From: Paramacrobiotus metropolitanus
Lineage: Eukaryota; Tardigrada; Eutardigrada; Parachela; Macrobiotidae
DNA: 64,000 nt
Direction: 5' to 3'
Assembly (NCBI RefSeq): GCF_019649055.1
Contig: NW_026570270.1
Location: forward strand, 124,001 to 188,000
Made by a program: the position numbers and the translations under genes. A model generated the notes under the pieces. The model searched no databases. It was not told the DNA's origin and was given only the letters and a program-made list of their open reading frames with translations. The stretch's first letter is position 1. Each line of letters starts with the position of its first letter. Shown one piece after another: positions 1 through 64,000 of this stretch.

Positions 1-181
1 AATTTCCTCGTTATTTTGTTCATGACCCTACAAAACTTCATGAAAAATTAGCATATGATAGCACAACATCTTGGTGGCATACGGCAATAGTTAAATTGAC
101 CGCACATTAATTAAACACCGCGTGCACAGAAAAAATTAACGCAAGGGGACCATATGTTGGGTACCACTCGTCTTAATACAG

Positions 182-2879
182 TTTATTTACAAACCATAGC
201 GTTTGTGGCAGAGGGTGACAGGGTAAATTATTTGATGACATTTTGAATTGGCAAGATTGCTCCAAGAAAATCTTCTTAATGAGAAGTAATCATTGTGTCT
301 CTGTCGTTATTTAGCCAATTTTCTATCAAGACGCTCAGACGCTCAACATGCAACACATTGCCAACTGGACATGGAACGGGCTGCTGAATTATTTTCCGCC
401 TGACAAACCGTTATGCGGTTTTTCTGGGGACCAATGTTTGGGATGTAGGTCGACCGAAAGTAGTAGCACTGGGGCACAATCTAACCTTTCGCCTGCTTTT
501 CAGCAGACCCGCTCGCCCGAGCTTATACAATCAGCATTGTCGTCATCGCAATAGTGTTTGCATTTCTCCTGACCGGCATAATCTTGTTTGTGAGGTAAGA
601 AACCGCATCTTCGTACCTTCCGGGGAAGGACACGCTGTAAGCCAAGACAGAAAATGGTTTGCTGTGTAGATTCCGTTCTTATTGGATGGCACATATTTGC
701 GACAACTGGTGGACCCTAAGTCCAAATCTGTTTTCCTTCAACACGAACTTCTTCTTAACCGATATGCTGAGAAAAGAAATGAGCATTGCACTAGCTGTAA
801 GTTTTATGTAATTTTGATTGAGTGCGGTATCAGCTTACCTGGTTCGGACTTCTTTATATCCCGCCACGAACATTTGTTTGCAGAAGAGAAGTGCTCTGAA
901 AGCAACATATGCCAATCAGCCAGTATGGATTACGGCCACCATCGTCATCAATCTGCAGCACCATGCGGATACGAGTAACGTCTCGACAGAATTCTGCAGC
1001 GTTATCAGACGGGTACTTACAGATACTCGTACCTAAGTGCGGTTACGGACTCACTCTGTAGAATGTAGATTAACATACTTCGATCAGAATTCACATTTCT
1101 TTTAGCAGATCCGGTACGCGAATACGTATACCAACATAAACCGACTGATTGGAATAGTCACTCTCAACGATCGGAGCTTAATTTTAACCGACAAAGCTAG
1201 CCGTGGATCGTTGCATGATTTGTTCGATAGAAGCTGCAAGCTGGATTACGATCTCCAGCAATCCTTTATGCATGACCTTTGCGAAGTGTGTTATCCAGTA
1301 TTTTTCTATACGTTAAAGATACTACTATACACTAGCGCCATTTGTTTCCAGGGAATGAACTTTATACACACTACCGTGTCTTCTTTCCATGGATATTTAA
1401 CCGGGTCAAAATGCTTGATCGATAAACACTTCATATTGAAAATCGGAGAATTCGGCTGCGAAACCTTAGTTTCGCTATTGGCCAACGAACACATAAAAAC
1501 AGCCATACATGTACCCGTCAAAAAATTGTACTGGACAGCGCCGGAAATGCTGAATTACCAGATGATGCCCAATCGTGCGACAGACGTGTACGCAGTCGGT
1601 GTGATTCTGCTGGAGATTTTGTCGTCAGATTATCCGTATCCTGATCCAGAGCAGGAATGCAAATGTGTGTGACAGATTGATGTGTTCGATCAAGAAGTTT
1701 TATTTTTTTCGTAATCTTGTATCTTTTTTAGGTCTGCTCGAAAAAATCTCTTCAGGTGCTGTCACTCCTCTCACTATTCAAAAGGACGAGAACATACGTC
1801 GGCTGCGCCCTGATTTGCTGGCTTGTCTGGAGTGGACCTTTCATCTGGATCCAAACAAACGACCGACCGTCGCGAAGCTTCTAAGAACGTTGTTGCGACA
1901 GGAAGAGAATTTTTTTCCTGGGTCCAAACGCTCTGATCGCCTTGTGGACCAGATCATGGAGCGATTAAATCGTTACGCTGCGGAACTGGAGGATAGGGTC
2001 GCTAAGCAGACCAGCGATCTGATTAAGGAAAGAGCGCAATGCGACACTATACTGCGACAGATTTTACCAGGGTACCACTACAATAAATTTCAAGCTTCGA
2101 AAACATGTACCATATAACTTATAACCATGTAAACTTTTTTATAGTAACATCGTTGAGAAATTACGACGCTGTGAGCATGTCGGTGCGGAAGTTTTCGACT
2201 CCGTCACTATCATGTTCTTCGACCTTTATGGCTTCGAAGTGTCGATTCACCAAAAACGTTTGACTGATTTGATGGATCTGTTAAATGCCGTCGAAAGTCA
2301 AACGGACAGCTGCGTCAATGATGTGGACGCGTTTAAAGTAGAAGCAATAGGAGATAACTTTATGGTAAGGTGTTTTAACATAGGAGCGTGTAACGTTGTA
2401 TACATACTAACTATTATCAGTTTCTGAATTCCGGCTGCAGATTGTAAGCGGTGCTCCCGTATGTAACGGTAGCCGACATGTCGGAGAGATCTGTAAATTA
2501 GCCATATCACTGCGCAGCAAGCTGGAGAAGCTGCTGGAGGGTCGTGAGATGCAGTTGCGAATGGGTCTGCATTCTGGATCCATTGCCGCTGGAATGGTTG
2601 GATTTCGCAAGCCAAGATACTGCTTGTAAGCTAACCCGTTAGCTGGTGAATGGGTACTTGTTTGTCAGTAAAGTTGTTTTTAGATTTGGTGACACGGTTA
2701 ACACCGCATCGCGCATGATGAGCCACGGACTTCCAGGAAAAACCCAGATGACTGGAATCGCGGCAGATTTATTGCGGAAGAGCTGCTCTCAGTTCAGGAT
2801 GATTTCTCGTGGTGTTATTAAAATTAAGAATAAGGAGCCGATGGAGACGTTTTGGCTGCTAAATGAACCAAGTTATTGA
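182..2879 (+). CDS. Receptor-type guanylyl cyclase, 5' end missing
   Basis: Single-pass membrane enzyme that makes cGMP from GTP. Proposed exons: 182-222 (tentative), 315-444, 504-594, 670-796, 884-1012, 1106-1285, 1352-1664, 1732-2071, 2145-2364, 2441-2625, 2684-2879; phases are consistent throughout. Order seen: end of the extracellular domain with the family's W...P.D.P.CGF...C pattern (near 370-440), one hydrophobic TM helix (518-590), kinase-homology domain (ending with LYWTAPEML near 1530), dimerisation helix (RYAAELEDRV, about 1970), cyclase domain. Both metal-binding aspartates are present (FFDLYGF, EAIGDNFM), as is the Glu that selects guanine (KVE) and the C-terminal RYCLFGDTVNTASRM with purine-contacting Cys and catalytic Asn/Arg. 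Departures from the family: FSDIVGF is FFDLYGF, and the usual YxxFD segment is not recognisable. Most of the ligand-binding domain lies off the left edge. The 1012 donor (GTACTT) is weak but gives the best family alignment. Stop at 2877-2879. Confidence 0.85.
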
Positions 2880-3396
2880 AACTGGCGTTGTTGCAGTTCA
2901 TTGCGTGTACATGAGTTGTTGCTCCCTTCAATGTGCAAATGCTAACTATAACAGCAATTGCACGTGCAAATTATGCCAAATACCAGCTGTTGGGTGCGCG
3001 TAACAGCCGCCGCCGTAACTGGTTCCTGCTGTTTCATTTTTGTAGAACAAAAATAGTCGAAAATAACAAAACCTTCGTGATACTGATAACAAATTTTATC
3101 ATGCGGGTACTTTGAGGTGTTATACCTCGAGAGACGATAAACCTGATATGCAACCAGTCTCTTTTGGTTTGATTCCCTTAGGGAAAACGGTTGCTGCATT
3201 TACAGAGTACGTATACTTACCTAAAAACATCTACTTCGGTATATCCGTAACTGTGTTCTCCATCCAGCTTATTACGTGTCGATACCTCTAGTTCGAAGTG
3301 CCAAAGAAAACTAAAACCAGAAAAAATTGGAAGTGTTATTCTTCATGAATGCACATCTTGTTATCACAGCATAAGAAAAACCGTCAAGAAACTGCG
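2880..3396. other. Intergenic spacer
   Basis: Spacer between the cyclase stop and the next gene's conserved start. It should hold the 3' UTR of the first and the promoter of the second. I see no TATA box, RNA gene or repeat. An upstream in-frame ATG exists at 3349, but the tandem paralogue starts at the position matching 3397. Confidence 0.4.
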
Positions 3397-4941
3397 ATGA
3401 CTGCGGACCAACTACTGGAAAAATTTCTCGTCGTTCTGGGTTTGATTCGATCCCAGACCACCGGTGATCCTTGGTACTGGCAGCGCTTACGCAGATGTAC
3501 CGGTCTTCTTATCGTGCTGATGGCCTTGGCCGCCTGTTTGTACGTCATATGCTTCAACGTGATCAACACTATCTTACAACTTCATCAAGGAATTGCTTTA
3601 AATCTTCTGGATCTGGCATACGATATCAAGTACTTCACAAAAACCGTGGTCACTCAGCTTATCTTATCCATTACGTACGCTAAACAAAATGCACTGTGGA
3701 AGATTTATCCACTGCTCCAGCAGGAAACGAATATGAGCGTTAGTCGTCTGAAACAGATAAAAATTGTAGCCTGTGCTGCTTGGATCGTGTTTATTACGTT
3801 TACAACGACAATGACGGTTACCAGGATTTATTATGCAGAGACAACGGCATCCAATAAAACGTTCGGGTTTACACTGCTGCCGATCTCGTTACCGGCACAA
3901 GAGTACAGTGTGATATTCTTGAGAAATTACTCCGAAGCGCTCTGCATTTTATGCGCGGCTTATCTCTCTATCTTGCTGATAAAATTCGGCCAAGGTGTTG
4001 CTGCTCGACCGCGTTTAATTCTGGAGCAATCCTGCGAAAGGTTAGGCGAAGAAAACGTCATACTGGAAATGTGGGCAGCGCGAGAAAAAGCGTTAGAAAT
4101 CTCGCACACGATTCAAACCGAATTGTGCTTGTTGTTTTCGGTGTTTGTGATGGGTGCTACTGGCTGTCTGCTGACTATTATGCTGGAAATTTTGGACGAA
4201 GGTATTTGGAACGGATTGAACGGTTCCCGTATGGCAGTTTCCGCTGTTTTCTACGCCATGGAGCTGACAATAATTTTTCATTCTATGCGAGCTGTATCAC
4301 AGGAGGTGACATAAAAAACTGTGAATGTATTACTTTATTTACGTAAAGGGTTTGTTTGTTTAAGACGCTCCACATCACCTTACTCGTTAATAAAGAAATC
4401 TACAATATGCGTTATTACACATATTGTATATTCTATGAAAACTGATTTTAGGAACAACGAACGGAAGAGTTAGTGGAAACTATACAGTCTCACCTCTGGT
4501 TGTCTCCGGGAAAATCCGAAGAAAAGACCACTGAAAACCGGCTGGATCAAATGGCAGAAGTGTGCTTCACGAAACGAACAATGCATTTGAGCATTTGGGG
4601 CCTTGGATCACTTACACAAGGCACCGTTCTCACGGTTCGTACGTGATCGCAAGTGTGCAGTACTTGCGCAACAGATCGCACTGTCTCCATTAAATTAGAT
4701 GTAACTAGAAGGTCACCCAGCCTGCACTTTGTTTAGCGGTGTTTTTGGCGCGTGAATCTTAATGGTTATTATAAAGACAGTAACGCTAATTCCTTGACCC
4801 TTGACTGAACACCTTAGGCCGAAATGTCTGTCTTGGCACAGCTTTCTATTTCAGATTGTTGGGCTTTTGTTTGCGTATTTCTGCTTCATGTGGGAGCAGA
4901 AGGATCGTCGCCTTGAATTCGGGCGCAAACAGAGCCGCTAG
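3397..4941 (+). CDS. Multi-pass membrane protein, chemoreceptor-like, tandem copy 1
   Basis: Predicted 392-residue integral membrane protein from three exons: 3397-4305, 4452-4634, 4855-4941, all phase 0 (donors GTGACA and GTTCGT, acceptors TTTTAG and TTTCAG). Start chosen at 3397 because it aligns with the paralogue 2 kb downstream, although an in-frame ATG lies at 3349. Six or seven hydrophobic segments are visible (for example GLLIVLMALAACLYVICF, and TELCLLFSVFVMGATGCLL). The last exon encodes a final helix followed by a charged tail (FCFMWEQKDRRLE). The overall shape, with long helices and a separate short C-terminal TM exon, recalls arthropod gustatory receptors, but their TYhhhhhQF signature is absent, so I do not assign that family. 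Function unknown; a lineage-specific sensory or transport protein is the likeliest reading. Confidence 0.7.
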
Positions 4942-5525
4942 CTGTACCTCATACCACCTACCTACATGGCGCCGGAAGGCTCACGATCAAAACCGTTTTT
5001 GCATTCTGAGTGCCGAAGAGAAACGGAATGCAGTTTACGTTAAGCTGTTGGACTCCGATTTTCTGGAAGGCTCGATTGGAGAACAGTTGAACAAGATATC
5101 CATGTAAAGCAGACTTTGTTTATTGGACTTTGTTAAAGATACTAGATCGAACCAATCCCAGGTCCGGTGGCAGTGCATGCATATATGTGTGTTTGCTCTG
5201 AGATACTGTTACCTAGAGCATATTGACAGGCGACAGCATTCGTTAAATTTCAAAATTATTAAAACCGTTAGTATTAAAAGGTGCTCGTGTAAGTAATCAG
5301 TTTAGCCGCGCATGTCCTCCTCTTGAGTGAGCTGCTGGATATGAATGATCGTATTTGGCAGTCGAGTAAAGCTGCTCGCAGTGCAAGAAAATTTGAACGG
5401 GTGCAAACTGTGCTAACCCAAACATACTGCATCATGTTTCTTCCTAGCGTGTTGGGCAAAGTTATTCGAAATGTAGAGAAACTACGGAGCTGGCTTTAGT
5501 GGTTTGAGGATGTTAATGATCTACC
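4942..5525. other. Intergenic spacer between tandem membrane-protein genes
   Basis: About 580 bases holding the 3' UTR of copy 1 and the promoter of copy 2. I see no further exon, RNA gene or repeat. Confidence 0.4.
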
Positions 5526-7027
5526 ATGGAGAACCTTCTGGAAGGTTTTCTCGGTGCATCGGGCCTAATTCAGCCTCTCAATTATGCAGGACTACCCCTA
5601 TGCCGCTGCGTTCGAAAACTTTCCGGATTATTAATAATTTTAATGACCTTGACATCTTGCCTCTACGAAACTTTGTTCAATTTGACCGATACGAGTCTAC
5701 AGCTACGTGCAGGTGCCTCGCTGAACCTCTTGGATCTTGCTTATGACATTAAATATTTTATCAAAACTGCAGCCGCTTTATTAGTTTTTATCGTACTATA
5801 TAAAAATCAATGCAATTTGCGAACAATTTATCTTGAGATAACCAGTGATGTTTCTAATCAAGCTTCTGTAAGAAAGCAGATAAATACGATAGTCTGGATG
5901 GCCTGGACTATTTTCATTTCATACAACATCGTGGTGACAGTAACCCGTGTGTACTTTGTGGAAACTGCACCAGCTAACTTAACATTCGGGCTGACCTTAT
6001 TACCGGTGACCTTGCCTGTACAGGAGTACGCTATGTTCGTATTGAGAAATTATCCCGAAAGTCTTCGAATACTGTGCGTTGCATACTGTTCCATCTTTTT
6101 AATTAAATTTGCTAGCGGTATTGCGGCCCAACCGCGACTCTTCCTTGAAAAGTTTGGGGATTCACTGAGCGAAGAGGAAGTGCGACTGGCATGGACCGCA
6201 AGAGAAAGGGCGCTTGGCATCGCCAAAAAAATCAGAACCGAACTGTGCACTTTATTTTCATCGTTTCTGTTATGCGAAGTGGCTTGTATGTTAACGGTTA
6301 TGCTAGAGATCTTGGATGCGGGGACGTGGAACGGAATAAACGGCTCTCGAGCCATTGTATCGGCGAGCATGTATATGGCTGGATTAACCATGACCTTTCA
6401 AGCCATGCTGGCTGTGTCGACAGAGGTACTGCTTAATTACGTGAGTAAATATTTTTAAGTAATTTTAATTTCTGTTAATCAGGAGCATCGAACTACCGAG
6501 ATGCTGGAAGGGCTTCGCTCGAGAGTGCGGCTCTTCCCGGCAAAGCTGAGGAGCCAGGTAAACATTGTGGAGCTGCTGGATCGGATGGCTAAAGTATGTT
6601 TCGCCAAACGCACGCTGCACCTCCACGTCATCGGAATAGGATCGCTAACCCAGGGGACAGTGCTCAGCGTAAGCTGCTGTATAAGCTTGACCAATCAAGT
6701 ATTTCTATTTATAGCTTATTATTCTGATCGAAACTACTATACTCACTACCCGCCAAGGTACTCTGTGTGTCTGTATGTCTATTACACGATACCTGCAATT
6801 ACACTTGCGTATTTTAAGTCGTAATGAGCTCGTTTGTTGTCCGATATGACACTGAACGAAAGTGTGCCACTGGATTCACATTGTGCATAGCGCTATGCAA
6901 AAAAACAACGCTGACGTTAATTCTGTTTGTTATTGCTTAGCTGACTGGGCTGATCTTTGCATACTTCTGCTTTATGTGGGAACAGAAGGATCGTCGTCTG
7001 GAACTGGCACGAAAAGAGGGAGTATGA
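5526..7027 (+). CDS. Multi-pass membrane protein, chemoreceptor-like, tandem copy 2
   Basis: Paralogue of the gene at 3397-4941: 390 residues from exons 5526-6425, 6483-6668 and 6941-7027, with the same phases and intron positions. Conserved blocks include LNLLDLAYDIKYF, the TFG.TLLP...P.QEY loop, MLEILD.G.WNG.NGSR, GSLTQGTVL and the C-terminal FAYFCFMWEQKDRRLE. Copies therefore arose by tandem duplication and have both stayed open. Divergence is concentrated in the N-terminal third and the intracellular segment of exon 2. No premature stop or lost splice site is visible. Substrate or ligand cannot be told from sequence. Confidence 0.7.
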
Positions 7028-7731
7028 GTCTGTATGATCTCTTTTTTGTTAAGCACGGCTGATAACTCGGGTGATTATTAGCAATTTCTCTTTGGTAGAA
7101 CATTAGTAAATGAATTTTCCGTCTAATACATAATTTGACTGTATAGCAATAACTGTATATATACTTCCGGAACAAATTTGGACTAATAAAAACTATTTGA
7201 CTTGGTTATTACCAATTAGATGCAGCAGCTACCGCCCAATAAAACTTTATTTCAAACAGAAGAATAATTTACCACACTGCTTTCGTAATAAATTTCCATT
7301 GCAAATGTGCTGCATGAATAAATATATGGCCATGACGGTGTAGGTAGTTCCGTTTCGTATCCGTGCATTAATGTCAGCGTGGTCTTTTTCAAAACAAATT
7401 GTCGAACTCTTGTCTGTTCAAAAGTCTATGCATAATCGAAGTTCGTTAACCGCGGTCCGTGGATGCCAAACTTATGCGCAGCAATCACGACTTTAATGAG
7501 CGTATGCTCAACAATAACGATAGAATACTACTCTCGTCATTGTGCTGCAGCATGAAATATATGAAACGTTCATCAATCACAGATAAAATATTTGGGTGTT
7601 TCGAACAAACAAATTATAGCCACAACCGGCAATCAACGAAATAAAATTAAAGAACACTAAAGCATACGCTTTTAAAGAGCAGTATAATATACTGACATTG
7701 AACAGGAAAAGATCAGGAAGATATCGTATAT
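7028..7731. other. Convergent intergenic region
   Basis: AT-rich spacer between two genes transcribed towards each other; it should hold both 3' UTRs. Possible poly(A) hexamers occur (for example AATAAA near 7239 on +, and within ATAAAATT near 7641). No gene evident. Confidence 0.4.
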
Positions 7732-8922
7732 CTAACTGCATAGTTTCTTATACGTATAACACGTATTATTCCACGTCTCGTACATGTCCTTCTCCTTCGT
7801 ATAATGCACACACATCGCGTCCCGCTTCTGGCACTCTGCTTTCGGCTCGCGTCCCCACCCATAATCCGGCACGGCGATCCGCGTTAAATTCGCCGCCGTC
7901 GCCACCAGTCCGTTCATAAACATATCCTCGTTCAACCCGGCATTCAACTTCCGGGCAAAATACACCAGTTTCGGCAGGACTTTCGTCGGATACGCATACA
8001 ACATCCCCGTCAAATATTCCGGGTATCGATTATGTGCATAATCCTCCCGCGGGATATGGTACTTATTTTCCGCATCCCGGATGGCGTCCCCACCCGCCCA
8101 GAACATTCCCCCAAACGCTCCGACCCGTTCGGCGTTGATCCGTAAAAACCCCACATACTTCTCGATGTTCAACCAATTATCGTCGTCGATTTTGGCGGTA
8201 AATGTGGCATTGGGACAGAAGGTTCCCGCCCACTGGAAGAGATGAATGGCTTTTAGGGCCTGGGCCCGGTAGTTATCGTCGAACACGTTAGACTGGATGA
8301 TGTCACCATATTCGCCAGCTTCCCGTTGTAGCTCCACCTGCGTTTTTAGGTCACGGGTGCGGGCGGCGATGAAGAGCAGTCGCACCCCGCAGCGGGGTTC
8401 CGCCAGGGATCCCCATGTTGTCCGGACCGCTCGCCGTAGGGCAAACCCATCGGGGCGGGTCACGGCGATAATCAGAAGAAATATCGGGTCTGGATAGGAA
8501 GAACATGGCTGAGGAGAAATACTGTACTGTGGCGCGACTTTTGCCGGTTTCAAGGAATAGGCAGCAAAATCGGCGGGAAGCTTTTGTAGACCCGGGATTT
8601 TTTTCCTTACAACATACGCTGGAATGGCGGAGTTTTCTAGCAGATGCTCGGGTGCTTCCGTAGTCGTTGACGGCGTTAAAACATCCAAAGAATTATTTTG
8701 GCGGGCTAAATCCGCAAGGATATTTTTGGCGGTTGCTTTATTGTCGCCCACAAATAATGCGGAAACGGGATCGCCGAATCCATAATTAAACTTTGCTACA
8801 CTCGTCTCAGGATGATAAAATTTGGTAACCGTGGACGTGCCGATTAATATTAAAGGCGCTAGCAAAAAAATCGCTCCCAGAATCACACTGAAACGCAAGA
8901 GATGTCTTGCAGTATACGGCAT
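7732..8922 (-). CDS. Beta-1,3-galactosyltransferase-like enzyme (GT31), type II membrane protein
   Basis: Intronless 396-residue ORF with a true ATG at 8922-8920. A short cytosolic N-terminus, then a signal-anchor helix (residues about 9-30, FSVILGAIFLLAPLILIG), a stem, and a lumenal catalytic domain, the layout of Golgi GT31 enzymes that transfer galactose or N-acetylhexosamine from UDP-sugars. Visible family marks: the RRAVRTTWG motif, the manganese-binding DxD as KIDDDNWLN, and the EDMFMNG motif that normally carries the catalytic acid. GT31 length is typically 320-420 residues, so this looks complete. Acceptor specificity (core-1, glycolipid or other) cannot be read. Being intronless among multi-exon neighbours, it may descend from a retrocopy, but that is inference. 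Confidence 0.85.
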   Translation of the reverse strand: MPYTARHLLRFSVILGAIFLLAPLILIGTSTVTKFYHPETSVAKFNYGFGDPVSALFVGDNKATAKNILADLARQNNSLDVLTPSTTTEAPEHLLENSAIPAYVVRKKIPGLQKLPADFAAYSLKPAKVAPQYSISPQPCSSYPDPIFLLIIAVTRPDGFALRRAVRTTWGSLAEPRCGVRLLFIAARTRDLKTQVELQREAGEYGDIIQSNVFDDNYRAQALKAIHLFQWAGTFCPNATFTAKIDDDNWLNIEKYVGFLRINAERVGAFGGMFWAGGDAIRDAENKYHIPREDYAHNRYPEYLTGMLYAYPTKVLPKLVYFARKLNAGLNEDMFMNGLVATAANLTRIAVPDYGWGREPKAECQKRDAMCVHYTKEKDMYETWNNTCYTYKKLCS

Positions 8923-10762
8923 GATGCCGGCATCACAGTTTATTCCGTTACAATTTTCGGTAGCACCGCCGTGCGGACAATGCTCTACTATAGTTTGTCG
9001 ATCATACCTTGTTGTTGTTCAGCTGTACTTGCCGAACTCACGCTCATACCACGAGGAACGAAAGTGATATGCGGAAAATGCGAAATTATTGGACGTGGCT
9101 GTGCCGGACATCGCACGCGGTAGACTTGGTGCGAACACCGGTACCGTACAAACACAGCCGCAAGCGACGAGTTTCACTTGCCGAAGATACCGTATGGTTC
9201 TGCATACGTGGATTCATAACCGTTGACGCTTGATCGAAGCTTTTGCGTTGGTCTGACCCATAGCCGCTCAAGCTGTGCGAACCGCTTTGTTGTTGTTCGT
9301 GATTGTCTTAATATTTCGTAAATATGTAATTAGATAGTGATAAGTGGCATAACAGAATATCTGTCACAAATCAAACGAATTATTCGACTACAGGATAACA
9401 TAGCATGTTGTAACTGGGAGGCATGAATATTATATATTCACCATATTACTACCGTATTAATAATTGCACTATATACCTTCAAAGACATGCACATGGACGC
9501 CAGTCCGCTATTTGAAAATTAGAACCTGTCTTTTTACCACAAATTTGTGGGGCCAGTTGATTCTGGGATATTATATTACACTTTTGCGTTTACACTTTTG
9601 CGTTTGCGTTTTGGATATTATATTACACTTTTACATTAGATGCGAATCCAGGTATACGTTTTGACGCCTTATAAAAAATATTCCGAACTATATATATTGG
9701 AAATTCATATGAATAAATGCATAGAAAAATTACTTATCATACAGAAAATAGATCGCTCTTCTCACGACATTTTAGTATTGAATGCTCAAAAGCTTACCTC
9801 CTTAGGTAGGTATTTTTAAATGGCTGTTTTTGGCGCACTCGGTGCAGCACACGTTAACGCGGATGCACAGTATAAAGTAATCGCTATAATCGCGGCGGCG
9901 TAACCGTAATTTGCGGCCGTTATAAACTTGTAAGTCCATGTATTTTATGTAAAATTTCCTTTCTTGTTGCCTATTTAAACGCAAGCTCTGTGATTTCGGG
10001 ATCACGTTCTCGAATAAATGTTGCATTTTACATATAATGCATGTGATTTGCGAAAACTATTCACAAACACCATACCTGCATATTACTACGACGAGAAACA
10101 CCGACACACCCGCGGTCTTGCAACACGCGGACGGAAATCAGAGAAAGTAATTGTTTATCCGCTTAACGCATCCAATTGCATTAAGTACATTCCAATATCA
10201 TCTCAATTTATTTTTTTCCCTATTTACATCTCACTGGGATCCTTCCCAATGCGCAATTGCTGTGCGCCCGATAATCCGATTAGCCGGGGCAGTACTACAA
10301 CAAAATGCAGCTTCCGGTCATACTCGCCGTTCTGCTCACGCTATATTTTGCACAACGTTAAGAAATCGGTAAACAGCGCTTTGTTATATTGTCCTGCAAC
10401 TTCTTCTCCCATTAGCCAACCGTCGTTCTTGTTGATCACTGGCACACGGTCACCCCGAGACGCATATATGAAACGACAGTGACGTATCGCGTCAACAACA
10501 ACGCTACCCGGATGGTCCACAAGACCATATCCGTCGTGCATTAGCGTCTCTTACTCAGGGAACAATCCGAAACGCTCTACACGGGACAAAAGACGTCCAT
10601 TACCCGGTACAATCAAGTCCTGGGCCGTGTATACAAAAGACGCGCGTTAACGGTACAGTCGCCTGCTGTGCTTGTACAGGTGAATTAGCGGGATAAGGTG
10701 TGACATCCTGAGGAGCGTACGCGCCGGTGTAGCGTGTGGAGTACGGGAGAGCGACTGGATAG
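8923..10762. other. Intergenic region between divergent genes
   Basis: About 1.8 kb between the GT31 gene (-) and a small secreted-protein gene (+), so both promoters should be here. Apart from a short local duplication at 9565-9638 I see no exon pattern, RNA gene or transposon remnant; the open frames present lack protein-like composition. Confidence 0.4.
9565..9638 (+). repeat. Short local duplication
   Basis: The block GGATATTATATTACACTTTT occurs near 9566 and again near 9612, separated by two copies of a TTTGCGTTT-type unit. It looks like replication slippage and has no evident function. Confidence 0.6.
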
Positions 10763-10770
10763 TATAAAAG
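10763..10770 (+). promoter_or_regulatory. TATA box of the small secreted-protein gene
   Basis: TATAAAAG about 100 bases before the start codon at 10864. Initiation would be expected near 10790-10800, where GGCCACGGTAATCATTC gives a plausible start region. A clean TATA box suits a strongly or tissue-specifically expressed gene. Confidence 0.6.
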
Positions 10771-10863
10771 CCGGCAGCACGGTGTCAGTGGCCACGGTAA
10801 TCATTCGCAGGTGATCGCGGTGGAATTATATTATACGATCGAGAGGAAGTTGGTGCGCGTGAG

Positions 10864-12308
10864 ATGGCCGGTTCGATGATCGTACAGTGTGGGGTTATGC
10901 TGGTGGTGTTGGTTGTGGCCGTCCATGGATTCAATTTCCCCTTTGCCCTGGGCAAGGCTGGAGCCGCCGGACAGGCCGGTAAGCTAAGATACTATTTATA
11001 AACGGCAGCTGTAAAATACTATATTATCCAGTATCTTTCTTATATAAATTTCATGACCTTATGAGCACATATATGTAATAATATGCATGCATTCGTATAA
11101 CTGGAAACAACATATCTTCTTCATTGATGATATGCTAAAATGACGGAGTGGAACAAAATGCGGAGCATTGAGAACATGAAAGCGGTGGAATAATTATTAT
11201 TATTAAAGATCATATTACTGCTTCATATTAAAGTTTTATAACGCTTAAGCTCTACGGAACATACAAATTATAAGTAAGCTTTAAACTAGCCTCTTCCTTA
11301 AAAAGAAAATTCCATTTGCCTTAATGCGCCTGGGAAATGGAAAATCTGGTTGAGGCTACAATAAAATTACAGCCAGTGAATGTCATCATAATTATCTGCT
11401 TTAGCTGTTCTTTTATCTTATTTTCAAATTTAACTCTGATTTAGCGTGACATTCACTAGGGTTGCCAAGTCTTGTGTCAGTAGGTGTAAAGCAAACTTCC
11501 GGTTAGTTATTATCGTAGTTTTCGAAGCCTCCTCATTGCCGCTGCGCATGGAGGTCTAATTGTCTTCTGTGCCGGTTGTCAAAATACAAAAAGTCCAGCA
11601 TGCAGAGTGCGTCTGTTATGTAGCCGCCGAATGTCTCTGCACGCTGTCTACAGTATTTTATAGTATTACAGAACAGGCTGTATGAAATACTTGAGATTCA
11701 AAAGCTTTTGTCTTCATTATTATTCCTCCTTACTGGGACGTATCTCATACGATTAAAAATTAATGCAGCTTGTCAGTTGAAACGGGTATCGGACGCACCT
11801 AATATCTTATTACGTTATTGTGTCTTTACTGCAAGATGCGTTTTATGAGATTAAAAATTAAAAACCTTTCGGCTTAGATAGTATTAGGCGCACCCAGTGT
11901 ACCGTAATCATTCAGTTACTTAATATTTTAGTAGCAATATGCACAAGAAATTGTGTTTAATGGAAGTATTGTTTTTTTACCGCAACCGACATGAAATTAC
12001 GAAAATCCGTAACTAATTTTGTAACTAACATTACAGCTATTTGATGCAGCAACTAATTAAATAAAGTAGAGTTTTCGCGATGCAAAATAGCTGACTTGCA
12101 CTGATAACCTTAGTGAACAAATATTTGTTTTCCTTTAGGTGAACGGCTGGCTGATGCTGCAAAACCCGAACGAGACTTTGGGAGCAACATTATAACGATG
12201 AACAGCGGTCCATTGAGAATTTTCTGTGTGGAATATACTGCTTGCAAAACCCAGCTGATCCGCCTTTTGGAAAGCAAGCTCCTGTATAATAAACGCCAGA
12301 ATATGTAA
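10864..12308 (+). CDS. Small secreted protein, two exons
   Basis: Predicted 94-residue precursor. Exon 1 10864-10978 (donor GTAAGC) and exon 2 12139-12308 (acceptor CCTTTAG) join in phase 1; stop TAA at 12306-12308. Residues 1-22 form a strong signal peptide (hydrophobic VMLVVLVVAVHG). The mature part is charged and has two cysteines (FCVEYTACKTQ) that could pair. The 1160-base intron is unusually long for this window. A TATA box precedes it and AATAAA follows at 12433. I do not recognise the family; a secreted peptide, cuticle or venom-like component are possible readings. Found from splice signals and the signal peptide, as both exons are too short to stand out as ORFs. Confidence 0.65.
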
Positions 12309-12432
12309 TCGTTAGCATGATTTGCTTAGCCGCCTGTGCTGCTTAATTTGGATAATCCCAAAATTGCCTCTGTATTGGGATCGTTAAAATCTTAAAATGT
12401 ATTATAATGCTACAACAAATGCTGTGTATCTT

Positions 12433-12438
12433 AATAAA
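12433..12438 (+). terminator. Poly(A) signal of the small secreted-protein gene
   Basis: AATAAA about 125 bases after the stop codon, followed near 12465 by a GT-rich stretch and an A-rich tract. Confidence 0.5.
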
Positions 12439-13911
12439 TTGACCTTCCATTGTGATGGCGGTCTGTGTTCGAAAAACAAAAAAAAATTATAGCAGTAATA
12501 ATGGGCTGTTCTCTATTTTAACAGCATCCACGCCTTATGTATAGAAATGTTAAGAAGAAACCTTAAGAAACCATGAAACCGATTATAGTTCGTCTGTACG
12601 ACGAAGTGTCTTATGAAAATTATTGCAAAGCATATACATCAATAAAGTATCTTATCTGTATAACATAAGCTGGGTCATTTGCGTACCAGCGGAAACTGAA
12701 CAATATTATGCGATTCAATAACCTTTATTTAAATTAAAAGGGTATAAAATTTTATCGGCATTATCATTGCTTTATGTCCAAACTGACGTGTGTCATAACG
12801 CTAACCCAAGGTGATTAGAATAATTTCCGGAAGCTGCGTGCTTGTTGCTGCCGGCAAAGTTGGGCTTATAGGACAACGTTCAACATCCAGCCGTAGCACA
12901 TATCATCTTACAGTTGAATGTTGCGTCAGTCGGTCGACATTTATTAAGATGTCTTACATCTTATGTTTCCTTTCCGGTCAACACAGTTGCCCTTTAGCAA
13001 TAGACGCGCACAGGAAGTGAAGGCACTTAATTTGTAAAGGTTACGTATCACAATTTCCCTTAATATATTTACCGATTTTTTTCTCAAGAATTTAATTCGA
13101 TTATCGATCTGCAGACAATTCTTATGCGACATGGTTCTGCGCACTTCTGGGTAATCAAATAATAGTTATTATGACACAATTTTCCTTATTATATTTTTTC
13201 TCAAGAATTTAATTCAATTAACGAGCAGCAGATTTAAACAATCTTATGCGATACGATTCTGCGCACTCCTGGGTAATCAAATAATATGATTATATGAAAT
13301 TGTGGTTACATTACTGGAATGTATTTCATAAGATTAAAAATTAAAGTAGCTTGTCATGGTAAACATTATTTTATATGCAAACGCACCCATTGCACGCATT
13401 AGATCTGCATAGCTCTGTGTACGTGAAAGCCTGCAACGGAAAATTTAATCTTTTTCAGCTTAAATGCAGTCATTAATGAACCACAAGTGCAATATCATGA
13501 ACTCGTAGTTATTGATTCCATCGAATTATACCACTTAATGTTTAAAAGGGTACAGACTGCTATGTATTATGTAATCTTAGCTGAATTTATTACGTTTCGA
13601 TAAAGTTTTAATATATTTTATGTATAAAGTATAAATTTAACTGTACATAAGAACTGGTCGGCCCTTTAATTTACTTGCTCTGGAATCTGGATGAACATCA
13701 TGTATTATACATAGCAAAGCCGGTACAGTATAATATTGGACTAACGTACTGCGCTTTCAGTACGCGAATAATTAAACGTAAAAACCCAATTCTTCGTCTG
13801 AGATTAATATTAGAAAAGTGCGTTACAAGCGACACGCTAATTCCCTTTCCGCCAGTGAATGCATCAGAAAACAAATAAGTACTTAATCTTTTAACACATC
13901 CCATGTCCTTC
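12439..13911. other. Intergenic region with repeat remnants
   Basis: AT-rich stretch between the secreted-protein gene (+) and the end of the MNNL-like gene (-). Contains the tandem duplication at 13049-13287 and one copy of the dispersed repeat. No convincing exon. Confidence 0.4.
13049..13287 (+). repeat. Imperfect tandem duplication, unit about 120 bp
   Basis: Copy 1 is about 13049-13172 and copy 2 about 13174-13287. Shared landmarks in order are CACAATTT(C)CCTTA, TTTTTTCTCAAGAATTTAATTC, CTTATGCGA, TTCTGCGCACT and CTGGGTAATCAAATAAT. There are scattered substitutions and indels, so it is not recent. No coding function seen. Confidence 0.7.
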
Positions 13912-15230
13912 TTATACAACAGCTCGTTTGGGTTTCTGCTGGCTGGCTAATGTCAGCGCTTCGTTATACCGCAGTCCGCAGGCGGACGCCGGCAGTGCAT
14001 GCAGACGCCAGCGATATGTTAATCTGGAAGAAAAGCGTTCAGGGGAATTTGCCGGTAAATCATTAGAAATGCCGAAATAGCAGGGATTGTACGTGTACAT
14101 ACCGGGTATTATTGGGATTATGGATGCCTTTGCAGACGCGGGTCTCACTCCAGGTCGACAACAATGGACTGTCGGCCACAATGTGCGGGACAAAGAAGCA
14201 GTTGAACTGCTCGATTAGATCGCTCTGGGTGAAGATGTCGTGGTCGTAGACTTCTACGCGCAGGTTAACTGTCTGCAAGTCAACGAGGATATAAATATAG
14301 TTCACGACGTTGACATTACGGGAAGAAAGAGCATGGGCATAGCGGTGAAAGTGTCGTTAGAAAATTCAATTCAAAGCTGATATAAAGATTTTGTGGTAAC
14401 TATGCAACGTATTGTTAAAATCTTTCAGACGATTCGAACAGTTATGCATAGAAAACGTACATTAAAGGCGCCACCGCAGATGACTTTGCCAATGATTTTA
14501 TTCAGTCTGACATTGTCAGTGTTGGTGTGACCTCCAATGTACTCGTGGTCTTCCAGACGGCGGATCGCACCGGGCCATGGGGAAATAGGCTTTTCACTAA
14601 AAATAATTTTCTATATATGCATCATGAGCAATAGACATATATCCGGTAACGGTTCTCAATTATCTTCTGTCGTTTATGTACTCTGTATAGCGCAACTGCA
14701 TTTTGCATTACATTTTATGCTTAAATACTGCGCACTTTTGCACTCGAGGGTTTATATAATCGTAATTTTAAAGTTTGTTATCTGCATGGAAAATTTAACG
14801 TACATATCGATAAATCCATAAATCACCGGATCGCATTTCGTCATAACATCGCAAAACTTCCCATTGCTAATCTGGCCTTGATTATTAAAGAGGTCGATGA
14901 TTTCCGTTTCGATGCCGTAGAATGTGTGGCCCTGTTCCCTGTCCTGGTCAGCCCATGCCAGCACCTAAGGAGCACCCAATTTACAGCTAATAATACGACT
15001 GATAAAGGTAGTTGATACATAAAACAGTGCACATACGAATATGATGAAATATTGGTAATAACAAAGTTGGTCCAGTTAATATACAGACTACCAGTTACTA
15101 CCGTAAGCCAATGCGGCAATTAATTTTTATTTTGATACTTTCCCTCAGAATGTGCGCAAAACATACATTTTTTACTTACCAGCAGCGTTACCAAAGCCGG
15201 AAACAAAATGCAATATATGAAGGAAGCCAT
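13912..15230 (-). CDS. Secreted protein with MNNL/C2-like domain, tandem copy 1
   Basis: Five exons on the minus strand: 15180-15230, 14804-14964, 14461-14596, 14103-14272, 13912-14023. They give 209 residues with consistent phases (0, 2, 0, 2) and GT/AG borders. Exon 1 is a signal peptide (MASFIYCILFPALVTLL). Exon 2 has the pattern F.GIE.EI.DLFN..G.....G..CD....CDP, which matches the start of the MNNL domain of Notch ligands (a C2 fold). Exon 4 carries the C2-type strand NLRVEVYDHD, and exon 5 starts with L.YRWR. There is no DSL or EGF repeat, so this is not a full Delta/Serrate ligand; a soluble ligand-like or lipid-binding C2 protein is possible. Assignment rests on motif resemblance only. 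The gene model is better supported than the family, because the downstream paralogue shares every intron. Confidence 0.6.
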
Positions 15231-16450
15231 TTTTGCTCTATGTCACGCTACCTACAGAAACGTGCCGAACTGTAACAGGAACTGCAATCGATCAAAAAGC
15301 AATCTATTCAGAAAATTTCTTGGACGCTTAAATGAAAATTGAAATGTTAGTAAAGCTGGAAGCGAAAAGCTTGTATAAAGGATTTTTACTTCATCAAAAA
15401 TTTGTTAAAAAAACTGAGGTTCAATCCAGGAACCTTATATACGTGCTGCAGAAGTTATAGTACCCTTTTTACTTTCAAAACACACGTTGCCGTTAATTTC
15501 GTATCCAGTACGTCGTACTGCGGTGTGAATCATGCTGATATTCACGGGAAACAGCGCATGGGATCGGATAAGCATGTTGTCAACAAGCGCGCGGCGGTAC
15601 GCAATCGCGATGGAAATCTCGCCATATTATATTACTCATTTGTACATGAGCAATTAACAGAAATAAAACTCGGTTCTGTATAAAAGTGGATTATGCCATC
15701 ATAAAAATTGCGCAGATGATTAGTAAATCCAAACGCAACTGCGGGATGCGCTCATGCAGCATACCACGTACACATCGATTTTTCCCGGCACCGGCATTTA
15801 ATTCCCATTAATTTGGGTGATCTCAGACTGCGTAGTGCGTACAAAGAGATTTGCTTTATTTACTGTTCGTGAACCTATAATAAATATCGTCGCTCAAAGA
15901 AACGGAAATACGGTTACAGGAAATATATGTGTGTCATAAATTACCGACAGTTATTATCGTAATTTTCCAGGCACGAAGCGAAAGCTGGCACTTCCGGTCA
16001 GTCACATTGATGCAAAATTTGCATAATGCAGCACAATTATGGCAATGATTTAACTACAGCAACTGCAAGCTCACAATATCTTCCTACAAATTAATGTACA
16101 CAAAACAGGAATAGTCAATTACTTCTAAATACTTTAATACAATCTGTATTATAAAACATGCATATAGGAACTTCTGCACCGTGCACAGTGAATATCACGC
16201 CAGTATTAACAAAACCTAAAAAGCACAGTAGAAAAAAGAAAACACCGCTAAACGCGCCAATCCAGCAATCGTCAATTAAGTAAACTTGTTACTCTACTGC
16301 ATAAGCCCAAAACCCGTACATTTAACTCCACTACGTTATCAGATCTATTAGATCAACCTGTGATTACCACCGGCCGTTTTCTATGACTGATGTACATCAG
16401 TGCTTTGCAGCAACACCGCGCTGAACACATTCACCCTGCAATGCCGCGCT
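15231..16450. other. Intergenic region between tandem secreted-protein genes
   Basis: About 1.2 kb holding the promoter of copy 1 and the 3' UTR of copy 2. A TATAAAAG lies at about 15679 but on the + strand, so it does not serve either gene. Nothing else recognised. Confidence 0.4.
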
Positions 16451-18475
16451 TCACGCAATACTATCCACCACTAAGCGCTCCTCGCCGGCTGGAATAATTT
16501 CATAGGCATCGTGGTAGTCGTAGAACGGCTCCTCCGTGCTGTTAACCAGGGGTACTGCCGTGCTGGGGCGCGGGGTGGCGGGGGTGCGCGCCGTGGGAAA
16601 GGTCACGCCGGGGGAAAGGGTCGTCTGCGGAAACAGGCCGCGGATAAAGGGAGAGAGGACCAGCACCGGTGGGGAGGAGGGTGAACGCGCCACGGGAAGG
16701 AGTTCCTGCTGGCTTTGACATTCACCGTAGCGGATAGGGAAGATTCGCCAGCGGTAGTACAATCTGGTGAAATAATTTCCTAGTTAAGGTTTATTCAACG
16801 TAAGTACAACAATGCCAACTGTTTTGTAAATAATTTGTTACGATTTTATTTTTCTGGTAAATATGTATGTGTAAATACTTTTGCTTTCGCGGCTTCGCAT
16901 AATGTGAGGTTCTTGTATGTGAAATAAATGGTAAATGCATCAATTTAACCAAGTTATACTGCAGATTGCATACTCGTACATATGATGCGCGCCGGTCAAT
17001 CGATTAAATTTTTGGTATATAAAATGCTTTTGTACTAAGCAGGTTTAAATGTACAATAAATTATTACTAATAACGGATTTACGTGCCAATTACATCTAAC
17101 TTGTAAGTTGTGAAATTATTACTTAATCAGCTTGGGCTGGTAAATGGAACGGCATTCCGACAGATCGGACCAAATCATGTCTTCGCGCGGCGATGGTATG
17201 AAGGGAAATATGCACTCAAAATTCTCAATGACATCCCAACGCGTGAAATAATCATAATCAAATCCTTCCACACGGGCGTTAACCGTCTGAAAAAAGTGAA
17301 CAAGGTGAATGCACACAGCTGGAGATTTACACATTTCCTTTTATATTATACAAACAAGAAGGGAATCGCAAACGAACATGGCCGTTCTTCCCGAAATAAT
17401 TTGTCAATATGCAGCTAAAAGTTTACAATAATAAAGACAGTAATTATGGTTGATAGAACTCCTTAAACAACTAACTTTTGATGCCGTTTTTGTTTGCTAA
17501 AAGAACTATTACAATATACAACGGTACTTTATAGTGTACCACACCTTTATAATCAGGTAATGCAGTTTGATAAGGTTATACCAATTACCGTAACCGATCA
17601 TGATCATAATTATGGATGTCGTGTATAATTTTTACTAACTTCAGGAAGTCGCAGTCGATTGCAGACATTCTTTATGATGCGTGCATTCATATTGACCGTA
17701 TTAGCGTCGCGCCTATCCAGAAATAACTGAAAGTCGCCCAGAGATCTCGCACTTCCTGGAAAATTTCCGCTTGGATTATCGCTGAAAATAATCGAAAGTG
17801 TCAGTATAATCGCCAATTGTACACGAACGTTGGGGGGTCTTTATGTAACGTGGCACACATATTTTAGCACCAATTTAAACGCCAATAAAATTAGTGCAAT
17901 CTATAAAAAATTTCAAAAACGACAAAAAGATATCTGCATGCTTTATTTCATATGCACTACCACAGCAAACAAAAGGCAAAAATCAATGCAACGGGAAAAT
18001 GCGTTTGCAACGAAGTATTATCAGTGCTATGTCAGCTATGTAAGCGGATTAAAATTAACAGAAAGTTCAAACATTTTAAAAAACTGATGAAAATAATTGC
18101 GATGTGCACGAAATATTAAAATTCAGTGCAAATAATGTACTTCCCGACATGATTGTATTATAATTAGCACTATGCAAACTTTTTTGCTGCAGAATTTGAC
18201 TCACATATCGATATACGAGTACAGCACTGGGTCGCAACGTGTAGCAACATCGCAGCGCTTTCCATTGCTGATTATGCCGTACGGATTGTCAAAACGCGCA
18301 AACTGCACTTCGATGCGATAATTGCTCCCCCAGATCTGCGCATTCGATTGCAGGATCTGCAGAAAAACATCCATGCTGCTAATGTAATTGTATGATTTGG
18401 CAAAGGGTACATTTTTGTTTCCTTTACCCGAAAAAACATGAGCAGTACAACTCGGCCGGAAATGGAATAACCCAT
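16451..18475 (-). CDS. Secreted protein with MNNL/C2-like domain, tandem copy 2
   Basis: Five exons on the minus strand: 18428-18475, 18205-18356, 17640-17781, 17123-17286, 16451-16763; 272 residues. Intron positions and phases (0, 2, 0, 2) are the same as in the copy at 13912-15230, which verifies both models. Exon 1 is a signal peptide (MGYSISGRVVLLMFFR). Exon 2 keeps IEV.FARFDNPYGIISNGKRCD....CDP, exon 3 keeps NAN.V.MNARIIKNVC, exon 4 keeps TVNARVEGFDYD, and exon 5 begins LYYRWR. The C-terminus has grown a roughly 80-residue Pro/Ser/Thr-rich tail absent from copy 1, likely disordered or O-glycosylated. Splice site AA|GTAATA at 17122 is non-consensus but phase-correct. Function unknown; a secreted ligand-like role is inference from the MNNL resemblance. 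Confidence 0.6.
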
Positions 18476-19936
18476 CGTGACAAGGGAAAACCATCCGCAC
18501 CAATCCTACACATATACCATTTTCCTTACTGTTATGCGAAAAAGAAAGTGCATATAATTACGGTTACAACACAGTGTTAATCGGTACTTCTACTAAAATT
18601 GCAGCGATGCATGTGACGTGTTTTCGCGGCGCTATCACCATTATATAAATGGTCTGGGACACTCGCATACTGTTATAGCTCTAGAACCATAAGTTATAGT
18701 CAAATCAAATGGAAGACCCGAACGCACAGGTTGTGCGGAAAATATACGTTTGGTTTATTGCAAGGCGCATGCTGGCATATTTTCCGTATCAAGATAAACT
18801 CCAATCAAAAGTTCATAGGACTTACAGATAATGACGTTCAAATTTTTTTGGCAAAGTGGCATTAAGTGTTCCATGGCCGACGCGTTTCACATCTTTTACC
18901 AATTAATAACTTTTACTCGATGAGCCACAGGCATGTCCTCGGTAACTGCGTCATTATGACACCGGTTTGGAAAAAGGTACTGTGTGGTTAAATAAATTAC
19001 TTTTATGGGAGGAATACAACGGTTGTCGAGGTATTTTAAGCGTACAAGTACAGTGAACTTCCAGTGTTATTGTAATACGTGCTAATCAGGATTTTAACTA
19101 CGAGTATAAGCGTCGGACGGAAGCTGTAACAGATCTTAAGTTCTTAACCATGTAATTGCTGAATGGGTACATGGTGTCACACATGCAGTGCGTCGTACGA
19201 CAAATACATACTACATCGCAAACCATCTAAACTGACCTTTGAATTCTTGCGTCGCAACGTTCTTTTCAGTGACTTACAAACAACGGGTGCAGAAAATAAC
19301 GAAGATGCAGAAAATCTGCACCGCAATACAGATACATGCAATGTAAGAGCATTCCATCTTAACATTCCCGCTAAGCTGTGTCAATCCCGCCGATACGATC
19401 ACCGTAATGGAAAAAACTCGCGGACTCTCGAAGGGTTTTGTTAGATGCTTAAATGGCGTAGATGAGTGGAGTAGAACGGCCGGCAAGAGCGGTCGCCCGG
19501 CAACAACGTTAACCAGCGTAGACGTGTATGACCTGATATGAACGGTTGAAAATTCGAAAGAGTGCACCCATTGACCAGGAAAGCGTGCCCGAGCACAAAA
19601 GGGCAACGATATATGTGCAGCGCCAGATGGCGCATTTTAACAAGCATGGGTGTGACCGTAAAATCAATAATATGATAGTTCCATGTGTGGAATAAACATT
19701 TTGCTATCAAGGTTTGGGTGGGTGATCAAGGGTGTGATTGCCACAAGACCTCCAACTGCGTGTTTGCATTATATGGTACTCATGGTCAGATGCCGAACGC
19801 TTCCCGCGACGGTTCGAATGATCGGTTGGTAGCTTCTGCGCAGTATTTTATAATTTTAGCAACTTTCGTATTCGCCCCAGATAGACAGTATTGACTAATG
19901 GATAAAACCAACCTCAAAGCGCTCAACCAGCAGTAG
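18476..19936. other. Intergenic region left of the retrotransposon
   Basis: Upstream region of the minus-strand secreted-protein gene. No exon structure or RNA gene recognised. The retrotransposon inserted at 19936/19937, duplicating GTAG. Confidence 0.4.
19933..19936. repeat. Target-site duplication, left copy
   Basis: GTAG directly before the LTR, repeated directly after the right LTR. A 4-bp duplication is usual for Ty3-type integrases and shows that both element ends come from one integration event. Confidence 0.85.
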
Positions 19937-20362
19937 TGTGACAGCAGGCGAACAAAGGCTCACGATAGTGAGAGAAGGCTTTATTGTGGATAGCAATAAA
20001 GTGAGGAACCAAAACACAAAGGCTCGAGGTGCGAGCAGTATCGTGAAAGTACAGTGAATGATAATGCTAGTGAACAAAGTGAACGGCATATCGAGCCAAA
20101 GCATGGGAAAAGCCTATGCGGCATACTGGGCAGATCCAACACGAGCGAACGAACGCTGATAGGCCGAGATGGAGAAGTGGGGCGTGGCTCCGCCTACATC
20201 GAGGCCGATGATTGGCCGAGACGTAAGGCTGGGCGGAAAGCTGCCTGAGTCGAGGCCGATCTAGCGCTCGACAGCGAGTGCGACTCGGTGTGAGTCAGCA
20301 CACCGGAAGCGGGACTGTCGCTGGCTGCCTGCTCGTAGGCTGCCATAGCGACTGGCCCAACA
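19937..20362 (-). repeat. 3' LTR of the element (left-hand)
   Basis: Matches the right LTR base for base in my reading. In sense direction AATAAA lies about 45 bases before the LTR end. It sits in a perfect 8-bp inverted repeat (CTTTATTG / CAATAAAG at 19979-20001), so the hexamer occurs on both strands. As the 3' LTR it would direct polyadenylation. Confidence 0.95.
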
Positions 20363-22082
20363 TGCCTCTGGGCGGGAGTCCGAGCCCCTGCGAAGGACCG
20401 GCCTCATACCGCTCCAGTGCCCGCTCCGCACACGACCCTATTGGGGTCGGTGGCTGCGCCTCGGAAGTATCCGATGATGGGGTATCTCGCGCCGCGTTCT
20501 CCTCCGGACCCGTGGTGGCGATACAACTCACGGCCGAAATCCGAAGGTCGGTCGGTGGTATTGTTGGACCGGTGTAGGCATCTGTTGGTCGAGTCCGTAA
20601 CGGCGAGAAAAGTAAAAAAAAAATAAAGTATTATTCCATCTGTCTGTCTCTCTCTAGTAAAATAACATCACAATTCCTGGTGAGCAGGTTAAAAAAAGAT
20701 CAATAAAATGAGAACATCATTTCGAGATTAGTAAAAGTAAACTCAAAGTCTTTGGTCCGGGGCTTTGGGCCGGGTGCTTATTCCGACTAGAGCTCGTCCG
20801 CTTCACGGGGGCTCCAGTCCACTGGAAGTCCGGTCATCTAGGTCCGAGGCATCGGTTCTCGGGATACCCAATGGTACCGGTTCAATTCACCGAGGGTCGA
20901 GGGTTCGACCCTATTGACTTCGGGTAAGAGTATGGATCTCCATTGTCGGGTGCGAAACGGGCGTGAAACACACTTTCCGACCGGGATCCTCCGGTAGAAG
21001 TTTGATTGGAACCTTCTTAGCCGGGTAAGACGAGTCGTACTTACGTCCAGCCGAGGTTCATCAGGTGAGGTTGATGGAGAGGCACTGTCGCATTCGCGAA
21101 TACCGTAAGGTACCCCCTCTGAGTGCAGAATAAGACCTATTGGGTCTATTGATCGGTGGATCCTCCGGGGAAATCCGGTGATCCGAGGTTCGAGCCAGGC
21201 AAACCGTAAAGGTGTGTCCTGTCGCCTATTGGACAACAAGGACCGGTTAATGCCTGGTCTCCCTGGGGTTGAATGGTCGAAAGGTATGGTCTCTGTGCGG
21301 GAGTCCGACCCTGTATCCGGTTAGCCTCAAAATGTTGGAGTCCGATGGTAGCCTCGGTACCCGAGGGTCAGCTCCGGTTGCAAAATCAAAGTCCAAGCTC
21401 AGCCTCGGTTGCTGAGTCTAAGTCCAATTGGCAGCCTCGGTACTCAAGTTAGAGTCCGAGTTGTACCCTCGGCTGCACTGGCAAATGGGTACAAGGATGT
21501 TCCGTCCGGCTGAAAATCCTATGTTCGTCTCCTGTCACCTATTGGGTAACTCGGAGAGGATGATCGCCGGGGTTCGGAAGGTCGATGGGTGCAGCCTCGG
21601 TACTCGAGGTAAAGTCCCGATGTACCCTCGGCTGTGATGGCAGAGCGTAATTACGCGATGTGCTGGGTGTTCTGTCCGGTCGAAAATCCCGAATATATCT
21701 CCTGTCACCTATTGGGTGACTCAGAGATAGTGGGTTCCGGACTTGGAAGGTTAAGGTCCGAGGGTCCAAGGGTAGATTGGCCTCGGTCGATTAATAGTTG
21801 ACGGTCTGATAGTCCGATAGTCATTTCCTCCCGGCAAAACCCTTATTGACGGTGTAGGTCGCCTATTGGGCAACTCTACCGAGGGTCGCACCGGTAAGAT
21901 GAAGTTCCTACCCGGGGCAGCCTCTGTGTCCGGGGTAGCTTCGGTGGTGAGGTAGTCAGCATCTGGTAAGGCTGGTCCTAAGGCATTCTGCCCGGGCAAA
22001 ACCCTTTTTAACGTCTCCCGTCACCTATTGGGTAACATGGAGAGGGTTGATGCCTCTGGACAGGGTCCGAGCCTCGGTGATG

Positions 22083-22114
22083 AGACTGGCCCAACATGCT
22101 CTGGTGGGAGTCCG
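22083..22114 (-). repeat. Internal copy of the LTR/internal junction
   Basis: ACTGGCCCAACATG at 22085-22098 repeats the last 12 bases of the left LTR plus the first internal bases (20351-20364). The match continues as CTCTGG(T)GGGAGTCCG versus CCTCTGGGCGGGAGTCCG, about 31 bases in all. The internal copy therefore duplicates the place where plus-strand DNA synthesis would be primed. Confidence 0.75.
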
Positions 22115-22682
22115 CTTGTTGCTGGAGATGTCCACCGGGCGACTAGCAAAAATCATGCAAAAAGAGGCTCCTCAGCGGCTGTATAAGACCTAATTGGGTC
22201 TGAGCCACGAGGTAGACACTCTGGGTTTTAAAGACGGAATCCATGCTGGTCCGTTCCTCGGCTGATCCCGTGCTTCCACTTAGGCGGAAACACCCGGGAT
22301 GCCGGAATGATGCTGGGGCTAAAGGCCTATTAAGCCTGTTGGCGTAGTTATGGGCGTCCGTAGCCTCCTTCTGGGCGTGCAGTCGTGCCGGACTCGTCAA
22401 TCCTCTGCCGGGCTGTCATAGCTATTCAGGGGACTAACGAGTGCCCTAACGTCCTGGTACATCCTTCCGGTGACCACAGTCCAATTCGCGGTGAAATGGT
22501 CATGCCGGTCACTCCCACCTTCCACCAGCTTCATGAGCTGAGGTAAAGGTGTGAGTGTGCCCTAATGTCCCACTTCATCCGTGTCCGGTGTGGGATGGAG
22601 GCCTATTGGGCCTCGAAAGGCATCCTTGGTGAGGTAAAGATCGTGGTTATACGCGATCTGCGATGGCTTGCTTCCTCCGAGG

Positions 22683-24527
22683 GTCCTTCTGCCGGAGGGA
22701 CAGGCCGGTGGAGCGAAGCGGATCGCGCCGCGCAGCACCGTCCCGTCGCTTTTCGTGCGATGGATTCCGCCGGAGTTATGCTGCCGAGGCCTATTGGGCT
22801 CTCGTGCTGACTTCGAGTGACGGTCAGTCAACCAGCTATTACTCCGATTCCCGGGGTGTCCATGGGTCGGTGGCGAACATGGTGCTGAAATTCGCTATTT
22901 CAGCGCCATGTTTGCGGAATCCTCTTGGATTGAGTTCCGGAAATAGGGTATACGGATCCACCGACCGAGGGTGTATTTCTTCCCCGGTCGCCGTGATCCG
23001 TACTCGGCTGAGTCGTGCAGATTGCTTGGTCAGGAGATATCGCTTCCCGATCCAGACGGTCCGCATTCGGTTGAGGGATAAGAGCCTATTGGGCTCCGAG
23101 GGTTGGAGTTATGGAACCGTATGTCCACCGGGTCCTTCTGCCGGCTGGGTTTGAGCAGGAGTGCTCAGCAGGTCATGCTGGGAACCCCTGGACAACCTCC
23201 TTTCGTGCGAAGGGTCCGATATTGAGGCTGTCACCAGGGCCTTGCTGATATAGGACGTTTTCGCTGCCTATATCCACGAGGTCCGGGCTATTAAGATCTG
23301 AGAGTAAGAGCCTATTGGGCTCTATAGTCCAAGTTACGGAACGGATCATCCGGGGTTCCTCTGTCGGAGGGACTTGAGCAAGGACAGTTGCGTACGTACG
23401 CAGTTGTGCTTGCCCAAGTCGCTATTCGTACGATTCTTCCCGATATGACGTTCCTTTTTATCCGGGGATCAGCCTCCAGGATCCTTCTGCCGGAGTGGCT
23501 GACGAGAGATGAATTGTGTAGTCACAGTTCACCGCTAGCCAGCCGCTATTCGTGCGATTTATCCCGGTGAACCGAGGTTTTCAATAAGTTCGACCCTGCC
23601 AGTCCGAGGGTCGGAGGGTTGGACATCGGGGGTATCCCTATTGGGGTCTACTCCCTGAGTCAATGGTGGGTCGGGCTTCTACCACGGCCTATGATGTTCC
23701 CTTTTTAGCTTCGGGGATAGCGGGTCGGCGGAGTCGCTGATCCAGCTGGAGCCAGCTAACCGTTGGGGGTCGGCTAACCCTTTAGTTCGGTTGCATCCCC
23801 TCGCTGCTTGGCTCGGTTCGCCTCCTGTCATTGTCGCCAGAGACCGGAGCATTCCGTCCGGTTCATCCAGGGGAAACCAGGGGAGACGTCCGGTACGGTC
23901 CAGGTTGAACTCGTACTTATCGGGTCTATCCGAGGGATCCATCTGAGGTTGGATTCCAGAGTCTTCTGCCGGAGTGGATTATCCGTGCAGAACAGCAGGT
24001 CATGCTGATCTGCGCGGAGAAACCGCCTTTCGTGCGAAGGTCCAGACTAGCAAGGTTTAGGAGGCTTCTCTTCCAGAACTACGGTAGTCCGAGGGTTGCC
24101 GGTTCGGTTGTCCTCTACTGACGACGAGGTCTAAATTTCTGCCTTAGTCGTCTGTAGGGGATTAGGCTCCGCTAACTTTCTGGCGGCCTATTGGGCACCT
24201 TCCCTGGAACCTATTGGGTTCACGGGGAAGTTATCGATAGGTTCGTGTGCCGCATTCGCCTTCGCTTTAAACCGTCCATTTCCGGAAGGTGTGGTGAGAT
24301 CCATATTTTGGTGGTCCTGGCCAGAGTGGACAGGTTCCCAGTCGGCCAAACCTACTCTGGCCAGGGCCTAAGGGTTCATCAGGCCTAGGTGGGCACTTGC
24401 CTCGGAACCTATTGGGTTCACAAGGTAGTTGTTGAGCCCATTATGGGGTGGAGTCCGGTCAGGTCCAACCCGTTGGACTCTGTCTTTCGATCCGAGGTAT
24501 TTCCGTTCCCGCGTCGGAGGGACGGAA
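22683..24527 (+). repeat. Second hairpin family, TGCCG/TGTCG loop
   Basis: Examples on the + strand: GTCCTTC-TGCCG-GAGGGAC (22683-22701), GTTCCTC-TGTCG-GAGGGAC (23355-23373), a bulged ATCCTTC-TGCCG-GAGTGGC (23481) and a related 9-bp stem at 24501-24527. Partial copies near 23128, 23960 and 24706. Each lies between CAAUA hairpins. Confidence 0.6.
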
Positions 24528-24540
24528 CTTAGAATGTTCA

Positions 24541-24792
24541 TCCACAGGTGGAGGCCTATTGGGCCTCGTACTCCGGGGCCTTTAGAGTCCGGTGAGATAT
24601 CGAGCAATCTGCTCGGGTCGAAGGGGGTTCCGACCATGGTTCGGCAATGGATTGGAGCTATGTAAGATATAGGAACGGGAGTTCCTATATGGTGCCGAGG
24701 TCTGGATCCTTCTGCAGGTGGAGGCCTATTGGGCCTCATACCCCGGAGCCTTTAGGGTCCGGTGAGGTATCGAGCAATCTGCTCGGATCGAA
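24541..24792 (+). repeat. Direct duplication of an 80-base hairpin block
   Basis: Copies 24541-24622 and 24711-24792 share the GAGGCC-TATTG-GGCCTC hairpin, a CCGG(G/A)GCCTTTAG block and CGAGCA-ATC-TGCTCG, with about ten differences. Between them lies a perfect 10-bp hairpin ATATAGGAAC-GGGA-GTTCCTATAT (24667-24690). Confidence 0.85.
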
Positions 24793-25077
24793 AGACGGGT
24801 TGGTCAGTCGTAGTTAAGGTCAAGTCGTGATACAGGGTCAAGTCTACCACCGTGTCCCTTATTGAGGGTCCGGTTTAGGTAGCTGATCGTGATTAATGGA
24901 CGCGGTCTGCGATGGTAGCTCGTCGTAATTCAAACTACCAGATGGTCGGCCAGCGATCTGCGGCTCCTCGGTTGGGTTCCATCAGGGGTATACGCCTCTG
25001 TTGGAGACGTCGTCATGTCCATTTGACCGGTTTCACGGTTAGCCTAACCCTATTGGGGTCCGGCTACCGGTCTTTCT

Positions 25078-26610
25078 TTATTCTAAGTCCACGTTGACCG
25101 GGGCTCCACCACCAAAGTGAGAGCCTTCCGAGTCATCGTCTTTATCCCTTTCCCATCGTCCTGGGTGGCTCGAGGATGTAGCCTCCTGGGTACAGGTTGA
25201 CTGCGATTCCGAGGCTTCCTGTCCGGGCTTTTCGGCTTTAGTTCGGCGAGCTTCGCGTCTTCGGCGGTTCCTGCCCGAGGATGATGAACCAGGCCACATG
25301 TTGTACCTGTAAGATGACTTGCCTTCGGGCATCGGTGGTGATGTGAACCCGGGTGGCAAGTGGCGATGGGTCCGGCACCACTCCGAGAGGGTCGAAGCCT
25401 CATCAACGTCTTTTTCGTCGTCCGGATGGTACTGGTATTCCTTATGCCATCGCTCTGCCGTCAGCAGGAAGTCGCGCAGCCATAATCCTACCACTGTATC
25501 TCTCATCGGCGTACTCAACTGGGCCACCGCCGTCCGAAGTCGGGGCGGAATGTTGTTGTTCCGGTATGCGCAGTACAGGGTGTAATGGCTGAGATGGTGG
25601 CCGAGTCGAGCCGCGAAAATCAGTTGCAAAGCCGTCTGGAAAGCCATCGGAGCATCTCCCCGGGCTTCGGGTTCGGTGTTGCCAAGGTATTCGGGCAAAC
25701 CCTGGGCCGCTCTGGCTGCAGTGATCACCATGGCTGCTTGTGCCTCGGTGAGTACGAACTGCGCCACCCATTCCGTGTGATCCGTGACCTCTCGTTCCGA
25801 GGCATACACCGGAAGCTGGCTCAGTTGAGACCAATCCAGATGGTCGAGTGGCAGTCCCAATGTTGCTGGGTCGGTTGCGCTGGGCAGACCGTTCGTCCGA
25901 TAATACGGGAATCCGATGCCATAGGCCAACCGATCATTCATCTCAAAGTCCTCGGACCATTGCCGATGTTCGAACATCTGTTGGTATCCGGAGTGGTCGA
26001 GGAAGATTCGAAGGTCATTAACCAGGTGCCAGACTTGATTTCGTCGGTCTTCCCGGTACTGCATGGTTGCCATGATATAATTCGTCCTTTCTGTCGGATG
26101 TGGGATCTCCACCGCAATACCCTGTCGGCGTGCATGGTCGTACCGAGGGTCATGCTGGCTCGGCACTATCGGTTCTGGGTCAGGTAGTGGTCGTTGTGGC
26201 ACCGGCAACTCATCCAGTTGCTCCAAAGGTGGGGGTGGTCGCAAGGCTGGGTGTTGAGCCGCCTGATGTCGGGCCACAGGTTGAGTAAGGTTACGCCGGG
26301 ACTTACTGTTGGAGTCCACGACGAGCCCGTTATCCTCCGATCCGGATCGCTTGCCGGGGGAGGGTCGAGTCCGATCCTTCAAAGTCTTATCAGCTGGTGG
26401 TTGCGCCGTCGCGGGCCTATTTTGGGCCTCTAGCTTGTGCCGTAGATCCCTTCCGATCCTATGGCGTAAGTCGCCGGGCGTCAGGTCCGACACACTCTGG
26501 GTTCTGCGGTTAGACGGAGTGGACCCTGTTGGGGTCACTGCTGCCGTCACCGATGGCTCTGCCGATCGGATTACCGGCTGAGTCGGGGGCTGCGAGGGTA
26601 AGCTGGCCGT
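25078..26610 (-). CDS. Retrotransposon ORF12, in frame after the ORF11 stop
   Basis: About 510 codons in the same frame as ORF11, separated only by TAA (26613-26611). No ATG occurs in the first about 180 codons, so independent initiation is unlikely for the full product. N-terminus Arg/Pro-rich, then a folded-looking domain of about 270 residues (NQVWHLVNDLRIFLDHSGY, PEYLGNTEPEARG, LGHHLSHYTLYCAYRNNN, DTVVGLWLRDFLLTAERWH), then a basic, Ser-rich tail (SSSSGRNRRRREARRTKAEK) ending acidic. I recognise no family. Its Trp-rich helical domain could be capsid- or matrix-like, but that is guesswork. Last ORF before the structured 3' region. Confidence 0.5.
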   Translation of the reverse strand, partial: TASLPSQPPTQPVIRSAEPSVTAAVTPTGSTPSNRRTQSVSDLTPGDLRHRIGRDLRHKLEAQNRPATAQPPADKTLKDRTRPSPGKRSGSEDNGLVVDSNSKSRRNLTQPVARHQAAQHPALRPPPPLEQLDELPVPQRPLPDPEPIVPSQHDPRYDHARRQGIAVEIPHPTERTNYIMATMQYREDRRNQVWHLVNDLRIFLDHSGYQQMFEHRQWSEDFEMNDRLAYGIGFPYYRTNGLPSATDPATLGLPLDHLDWSQLSQLPVYASEREVTDHTEWVAQFVLTEAQAAMVITAARAAQGLPEYLGNTEPEARGDAPMAFQTALQLIFAARLGHHLSHYTLYCAYRNNNIPPRLRTAVAQLSTPMRDTVVGLWLRDFLLTAERWHKEYQYHPDDEKDVDEASTLSEWCRTHRHLPPGFTSPPMPEGKSSYRYNMWPGSSSSGRNRRRREARRTKAEKPGQEASESQSTCTQEATSSSHPGRWERDKDDDSEGSHFGGGAPVNVDLE

Positions 26611-27411
26611 TTACTGAGGTAAGCCACCTTCTTGTGGGGCTACCAATTGCTGTTCCACTTGGCTCCGCTGAATGGCCGGCTGAGCCTCCATCTGGTGGGG
26701 GTGAAGGATTTGGGCCATGTATTGATGGCCGTCGGGTCCGGTAAGTGCGACCGTCATCCCGGTAAGGGGTGCGGGACCAGTAAAGAATGCACTCCCAATG
26801 CTGGGTATATTCGCGGTCCCATCCGGATTCAACACTTCTGCAAAGACATTATGAGGGGCGGAGGGCTCGTCCGGCAACCTATTGGGTTCCACCGTTAGTC
26901 GGGCCAATGAGTCGCCGGCCACACCCATAGGTGGGAGCTTATCCTCCTTCGGGCGTGTCCGTTTGTCATGCTCACGCTGAGCCCTGGCAATCCGCCGGTC
27001 CGCTGCCTCTACTTCTCGGCGGTCGTCTTCGCGCTCTTGCTCCCGTCGTTGTTCGCGGGCATGGACCAGTCGGGCGTTGTCCGGGACTGGTGGGGTGTTG
27101 TCCCAACCAGGCTCGTGGGTACGTCTGCGGTAGCGTTGCAGGTCCCACATATGGAGCAACTCCCGGCCTTCCAACTGGTCGAGGACTCTGCTGTTATGGA
27201 TCAAGTATGTATACGCGCTCAGGTTCCCGGTGACGACTTGGAGATACAGGGCGTTAGCCTGGTCCCTTCGTGTGACTCGGTCCTCCCCGGCCTGTCTGTC
27301 CATATGTCGTAACAGGCAGTCCGCGCAGGGTTGGCGTGTCCGGGGTGAGTTATTGTTGGCTCGGCACGTTTGGCAACCCGAGTCATAAGGTTCCGTCCGG
27401 GGCTGGGGCGG
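26611..27411 (-). CDS. Retrotransposon ORF11: zinc-ribbon-like protein
   Basis: Frame open from a TAG at 27414 to TAA at 26613. The first ATG (27303) lies after the best motif, a C-x2-C...C-x2-C pair (GCQTC, then PCADC 15 residues on), so the true N-terminus probably comes from splicing or recoding; AAGTGTTTCTGACCATAG just before (ending 27412) resembles a 3' splice site. After the cysteines come a helix-rich part, an Arg/Glu-rich coiled coil (EQRREQEREDDRREVE) and DSLARLTV, shared with ORF6. The same frame continues after TAA into ORF12. Function unknown; nucleic-acid binding by the zinc ribbon is inference. Confidence 0.5.
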   Translation of the reverse strand, partial: PPQPRTEPYDSGCQTCRANNNSPRTRQPCADCLLRHMDRQAGEDRVTRRDQANALYLQVVTGNLSAYTYLIHNSRVLDQLEGRELLHMWDLQRYRRRTHEPGWDNTPPVPDNARLVHAREQRREQEREDDRREVEAADRRIARAQREHDKRTRPKEDKLPPMGVAGDSLARLTVEPNRLPDEPSAPHNVFAEVLNPDGTANIPSIGSAFFTGPAPLTGMTVALTGPDGHQYMAQILHPHQMEAQPAIQRSQVEQQLVAPQEGGLPQ

Positions 27412-27654
27412 CTATGGTCAGAAACACTTAACTTAATTTTGTTAAGTTATTTTCATTTTTAAACCTTTTGGGTCATTACGTAAACCTATTGGGTTAAACG
27501 TTCTATGGTTAGATGTGAGCTTAAACGGTCGGGTACGGTCAGGTCTTGTCCGATCCTTTTTCTTCTCGCCTATTGGGCAAGAGAAATATCCCTGTTACGG
27601 AGGTTATAGGGTCTCGCCTATTGGGCAAGAAACCTCCAGTGGTGTACTTCCGTT

Positions 27655-30600
27655 TTAGCTCCTTTTCTTCGGCAGGTCAGCCGGGTTGGTCGACTTGGCC
27701 CGGGCTAACCGCTTCTGGGCTTCCGTTTCAGCCGATGTGGGAGCCTTCGGTGGGCTTGCCGAGCTTGCCCGCGTCTTAGGCAGGTGCTGTCCGAAGTCTT
27801 CAGATAGATAGAAGACGGAGAAACGCTGCCCGTGGGTCTTGTAGGCTTCACTCGATCCGAGGACCTTCTGTCGGCAGGCTTGCTCCAGGACATATTCCAG
27901 CTCGTCGGCCAGGTAGTATAAGTTAGTTTCCTTTCGTCGGACCGGTCGGTACCGTGCGTCCTCCAGTTGAGGGTAAGCGGACATCAGGATGAACTCGAAC
28001 CGACCTATTAGGTGGTTCAAAATCTCCCGTCGAGTTAATCCTTCCGGGTGTCGATCCGTCCGCAAGCAGGCAATTACTGCATCCCGCCATCCGAGGTATG
28101 TCTTCGGTGCAGGGTCTTGTTCTTCCCTCGGAAAGACGTAGTACGCCCGTTCCGTTTTAGTATACACCCGGAGGATGGCACCGGTCTCATATGCCATCCG
28201 ACAGTAGGTCTTAACCCTGTCTAGGCTAAGGTCGAACCAGCTTCCGTCCTTATCGACGCGCCAATGCTTCAGCAGCTGGTAAGCCAATTCCGGGGTTGCA
28301 TAGGTTGGGCCCGACCATGACAGCGACTTGAGTGCAGCGTGAACATGCACCCATCCGGGGTCGGTGTCGGAGATCCGAGGCTTCGGCTTAGATGCCCGCA
28401 TGGTTGCCGGCTGTTTCGGCCGGGGAAGCCGGATGATAGGCTTCGACGGGATCTCCCGAGGCAGGACTTGCGCTGTATCTTCGTGCCACTTCATGAGTAG
28501 CTGGTCGGCCGGAGGACTCGGGGTCCTTTGGTCGAAGAGGCTCGCAAATTGTTGATGAGAAGGTACCTCTGATCCGGCTTCTTCCATCGGATCATCCGGG
28601 TCATCTGCCGGAGGCTGTTCCTGGTTGCCAGGCTCATCATCCGGTTCTGGATGTTCGGGTGCCGCTGTTGGCGGCTGCCCTTTACCATCTTCATTATCGT
28701 CGTCGTCGCCATCCGAGTCATCGGATTTGTCAGAGTCTTGTTCTGACTTGGCGTCCTTATCATCATCGTCCTCGGAGGAGGGTTCTTCTTCCTCCTCAAG
28801 GGACTGAGCATTCCGCGATGTCCTTCCCTTGTTCTTGCGCTTCTTAGTCTTAGTCACAGACTGGCCCCTTGTTGAGGTTCCAGCCTGCGAAGTCGACAAG
28901 TCCATGGGGGATCCCGGAGGGGCCGACTGCGTGTCTTTGACGAATTTGCCTCTCCTATCCCGGGCCGAATGCCTAATAGGTTTGCTGCTGGGGTCTTGGT
29001 CGGCTGAAACAGACCTTTGCAAGTCGCCCGGGGCTCTTGGTCGTTCCTGGGGGAATCTGCTACCCGAGGAAGCTGCCGTTGATCTGGCCAGCTCCAGCCA
29101 CACTCTGGCTTGGGGTGCAGGGTCTTCCTCTGGTCTGACCTGGACCTCAGCTCCTTCCGGGTCATACTTCTTCGTGTGGAGGTACGACATCCGAAGCTTC
29201 TGTTCCCTCCGATTCTTTTCAGGGATGAAGTTTGGTACGGTGTACCGAAGGTGGACTCTGCGCTGCGCGTTGGTAGTCTGCAGCTCCCTTCGTAATACCA
29301 TAGCCTCGAGGATAGGGTTTACTTCCCTCATGGTGTCCTCGATCTCGGCCTCGCCTTTCGGTTTGTCGCCGTAGGTGTACATTTTGTTGAGGAACCGAGC
29401 AATCTGGAGGCGAGTAGTACCTCTTGGGTTCCTGTAATAGCCGATGGCTCTAACAATCCGTTGTTCCGGTGTTTCCTTCTGGCTTAGCTTGGCCGGTGGT
29501 TTCGGGAGTACCAGTTCGCCCATTCGGTCCCAAGATCGGTGGAGTATAAAGGCCATGCATTCGTCCTGGATCCAACTGACGATCTTCCGCATAAATTGTG
29601 CGGTAAGAAAATGGCCTCGCTCCACCCGGTATTCTTCGGTGAGCTTCTCCACTAGGGCCTGGTAGACGTCTCTGCGTTCTGCGTCAGCTGTTGTGATGAT
29701 CCGCCGGACGTCTTCCTTAAAGATCACCTTGGAAAAGGTCGGTTCCGGCTCGCCAGGTTGTCTGTCTGGCAGCCTGTTGCGGGTGTTATCCGGAGCTGGC
29801 AGGTCGGACTCATCGGTGTCAGCATGGTAGTCCCACATCTCTTCATGGGGACCCTCGGCCAGATGTTTGGCCGAGCCCGGTTCCAGCTGGTCTGATTCAT
29901 TGAGCCTCCGCCTGACCGGAGTATCATCCATTTCAATCTCCGGGGATGCCGAGCGTTCTAAATCCCGGTCCCTCTGCTGGATGTTGTCAACCATCCGCTG
30001 GAGAAATGGTGGAAGGGAGGAGTCTCCTTGTGACTCCTTTTTCTCCTTCTTGACCTTGGGTACCTCTTTTGGAGGCTTCCCTTCGGCCCAGTTCCGGATT
30101 TCGTTGATCCAATTTTCGACGCTTTGGCCAGGTTTAAGCTCAGGCCTAGGCCCCCGATTCTTGTCGGGTTCCTGTCGGCTTGATGTTGACTCTGGCTCGC
30201 TGTCCGAGGATGATAGCTCGGGTCGAACCCTTCTTCGGGCCTTGTTCCGGCGGCCTTCTACGTCCGAGACATCGGTGTCTCCGCCGCCGCGAGGTTTCTT
30301 AGGCAGTCGGTTCGGAGATTCCTTCTTTGAGGTCGACTTCTTAGCCTCGCGCTTCTTTCGTACGGTAGTGGAGTTGGCTGAGTGGATCACTGAGCCACTG
30401 AACGCGGGCATCTCTTCGTCCTCTATCTCCACGGATGGCCGCCGTTTAGGGACTACCATCCTCTTTGACGGGACCACGGACACCTTTTGGGGTACCGTGG
30501 CCTTCGAGGCTGTTTGCCCGCTAATCGGGGAAGGTTCGATGGGGTGCGGTGCCGGGATTTCGCCGGTGGCTCGCTTTTTCCGATAGTCAACGCCCATCTG

Positions 30601-32145
30601 CTGCACAATCTCTTTCATCCGTTCAGTGAGGTTATGATACTCACGGATGGTCTCATTGGAGTCATTGTCGGGCAGGTTGTCGCGGCGGCTCTTGAGGGCG
30701 TTGTAATAGTTACGCTCCGGGCTCGCGGCCCGATTGATGCAATCGTCCCTTTCGGTCATGGTTAAGTCCTTTATGGAGTCCATGGCCGGGTCATCATGGT
30801 ACTGGCGGTGGGTCTGGTTACTAACCGCGGGCCCTAATTGGGGCTGCACAGCCGGTTGTACCTGACTCTCAACCGTTACTTCAGCGGCTATGTCCGGCAC
30901 CGAGGTTGACATCGATGCTGTGCTGCCCGGCTCTTTTGCCGCTATCTGCAGTTTTGCCGGAGACGAAGTGTCCATCCGTTCTTGTGAGGCTTGCCGAGGG
31001 GTCCGTTTTGGAGAAAACCTCGGTGGCGGAGGCTGGATAGGGGTCATACTGGGTAACCGGTTCGGTTGAGACAGAGCCCTAGTTGGGGACACCTGTTTCA
31101 CCGGGGACCTACTTCGTCCACTCGTTGACCGAGGCTCAGTTGAGAGTCTTGATGTTACCCGGAGATCTTCCAGCAGGGCTAGTTGCCACTGTCGCTCCTC
31201 TTCACTATCCTCCGCGCCATAAACGTTAGGGTGGTCGTCGTTACCTCCCGAGTTGTCGGGTTCAGTTTCACGGATAAGGTCGGTTTTGACTTGGCCTTCC
31301 TCCAGGGGTGGCTCACGGATGTATACGGCCGGGTTAATCCTCGGGTTCCGTAACAACTGGACATAGTCTAAAACCACCCTCGGTAACCTCTGTTGACGAA
31401 GTACCTGCATGCTGCTCCGGAGGGCCATAAGTCTCCGTATGATAGTGTCTCTGTCGGCCGCAAAGTCCAAGATCTTTTGAGTGATGCGGTTCCGATCCCT
31501 TGACGACATCTTATGTTCCAGCTGTCCACCGGTAAGTTCACCCTCTTGGATGACCCGGTAGAATTCAGCCTGCTTAATCTGATCCACCAGTTGATTGTGG
31601 TAAGCCAAGGCTTCCCGTTCTGTTGCGGTTAAGGCCGGTTGGATCGCATGCAGTACCGACTGAAGCTGGGGGGCCGTCTTGTGGCTCCCACCCGGCGTCG
31701 GTCGTACCTTCTGACGAGGCTTCGATGGGTCCGAAGCAGTTTCCCGCATCACAATCTCTCGGACCTGTTCGAGGGTCCGGACTTGTCTTGGTGGCGATGA
31801 GAACAGCTTCCGTTTCGGGCCTTTGTCCTCATCCCTATCCTTAGACCGAGGCTTCCTCGTAAACTTAGGCGAATCAGGGCCTCCGGGCTGGTGAATAGCC
31901 CTACCATCTGGGGTTCTCTCCGGGTCATCTGACTGTTCGGTCGGACGTCGGATAACTAGCACCTGTTCCGTTCGTTTTGGCCGGGCCGAACCACCTATTG
32001 GGGGTACCGGCAATGTTGTTGGCCTCGGTGCCTTACTAGTACTCGGTCGCTCCGGGGTTAAGTCCCGTGTCCGAGCATAAGCTTCCCGTTCCGCAGTGGT
32101 GGGTTCAAGGGTCTCTTCTTCGCCTTCTAAGGGTGGGACGTCCAT
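27655..32145 (-). CDS. Retrotransposon ORF10: 1496-residue protein with winged-helix-like domains
   Basis: True ATG at 32145, overlapping the end of ORF9 by 19 bases. The N-terminal half is charged, disordered and Arg/Lys-rich. Three globular blocks have the helix-helix-helix-strand rhythm of winged-helix or linker-histone domains: about 885-970 (ERIVRAIGYY...RLQIARFLNKMY), 1262-1345 (WVHVHAALKSL...AYQLLKHW), and 1350-1448 (DAVIACLRTD...RREILNHLIG). A very acidic run (about 1110-1155, EEEEEPSSEDDDDKD) precedes the last two. Such domains bind DNA or structured RNA, so a nucleoprotein role is plausible but rests on pattern only. It is the longest accessory protein, with no retroviral counterpart I know of. 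Confidence 0.6.
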   Translation of the reverse strand: MDVPPLEGEEETLEPTTAEREAYARTRDLTPERPSTSKAPRPTTLPVPPIGGSARPKRTEQVLVIRRPTEQSDDPERTPDGRAIHQPGGPDSPKFTRKPRSKDRDEDKGPKRKLFSSPPRQVRTLEQVREIVMRETASDPSKPRQKVRPTPGGSHKTAPQLQSVLHAIQPALTATEREALAYHNQLVDQIKQAEFYRVIQEGELTGGQLEHKMSSRDRNRITQKILDFAADRDTIIRRLMALRSSMQVLRQQRLPRVVLDYVQLLRNPRINPAVYIREPPLEEGQVKTDLIRETEPDNSGGNDDHPNVYGAEDSEEERQWQLALLEDLRVTSRLSTEPRSTSGRSRSPVKQVSPTRALSQPNRLPSMTPIQPPPPRFSPKRTPRQASQERMDTSSPAKLQIAAKEPGSTASMSTSVPDIAAEVTVESQVQPAVQPQLGPAVSNQTHRQYHDDPAMDSIKDLTMTERDDCINRAASPERNYYNALKSRRDNLPDNDSNETIREYHNLTERMKEIVQQMGVDYRKKRATGEIPAPHPIEPSPISGQTASKATVPQKVSVVPSKRMVVPKRRPSVEIEDEEMPAFSGSVIHSANSTTVRKKREAKKSTSKKESPNRLPKKPRGGGDTDVSDVEGRRNKARRRVRPELSSSDSEPESTSSRQEPDKNRGPRPELKPGQSVENWINEIRNWAEGKPPKEVPKVKKEKKESQGDSSLPPFLQRMVDNIQQRDRDLERSASPEIEMDDTPVRRRLNESDQLEPGSAKHLAEGPHEEMWDYHADTDESDLPAPDNTRNRLPDRQPGEPEPTFSKVIFKEDVRRIITTADAERRDVYQALVEKLTEEYRVERGHFLTAQFMRKIVSWIQDECMAFILHRSWDRMGELVLPKPPAKLSQKETPEQRIVRAIGYYRNPRGTTRLQIARFLNKMYTYGDKPKGEAEIEDTMREVNPILEAMVLRRELQTTNAQRRVHLRYTVPNFIPEKNRREQKLRMSYLHTKKYDPEGAEVQVRPEEDPAPQARVWLELARSTAASSGSRFPQERPRAPGDLQRSVSADQDPSSKPIRHSARDRRGKFVKDTQSAPPGSPMDLSTSQAGTSTRGQSVTKTKKRKNKGRTSRNAQSLEEEEEPSSEDDDDKDAKSEQDSDKSDDSDGDDDDNEDGKGQPPTAAPEHPEPDDEPGNQEQPPADDPDDPMEEAGSEVPSHQQFASLFDQRTPSPPADQLLMKWHEDTAQVLPREIPSKPIIRLPRPKQPATMRASKPKPRISDTDPGWVHVHAALKSLSWSGPTYATPELAYQLLKHWRVDKDGSWFDLSLDRVKTYCRMAYETGAILRVYTKTERAYYVFPREEQDPAPKTYLGWRDAVIACLRTDRHPEGLTRREILNHLIGRFEFILMSAYPQLEDARYRPVRRKETNLYYLADELEYVLEQACRQKVLGSSEAYKTHGQRFSVFYLSEDFGQHLPKTRASSASPPKAPTSAETEAQKRLARAKSTNPADLPKKRS

Positions 32146-32949
32146 AGGTTCACCGGGCGGCGTGGCTGGTTTGTGGCAGATGCTTTAGCCTGTTGGGCTT
32201 TTCGCTCTGCAGCCTCACGTCGCTTGTTACGGTAGTAACCCTCGGTGATCCTTTTTATGTCTTGCAGCGCCTGGATTAGGGTCTCCTCGGTGTCTGCAGA
32301 CCTCTTCGCTGATAAGGTAAGTATGGTGGCGATGGTTTTTCGGCTCGTATCCAAGGTATTGGTGTCAACGTCGAGCCTTGCTACCCTAGGATCCCAGGCG
32401 TTCATAGCATGCAGTTGGGCATGCATCTCATGGCTGGCATCCTCGGCGCGCTGAAGTGCTCGCCGGATGGTGTCCTCCATTCCGGGTACTGTCAGTGGCC
32501 AATTTCCTGACGGTGGAGTAGCCGTCGAGGGTGGCTTGATGGTCGGTCTCCGGGTTGATCGGTCAGATGTACCCTGCTCTGGGGGTTCGATCTGCCTAAT
32601 CCGAGATTGATCCTTGGAGGCTCGGTCTGCCTCTCGCCGTTCTTTGGCCTGTTTTTCTTCTTCGTAATCCCGGATGAAGGCCCGAGAGCCAAAGCACGCA
32701 TGATTGCAGCTGAGCCTGGCTGTACTGGTGTTTCGGAGTCTCCGGGTGTAGGAGTATGCGGGTTGCCCGGGTATGGTTCTCAACTCCGGTGATGTCACCA
32801 TCCAATTTGAAGAATTCCGCACTGTGGCGGTCGCAGAAGTCTCGGCGAGTCCGCATCTCGGTCAAGATATTATTTGCCCGAGTCATCGCTTCAACTATGT
32901 AGGGTTGAGCGTCGGGTGGCAGGACTCCCGGGTCCGCTATATTTTCCAT
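32127..32949 (-). CDS. Retrotransposon ORF8/ORF9: small zinc-motif and coiled-coil protein split by a frame change
   Basis: ORF8 starts at a true ATG (32949) just after ORF7's TAA and has good composition for about 60 codons (RDFCDRHSAEFFKL). The better continuation then lies in the +1 frame (ORF9, to 32127), which has no ATG of its own: LSCNHACFGSRAFIRDYEEEK, a Lys/Glu/Arg helix, and a helical domain (MEDTIRRALQRAEDASHEM). The switch falls around 32760-32822. C-x2-H and C-x2-H-x-C groups could together bind a zinc ion, like the start of Pol. ORF9 ends 19 bases into ORF10. Function unknown. Confidence 0.5.
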
Positions 32950-32970
32950 CGCTCGCACTACTGAGCGGGG

Positions 32971-35900
32971 TTAAAGACGTTGAGTCGGTGCAACCTGTTG
33001 GGTCGCTACCGGCCGTTCCGGTTGCTGCGGTAAGTTCGCGGGGGTTTGGGTCGGCGGAGTAGCCGGAGGCTGAGTTGCCTGGTTTGTCGAGGCTTGGGTC
33101 GGCTGAGTGGCTGGAGGCTGAGGTGGAACCGTTTTGCGGCTCTCTTCCTCATGCTTCCTTTTTGCCAGTGCCACTTCTAGGTCGGCTTTTAAGCTCTCCA
33201 CATCCATCATGGCCATTACGTACTGGTCTTGGATCCGCTCCTTCAGCTTCTTCTGAGCCGGGGTCCGATCCTCCAACTGATTAGCCTGAGCGGTTAAGTC
33301 CCGGGCATAGCCTTCGTTGAGGGCTATGTCATCACGGATGGTTTGGATTTCCTGCTCCGTCGGGGCTGGTTGAGGTTGGATTGGCTCTGGTGGGTTGACC
33401 CTTGAGGGTCCGGGGGTCCGAGGTTGCGGAGGTCCCGCTGGTTTAGCCTGTTGAGGTCCGGAGGTCCGAGGTTGAGCCTCCTTGTGGCTTCTTTCCTCAA
33501 GCTTCCTCCGGAGCTTCTCAGCATGTCCCCGAGCCATGTCACGCTGTTCGGTGATGGTCCGTCGGGTGACCTCATCGTCAGGCTGTAGCGTGGTGATCCG
33601 TTGGGTTAGAAGGTCCGCTGTTAGCTCAGTTTCGGCTAAGTCCCTCCGCAGTTCTTCGGTGGTTATAGTAACACCAAAGTCCATTTCTGGTGGGTCGTCG
33701 AACATTTCTATGTCCGGTGAGGGTATCGGTGACGGAGGTTCTGACATCGGCGATGGACTTCTTCCCATCGGTGGAGTGTCCAGATCTACCACGTTCGGGG
33801 GTGGGCCAAAGCCGGGGATCACTATTGGTTCTCCCCCTCGGCTGTGGCTTCGACTGTGGGTTGGGGTATACTCGGAATATTCGTCTGTATCCAAGTTCCC
33901 CTCTTCAGCAATACGTCGCTGCAGGTACCTAAGACAGGCCTCCAGGTCCTGTATCTCGTCTGGTGTGGTTGGGATCCCTGCTTCGGTTAGCGTGGCAACG
34001 TGGCGTAGATTGTGCGTTATGTTGTTAAGGTGGTTGTACACCCTTGATTGTTCCATAGTCTCCTCTGGGCCTTCCTTGGATAGGCTGCTTGCTTGTCGTT
34101 GAAAGTTCTTGCGTAGCTTATGGCCCTGTTCCAGGATCCCTCTGATCTGTTGCCATTTCCGAAGCCTTGCCTCGGTCTCATCGGGCCGGTTTGCTGGGTC
34201 ATCGGAGAGGACTATGCCGTAATTGTCGGCACGTCGCTCAATGGAAGAGAGAAGTCTCGGGAGCTCGCGGGTTTCCCAGGGTCCTGTTGGGAGCCCTTCC
34301 CAGACGAGGCCTGTGATGTCGGCTGTTTCCCGGTTAACTTCGGTAATAAGGTCGGAGACTCGTCGGGCAGCCTCTTGTCCGTTGAGGCTGTAGGCCTGAT
34401 CACGGCGTCTTATCAACATCATTATGATGTTGTCGCTGAGCCTCCTCCCTCGGTTGACTCTTTCCCAGAGTGCCATTCTGTCTCTGGCTCGGTCGTACGC
34501 TTGGCGGGTTGCGGGGCTTGGTTGTTGCCCTTCCGGTCCGGCTCCCTCAGTTAGGTTGAAAGCCGCTATCTGTTGTTCGACGTATGCCACCGCACCCTCC
34601 AGGGTCCATCTGTCGCGGACACTTGCTGGAATTCTGTCATGGCTGAAGCGTTCGACTTCTCCGAGCTTCAACTGGATCTCGATGATAAGTTTCTCAGCTT
34701 CCGCCCATTGTTCCGAGTCGAAAGGGTATCGGTCTCGGCGTCGGCGTAATTCCGTTAGGAGCCCGAGTCCCTGTTGCCGAGTTTTACGGATGGCCACCAG
34801 TGCGTCTGACTTGGCTACGTCGCGCGGGGTCGGTGACGCTGGGTTTTGATGATCATCGACGAGCTTACGTAAGTTCCGGAACGCTTGCCGGATTTGCTGG
34901 GCTTGCTGTGGGGTCGAATTGTTAGTTTCCATTGACCGTCGGAGAAGGTAAGAATCGTGGATAATGCGGTTGACGACCAGTTCCTGATCCAGATATCGAG
35001 GGTCAGTTGGCAGGGTTTCATGGTGCTCACGGTTGAGACGCACCAACAAGTCGTCTGCCTCCCTTAAGGTGGCATAGACCTGTAACCTATTCGGGTTCGC
35101 TTCCCGGTTGTCCGACGTTTCCGGTGGCGCGGAAGCTGATGGGTGACGCGAAGCTGTTGTTCCAGCCGAAGCCCCCATGGTTGTGGTTGCGACGGCTGAT
35201 CCCCATTCTCTTCCTCGGCTCGTCGATCCGGGCACGTTATCCACCGTTCTCGGGGGTGCCAGAGGGTGTTCGTCTCGAGCCTCCTCGGTTAGGGCCTTTA
35301 GGGTCCAGTAGTGATCGCGGATTAGATCCAACTGTTCTTGTTGTAAAGGGGTTCGCGACAGCAGTTTCCGAAGTATTTCGGCTCCGAAGCTCAAGGAGCT
35401 GACCCACGTCTGGTCGGGTATCGGACTTTCCAGTCCTTCGGCTTGTAGCTGACCTCTCATTCCTTTCACGAGAGCTTCAGTCTGTCCGAGCAATGCGTGT
35501 GCTTCGGCCATTGAAGGGTGAGGGGGTGGGTTAGTCGATCCAGCCGAAGCCCCCGTAGTTGCGGTTGCTAAGGCTGATCCCCATTCCGTTTCTCGGTTCG
35601 TCAGTCCGGGCGCATTATCCGCCCTTCCAGGGGGTGCCGGGGGTAGTTCCGTTCGAGCTTCCGCCGCCCGGGCTTTTACGGCCTGAAAGTAGTCGAAAGC
35701 CTCCTTCACCCGGGATTTTAGGTTCTGGTGGTGGCCTTGGAGTAGCTGGGGTTGAAAGGGGGTTTGTGTCGCTAGCCTCCGGAATACTTCAACATCCCTG
35801 TTCAGGATGTGGATGTATGCCCGTAAGTTGTGTCGCGGTTCATTCCCCGAGGCTTCGACTTGTTGCAACCTTGGGTTCCGCATTTGTTCGATCAAGGCTC

Positions 35901-36753
35901 CGGCTTGTCCGAACAGCGCGATTATTTCAGTCATTGAAGGATTAGGGGGAGGGTTAGTCGATCCGGCCGAAGCCCCCGTAGTTGCGGTTGCTAATGCTGG
36001 CCCTCTCTCCGAGGCTGGAGTTTCGGAGGTTGACTTCCGGGCTCGAAGTATGGCCCGAGTATCCTGGATGTATTGTTCCAGTTCTTTCATCTCCGAGTTC
36101 AGTCGGGTCAATTCTTGCGCAAAGTCGGGATCGCTCAGCTTGAGAGCTTCTATCTTGCGCTGGACGATGGTCCATTCGCTTTCTGCTTCCATTAGACCCA
36201 ATGTGAGTTCTTCCGAGGGTCGTATCTGCCTTCGCGATCCGGCCGAAGATGCGGCTGAGATCGGTTCAACCGTAATTGCGGCTGCCGAAGGTCTGGAAGT
36301 CGAAGGTCCGGCTGTTGAGGGTCCGGCTGTCGGTTGTGCCGGGGTTGCCTCCGCCGATGGTGTCGAAGGCTTCGGTCGTTTCATCATATGGACCGAGAAG
36401 GCCTTCGTTCCGTCCTCATAATATCGAGTGAACGGGGATGGTGTCCGTTGACGTTCCGGTCGAGCCGTCGCTGATACCACCGGAGGCATATTTGTGCCAT
36501 CCTGACGTGGCGCCGCCGGTAAAGTCGGCTGTTGCGAGGCTCCAATGGGTCCGGTGACCAAGGGGTATCCCATCAGAGGGTTGACCACGCCGCCTTGTGG
36601 CTGGTTCATACCCATCTGAGTGTACCATTGCTGGAACATGGCGAACATTTGGTTCGGCATGGGATTCATCCCGGCTTGAGTCATCAGCGGCCCTATTGGG
36701 GCCGGCTGGATGCTCGTCACCGTAATCGGGATGTATGGTACCGTCGGTGGCAT
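32971..36753 (-). CDS. Retrotransposon ORF7: 1260-residue helical repeat protein
   Basis: True ATG at 36753 (but see ORF6). N-terminal 110 residues are Met/Pro/Gln-rich. Three modules of about 130 residues start near 252, 392 and 519, each opening with ATATTGASAGSTNPP-like text and continuing with a helical segment (LGQTEALVKGMR, then LLSRTP.Q..QL). The C-terminal half is helical and charged, with a short Pro-rich break (RSPSPMSEPPSPIPSPD), then a Pro/Gln tail. No enzyme motif recognised. Internal repeats suggest growth by duplication and a structural or scaffold role. Ends in TAA at 32973; the frame remains open 21 bases further to an ATG that starts ORF8. Confidence 0.65.
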   Translation of the reverse strand: MPPTVPYIPITVTSIQPAPIGPLMTQAGMNPMPNQMFAMFQQWYTQMGMNQPQGGVVNPLMGYPLVTGPIGASQQPTLPAAPRQDGTNMPPVVSATARPERQRTPSPFTRYYEDGTKAFSVHMMKRPKPSTPSAEATPAQPTAGPSTAGPSTSRPSAAAITVEPISAASSAGSRRQIRPSEELTLGLMEAESEWTIVQRKIEALKLSDPDFAQELTRLNSEMKELEQYIQDTRAILRARKSTSETPASERGPALATATTGASAGSTNPPPNPSMTEIIALFGQAGALIEQMRNPRLQQVEASGNEPRHNLRAYIHILNRDVEVFRRLATQTPFQPQLLQGHHQNLKSRVKEAFDYFQAVKARAAEARTELPPAPPGRADNAPGLTNRETEWGSALATATTGASAGSTNPPPHPSMAEAHALLGQTEALVKGMRGQLQAEGLESPIPDQTWVSSLSFGAEILRKLLSRTPLQQEQLDLIRDHYWTLKALTEEARDEHPLAPPRTVDNVPGSTSRGREWGSAVATTTMGASAGTTASRHPSASAPPETSDNREANPNRLQVYATLREADDLLVRLNREHHETLPTDPRYLDQELVVNRIIHDSYLLRRSMETNNSTPQQAQQIRQAFRNLRKLVDDHQNPASPTPRDVAKSDALVAIRKTRQQGLGLLTELRRRRDRYPFDSEQWAEAEKLIIEIQLKLGEVERFSHDRIPASVRDRWTLEGAVAYVEQQIAAFNLTEGAGPEGQQPSPATRQAYDRARDRMALWERVNRGRRLSDNIIMMLIRRRDQAYSLNGQEAARRVSDLITEVNRETADITGLVWEGLPTGPWETRELPRLLSSIERRADNYGIVLSDDPANRPDETEARLRKWQQIRGILEQGHKLRKNFQRQASSLSKEGPEETMEQSRVYNHLNNITHNLRHVATLTEAGIPTTPDEIQDLEACLRYLQRRIAEEGNLDTDEYSEYTPTHSRSHSRGGEPIVIPGFGPPPNVVDLDTPPMGRSPSPMSEPPSPIPSPDIEMFDDPPEMDFGVTITTEELRRDLAETELTADLLTQRITTLQPDDEVTRRTITEQRDMARGHAEKLRRKLEERSHKEAQPRTSGPQQAKPAGPPQPRTPGPSRVNPPEPIQPQPAPTEQEIQTIRDDIALNEGYARDLTAQANQLEDRTPAQKKLKERIQDQYVMAMMDVESLKADLEVALAKRKHEEESRKTVPPQPPATQPTQASTNQATQPPATPPTQTPANLPQQPERPVATQQVAPTQRL

Positions 36754-37138
36754 AACTGGTCCGGGGTTGTATGGTCGGTAGAAGTGGCGGGCGGATCTGA
36801 CCTATTGGGTCGATCGGTGCTGCCGGTGCGTTCTGACCGGTGGCCGCGCTCACATTCACCAAAAGTCCAGTCTCATCGAGCATAGTGCCCGGTGGCAAGG
36901 TCTGAAGGGGGATCGTCCGGGGTTGAGTGACCATCCGTGACCCGACCGTTAAACCTGCCAAAGAATCTGCCGCTATGTTCGCATGCGGGTTTATTACCTG
37001 TGGGATTGGAGTCTGGGTGGCCGAACGCGTTTCAGCCCGTGAACCCGATCGGTCGTGCGGGTACGGCTGGGGTCGTCGGTTGTCGCGTCGGCTGCTGTTC
37101 GATCCGCTCGATGGAGGGTCTCGTCGTCGGTCAGACAT
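36416..37138 (-). CDS. Retrotransposon ORF6, N-terminal part of the ORF7 product
   Basis: 240 codons from a true ATG at 37138, right after the end of pol. Only the first about 110 codons look protein-like: a basic start (DRRRD...RRDNRRPQ), then DSLAGLTV and DPIG. The rest overlaps the start of ORF7 (338 bases) in another frame and reads as shadow. ORF7's frame opens at 36801, directly after the CAAUA hairpin at 36794-36815, so ORF6 and ORF7 are probably one protein joined by a +1 frame change in the next 50 bases. ORF11 shares DSLARLTV. Function unknown. Confidence 0.55.
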   Translation of the reverse strand: MSDRRRDPPSSGSNSSRRDNRRPQPYPHDRSGSRAETRSATQTPIPQVINPHANIAADSLAGLTVGSRMVTQPRTIPLQTLPPGTMLDETGLLVNVSAATGQNAPAAPIDPIGQIRPPLLPTIQPRTSYATDGTIHPDYGDEHPAGPNRAADDSSRDESHAEPNVRHVPAMVHSDGYEPATRRRGQPSDGIPLGHRTHWSLATADFTGGATSGWHKYASGGISDGSTGTSTDTIPVHSIL

Positions 37139-37312
37139 CGTGATAAGAGGCTATTAGGATAAAGGAGATACGGCTCGTTAGCATTCTGATTAGGCCAAAT
37201 AAATTCAACTGAAGATTCCATGCACAACTGAAGAGGTTCCATTCCGACACCAAAGGTCCATTCTTAACTAAGTCCTAGCTAAGCCCTAACTTATTCTAAG
37301 TTAACTATGGCC

Positions 37313-40300
37313 CTATGTTTGTGGTGTGGTGGGTTTTGTTGTTTTGGGCTTCTTTAGTGGTTTGGTCGGTTTGACCGGTTCTGCCCGTCCTTCAGCAATC
37401 CTATCGAGGATGTCCTTGTGTGCTTCATCTTCGGCCACTTGAGCTTCTTCGAGTACCTCCTGAGCCGTTAGCTTAGGCTTCTTAACCGTCCCGTACTTCC
37501 GCTTCGGAGCCGGGGGTTCAACCGCAGTGCTGGTTGATGCTGCCGGGACCGGTGTGTCGGGTCGTTTCTTCACCGGTTTCTTCTCCTTTGCCGGCTTCTC
37601 CTTCGGTGATTTGGGCTCCTTAGGCTTGGTTGAGGTAGCCTCAGGTTTTGCGGCTAAGTCTACCGACTTCTTCGGGTTAGCCTCGGATGATCCGGTCAAG
37701 TCCTTAGGCTTCTCCGGGACAGCTTCGGGTTCATCCTCTATCACAGCCTGCTTCTGCAATTCCTGCAGAGCTGGTGTCTCGAAGTCCGACGGGGGTTTCT
37801 TCCTCGGTCGGCCACGTCTTCCTTTCGGTTTAGGGGGTTCCTCGGGACTTAGTTTGTCGGACGGACCCTTATTGGGGTCCTGAACCGACGTTAAGTCCGG
37901 TTTCTGAGGTTCTTTTGCCGGTTCCTTCGGCTTTTCTTCGGCTGGATTTGCCTTCCGGGCCCGGGTATTGCGAGCGGGCTGACCCTCATGGGGGTACGGC
38001 ACCGTTGCAAGGTTGTTACCCGGGGTTCCCTCGGCTTTCTTCTGGCCGTAAGATCTGGTGATCCGCCGACGCTTGTTGCTTGGATGATGTTTACATCTAT
38101 CCACGGCGACGACGTCCTCCTTTCCGGTTTCGACGTTGCGGAGCCATAGGTTGTTGGGTCCCTTATAGTTGAGCACTGTCCATACTCCATCGTACCGTTC
38201 CTTCCTGGTAGGATCCTTATTGGGATACTCTACCAGGACGAGGTCTCTCTTCTGGAAGTCCGGTACCGATTTCCTCTTGTTATAGAGTTCAGCGGCCTTT
38301 TCGAAGGCTTCGTCGATGTTCGTCTTCGCGATGTCGTGAGCCCTCTGAAGCCGTTCTTTCATCCTTCTGATGTAGTGTTCCTTATCGGTGTAATGTTCCG
38401 GTACATTGGTTCCGGTAATGACGTCCTGGGGTATGGTCATCTCACGTCCGTACAACATGTAGTAGGGTGAGAACCCGGTGGTCGCGTGTTTCGCTCGGTT
38501 AATTCCGCACACTACGTACTGTAGGTTCCGGTGCCATCGGTGACCATCCTTAGCGTCGCATTCCTTCCTGATTCCATCCCAAATCGTCTGCATGGAACGT
38601 TCAACTTGGCCTTGACCCTCCGGGTGATAGGCTGTTCCGAAGGTATGCTTGATTCCGAAGATCTTAGCCACCTTGGCGAAAGTCTTAGCCGTAAAGTGGG
38701 ATCCTTGGTCGGTATGAAGGTGGGTCGGCATGCCGTACTTTAGGACGACATCCTCCACGAAGAATTTTTCAAATTCTTTTGCCGAGTTAGTCTTGGTCGC
38801 TCGGGCTATGGTGAACTTGGTGAACTGGTCGGTGACGACCGCGATATACTGGTAGCCTTTTGACTCGGTCCGAGGTAGGGGTCCTTTGAAGTCCGCATAG
38901 ACTCGGAACCATGGTTCGCCAACTTCCATCTTCTGGAGTTTACCGGGTGGTTTAGTCCGGGGCTTGTTCACCAAGGTACACCGGGGGCAGTTATCCACGT
39001 AGTCGTGGACGTCGGATAGCATCGGGTCCCAGTAGTACCGAAGCTTCGCTGCCTCCAAGGTCTTCACGCGGCCGAAGTGGTTACCAGTTTTTCCGTCGTG
39101 AAGTGCCCGGATGATGCCTTTTCGCATGAAGAGCGGGACCACAAACCGTCGTTCCAACTTGGTGTTGTGGGTGGTCAGCCGGTACAGTATGCCTCCGCTC
39201 ATCTGGTAATGTTCCAGCAGCTTGGATTTATGGTCAAGCTGGTCTTGGTTCTCAAGTTCGTCGATCAGCTTCCGGAGGTGAGGGTCCCGGAGTTGCAGTC
39301 TACGTAACTCCTTGTTGGACTCCATCGGCTTTTCCTCATCCTCGGGTTCGCCTTGTGAACCCGGAGCCTCCGGTCCGTTGACTTCGGTAGTCCGTACCTT
39401 TGCGATTCCGACCCTTGACTCGCCTTGTGAGCCCGGATCGTCCGGTACGACTACGTTGATTACCCGTACATCTGGGGTGGACAGGTCATTCCAGTCGGAA
39501 ATGACCTTACATCCGGGCAGGGGGGTTACCTTCGGAACGGGGCGACGCATATTTGTTGTCTGCCTCCATTCAGCTGCCACTCGGAGAGACCTTACTTTAG
39601 CCTCATCCGTCCAGCCTCCGGGCTCGAGTATGAGGTCCGGATGTTTTCGGCTCTTTTCCTTCATTTCATGTCGTTGTGCCCGGAGAGACCTTATTCGGAT
39701 CTCATCCTTGAAGTCCTCAAAGTTGGGCACTTGATCCAATTCTTCATGGGGGTCGTTGTCATCGGGTCGTTCAAGGGGCCAACGAGACAGAGCATCCGCA
39801 TTATCGCAGAAAACTCCGGGCTTGTACTCGATGGTGATGTCCTTCCCTTGCAGAGCCAAAGCCCACCGAGTTAGCCGGGGGTTGATGCCGGGTCTATTGG
39901 ACTCACAGCGCATCAGGTTCTGCAAGGCTCGATGATCCGTTCTAACAGTAAAGGGTCCGTGGTCAATGAAGTGTTTGAACTTCTGGACGGCCCAAACTAC
40001 GGCTAGGCATTCCCATTCGGTGACTCCATAGTTCTTTTCGGCTCCGTGGAGAACTCGGCTGGCAAATGCTACGGGGTGTCCATCTTGTGACAACACCGCG
40101 CCAAGTCCGGCTCCACTGGCGTCGCATTCGATTACCGTCTTCTTGGTCGGGTCGAACTTTGCGAGTACCGGGGCTGTAGTTAAAGCCTCCTTAATGCCAT
40201 TGAACTCCGCTGTATGGTCGTCCGTCCAGTCTGTCCGGATGGAATTAGTCTTCCGAAGGAGTTCGTACATCTTTGATGTCCGCTGGGCGTAGTTACGGAT

Positions 40301-43036
40301 GAATTTGCGGTAGTAGTTGGCCAACCCGAGGAACGACCGCAATTGGCGTTCTGTTCGCGGGGGTTGGTGTTGCGCAATAGCCGCTACCTTTTCGTCATCG
40401 GTCTGGACTCCGGCTTTGCTGAGGACATGTCCGAGGAAGGGTAGCTTGTCCGTCCCAACCTCACACTTCGAGGGTTTGATGGTGAACCCGGCCTCAAGTA
40501 GGCAGTCCAGGGTGGCTCGGAAGGCTTCCTTGAATTCTTCGAAGGTCCGACCAAAGAAGATGATGTCATCGATGTACGCAAAAACACCTTTCTTGCGGGC
40601 TTTTGCGGTAATCTTGTCGACATGCATCTGGAAGGTTGCGGGTCCGTTGCAGACTCCGAACGGCATCCGGTTGAGTCTATACATGCCTTCTGGCGTGACG
40701 AAGGTTGTCATGTCTTTCGAGGCTTCGTCCATTGGGATCTGCCAGAAACCGGATTGGCAGTCGACCTTGCCGTAATATTCCATCCCGGCGCACTTATCCA
40801 GTAGCTCGTCCGGGTTTGGAAGAGGGTAGTTGTTCTTCTTGGTTACTGCGTTCAACTTGATGTAGTTGATGCAGAACCTGGTTCCGACGGAGCCATCCGG
40901 GTTTTTCTTGGCTGCCAAGACCACGGGGAAGCTCCATGCTGCGTCGGAGGGTTCAATTACTCCTTGGTCCAGCATCTCTTGGACGTGTTTGGAGATGAAC
41001 TCGCGACCCTTCCAACTGGTTCTGGTTGGATTCATCTTTATAGGCTTTGCGCCTTGGACATCGATGACGTGGGTTACTCCTTTGACGTCACCGTAGGGTC
41101 GCTTTGAGGTTGGGAAGACAAGCCGATACTCCCATGCGATGTCCCGTAGAACTTGTCGCTGCTCGTCGGTTAGGTTCTCTCCGAGCTTCATGGAGTTAAT
41201 GGCTTTCTTTTGTTTTTCAACGGTTGCCGGGTCTTCGTCACATTCTTGGGTAAGTCGGACCCGGGCCCTTCGGTCGTCCGTCATATGTTCGTACGGCTCG
41301 ACTCGACCCATTGGGGTTCCTTTCCGGATGGTTATGTCCTTATTGGTGTGATTTGCCACGAGGATGGTGAACTTCTTCCCGTCATGTGGGGTCGGACCAT
41401 CCTTCATCTCGACGCCCTCCGCTAAGGCTTCCTCGGAGCCGAGGTACATTAAGTACTTGTTCTTAGCGGGGTCGACTTCTATGTCGAGGGTCACGGTAAC
41501 TTCGACGATAGCCCTAGGGAGTAGTTGGACCTTCTGTTGGGTCCTTACCGTAGTGGCGTCATATTGTGTCGTCCTCGGTAAGCTGAATGGTCGGTCTCCA
41601 TGCTGCGAGACTCGGGCTACTCCCATCGGGATTTCCCATTCGATCCCATCATTGTCGGGTTCAAACCCGTAAGTGTCGCTGTAGTGCATGTATCCGATCT
41701 TCGCACCCCTTCGGAGTACCTGGTTGTACTCTGTCGCATTCTGGACCTTGAGCCATGCGGTGTCACAGGTTGGTCGGATCTCCATCGTGTCTTCGATCGG
41801 CCGAACCCCGGAATGCTTCCGTCGGAAGGATTCGAAATGGATATCCCGCTTAGGATCCATACTTTTGAGGGTTCGTACCAGTATGGCACAGGTTGAGAAG
41901 GGTGGTAGAGTGCACTTATTCTCAACGAATACGGGTTGCCGATCCTCGCTCTTATCCTCGGTATGGAGCTGAAGACGGTTAACGGTTGGACCTGTAGCTA
42001 TTGGCTTCGGCCTCCGTACCCGTTTCCATGGGTTATAGACGGTCTTCTCAGACTTAGTCTGTCGAACCGAGGCTGTCTTCGGTTTAGCCGAGGCTCCGTC
42101 AGGACTTGTGTTTTTATCGGGTTCAACTGGGTTGCCTCCGACGAATGTCGTCTGTTGGGCAATCTGTTCGTCATCGGTCTGAGATACCCGTTGTCCCACC
42201 ACACGGACGTCGTTCGTGGGGCTGCCTTCCGAGGATTCAGCTTCGGAGGTATTAGGGTCCTGTTCCAGGCCCATTTCGCTGGACGTAGCCGAGGTTACTG
42301 GGCTGTCAGCCGGGTGAGAAACCGTAATTGCGGTTAACTCAGCCCGTTGTTGGCCCGAGCCTCCGTTCTGGGGTTGCTGGGCTTCCTTTGAGGGTTCGTT
42401 GCCGGACGATCCACCTTTTGGGGGTTCGTCCGGGGGTGTGTCAATTCCTACCCATAGAACCGAAGGGTCGAAGCCGATATCGTTGTCATCGTCATTATCA
42501 GAAGTATCCGAGGAGTTGTTGTCCGAAGGGTCGGATGGCTCGTTATCGGAGTCAGTGTCCGGTGAGTCGCTTGTGCTCTGGACATCCGAGGCCTCCGAGT
42601 CCCAATCTTCAAACTCGTTGGCTTCGCCTTCCTCCGCTGTTACGGCGGATGGTCCGAGTAGACCGTCAGTAACCCTAATTGGGGTCTGCTGAGTCGGTCC
42701 TTCCCACCTTCCCGGTTCGGGAGGTCCAGGGGATGGTGGCCTACCATGCTCCCAGACTTCTTCGTTCCGAGTTCTGAGGGCTTGGACGATCGCTCCATTG
42801 TTGTCATGGCAAATCGGGCATTCCAGAGCCATATATTGTTGATCCAGGGCATGTTCCCGTATGTTAGCCAGGCGGCCCCCATTTTGTGGGTGCACAGCCC
42901 CTGCTAACCTTACTTTCTTGGCCTGGTGCCAGTTGCAAGGCTCGATCGGAGGTTCGGAGTCCGGCACGACCCTAATTATGCGGGTGTCTTCGCCGTATCG
43001 ACTCCAAAAAGAGGCAGTGTCCAGGGTACCGAAGTG
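37313..43036 (-). CDS. pol: Retrotransposon Pol: RT, RNase H, integrase (Ty3 type)
   Basis: About 1900 codons. Residue numbers below count from the GTG at 42967. Order: zinc-binding-like C-x2-H...C-x2-C (11-53), acidic linker (115-165), two copies of a V.N.T.....I..G...G segment (406-426 and 538-555), reverse transcriptase (about 640-830) with catalytic D736 and YIDD (D800, D801), RNase H (DASGAGLG, D949), integrase with H/H/C/C finger (NCPRC) and DDE residues in ADFKGP, HTDQGS and GQVERSM, then a Lys/Pro-rich tail with an AT-hook (RRGRPRKKP). RT-RNase H-integrase order is Ty3/gypsy. No chromodomain; the AT-hook may tether to chromatin instead. The first ATG is at about 42832. The frame is also open upstream of a single TAA at 43039-43037, back to about 43290. 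Confidence 0.93.
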   Translation of the reverse strand, partial: HFGTLDTASFWSRYGEDTRIIRVVPDSEPPIEPCNWHQAKKVRLAGAVHPQNGGRLANIREHALDQQYMALECPICHDNNGAIVQALRTRNEEVWEHGRPPSPGPPEPGRWEGPTQQTPIRVTDGLLGPSAVTAEEGEANEFEDWDSEASDVQSTSDSPDTDSDNEPSDPSDNNSSDTSDNDDDNDIGFDPSVLWVGIDTPPDEPPKGGSSGNEPSKEAQQPQNGGSGQQRAELTAITVSHPADSPVTSATSSEMGLEQDPNTSEAESSEGSPTNDVRVVGQRVSQTDDEQIAQQTTFVGGNPVEPDKNTSPDGASAKPKTASVRQTKSEKTVYNPWKRVRRPKPIATGPTVNRLQLHTEDKSEDRQPVFVENKCTLPPFSTCAILVRTLKSMDPKRDIHFESFRRKHSGVRPIEDTMEIRPTCDTAWLKVQNATEYNQVLRRGAKIGYMHYSDTYGFEPDNDGIEWEIPMGVARVSQHGDRPFSLPRTTQYDATTVRTQQKVQLLPRAIVEVTVTLDIEVDPAKNKYLMYLGSEEALAEGVEMKDGPTPHDGKKFTILVANHTNKDITIRKGTPMGRVEPYEHMTDDRRARVRLTQECDEDPATVEKQKKAINSMKLGENLTDEQRQVLRDIAWEYRLVFPTSKRPYGDVKGVTHVIDVQGAKPIKMNPTRTSWKGREFISKHVQEMLDQGVIEPSDAAWSFPVVLAAKKNPDGSVGTRFCINYIKLNAVTKKNNYPLPNPDELLDKCAGMEYYGKVDCQSGFWQIPMDEASKDMTTFVTPEGMYRLNRMPFGVCNGPATFQMHVDKITAKARKKGVFAYIDDIIFFGRTFEEFKEAFRATLDCLLEAGFTIKPSKCEVGTDKLPFLGHVLSKAGVQTDDEKVAAIAQHQPPRTERQLRSFLGLANYYRKFIRNYAQRTSKMYELLRKTNSIRTDWTDDHTAEFNGIKEALTTAPVLAKFDPTKKTVIECDASGAGLGAVLSQDGHPVAFASRVLHGAEKNYGVTEWECLAVVWAVQKFKHFIDHGPFTVRTDHRALQNLMRCESNRPGINPRLTRWALALQGKDITIEYKPGVFCDNADALSRWPLERPDDNDPHEELDQVPNFEDFKDEIRIRSLRAQRHEMKEKSRKHPDLILEPGGWTDEAKVRSLRVAAEWRQTTNMRRPVPKVTPLPGCKVISDWNDLSTPDVRVINVVVPDDPGSQGESRVGIAKVRTTEVNGPEAPGSQGEPEDEEKPMESNKELRRLQLRDPHLRKLIDELENQDQLDHKSKLLEHYQMSGGILYRLTTHNTKLERRFVVPLFMRKGIIRALHDGKTGNHFGRVKTLEAAKLRYYWDPMLSDVHDYVDNCPRCTLVNKPRTKPPGKLQKMEVGEPWFRVYADFKGPLPRTESKGYQYIAVVTDQFTKFTIARATKTNSAKEFEKFFVEDVVLKYGMPTHLHTDQGSHFTAKTFAKVAKIFGIKHTFGTAYHPEGQGQVERSMQTIWDGIRKECDAKDGHRWHRNLQYVVCGINRAKHATTGFSPYYMLYGREMTIPQDVITGTNVPEHYTDKEHYIRRMKERLQRAHDIAKTNIDEAFEKAAELYNKRKSVPDFQKRDLVLVEYPNKDPTRKERYDGVWTVLNYKGPNNLWLRNVETGKEDVVAVDRCKHHPSNKRRRITRSYGQKKAEGTPGNNLATVPYPHEGQPARNTRARKANPAEEKPKEPAKEPQKPDLTSVQDPNKGPSDKLSPEEPPKPKGRRGRPRKKPPSDFETPALQELQKQAVIEDEPEAVPEKPKDLTGSSEANPKKSVDLAAKPEATSTKPKEPKSPKEKPAKEKKPVKKRPDTPVPAASTSTAVEPPAPKRKYGTVKKPKLTAQEVLEEAQVAEDEAHKDILDRIAEGRAEPVKPTKPLKKPKTTKPTTPQT

Positions 43037-43200
43037 TTAAGGGTCCCGGAAGTGCCACATAAGGCGTCGGCCCAATTCGTGGGACTGAATTTCCAGTATC
43101 GCTGGTATGGGGAGCTGATGTTCCGCAAATTGTGCGTGGAGTACAATCCGCTCTTCTTCCCATTCGATAATTTCCTCCTCTAAGGCTTCGGTTAGGTTAA

Positions 43201-43788
43201 TTACCTCTTGGCATTCCTCCCTTGCGGCTCGGATCTGGTCATCCGTCCTTGCCCGACTCGATCGAGTGCGAGTCTTATACCGACTGTCCGGGTTTCAAGG
43301 AGGTGTCGAATGCCGGAAAACCAAGTTCGGTACCTTTGGTTAAGTATACCAGAGGCCGATGCCTCTGGTATCGGGATAGACTTTAGTATCCCTCGGACTG
43401 GTTCCAATCGGGTCGTCCGTACTTTCGCCAAGTATTGTTCGATGGCGTTATGGATCTGCAGCTCCGTTACGAGGCTTCGTTCGGTATCCGAGCATTGTGG
43501 GCAGATCGGGGGTCCGGGGTTTATCGGTTGCGCAAGCCGATTTATCCGAGCCTCGTTCGCTGCCGTGCCCGATGCCTCTGGTATCGGGATAGGCTGCACT
43601 ACACCCGAAGATGGGTTCCGCTGACCCTCATTGGGGGTCGTTGGCGCCCGGGTGAAGACAAACTTGGAATGCAGATAGTCGCATCCGAGAAGTACAGGAA
43701 CGTCCGAGTTATTGGGTTGGACGTGAAAGGTGTGGGGGCTGGTGAATCCTTGCAGGGTGACCGGTACGGTACAGCAGTGGGTTACCAT
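43201..43788 (-). CDS. pro: Retrotransposon protease, C-terminal part in another frame
   Basis: ORF of 195 codons with a true ATG at 43788, in the -1 frame of the preceding ORF. Residues about 5-40 complete the retropepsin fold (VPVTL...TFHV...VPVLLGCDYL). The frame is open back to about 43850, so the switch must fall between there and 43784. No canonical slippery heptamer is in phase there; the A4 run in CCAAAATAC near 43826 is a candidate for slippage or for a one-base loss. A CPQC...H pair (ICPQCSDTE) may bind zinc. The final 20 codons are Arg-rich and look out of frame: the pol frame over the same bases gives a better, helical peptide. Confidence 0.6.
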   Translation of the reverse strand: MVTHCCTVPVTLQGFTSPHTFHVQPNNSDVPVLLGCDYLHSKFVFTRAPTTPNEGQRNPSSGVVQPIPIPEASGTAANEARINRLAQPINPGPPICPQCSDTERSLVTELQIHNAIEQYLAKVRTTRLEPVRGILKSIPIPEASASGILNQRYRTWFSGIRHLLETRTVGIRLALDRVGQGRMTRSEPQGRNAKR

Positions 43789-45038
43789 GAAGGCGACTTG
43801 TCCGCCGACACCAAGTATTTTGGTGAAATAGCCCAGGGTTCAAGTTTAAGGTTGTTGGTCCGGCAGAAACGCTCCTCTATTAGGGATGTTTCGGCTCCGG
43901 TGTCCAACATGGCCATGGTTGTGGCTGGTCCAATCTGAACTTCATGTGTCCATGCCCGAACTACCTTCGGTCGTCCGGTGGTCTGTAACGGTTCAATCGT
44001 TACTTCTCTAATGGTCACTTCGACCGGGATTAGAGGTGTTGTTGATCCGCCAGGGACACTATTGGTGTCTGCACGCTGCGGTGATGAGATTATATCCGGC
44101 CTCGGTAGGTCTACTCCGTCTTGTGGGTAACCATCCGAGGGTCGGTGTGGACTTAGTCGTTTTGCCGGGGCTGATGAGCCTGGTGGTCCGGATGGAACTT
44201 CCTTAACCGAGTGATTCGCCTCTGAACGGTTAGCTACTCCGTCCATCAACGATTCGGCGGTTTCCACCGGGTGTATCCGGCTTGCTATCCGTTCTTCCAT
44301 GGATGGTTGACCTTCTCGTAGGGTTGAGAGGTTATATTGCATGTTGAAGAACGTGCGCGATCCGGTTACAGTTCGTGCCGGTTGTCGCTGGAAGAGGTCC
44401 GCCTCCTGCTGCAGACAGTAGGCGGGCACCTGTGCCTCCAAGGGTACTGATTCCCAGTCTTCGAAGTACTCCGTTACGTCGTCGGTCGGAGCCTCCGGCC
44501 GTCTACTTGGTTGGCCTACCAAGGACGGTTCAGGCGTCATTCTGGCGTCCTGTGAGGTTGCGGGTCGGCGTCCCGATTCTCCGCTTGGCCCGTGGCTCAT
44601 AATGCCTAATTGGGCACTGAGCCGTCCGGGCAGCCTGGTGACGTTTCTCGTCCCGGCTGGTCGGGTCCGGTTTCTCCGGCCGACATCCCCGGCTTCACCT
44701 TCTGGGCCTGGGGGTCCGGGCACGTTCTGTGTCCCGGCTGCCGATCGGATCCAAGTTCCTTGGCCGATCCTCCCAGGTACCTGTTCCGGTCCGGGAGCCG
44801 CATTCTCGGCGTGGCGAGGTTCGGGTCGATTCTCCGAGTATCCGAACCGGGGATGTTCGGCGCCTAATTGGGCTGCCGTCCCCGCCGCTAAGATTCTAGC
44901 GGACTCGCTGACCGTTGCGGAGGCTAAATCCTCGTTGAGGTTCCGAGTTGTGTCCAAAGGGTTAATCCGGTTAGTGGGGTTATCCTTATCCGGTGGTTCC
45001 GTTGGATGACAGAGGTCGAATGAGTCACCGGAGCTCAC
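43782..45038 (-). CDS. pro: Retrotransposon protease ORF, N-terminal part
   Basis: 418 codons in the -1 frame relative to gag; its first displayed codon is GTG, fitting expression by frameshift and not by its own start. The first 330 residues are a hydrophilic linker. Near residue 379 comes the active-site motif LDTGAETSLI of an aspartic (retropepsin-type) protease. The frame then stops with TAA at 43784-43782, before the second half of the fold. The missing half, with its LLGCDYL motif, is found in the -1 frame directly after. It would cut the Gag-Pol polyprotein. Confidence 0.75.
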   Translation of the reverse strand: MSSGDSFDLCHPTEPPDKDNPTNRINPLDTTRNLNEDLASATVSESARILAAGTAAQLGAEHPRFGYSENRPEPRHAENAAPGPEQVPGRIGQGTWIRSAAGTQNVPGPPGPEGEAGDVGRRNRTRPAGTRNVTRLPGRLSAQLGIMSHGPSGESGRRPATSQDARMTPEPSLVGQPSRRPEAPTDDVTEYFEDWESVPLEAQVPAYCLQQEADLFQRQPARTVTGSRTFFNMQYNLSTLREGQPSMEERIASRIHPVETAESLMDGVANRSEANHSVKEVPSGPPGSSAPAKRLSPHRPSDGYPQDGVDLPRPDIISSPQRADTNSVPGGSTTPLIPVEVTIREVTIEPLQTTGRPKVVRAWTHEVQIGPATTMAMLDTGAETSLIEERFCRTNNLKLEPWAISPKYLVSADKSPSW

Positions 45039-45056
45039 CGACCTTAGGCGTTTCCC
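45014..45056 (-). promoter_or_regulatory. Programmed -1 ribosomal frameshift site, gag to protease
   Basis: In sense direction the last gag codons are CAG GGA AAC GCC TAA, so the heptamer G GGA AAC (45056-45050) sits in the correct phase. A six-base spacer (GCCTAA) leads to a hairpin at 45043-45014: GGTCG(G)TGAG pairs with CTCA(TT)CGACC around a nine-base loop. Slippery heptamer, spacer length and hairpin all fit known -1 sites, and the -1 frame is exactly that of the protease ORF. Confidence 0.8.
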
Positions 45057-48000
45057 TGGGATGTGCCCGGGACAGGCCCTCCAACTGCCGGTTGGTATCC
45101 GCCCGAGCCCCTATTGGGGGCCGGGGACGGCGGCAGTTGCGGCCGTTGGGCTGGTGGCGGGGTTGCCAATGGGGGTCGACCACCATTCTGGGGGTTCCCT
45201 CCATTTCCTTGGCCAGGCTGCCGGTTGGGGCTGCCTTGGCCGCCGAATCCGCCGGCATTCTGCTGACGGGGGCGTGGGGGTGGTACGATGTTCGGATAAT
45301 TCTGATTCGCCGAACCTAACGGCCATCCGTTATCGTACCGGTACCTCCAGTCCAGGTACCATCTCCGGTTTGGATTATCTTCCAGCCGGAGGTTGGCGTA
45401 GCCACAACTCGCTTGGTTGTGGTTGCCCCATAGGCAGTGACCGCAGGAAAACGTTCCGTCCTGGGTCCACTGAAAGAACTTAGCTTCCATCCGGTCGACG
45501 TACGTCGCCTGCTGGCGAGCCTCCTGCTGTGGTGTCCGAGGCTGCCGTTGCACATTCTGGGGCTGGCCGCCTCCACCCGCGCGGTTGCCGAAGTTTCCGC
45601 GGCCGCGATTCCCGCCGCCACGTCTTCCGCCGGAGCCGCCATATTGTGAGGCTCCGCCGCGTCCATATCCGCCTCCGAAGCCATACCCCTGGTTCTGAGG
45701 TTGGCCGTAGCCGGAGTTCTGGCCATAGCCCTGTTGGGGCTGGCCGTAGCCGGGGCTCCGAGGCTGGCTGTAGCCCTGTTGGGGCTGGCCGTAGCCGGAG
45801 TAACCCTGGCCCTGAGGTTGGCCGTAGCCGGGGCTCCGAGACTGACTCGGTTGGCCACTATTTCCGTAGGCCGGCGGCGTGACCATGGTCCCTGTTGGGG
45901 CCCCATTCAGGTTCAACGCCGCCATTGCCGCCCAAGTCTGTTCGATTTGACCGCGGGCTTGAGGGGGTGGTGTCGCCGGGGGGCTCTGTCGGTGGAGCCC
46001 CGGTTGCACGTTCTGGTAACCTGGCGAATTGGGTTGGATGTATCCGGGGGCCGGCGGAGTGGCTGGGACGGGAGTCGCCGTCCTAACGGTGATGTAATTG
46101 GTGGTATTGCCACCTTTAACCACCTGATACATCGGCTTTCCCCGGGTGAAGTCCCGTACGTAGTCTCGGAACTCACGCGTCGTCTTCGGCATTCGGACGT
46201 CCAGAGCTGCCCGAAGGATTGGCTCCGTGACGTTCGTCCGCAGGTAGAAGACCGCCAATTCATCGGTGAGGTTGCCTCGTTGTTTGAGGTTTATGATGGC
46301 GTCATAGTACTGCTCGGGGATCTCTTGCCCCAGCATGTACTTTCTGGTAGTGATGTCCGCGACGGCCGTGACCTGTTTGTCAGGGTCCATGAATCGGGCC
46401 GCAAATTGCTGCAGCCAGTAGTCGACGGTCCATCCATTTTCTTCGGGTTCCAGAGTTGACTGGTTCTGGTACCATTCCAGGGCTTGTCCAGTTAGGGCAG
46501 CCTCCAGCTCTGTCATGAAGGCAACGTCCGTCATTGCGACGCCGTCAGCCTCCGAGCGGTAGATTCGCTGGATCTTTGTGATCCAGCCTTCCACCGTAGC
46601 CCCGTCGCCGTTGAACTTCGGCAACTCTGCCCGATTCTTCCGAGCCAAGATCCGGTTGTTCCGCTCTTCGTATCGGCGCCGGCCTTCCTCGTAGCCTTCC
46701 TGTCGGGCTTGAGCAATGTCTTGCTCATCGGGTGGTGGGGTCTGGCGCTGTTGGACCGCCGGCATCGCCTGTTGGGCTACCGGAGGATTCCAGGCCACTG
46801 GGTAGGCCGCTTGCTGGTTCTGCGCAGCCGGGGCGGGTTGAGGTGGGTAAGGCTGTGGTTGAGGTTGAGGGTATGGGTTACCATTGGGTACCGGCTGGGG
46901 CTGTCCAGGTCCAGGCGGAGGATTCTGCGCTCCGTACCCTTGGTTCGGTGGCGGGTTTGGTGCCACATACCCAGGCATCCTCTGAAGGACTCTGTTGTGG
47001 TCAAGCCACATCCCCGGTGGTATCACCACATATTGATCAGCTTGGGGCGCCGGACCTATTGGGTCCGTATTGCCCTGCTGAGGCTGGTAAGGGACATTGC
47101 CGACAGCGCCCGGGCCAACCAGACCTATTGGGTCACGGTTGTCTTGCCGGGGTTGGTATGGTCCATTGCAAGGATAACCAGGGTATACTGGGTCAGCCCA
47201 ATTGCGCTGCCCTGCCGATACGGGTTGTACTTCGATCCTCGGCGCGTACGTGTTCTGGGAGCTTGAACGTTGTCGGTCCCGATTGGAATTCCCCGAATTG
47301 GGTTGGGAACTTCCCGCCGAAACGTTCGTCGGCGGTCGAAGTCCTATGCCAGGTCCGTTTACCGGGGCTCGGAGGTTCGAGCCTCGGGGCTGGTCTTGTC
47401 CGGTTGAAGTCGATGTTACAGGCCTGGTTCCGGTTGAGAACATCGTCGTTGTGGATGTTCCTCCGTAGGCCGTAGTTGTTGTGGTAGTGGACTGGGTCGG
47501 TACATTGGGAGTAGCCGTCGAAGTGTTTCGTTGCGGCTCCGGGGCTGCCGGTACCAACGGCGGCCTCGGTACGGGTCCAACCGAAGGTTCGTTCCGAAGC
47601 ATTCCGACCTGATAGATTTGACCCTGGAGAGCCCCCGTTTGACCTATTGGGTTCAGCAAGGGGTTATCTCGACGCAGGTAGTCATCAATCTGCTGACATT
47701 TATCCTGTTCTTGGGTAGTCCGGTAGGACGGGGGTTGCTCGGTCATGGAGTCCTCAAGGTAGGTCTTTTCCTCCTTAAGGCACGCGACTTCGATGCCCAG
47801 GTCTTCTCGTTCCTGGGCCAGCTGATTGTACTTGTCGCACAACCCGGTGTATTTGCCGGTTACATCCGTGGTGTAGTCGTAAAGTTCCTGTTGGTACTTT
47901 AAGAGACGGTCCTGGTCCATCTGCAGTTGGGTCTTCTCGGACTCTAACTGTATGATCCGGGCCCGTTGAGCCTCGATGACTGCGAGTTGCTCAACGCGAG

Positions 48001-48493
48001 CCTGTTCGAACCGAGCCGTTTCGTTCTGAAGATGGGTGGTGAGGGCGAGGATCTGCTGGCCAAGTTGGGCCTGGCATAGCCGAAGGTCTACGGCTATACC
48101 CTCTGGGTCGTTCTGGTTCAGCCGAAGGTTCTCGTAAGCTGTCCGGAGGAAGTCGAGCTCCGAATTTAGTTCGTCGATCTCGCCCTCCAGGCCGATAATG
48201 CCCTGCTTGAGATGGTGGTTCTCCTCGCGGTACTCATCCACCCGGTCGAACATCTTGTGGAGTTCCGCCGAGCCAGGCTCGGAGTAGCCGAGGGCCTGTA
48301 ACCGCTGCTCCAAGTCTTGGCGCAGGGTGGCCACTTCGGCCCGAGACTGCTCCAGCATGTCCTGGAGTCTGGTGACTTCGGCTTGTTCATGACGGCAGGG
48401 CTCTTCAGTTACTTGCAACTGGGCCTCTAACTGTTCGATCTCCTGGGTCAGGTCATCAATGACGGTGTTCGCACGTTCAAGTTCGGCAGTGAG
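45044..48493 (-). CDS. gag: Retrotransposon Gag
   Basis: About 1150 codons, open from the TAG at 48496 to TAA at 45046. There is no ATG until roughly 44 codons in, which argues for readthrough from ORF1 or another start mechanism. Layout: long coiled coil (first about 270 residues), a Pro/Gln/Tyr-rich linker, a retrotransposon capsid-like domain (GWITKIQRIYRSE... LEWYQNQ... DFTRGK), a Gly/Gln/Tyr-rich stretch, then one CCHC zinc knuckle (C-GH-C-LWGN-H-NQAS-C). Gag would form the particle and bind the RNA through the knuckle. The low-complexity GYGQPQ region resembles phase-separating proteins. Much longer than a usual 300-500-residue Ty3 Gag. The C-terminus carries a -1 frameshift site into protease. 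Confidence 0.85.
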   Translation of the reverse strand, partial: LTAELERANTVIDDLTQEIEQLEAQLQVTEEPCRHEQAEVTRLQDMLEQSRAEVATLRQDLEQRLQALGYSEPGSAELHKMFDRVDEYREENHHLKQGIIGLEGEIDELNSELDFLRTAYENLRLNQNDPEGIAVDLRLCQAQLGQQILALTTHLQNETARFEQARVEQLAVIEAQRARIIQLESEKTQLQMDQDRLLKYQQELYDYTTDVTGKYTGLCDKYNQLAQEREDLGIEVACLKEEKTYLEDSMTEQPPSYRTTQEQDKCQQIDDYLRRDNPLLNPIGQTGALQGQIYQVGMLRNEPSVGPVPRPPLVPAAPEPQRNTSTATPNVPTQSTTTTTTAYGGTSTTTMFSTGTRPVTSTSTGQDQPRGSNLRAPVNGPGIGLRPPTNVSAGSSQPNSGNSNRDRQRSSSQNTYAPRIEVQPVSAGQRNWADPVYPGYPCNGPYQPRQDNRDPIGLVGPGAVGNVPYQPQQGNTDPIGPAPQADQYVVIPPGMWLDHNRVLQRMPGYVAPNPPPNQGYGAQNPPPGPGQPQPVPNGNPYPQPQPQPYPPQPAPAAQNQQAAYPVAWNPPVAQQAMPAVQQRQTPPPDEQDIAQARQEGYEEGRRRYEERNNRILARKNRAELPKFNGDGATVEGWITKIQRIYRSEADGVAMTDVAFMTELEAALTGQALEWYQNQSTLEPEENGWTVDYWLQQFAARFMDPDKQVTAVADITTRKYMLGQEIPEQYYDAIINLKQRGNLTDELAVFYLRTNVTEPILRAALDVRMPKTTREFRDYVRDFTRGKPMYQVVKGGNTTNYITVRTATPVPATPPAPGYIQPNSPGYQNVQPGLHRQSPPATPPPQARGQIEQTWAAMAALNLNGAPTGTMVTPPAYGNSGQPSQSRSPGYGQPQGQGYSGYGQPQQGYSQPRSPGYGQPQQGYGQNSGYGQPQNQGYGFGGGYGRGGASQYGGSGGRRGGGNRGRGNFGNRAGGGGQPQNVQRQPRTPQQEARQQATYVDRMEAKFFQWTQDGTFSCGHCLWGNHNQASCGYANLRLEDNPNRRWYLDWRYRYDNGWPLGSANQNYPNIVPPPRPRQQNAGGFGGQGSPNRQPGQGNGGNPQNGGRPPLATPPPAQRPQLPPSPAPNRGSGGYQPAVGGPVPGTSQGNA

Positions 48494-49996
48494 CTACTTG
48501 CGCTCCTGCTTGTGCGATGCTACCGTCTGGGACAAAACGTTCTCCGTCGATTCAACGATGTTTTGTCCGGCTAAGAGCTGATTTTGTAGCTCGTAAATCC
48601 GTTGACGGAGGACCTGTGGGTTATCGATCTTCTCCGGTGGGGTCTTCGTCAGGTACCGCCGGGGTGTGTAGTCCGAGGCTCCGATGTGTGAGCCTGGATG
48701 TTGCTTCGGTGACGGAAACCTGAAGCCCTTTCTGCTGTCCGGACGCTCGGTCACCTTATTGGGTAACACGGTTGCGTCGAAGACATCGTCAGTCGGTGAT
48801 GGAGTCTTATCAGCCCCGATGTCCGAGGGTTCGAACATCGGTGGTGTAGCCGGGAGGTCCGAGGTTGACTTTGCAACCTTCGGTGAAGCCGATTTCGACT
48901 TACGGGTAACTTGTGAAACCTCCATCCGGCTGGCTCGGGTCAGCATAGGTTCACTGCCGGGGGTTATGGGTTTCGGGGATGACGGTCCGCCAGCCGAGGT
49001 TAAAGTAACCTCGGTAACCGAACCCTCAACCTCGCCCGTGGAGGTTGCAACCGACGAGATCCGGAATTTGACCGGGAAAACGGCTTTCTTAGCCGAAGAA
49101 GTGGGGGTTGCCGGCCGGGTTCTGGATGTTCCAACCTGTTGGGTCGGAGTCCGGGCCCCGGTATTAGGGGTCCGAGCCTCGGTGTCCGAGGCTCTAGCCG
49201 ACTGCAACCTTCCCGTTGGTGATTTGGAAGTCCCCGAGGTCGGCTTCGATGAGTTTGAAGTCCGAGTCGGAGTCCCAGTGAGGGTCGTCGGGTCCGGTGT
49301 GGTCACCTTCGGAGTCCCCGAGGGTCGTCTCGGGTCCGGCGACGTTGATTTCCGACTCTTGTCCGGAGATTTGGGGTTATTGCCTGTTGGTTTGGGGCTT
49401 TGAGCCAGGGTCGGTGGGGACTTAGTCGGTGAACCCGCCTTGTGGGTCACCCCCCGTGTCGGTGATACCGTACCCTTCGTTTGGCTCGGGCTCATCTGGC
49501 CTTGCCTCTGTTTGGATCCAGCCATGCTGCCCTGTTGGGGCTGCACAGGGTCACCCATGTCTGGTGACACCTCGGAGCTACTTAGCGCCGGGCTTGAGGC
49601 TCCATTGTCCGGGGTGATAGCCGGGAAGAAGACTGGCGAGGCACCTATTGGGTGCACAAGTCCAGCCGCAGGCTCGGAGTTCGCAGTTTGACCTATTGGG
49701 TCATCCAGAACCTCCGGCTCAGCCTGTGGTAGCTCGAGGAACGTCCGGTCGTGTGCGTCTTCGAAGCTATCCTCCGGTGATTGGGTGAAGTCGTTCGCCA
49801 GGATCCGCGCATCTCGCTTCTCCTTGGTCGATTTGGTCGACTGGTTGGATTTACCGGACTTACTCGATCGGTTGGAGTCCGACGAGTGAGGGTCGCTACC
49901 CGGGCCTGCATGACGGAAGGTGTACCCGCCAGCATTGTCACGTCGGGCGTAGCCTTGGTCGAACTTCCGTTCGTACGGGTTCTCTCGACCGGACAT
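48494..49996 (-). CDS. Retrotransposon ORF1: Ser/Thr/Pro-rich protein with C-terminal coiled coil
   Basis: 500 codons from a true ATG at 49996, first ORF in the element. Residues about 30-430 are low-complexity, rich in S, T, P, K, typical of disordered and phosphorylated chains. The last 45 residues become heptad-like (LRQRIYELQNQLLAGQN). It ends in TAG at 48496-48494, but the same frame stays open into Gag and the coiled-coil pattern continues across the stop. ORF1 may therefore be the N-terminal part of Gag, made with or without the rest by stop readthrough, or cut off here by a mutation. Two hairpins of the CAAUA family (49641, 49689) lie within it and are read as H-P-I-G and D-P-I-G. Confidence 0.75.
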   Translation of the reverse strand: MSGRENPYERKFDQGYARRDNAGGYTFRHAGPGSDPHSSDSNRSSKSGKSNQSTKSTKEKRDARILANDFTQSPEDSFEDAHDRTFLELPQAEPEVLDDPIGQTANSEPAAGLVHPIGASPVFFPAITPDNGASSPALSSSEVSPDMGDPVQPQQGSMAGSKQRQGQMSPSQTKGTVSPTRGVTHKAGSPTKSPPTLAQSPKPTGNNPKSPDKSRKSTSPDPRRPSGTPKVTTPDPTTLTGTPTRTSNSSKPTSGTSKSPTGRLQSARASDTEARTPNTGARTPTQQVGTSRTRPATPTSSAKKAVFPVKFRISSVATSTGEVEGSVTEVTLTSAGGPSSPKPITPGSEPMLTRASRMEVSQVTRKSKSASPKVAKSTSDLPATPPMFEPSDIGADKTPSPTDDVFDATVLPNKVTERPDSRKGFRFPSPKQHPGSHIGASDYTPRRYLTKTPPEKIDNPQVLRQRIYELQNQLLAGQNIVESTENVLSQTVASHKQERK

Positions 49997-51219
49997 CTTC
50001 GGTGGTAGCTCTATTGGAGCTATGAAGTAGCCTCCGGGTTGTCCCTTCGGCCAAAAGTCAGACTATCCCTATTGGGGACTTGTCCGAGGCTGATAAGGCT
50101 TTTTGCCTGTTGAGGGTCCGAGGGTCCCGTGGGGGGGCTAGGGTCCGGTGGGGGGCAGAGGTCCGGTGGGGTGAGGGGTGATGGTGTGGGTGTGCTTGTA
50201 CTACTTGCAACTCAGTACTGTTGTCAATACAGGGTACAGCTTACGTACGTCCTATACTACAGCACTGACCGCTATGACGTCACACACCGTTAAGTGGTCT
50301 TGCAGATTACTGCCTACGTCACGATTCTGCGCGCCGCGTGCAAAATTCCAAAAAACAGTGACTCACTACGGGCTTATAACATAGGGAATCTCCCCGTTAT
50401 CCTGATTGGTCAGATTTTAATATGGTAAATCGGCCGTCGTGACGTCACAATTAATTTTTAATTTGAATTAATTATTTTTGCCGTAGGAAAATCGGCGAAA
50501 ATTCCGGAAAAATTAAGAAAAATTATTTTTCACCGACCAAAAATTAATTTAGCCGGGGGAAAGTTACTCCCGTAATTTTTCGTAAATTTAGAAAGGTTGT
50601 TAACCGAGGCTCAGAGGGTCTACACCGAGGCTCGAGGGTCCGACCTAGTAAGGTTGGCTAACCCTATTTTACCCGTAAAAAGATGTTTTTAAGCCCGTTT
50701 CTCCGGGTGAAAAAGGTTTTTAGCCGACCGAAACTAGTTTTCGGCGGTGGAAAATCAAAATGGCCCGGCTATATCGGGTCTACTGAGGCTCTACAAAGTT
50801 TACCGAGGGTCAATCGACCCTTTTTACCGGGTGAATCCGAGTCGTTCCGCTGGGTTGTCCGGTGAATCCCGCGCTGTTATAGTTGCGGGTGCCACTTAAG
50901 GCAAAGGCGACCCCGATTGATGAGGCTGAGAGGGTCCGCGAGGGTCCGTACCGTCCGTTCTGTCCGGGGATCCGCGGAATCCGCCAATCAACCCGGGCAA
51001 AGTCCGTCCAAGGTCGTTTCCGCGAGGAACGTTCCGTCCACGCGCAGGGAGAAGGGTCTGCCGAGGCTTTCTGCCCGCAAGAGAGAGAAAAGAGACCAGA
51101 CCGTTCTGGCTGGCGGCGATCAGATGGGGATGGGAACCTTCGGTTCTCCCCTGTCTTCTCGTCGGCCGTTACGGATGTAGGTCTACACCGTGGTCTCAGA
51201 AGGTTCGCAGAAGGAAAAA
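49997..51219 (-). other. 5' leader of the element
   Basis: About 1.2 kb between PBS and the first ATG of ORF1 (49996). It holds one loop-conserved hairpin close to the start (50066-50078, TCCC-TATTG-GGGA on +), a G-rich direct repeat on the + strand at 50131-50180 (GGTCCGGTGGGG units), and an AT-rich segment at about 50440-50600. No long ORF in sense direction. Packaging and translation signals would be expected here. Confidence 0.5.
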
Positions 51220-51237
51220 CTCAACGATCTGCTATCA
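51220..51237 (-). other. Primer-binding site, probably initiator tRNA-Met
   Basis: The first internal bases in sense direction are TGATAGCAGATCGTTGAG, immediately after the 5' LTR. Animal initiator tRNA-Met ends ...CTCTGCTACCA, whose complement starts TGGTAGCAGA; nine of the first ten bases agree. The mismatch at position 3 falls opposite the CCA tail, which is odd. Initiator tRNA priming is common in Ty1/Ty3-type elements. Confidence 0.55.
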
Positions 51238-51663
51238 TGTGACAGCAGGCGAACAAAGGCTCACGATAGTGAGAGAAGGCTTTATTGTGGATAGCAATAA
51301 AGTGAGGAACCAAAACACAAAGGCTCGAGGTGCGAGCAGTATCGTGAAAGTACAGTGAATGATAATGCTAGTGAACAAAGTGAACGGCATATCGAGCCAA
51401 AGCATGGGAAAAGCCTATGCGGCATACTGGGCAGATCCAACACGAGCGAACGAACGCTGATAGGCCGAGATGGAGAAGTGGGGCGTGGCTCCGCCTACAT
51501 CGAGGCCGATGATTGGCCGAGACGTAAGGCTGGGCGGAAAGCTGCCTGAGTCGAGGCCGATCTAGCGCTCGACAGCGAGTGCGACTCGGTGTGAGTCAGC
51601 ACACCGGAAGCGGGACTGTCGCTGGCTGCCTGCTCGTAGGCTGCCATAGCGACTGGCCCAACA
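51238..51663 (-). repeat. 5' LTR of the element (right-hand)
   Basis: 426 bp, apparently identical to the left copy. In sense orientation it starts TGTTGGGCC and ends GTCACA. It contains a CCAAT box (GGCCAATCATCGG) and a GC-box-like GGCGGAGCCACGCCCC, and lower down an AATAAA. Several perfect hairpins occur near its 3' end, including CTCAC-GATA-GTGAG and GCTCG-AGGTG-CGAGC (+ strand reading). As the 5' LTR it would supply the promoter. Confidence 0.95.
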
Positions 51664-51667
51664 GTAG
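51664..51667. repeat. Target-site duplication, right copy
   Basis: GTAG directly after the right-hand LTR, matching 19933-19936. Confidence 0.85.
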
Positions 51668-52202
51668 CCACGTCATAGTGCATATATATTTCAGAATTTT
51701 AGCATTTCCATAACATATTGTTATTTGTTGGCTATATACCGTATTCTACACTGTGTAGCATATTACAATATAGTAAGTTGAGTTTCACTGTGGGTTCAAG
51801 GCTTCCGTACGTACTTCTTACAAGTTTAGCCATCGTACATTGCTGACCTGCCGTCGCTTGCATCCTTCCACCGTTTCAGAGTACAGGGGCAGTGTAGAAG
51901 GATTGTACTGTACGTAACAAATAGCCAATGGAGAAGGAACTGAAAGTTGCACGCGTTTGCTCAGCGCTCATAACGTTTACGCTGATTCGCTGAAGTGTTG
52001 AGCCTTCCTAGAAGTACAGTCTTACCATTATTCTCGAGGATTACCGATTTAGTGGATTACGGAGAAATGTAAATCTTAGGTTAACGTCACAATTCGAACC
52101 GTTTGGTATTAATTGCGAACGCGATTTCAGTGCTTCGTCATTACCCGTTTCGATCGGTCATCGTGATTTGTGATTAACACTTTTAACAGTAACTGCTGCG
52201 AA
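51668..52202. other. Promoter and 5' UTR region of the F-box gene
   Basis: About 535 bases between the retrotransposon and the ATG at 52203. Not repetitive; no TATA box or RNA gene recognised. The element inserted upstream of this gene in the opposite orientation, so its right LTR faces away from the gene. Confidence 0.4.
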
Positions 52203-54124
52203 ATGTTCCTAAAGGGCATCTGGCCTTATGGCGCTGTGGATGTCAGAGATAGCCAGGGACGAATCCTTCATGGATACGTGGTCGACACCAGGGGAAAAGA
52301 CGGTCTCATCGTGGACTTTGACTATCCCCAGCACCGTGCTGTTCTGGTTCCTCTTGCAAACTTCGTTGACGGCCATCTTTCCACGGGCTCTGGTGATCCT
52401 GCGCTGACCGTTGGAGATACCGTACAGGTGCTGTATCAGCTTTCTCCATTGGAGCCATGGTGCTGGCAACCCGCCACGATCGTAGAGGGAGGCAGCCATC
52501 ATGAGCATTGCGCGTATGACTACGCTTTTGTGGAGATCTGTATGCCGGACGGGAGGACGGTGCGGGATACGGTAGGATGGTGCCGTGTGCAGCCGACGGG
52601 TGACATGCCAGCGTGTCACTGGGAGAAATCACCCAATAAAGTCCCGTTCAAACGGTACACGGTACAGCAGGCACTTCTGTTTCCGCAGCTGCTGGCGGTA
52701 ACGCAGCTGCCGGACTTCAAGGCAAAGTGGAACAGGATGACCGAGACAATTGCCGTGGATGTGACTGAACGAGGAGGAGTTATTTGCCTAGCGCCATCGA
52801 AGCAAGCAGCGCTTTGCATCCAGGCTACTGTTGTAAGTTCTTGCCTGGGTTGCGATGTGGAACAATTTTCCAGCTGGTGGTTTTTTTCATACCAGGCATC
52901 GACAATATATCCCACTGGTGTGTTCGGATTGAACGCGTTGCTACAGAATGTCAGGAAGCGGAAACGGGAAGATGGTACGGACACGACAAATACCTCCATT
53001 CTGGTAAGTATTCGAAGAGATCCACTAGTTTCCACCTCGGTCTCATACATTACGGGAAACTGAATGTCCATTTGCACCGGACAGCTGTCGCGTACATGAT
53101 GCACGTCAAAGTTGGTATTTTTACCGTGCGTGTAAACCGGTGTTCCTGGTTTTGTGACTCATTGGCTATAGCGGGTTGCGCAACATAGTTAAGAAAGAGA
53201 GAGAGAAAGACAACGGTCAACGATGCTGCTCGCTGCTCAATCAGCTACAGCCAAAAACCGGTTTTAGGTGCAATCAACCTAATATGCAGCGTATAAGCGA
53301 CAACTGAGCGGTTTTATGAATGATTTCGTTGAACAGCGTTACTGAACTAAGGCCTGTACTGCAAGTTATCAGATATGTGGTTTGTTTGAAGAAACACAGA
53401 GAAGTTTTTTTGAATGGTTATGGTTTTGCAGGTGGGACCTGCAAAAGTGCATGCGCCTTGCGCACGCGCCGGTTTTCGCATGCATGGTTTGCCTGTTGAG
53501 CTGCTAGCGCGAATCTTCTCTTTCCTGAATGCCTGCGAACGTGTCAAAGCCAGTGCGACGTGCTCCGGATGGAACACCATCCTCAAATCCGCTCCGTTAG
53601 CCGCGTGGGTTGAGATCGATACCAACCACTGCAGTGACGAAATGGTGGCCGGTTTGGTGGACAAGATGGTGCGGCCGACCACCAGGACCCTGGTCATCAC
53701 CAGCATTGACCCGAAGGACTGCTGTATCCTCCGTCCCAGTCCCATCCATATTGTGCTCGACATTTTACACGCGAAAAACCTGAAGATCCCTTGGATCCTG
53801 CTGGCATCCTGTAACATCTGGAAGTCCTCGGTCTTGGGCTCGCAGGCCGGGGAGTGTCGAGCGGAATTGTCGGCACGGTGGAGTGGTGTCTGCGAAAAAC
53901 TGGTTCTGAAAGACACGGTGATCGGTGTTACATGGGTGGACCGCGAGGAAGTGGCGATTTCGGAATCAACGATGCAAAAATGGCAGTCGGGAGCGTTTGA
54001 CGGGTTCATTTGGAGGTTTTCAGATGGTGGCCGCTCGGAGTGGATTTCGGTTCATCGCCGCAAAGTGAAAATTATCAACACCCAGGTTAAAAGAGAATTA
54101 ACTGTGTTGGATCTTGTTGAGTAA
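52203..54124 (+). CDS. F-box protein with unfamiliar N-terminal domain
   Basis: Three phase-0 exons, 52203-52832, 52896-53003 and 53432-54124, encode 476 residues. The N-terminal 210 residues (MFLKGIWPYGAVDVRD..., GLIVDFDYPQHRAVLVPLANF, PWCWQPATIVE) have the small beta-strand feel of Tudor/Agenet chromatin readers but no clear signature. Exon 2 adds a basic patch (NVRKRKRED). Exon 3 begins with an F-box (LPVELLARIFSFLNACERVKA...WNTIL), the Skp1-binding module of SCF ubiquitin ligases, followed by a leucine-rich stretch without clear repeat period. The protein would recruit a target for ubiquitination through one of the flanking domains. Start chosen at the first ATG. Confidence 0.7.
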
Positions 54125-55336
54125 ATTGCCATGGCGCTGTTGCGTTTATTGTTGTGTTTTACTTTATTGCTTCATAGAAGGAAGATTTCCTGCTAGGTTG
54201 AAAACCGTTATTAGTTAGCTCGAGGTTGGTCGTAGCGGTTTGTGCAACGTTGTCTGTTTGAAATGTGCACTTTCAATTTTGCTGTTGCTGTTGCTTTTCA
54301 AGTTTGCTATTGTTTTCTCGATAATGCACTATGTAGACTTAATGTACATAGTACAATATGTAGGTTACATACGTTTATGAAGTGGTGCGCAACTTGTTTA
54401 AAAGTTGGTAGTACTTGGTACCGTTACTGTATAACTCATACACAGTAGACTCTAGCTGTTCGTGAAAGATCATACTACAGACAGATACTGGAAGGTTGCT
54501 CATGGTTGCTAAAAATAATCACAAACATACAAGCAGCTTGGCAGTGGTCTAATTCGCATTTCGTGTAAGAGATGCTGGTCTGCGCTTGAAGAGTTGAAGT
54601 TATACATAACTACGGTCATCGTGCTGCTGAAACGCAGTCTTACAAACACGATTCAGCTTTGAAGAAGATTCAATTATCTAAGGAGCTGACGAAAGCTTTT
54701 CTTGTTCATGATCATTTTTTCCTTTATTCGTACCAGAATGTTACTCTTTTGTTCTTCGCCATGATTATTCGTCATAGGTTAGTTGGTAGTTTTACGCGTG
54801 GATGAAGTTACTTACGAGTTACGCATGCGTTTTCTATACTTTATGTGTGTAAATGTAAATGGATTGCACCTTTTATGCACCTACGTGCAACAAAAAGTAT
54901 ACTGTTTCGAAAAGCCGTACATGTATAGTAGTTTGGCGCTGGTTAGTCTTTTTATCGCTTGTGTTATCAGCAAAATGAACTACTGTACTTAATAGTTGTG
55001 CTGCGCAAGTACATGCAAGTACCAGCACTCAGCATTGGTCGATTGCATCAGGAATAAGCGGTAATGTTTTCCAGCGATGGATTTACCTAGTATCATATCC
55101 ACAAACCGAGAACCAGCTACAGTATCGTGCCGTACAGAGGAAGTACCCCGGCTGTTACATCATGGTCGGTGGGCAGTTAATCCATCGTTCGTTCGATCAA
55201 ACGCTGCCTGCATATCTTTAAGCGATAACGCAAATCAAAATACGCGTATGTGCGCTTGATGCAGAGGACTGAGAAACTGAAAGCACGAGTTTCCTACAAC
55301 ATTATTGATCCATCTGTCGCGAAGCAAATTAACAAA
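54125..55336. other. Intergenic region
   Basis: 1.2 kb between the F-box gene and the UGT gene on the same strand. No further exon, RNA gene or repeat recognised. In-frame ATGs of the UGT ORF at 55250 and 55259 lie in this stretch and may be used instead of 55337. Confidence 0.35.
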
Positions 55337-57261
55337 ATGTCTGAAACAGAACAGCCTGTTACCGAGAAAAAACACGTCCTTTTTCTCTCATCGGCGGTAT
55401 TTGGGCACCTTCTGCCGCTTCTGCAACTAGCCCGCAAAACCAGTCAAATCCACGATGTGACTTTTATCGTCTCGCAGCTGCGAATCCGTCAATTACGTGA
55501 ACGAGGCGTTCTAACTAAAGAAGACGAAGCGACAATCTGTATGGTTGGTTTAATCGACGGTCTCGAAGAAAGCGGTGATTACGAAGGGTCTATCGAAGGT
55601 CTGTTTGCCATGATCGAAAAAGAGCGCGAGCTAACCGATCAACTTTTTCCGGTTCTGCCGTGCACAGCGGACTCGGCGATCACTAACACCAAGCTGGCAT
55701 TACTAGACCGACCGTTACCGCGACCGGTCGATGTCGTTGTCGCCGAGTGGGCAGTATTCTTCAGCGGTGATGTGCTCATTGACCGCGGCGTCAAATGTCT
55801 TCTGTTCTATGCGTTCTCCGCGTTGATATCCATCAATAAAGTGGATGTGGATGAGAACACCCCGGAGCTGCCGAATGACGCCTTCTTCTCGGACTGGGAA
55901 CGCTATGACGATGTCTCCATTACCGGCGTGCCGGAACTGTACAAGAAGGCGATTTGTAAGAGTCGTCAGCGACAAGTGAGAATGTTGCAGGGAGTCTCGG
56001 GATTCGTTTGTCACTCGCTGGAAGAGTTGGAGCCGGATGGTTTGCAACGGTTCCAGACACACTGGCAGACCAAAGGACGGCCGGTCAGGTTTGTCGCACC
56101 TTTGTTTGGTAAGGAGATGGCTAAAGGCGGAGAGGACTTCGTGAATCAGTGGCTGGATAAACAAGCAGAACGCAGTGTGCTGTATGTCAGTTTTGGATCG
56201 ACAGCGCTGCCGTCGGTCGAGCAAGTCCAAGGTATGGCATGTAACAGCTAGATTTTTATATGCACCTACGGGATGTGGGAATGGTATTGGTGACCGCTTC
56301 GCACATCCTGTGATTAATGCAAACATATGACTGGAATTACTGGATCACTATAAACTGCCAACTTATTACTGCTAACAAAAAATTAAATAAAGCGAATTGA
56401 TAATCTGCTTGGGTGATAATAGTCATCATAATACCCTCCCACAATGCACGTACATACGTCTGCATGGCTCTACTTTACCTTTGCTGATTTAAAAAAAGAC
56501 GAGAAAGTCTTCCAAACTGATTGCATTTCATCGTAATTTCTAACAAGAGGCAACTCAACAACGTTTACAAGCACAATGTGGCGTTGCACTACGATTTCTC
56601 TCCATACAGCTACTGCTCGTACGAATTGACTTCCACGGAGGTCGACTGGCGGTGAACGACCAGGGAAGTCTTTCATGTTATGGCCAAAACATGAAAGACT
56701 TCTCTGGTCGGCCACCGCCAGTCGAAAGCGTCAATCGGGAAAGTATATTTTGCAGAGATTGCCAAATCGCTGCTGCTTTTAAAGAAACCGTTCATCTGGT
56801 CCTTGAAACCGGCCGAACATTCCCACCTGCCGCCAGAACTGCAAGCCTCCATTGCTAGCCAATCGCTATCCAGCACCGGTCTGATTTTGCCCTGGGTGCC
56901 TCAACGCAACCTTTTAGCCCACAAATCCACCGGCGTGTTCTTGACACATGCCGGATGGAACAGCGTGCTGGAAGGTCTCGATGCCGGCGTACCCATGGTC
57001 TGCTGGCCCTTGCTGGCCGATCAGTATCCCAATGCGGAAAGACTAGTCAAGCGGGGTGTGGCGCTCACGGTGCCGGGAACCGGGATGAAGTTTTCACGCA
57101 CGGTGCCAGCGGAAGAGGTCGTTGATATTGTCAGTACTGTGTTTGGAGATGATAAATTTACAAGGCGTGCTTTCACAACCGGTCAGATTTTTAAGACGGC
57201 TGCAATGCCTGGTGGTAGTTCGTACAAAGCCGTCCACAGATTCATATATGATGATATTTAA
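55337..57261 (+). CDS. UDP-glycosyltransferase, plant-like family 1
   Basis: Two exons, 55337-56231 and 56756-57261, joined in phase 1, give 466 residues. The enzyme moves a sugar from a UDP-sugar to small lipophilic acceptors (detoxification). N-terminal Rossmann half has FGHLLPLLQLA with the catalytic His of the family. The C-terminal half carries a 44-residue PSPG box (residues 345-388) starting WVPQRNLLAHKS and containing THAGWNSVLEGLDAGVPMVCWPLLADQ-type residues, the form seen in plants; animal UGTs have a different middle and end with a TM helix. None is visible here,and no signal peptide, so the enzyme should be cytosolic, as in plants. Start set at 55337 because the first strand (HVLFLS) follows closely; ATGs at 55250 and 55259 would add 26-29 residues. 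Confidence 0.8.
56642..56725. repeat. Long inverted repeat in the UGT intron
   Basis: Two nearly perfect arms of about 38 bases starting TCGACTGGCGGTG and ending CACCGCCAGTCGA, around a short centre (ATGGCC). The right arm ends about 30 bases before the 3' splice site. The transcript could form a stable hairpin. Confidence 0.8.
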
Positions 57262-59368
57262 TGGTTGTTCCATTTCTTGCAAATTTTTTACAGTTACTGA
57301 ATTTTTAATAGCAGCGTGCTAATCTAGTTAATTAACTTCTGTCACATTGTTATGATAAATGCCAGTAATAATAACCCCGCAATAAGCAATTTGACTTGAA
57401 AGCCTTTGATTCCGCTGTGCACTGTCTCACTTGCGGACTTCGCAAAATGCGCATGATTAAAGAGATTCGGGTAGTTTACCGGTTTTGGACTCTTGCTCGC
57501 GATTATCCTGGACCTGGATCCATGTGAATATGACATTAATCCACGAAAGTGTTCAGTTTGATTCACCCCAGTGCGTACTATAGCTTAAGAAATGTAGAAA
57601 TAATTTTAATATGGAGAAAAGAAAGTTTATGAATAAAATGATTTCGGATCGACTATCCCATACAAAGGCTCTGCAGCGTGCGCTTTAGCTCACGATCAGG
57701 GATTCTGGTTACCGCGAGCATCTCACTGCATCTCCATTCCCGTTTGTACAAGCCTGTCGACAAATTGAACATGTAAAGGTACGTCTGTTTGTACAGGTAA
57801 CGCGGAATTAGCGTGATGTTACCGACTTGCCTCTTGCCGCAATGGCCACTACACTACATTTAGCTAATAACAAATTGTTGGCCGCAGTTAGACCGTCTGT
57901 CACCGGCTTCCATCCAGTCATCATTCTTATTAATTTTAACAATACCGGTGTGACCGAATATTTGGCTTTCTTCAGCCATGCCCAATGCATGTAATGCGTA
58001 AACAGTGTGGCGTGGTGCGCCGTGGTGCGGAGATGGGAGACTGGCATAGCCCACAAATTTGTAATTTTCACTGTATTTTTGTATGCTCAGTTTGTCGACA
58101 GCCCTTACAATGAGAACATGGAATTAATCGTGTTTATGTAGTTTTTTTTCACATCAGCGCGGTGCAAACATTTACGTAACACAATTATACCCCTTCGATA
58201 TTACCAACCAGTGCAATATTTACGTAAGTAATTAACGCTAAATCTTTTAAGCACCCAGCAGTATTGTTGGAATGTCAGATCCGTACACAGTGACACACGT
58301 GTGCCGCATTCACAGCTCCTCGCACCTCCATTCAGCGCCTGTCATATTTGTCCATATCCCTGTCATGTCGCATGCCGTAATGCCCACCTCCCCATCAGCT
58401 GACCATATCGGAAGTAATTGCTGGCCCCGGCATCCCCAACCCAGGAAGCACTTCCTGCAATTATAGCTCTATTGATACATCCGGCACTGTCATCTTCGCC
58501 AAAGCAATTAAAACTTTATATATACACAATGTCGTCTGTCAAGCGGCGCGTAATTCGTTCCAACTGTCATAACAACTCCCCATAAAAATTAACCAAATCA
58601 ATGCAGCCTCGTGTACATTTTAAACGACTTCCCCTTCTCTACATCAGTCGGCGGGTCATATTTTTCACGGTCGCGTGACACGCGGGGTGATCGAACAAGC
58701 CGCCACCCCGCGCTTTTTCTCTTCCTCCCCAGCTAATCGCCTTATCGCATCCCTTCATTATTAATTCTTTTGTACAGATTCCGCTTCATATGCAGCGTGG
58801 TAACTAAGTAGCTCTCCTTGAAAATTTCCACTTGATCGATTTACGATCAATTACCATCTTTTATCACCCGCCGGCCGACCATCCCATTAAAACGCTTTAC
58901 GGCCGCGCCATAACATCCGATCCTGTTCCCCGTCAATGAGGAGATCGCGAGCAGCCGTTGTGGTCTATTTAAGTAACAATCACCGTGGTGCTGCGTAGCA
59001 GTGGACACGCTTTAGTGTCTCGGCTGATTATGCAATCGGCATCCTAAGTGGAGCATATCGGCATTCCGACGGCGGTAGATGTTTTGTTGTCGTGCTTGTC
59101 TGCGGCGTGATCGGAACGGGTAAACCGTAACGCGACATAATAGTGTGTACTACGTGATGCATCCGTCGGAATCCACCCACTGTTTGCCGCGCCGCTGCGG
59201 GAGCGTTTTTTCATCGCGGCTGTAAATTGTTTGGGAAGCCGTAGTTTTTTCTTGGTTAAATCAAAATTCAGACAAGCGGACGTTTGGTTTAGTAATATAC
59301 AGCTTCGCAACTTCCGGTCTTTTCCGGTCCAGAAGAGGTCGCGCCGGATTCGGCGCGCGCTGGATAAA
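57262..59368. other. Intergenic region
   Basis: 2.1 kb between the UGT and GPCR genes. It includes the GPCR promoter and 5' UTR. No exon, RNA gene or clear repeat seen; the small ORFs have no protein-like pattern. Confidence 0.35.
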
Positions 59369-62300
59369 ATGCAGCAGCTATTTAACAACACCATTAATCC
59401 CGTTTTTGTGTTCAATGATTCGGCGTTCGACCAGTTGTCCCGTTTCGATTCCTGTGGATTTCCCCGGTTAAAGGACATGTCCGCCGAATCACGACGGGCT
59501 ATTAAAGACATGCAGCTGGTGACGACGATCTCCTATCCCATCTTCCTGATTATCGGGACGATCGGCAACAGTCTGGGAATTGGACTGTTGGTGCGCAGCC
59601 GGCAGATCGCGCGGGCGGCTGGACACCGGACAAATCTCAGTCCGCGGGATATCTTCCTGGTGGCGTTATTTATTACGGATCTGATCTACTTGTAAGTGAA
59701 TGAAGTTCAGTCTTCGCATAAAATTAAATGAGCTGAAGAATGTATGGCGCTGACAACGAGCATCGCTTTACAGTTTACACACATACCGTGCATAGCAAAG
59801 CGATGATTAAGCCGCGGGAGCAAGAATTTCACAAGCATTTGAAGATACGCATGGCCATTTTACTGCTTTGTATAATATGAGCCTTATAAAATGATTTATC
59901 TTTACGAGCAACGTAGCCTCGTAACGCAAATTACATATATATTTCCACTTTAAAATCTGTTAATTTAAAATCTGCGTAGATATTGAACAAATTCTGTTAT
60001 GCCAACTGCCAAGTTAACTACCGTCGTAAATCGCACAAATTCTCATGAAACCGTCAAGAAAAATTTATAGAGATCATTATGCAATGATAAATTTAATTAT
60101 TTACGGGATTTAACCTAATTACTGAACAGATTAATATTTTGGTGACCTCAGGTGAAAGCATCAAGGTATTTGAGTAAAACGCGAGTGCTGTTAATACAGC
60201 TGGAATCCATGAAGATAAAAATAATGATACGAGTATGCAAAGTTAATGGTAATGGTTTATACTTTTTTGAAGCGAATAGCTAGCACGTTTCCACGATAGG
60301 GTATTGCTACATAAGGAGTTATTGCACCGTGTTTTTAAATCGTGTAAATAAACATCAGATTCACAGTAAAAATTTCCCTGCTTGCATTGCGTTGTTAGTT
60401 AACGGATAATAAAAACAGGGCGTAAATATATAAACAATATAAGTTTTCGTACGAAATACAAGAACGGAAAACGATGAACTCGTAAGTCCTGGAGATATAA
60501 ATGTGTCTTGAACCGAATAGTCGAGTACCAAATAATGCAATAAGCGATTTTTACTTTAAGGTGGGTATTTTTGATGGTCTCATGGGGCACCGGACTCCTT
60601 GTGGGACATGGTGACCCCACCAAAGCCCTGCCCTTCATTAATTTCCATTTGGCGACGAACGGTATTTGGATGTACATGTTGACCATCACGATCTTCGCTT
60701 CGCACGGGTAATCACACCTTTTTCTAACAGCTGACAATTTATTCATCATGATTTCGGCAAACGGTGTTTTCGGGGAGCTTCGCTGTCATTATTGCGCAAC
60801 CAACCGTGAAATTTTATTTCACGTTGCGTGACCGTGGTATACAGATTACGCTCATTAATTCTGTCAGTACCGTATGATTATAATTTACTGCGCCCGGTAC
60901 ACACGATGAAAACAGGGATTTTCCTGTGTTGACAGCATCCTGGTGATGTTCTCCATTGACCGCTACCTGGCCATGATTAAGCCCATCCACCACAGCGTCT
61001 CCATCAAGATCCGCAAGCGCATCTGTTTCGGGTTGGTGGGCCTGACGTACTTCGCCGCGGCGGTGATCTGCATGGTGTCGCCCTTTGTCTACTATTATGT
61101 GCTGGAGCATGGTCGGCCGGGCGGAAATAGTAACCTACCCCGCCATTATCAGGCCTGGATTAATGTCGATAAATGGTTTGACGTATGTTACAGGCGGAAG
61201 CCGTTCAATACCTCATTAGCGAACCCTAACGATGTATGGGGTTATGTAAGGGAAGCCGCACAGACGGCCTAACGCCGATGTGGGCACGCTACGCACATAA
61301 GCAATCCGATAATCATTCCTGACAAATAATGATGATCGCCAGCGCATGCATGAGCAACTAAAACGTCTGTTAAGAGAATGCCGTTAAAAGCAATGTCACT
61401 TGTTTTTTAACCCAGTCGCAAATAAAGCAGAAAATGGTTTAGTTCGAACCTTAAAATATAGAAAATGACATATTTTGTGCACGCGTTATTTCAAAAGGTC
61501 AACGCAATTTCTATAAAATTCGGTAAATCCTTGACACCACGAAGTCCGCAACTGCATGAAACGGAATATAATAATTCTTGAAGAATTAATTTTTCAGCTG
61601 TAATACAGCTCCTATATATCGTAAATTAGTTAATAAATAATGGAATATGCTTTTATCTCTATAGTTTTGTACTGAATACCAAGCTAGGTACTGGAACCAT
61701 AAGGTCCTTCTTAATACAACAATTACATAACTGTGCTTGCATATAATTATTTGTACACAATTATTATTACTTAAGTCTATAATATAATATATTAAATATA
61801 CAAATTATTTGACAAATGATTAGTCTAGTTAACTATAATCGGATCAAATTCTAAGTCAGTAACCCGGTAACCGAACACTCTGTAGGTCATGTTTCGCGTT
61901 GGACCGGCACTGATCATCATCATCGCCAACATCCTTATCATCTGGAAGCTGTACCGCTCCCGCAACGTAACCGGACGCCGCATCGAAGTACACCACGGCG
62001 TGCATAAGAAGGAGATCACCATCGTATACAGTAACGGCAATAACCCGCACCTCCAGTTTCCCCAGCCCCAAGCCATGCGTTCCCCGCTGACTATCCTGTT
62101 CAGCAGCTGCGCCTTCTACCTGGTGACGAACGCCTTCGACATTGTCCTGGCGATCATGGAGATGATGACCCTGCAGCCGATCTGCGCGTTCCCGCATACG
62201 GATTTCCAGAAATATGTCGATCAGCATCTGCCGATTTTTCTCCTCTTCAAAAATTCCTACTACACCTTCTCCTTTCTGTTCTACATTGGGATACAGGTCA

Positions 62301-62374
62301 ATCTGTACCGGAAGATGAAGACGCGCTTGTCCAGCAGTCTACGCTCGCGCAGCAGCCTCACAACGAAATCGTAG
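59369..62374 (+). CDS. Rhodopsin-family G-protein-coupled receptor
   Basis: Four exons, 59369-59691, 60561-60707, 60936-61245 and 61886-62374, with phases 2, 2, 0, give 422 residues. Helix 1 contains the conserved Asn of GTIGNSLG; helix 2 carries LVALFITDLIYL; helix 3 ends in the DRY motif (SIDRYLAMIKP), the G-protein switch. Helix 5 is PALIIIIANILIIWKL, helix 6 ILFSSCAFYLVTNAF, helix 7 NSYYTFSFLFYIGIQ, where the usual NPxxY is replaced. An N-glycosylation site (NNT) lies near the N-terminus. The shape fits peptide-type receptors (FMRFamide-like), but the ligand cannot be told. Start chosen at the ATG (59369) that gives a short extracellular N-terminus. Neighbours give no functional hint. Confidence 0.75.
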
Positions 62375-63063
62375 TGACGGGAAAACTTGCATGCTTAATT
62401 TTCGTCATTCATGCTTGGTTTTCAGTTTAGCAAAGCCATGCTATGCTCTTTTACACTCTTACCGCTTGTTATCTGCTTTAGCTGACGTAAAGTACAACTT
62501 TATCGGCTTTGAAAATGTATGATAATTTTAACAAAACTGCAACGCTGTCCCAATAATTACATTGTAACTGGCGAGAGCGTAAATCCAGTTCAATTCTTAG
62601 CTTATGTGAGTACAGTGTTGCAGAGAAATGAGATTATTTGTGGAAATACAGTATACCGCAAAAGCTATGTATAATTTTGGCTTCTACACTGGCTTCTAGT
62701 CAGTTCATGGGCAGTGCTTTAAATTCATGAGTGTGGAGTATATTTTGAGAAGTAGAAAACGTTCTCGAAGTACTCGTAGCATATATAAGAACGGTACCTC
62801 AGTACCTGTACTTTGACATTTGGTCCAGAGTAATCCGTCTAGAGAACCGCACATGTATGTACTTGTGGTTTTATCTGATAATAAAAAAACCGAAAAGCGC
62901 TTGCACGGCAATGAAAAGTGTTATTATCGTTGTCTCCGTTATACCGTTATGTGTTTTTACTTCTGAATTTTTCGATTTTTCTTATCAGAAGCCAGTAAAC
63001 ATAGAAACGCACGTCGAAATATTTAATATCTACGGTCTACGTTTATCAAAGTTCGATTTGAAA
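62375..63063. other. Intergenic region
   Basis: Contains the 3' UTR of the GPCR and the promoter and 5' UTR of the next gene. An in-frame ATG at 62911 would extend the next protein by 51 residues. Nothing else recognised. Confidence 0.35.
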
Positions 63064-64000
63064 ATGATTCCACTACTACCTGTTGTAATTTTAGCAGTTG
63101 TCAAGAATAGCTGGGTTGACAGTAAGCCACTTCCGGCGGCAAATTTTTCCTTTGCCACTAATCGTCTACTGGATATGTCGCACTCCTTATCAGCGGAGAC
63201 TATATTTTGGCAAGGAGGCGGGTACAATTTTACCCTCACACATCAGGATTACGTTACGGAAGCCAATCTCACTTTTCGCTCGGGCCACTTTATTGCCGGT
63301 GAGCATGGAGGCACGCATCTGGATAGTCCGTATCATCTCAATTTTTCCGCGTAAGAAATATTTACAAACAGCACACCTACAGTGCTGCGCATATGCACTA
63401 TATCAAGACTACGAGTACATTTTTACGAGTACTTTTATATGTACTTCAACGGACAACCTATGTATATAACATATTACGTATGGATGTTTATAAAAAATTG
63501 CAAGCATAGGGGGAACCAGTCTGCAATTTAAGAGGATCTTTTTCTGATTTGCCGATCATAGATGAAATACACTTCACGTTTTGTAATGCGTAAATCCTTG
63601 GCATTTATTTTTTTAATTAAATTAGTTTAATTGTACATGTACAATCCTTTGTTTTGTCGGGATTATTCTTAATTGCATCTAATGTTGATTTTAATTTCTC
63701 TATCTTGCATCGGTTTTTTTCCAGTATTAATAATATTTTAGGAAATATTATTAATGTCCATGATTTCGCTTTTAACTATATTATATCGGTCAAACAAACA
63801 CAAATGAAATACATTTCCGGGTTGTCTTAGTTCTGAGCGTAACAAAAATCTTAGTGAAGTCCCTACAGTTGCAGCTCAAAGTCCAAAAATAAAGTATAGT
63901 GTTCCAATATCTTTGTGATTTGTAGAAAATATTCAACGCGTTTTAATGCTCGATTTATTATTAGGGACGGCATGGCCGATCTCACACTGCACCAGTTAAC
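63064..64000 (+). CDS. Secreted cyclase-family hydrolase (kynurenine formamidase-like), 3' end beyond window
   Basis: Exon 1 63064-63350 (donor GTAAGA) and the start of exon 2 at 63965 (acceptor TTATTAG), joined in phase 2; the gene runs off the right edge. A signal peptide (MIPLLPVVILAVV) is followed by LLDMSHSLSAETIFWQGG, then GEHGGTHLDSPYHL, the metal-binding HGGTH.D.P.H signature of the putative-cyclase family, whose bacterial members open N-formylkynurenine or isatin. Exon 2 begins DGMADLTLHQL, as expected after that motif. The start at 63064 was preferred because the signal peptide leads straight into the domain; the upstream ATG at 62911 is in frame and cannot be excluded. Substrate unknown. 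Confidence 0.65.

Follow-up and report, generated by a model that had tools for sequence, protein, structure and literature searches.

The giant LTR element of the tardigrade Paramacrobiotus metropolitanus described here (31.7 kb) carries along its sense strand about 50 hairpins that combine a near-fixed loop (CAA[U/C]A) with covarying stems. With a probability that we put at roughly 55%, binding of these hairpins by Gag selects and condenses the approximately 31-kb RNA of the element. The element occupies positions 19937-51663 of the window (the whole 64,000-nucleotide stretch of DNA that was analysed) and is read from the minus strand.

The element and its hairpin array

The element is of the Ty3/Gypsy type; it is bounded by terminal direct repeats and a target-site duplication (Table 1), encloses an internal region of about 30.9 kb, and its pol gene has the order RT - RNase H - integrase, with Pfam domains at Pol positions 694-848 (RVT_1), 939-1040 (RNase H), 1278-1335 (H2C2) and 1359-1449 (rve). 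ORF1 and ORF2 form a single frame of 1597 codons in the related copy L009, in which ORF3, ORF4 and the start of pol also share one frame. Inspection of the ORF2 Gag sequence by eye reveals RGG stretches, stretches rich in G, Y and Q, and one CX2CX4HX4C knuckle; a sequence search of its capsid-like piece against the PDB gave no match below an E-value of 1.4. An env gene was sought in ORF6 to ORF11, where no Pfam match rose above the cut-off. ORF6 to ORF9 have no match in copies L009 to L011, and ORF10 and ORF11 are one frame in copies L010 and L027. No homologue of ORF11 was found at E<=0.001 among the 7990 candidates scored, and its AlphaFold model, built from four sequences, is of low confidence (mean pLDDT 33).

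Table 1. Positions in the window of the element's features and hairpins
Feature	Position	Strand	Properties
5' LTR (sense)	51238-51663	minus	426 bp
3' LTR (sense)	19937-20362	minus	426 bp, TG...CA, identical to 5' LTR
Target-site duplication	19933-19936 and 51664-51667		GTAG, 4 bp, flanks the element
ORF1, N-terminal part of Gag	48494-49996	minus	low-complexity by eye
ORF2, Gag	45044-48418	minus	capsid-like piece at 46019-46651
ORF3	43782-45038	minus	weak aspartyl-protease match, below cut-off
ORF4	43201-43788	minus	
ORF5, pol	37313-42967	minus	RT, RNase H, integrase, in Ty3/Gypsy order
ORF6 to ORF11	25078-37138	minus	no Pfam family above cut-off
ORF11	25078-26550	minus	
Leader hairpin	50064-50080	minus	GUCCC[CAAUA]GGGAU; AA/A internal loop, lower stem UCGGAC/GUCUGA
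Leader hairpin	50006-50022	minus	UAGCUC[CAAUA]GAGCUA
Gag-region hairpins (10)	49688-49704, 49640-49656, 49527-49543, 49131-49147, 47120-47136, 47051-47067, 46099-46115, 45771-45787, 45726-45742, 45106-45122	minus	
Protease and pol N-terminal hairpins (4)	44601-44618 (CAAUUA), 44054-44070, 42670-42687 (CAAUUA), 42319-42336 (CAAUUA)	minus	
ORF6 to ORF11 hairpins (14)	within 25671-36813	minus	first loop base (plus-strand number): 36807, 36698, 36278, 33000, 32195, 30840, 28670, 27623, 27575, 27491, 26884, 26531, 25865, 25681
3' non-coding dense array (18)	within 20433-25061	minus	loops: 25055, 25003, 24864, 24731, 24561, 24414, 24216, 23317, 23091, 22608, 22196, 22030, 21868, 21714, 21544, 21231, 21142, 20443

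The array consists of many stem-loops spread along the genomic sense strand, with a loop motif common to the sites and stems that are free to vary. The minus strand contains the string CCCAATAGG 31 times, always within 20445-50076, and the plus strand of the window lacks it. A search of the minus strand for hairpins with a CAATA, CAACA or CAATTA loop and a stem of at least four pairs returned 48 sites inside the element, 39 of them with at least five pairs; elsewhere in the window, the same search found one CAATA hairpin and none with CAACA or CAATTA. Dinucleotide shuffles of the element (200 shuffles, per 1 kb) gave means of 0.98 (at least four pairs) and 0.35 (at least five), with maxima of 6 and 3. 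Within the ORFs there are 26 and 19 such hairpins, respectively (one site lies in overlapping ORFs and is counted twice), as compared with 1.70 and 0.85 in synonymous-codon shuffles (n=500; maxima 6 and 3). The fixed-loop, free-stem array proposed in the initial annotation is thus borne out, with 48 sites against about one in dinucleotide shuffles; the shuffles it had asked for, dinucleotide- and codon-preserving, leave only about one to two hairpins and do not reproduce the array.

On the sense strand, a stem of at least five pairs is closed by CAATA at 26 of its 64 occurrences and by CAACA at 8 of 76, and no other pentamer loop does so more than three times. Read on the opposite strand, as TATTG, the CAATA sites give 20 of 64. 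The closing pair, said at the outset to be almost always C-G, is so in 38 of the 42 pentaloop sites. A second stem beneath an internal loop is common among the hairpins and often has one extra 5' base; exactly one such base was counted in 23 of 114, with 4.9 expected.

A covariance model of 17 positions was built from alignment A3, which contains 30 of the 34 pentaloop sites that have at least five pairs (the loops at 24561, 21544, 45736 and 25865 were left out), and was run without filters. At E<=10 it yields 67 matches, 65 within the element and 2 elsewhere, and at E<=1 it yields 52, all in the element and all on the minus strand; the original figure of about 60 hairpins therefore holds at the permissive threshold, and the stricter one lowers it to about 50. 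The spacing first given, roughly one site per 500 bases and one per 150-300 bases towards the 3' end, has to be corrected: the 3' non-coding region has 3.7 hairpins per kb and gag has 2.0, and the RT-integrase stretch of 2386 nt has none, its one weak model match lying at 39889-39905 (E 0.57). No hairpin sites were found within the LTRs, and a scan of the element with Rfam 15 gave no match at the gathering score.

Compensatory change and loops of sister families

The stems of the 30 aligned sites differ widely within one molecule and yet pair. In related copies, stem pairs changed on both sides are still Watson-Crick in 52 of 53 cells, as compared with 49 of 109 cells for both-side changes in control hairpins; for the folding controls, 150 of 199 hairpins were sampled. 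At sites where copies of less than 80% identity retain a CAAUA-type loop, the stem is kept in 82 of 98 comparisons, so that the loss of pairing with retention of the string, named beforehand as evidence against the array, did not occur. The covariation first noticed within one molecule accordingly extends to orthologous sites of related copies. G-U is favoured over A-C on the sense strand (p 0.056 by distinct events), and this wobble tolerance, a minor support, points to the RNA of the sense strand.

A deletion derivative of 8 kb, whose LTRs are alike at 297 of 300 positions, keeps 19 hairpins. The gag DNA search for copies scored 40 of 68 candidates, and the pol protein search for families 25 of 3128 first-look candidates; the resulting counts are to be read as at least so many, and further copies and families have surely been missed because only part of the candidates was scored. 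No hairpins were found in the fetched stretches L012, L023, L026, L028, L030 and L031, and at most one per strand in L029 and L032, presumably because these copies are shorter or shifted.

Two sister families have Pol proteins 65-67% identical to that of the element, and in the 12 kb read of them the CAAUA-type loop is absent and other hairpins recur, with the loops ACACA and UCA/AACAG/CACAGAA. Patterns for these loops form same-strand clusters across the genome, and a genome-wide stem pattern with an open loop was found at 896 places versus 177 for the reversed pattern (places counted, loops unread). We tentatively suggest, at slightly less than even odds, that each co-resident giant family possesses a whole-genome hairpin array whose loop serves as a private 'password' (CAAYA, ACACA, or UCR/AACAG/CACAGAA), co-evolving with the Gag of that family, RNA selection and particle assembly then proceeding via a multivalent, family-specific RNA code. 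The family loops likely let the proteins of each family recognise and package their own RNA.

A proposed reader and competing readings

Sister families of the same host keep the arrangement but differ in the loop, from which we infer that the reader of the hairpins is encoded by the element; the capsid-like piece, the RGG stretches and the zinc knuckle make ORF2 Gag the best candidate. The element's own Gag would bind the hairpins, many weak contacts would together bring about the selection of the approximately 31-kb genomic RNA and its condensation into particles, and family specificity would prevent co-resident families from packaging each other's RNA. Packaging or assembly is a plausible purpose of the array on these grounds, and the notion of a distributed recognition code, advanced in the initial annotation, gains support from the covariation among copies, the sense-strand bias and the different loops of the sister families.

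An element-encoded reader might instead help to export the long polycistronic RNA from the nucleus, suppress its splicing or control its translation, as in Rev/RRE-type or CERV-type systems; the CERV protein of the retrotransposon Cer1 is reported to be required for the export of its genomic RNA (PMC10309623). The great length of the RNA with its several ORFs and the presence of sites in the leader, coding and 3' regions speak for such a role, and the loop differences between sister families would suit any reader that the element encodes. Described export elements, however, are generally local and not spread over 30 kb, and the regional densities have no single focus apart from the 3' region; we regard this role as unlikely, albeit one to be taken seriously.

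Less probable still is a host RNA-binding protein as the reader, either recruited by the element or marking its RNA on behalf of the host, or a masking of the RNA by the hairpins from small-RNA silencing. Animals do have loop-specific RNA-binding proteins, and freely variable stems would agree with either version. Sister families in the same genome, however, keep the arrangement with other loops in the parts read, selection is unlikely to retain a mark that harms its bearer, and masking would not need a fixed loop.

Readings as DNA palindromes, mobile units, chance or peptide repeats were tested and rejected. Inverted arms around a 5-bp spacer resemble, in our own reading, sites for a dimeric DNA-binding protein (an enhancer, insulator or chromatin mark), but the arms vary freely around a spacer that is fixed, non-palindromic and in a single orientation, no site lies in an LTR, and the preference for G-U over A-C on the sense strand, weak by distinct events, also counts against this very improbable reading. 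An origin of the hairpins by the copying of some small mobile or duplicated unit, without selected structure, is suggested by some 3' sites that lie within related direct repeats of 63-78 nt and by units at 27-nt spacing in the C27 copy; it is hardly credible in view of the 30 compared stems, which are diverse yet paired, and of orthologous stems that change in matched pairs. An origin in chance, in composition or in a peptide repeat (PIG, QQG, PNR) has a negligible claim. P-I-G is indeed encoded at 6 of the 26 ORF sites, but the sites fall in each of the three codon phases (8, 12 and 6), 23 more lie outside the listed ORFs, and both types of shuffle fail to produce the pattern.

Known packaging systems and significance

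The array resembles the dispersed packaging signals of viruses, in which many stem-loops over one genome share a loop motif. Such genome-wide stem-loops with a common loop recognition motif are described for MS2 and human parechovirus 1 (PMC6281560, PMC5431903, PMC4751978), where the MS2 sites were mapped by crosslinking and the parechovirus core motif GxU was found with SELEX, and dispersed signals are also proposed for satellite tobacco necrosis virus and hepatitis B virus. The replicon studied here differs in being an LTR retrotransposon of about 31 kb, its loop hardly varies and can be seen by eye, its sister families have different loops, and binding by Gag, the counterpart of the coat protein, is a proposal from sequence. 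With the coat-protein hairpin of MS2 in particular, the array shares a loop that ends in YA (CAA[U/C]A) and lower stems that favour one extra 5' base. The MS2 operator loop has four bases; the loops here have five or six, the internal loops are varied, there is no fixed bulged A, and the replicon is unrelated. The MS2-type combination of an (x)xYA loop with a 5' bulged A is not found, and the resemblance is at most a convergence.

Selection of the genomic RNA by Gag, proposed for the element, is known from the LTR retrotransposons Ty1 and Ty3, whose packaging sequences are not clearly defined; the review passages place those of Ty1 no farther than 580 nt from the 5' end, allow that scattered sites may contribute, and make no mention of an array of like hairpins (PMC4974528). 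Burro of planarians is likewise a giant Gypsy-like LTR element with extra coding capacity, more than 30 kb in total with an internal region of up to 25 kb; the present element differs in its 426-bp LTRs and in its internal region of about 30.9 kb, and the review that describes Burro uses the word 'hairpin' for Helitrons only (PMC6431247). The initial annotation knew of no described retroelement with such an array, and none was found among the literature matches listed.

Packaging through such a hairpin array would be a principle undescribed for retroelements in the literature searched. The debate over loop-coded selection of RNA by dispersed stem-loops has drawn, in our view, mostly on degenerate motifs of small RNA viruses. 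The array described here is visible from the sequence alone, is backed by compensatory change between copies and appears in family-specific versions in one genome, so that the question can be tested directly, each hairpin type against each Gag. The RNA of the element is about three times as long as the traditional limit for retroelement RNA, some 10 kb (PMC6431247), and the array bears on how such an RNA might come to be recognised and condensed, and on what could keep co-resident elements from cross-packaging. A further suggestion is that RNA function, in place of protein function, can shape long coding regions of low complexity. If packaging by Gag through the hairpins is true, these families would offer an accessible natural system for the divergence of RNA packaging codes.

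Hairpin placement, anatomy and covariation

The array of short hairpins with a near-fixed CAAUA-type loop that the initial annotation had claimed along the 31.7-kb Ty3/Gypsy-type element is real, as its counts and their controls show. Non-coding sites number 18 in the 3' region, two in the leader and three in a gap between ORFs (27304-27654), and the sites within ORFs use all three codon phases (8, 12 and 6); an origin from a repeated peptide is therefore ruled out. No hairpins were counted in the LTR or in the 2386-nt RT-integrase stretch, the latter with one weak covariance-model match, as expected if protein constraint limits the possible positions. The loop is a narrow consensus: when pentaloop sites were set beside their copies (227 comparisons, made against a BLAST database that also contained a few protein rows), its letters were C in 220, A in 215, A in 219, U in 150 or C in 70, and A in 215. 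Some 3' sites arise by local duplication (Table).

Many of the sites form two-storey hairpins whose internal loop is biased to the 5' side. In a non-redundant set of 114 instances, drawn from the window element and genomic loci and including a few from loci outside the family, a second stem (at least four pairs past an internal loop or bulge of at most five bases on each side) is present in 65, versus 33.6 with shuffled flanks, and exactly one additional 5'-side base occurs in 23, versus 4.9 expected. This anatomy recalls the MS2 coat protein hairpin, in which the loop motif is (x)xYA and a 5' bulge contains an A (PMC6281560, in the portion available), a likeness of convergence only.

The further claim of covariation within one molecule held as well: among 30 sites of the window element, 93% of the stem cells are paired, and the covariation score is 0.922, versus 0.185 when shuffled and no more than 0.154 when the pairings are slid. 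Taken alone, this measure is circular, since the sites were selected for pairing. An independent test followed 51 window-defined sites (loops CAAUA, CAACA, CAAUUA and CAAUAA) through 257 comparisons at 23 loci, with 199 hairpins of the same element that carry other loops as controls. Where both partners of a stem pair had changed, the new pair was Watson-Crick in 52 of 53 cells at the sites but in 49 of 109 at the controls (p 1e-12 by cells and 7e-4 by distinct changes, the latter being safer because cells have common ancestry). In the 132 comparisons below 80% identity, a CAAUA-type loop with at least four stem pairs is kept in 82, of which 41 have altered stem letters; the loop is kept on a weaker stem in 16 and gone in 34. 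Under the exact-loop rule used for the controls, the hairpin is kept in 77 of 132 comparisons at the sites and in 54 of 422 at the controls. One-sided changes yield G-U, A-C and other combinations in 35, 19 and 31 cells at the sites versus 203, 386 and 351 at the controls (p 2e-5 by cells and 0.06 by distinct changes); with G-U commoner than A-C at the sites, the sense RNA is the strand whose wobble is better tolerated. In a 155-nt context, the closing pair has a probability above 0.5 at 48/51 sites versus 43/150 controls.

Related copies and sister families

A genome search with gag DNA gave 50 match rows, some of them fragments of a single copy, with 35 at 87-100% identity and the others at 68-83%. 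The covariance model (E<=1; 14 loci, 118 kb) produced 104 matches; 102 are sense-strand matches in eight loci that belong to the window element's family, and the remaining two are antisense, one each in L014 and L018. None was found in L017, L019, L036, L037 or L038. Genome-wide, the 13-letter pattern GNCCCAATAGGNC occurs at 329 places versus 42 for the reversed pattern; among the first 100 places listed, 85 fall into 15 clusters, each confined to a single strand, and at 92 of the 100 the two open positions form a Watson-Crick pair, versus 41.9 when shuffled (maximum 57). One internal deletion derivative carries 19 sense hairpins between LTRs that are alike at 297/300 positions compared; it has no match to pol or ORF4-11 and was presumably mobilised in trans.

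A pol search uncovered an additional group at 65-67% identity to the window element's pol, of which two members were read in part (C27: L036 and L037, 5 kb each; C13: L038, 2 kb). The C27 copy contains no CAAUA hairpins in the 5 kb directly after pol (L036), and there possesses a dense array of other hairpins. With loop patterns picked after the sequence was seen, stems of at least five pairs enclose the triloop CC-[UCA/UCG/ACA]-GG at 18/19 places (shuffle mean 0.03), AACAG at 6/19 (0.01) and the heptaloop [AC]AC[AG]GAA at 10/18 (0.03), and none of these hairpins occurs on the antisense strand. The heptaloop stems differ yet pair (AAUCGAC/GUCGAUU, AGUCGAC/GUCGACU, ACCGAC/GUCGGU). This array is grouped, whereas that of the window element is scattered. 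In the C27 gag region (L037), stems are found at 3/16 heptaloop, 1/30 AACAG and 0/2 triloop places; most of the array thus lies in the 3' part. Across the genome, CCGACCTCRGGTCGG is present at 194 places versus 0 reversed, and ACCGACAACAGGTCGGT, with at most two mismatches, at 313 versus 32.

In the 2 kb of coding DNA read from the C13 copy, two of five ACACA sites sit in 6-7-pair stems, which are different from each other. The pattern GNCCACACAGGNC occurs genome-wide at 711 places versus 73 reversed. Of the first 100 places listed, 86 group into 14 clusters that each keep to one strand; nine clusters extend over 25-33 kb, and another is a 0.4-kb tandem repeat. The open positions form a Watson-Crick pair at 62 of the 100 places, versus 40.8 when shuffled (maximum 56), and are unpaired at 33. 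A tandem array on C7 is probably unrelated to the retroelement arrays. The distant relative (one copy, L017-L019; pol ~51% identical to the window's) has no enriched loop outside a short tandem repeat, within which its single enriched loop lies.

Coordinates of features in the window and at related loci
Feature	Position	Strand	Details
ORF with galactosyltransferase domain	window 7732-8922	-	Pfam PF01762, E 3.9e-29; presumably a host gene
Direct repeats, 3' region	window 24545-24792		two of 78 nt, 92% alike, a GAGGCC hairpin in each
Direct repeat within ORF7	window 35474-35588 and 35897-36011		115 nt, 80% alike
Low-complexity stretch, C-terminal part of ORF2	window 45044-46000		G/Y/Q-rich with RGG, around a zinc knuckle
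Copy without ORF6-9 matches	L010:4581-7019		ORF6-like N-terminus in one frame with ORF10 and ORF11
Internal deletion derivative	L016:1520-9670		~8 kb
Grouped hairpins, C27 copy	L036 2178-4107		pairs to quadruplets, ~27-nt spacing, recurring loop types
GNCCACACAGGNC cluster	C1:909635-937692	+	spans 67% pol at C1:916867-921306 (+)
Tandem GGCCACACAGGAC units	C7:2565954-2566402		~50-nt spacing; 8 of the 100 listed ACACA-pattern places

A putative loop-reading protein

The constant loop, a stem that needs only to pair, the favoured sense RNA and the switch of the loop between sister families that share a host and retain the arrangement together suggest a loop-reading protein encoded by the element itself, which is the simplest reading of these sequence data. 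Gag would be the best candidate: in LTR elements at large it is the protein that selects genomic RNA (PMC4974528, in the part available), and here its RGG and knuckle segments adjoin the capsid-like piece. The retention of gag in the copies is no evidence for such a role, because most copies were found via gag.

Several reports on MS2, parechovirus and other viruses describe, in the portions available, dispersed packaging signals that have a loop motif in common (PMC6281560, PMC5431903, PMC4751978); the array would work like these, and its membership in this kind is putative. The accessible part of a Ty1/Ty3 review presents packaging sequences as lacking a clear definition and considers that scattered sites may contribute (PMC4974528). 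Among the listed entries of the open-access literature on retrotransposon packaging stem-loops, on Paramacrobiotus retrotransposons and on tardigrade retrotransposons with hairpins, none describes such an array, and Rfam contains no match at gathering score.

Cooperative binding to the ~50 sites that the 31-kb RNA carries could provide both selectivity and condensation, and loops private to each family would keep co-resident families apart. The low-complexity stretch of the window element's Gag recalls FUS-like proteins, which suggests that it would suit the formation of condensates.
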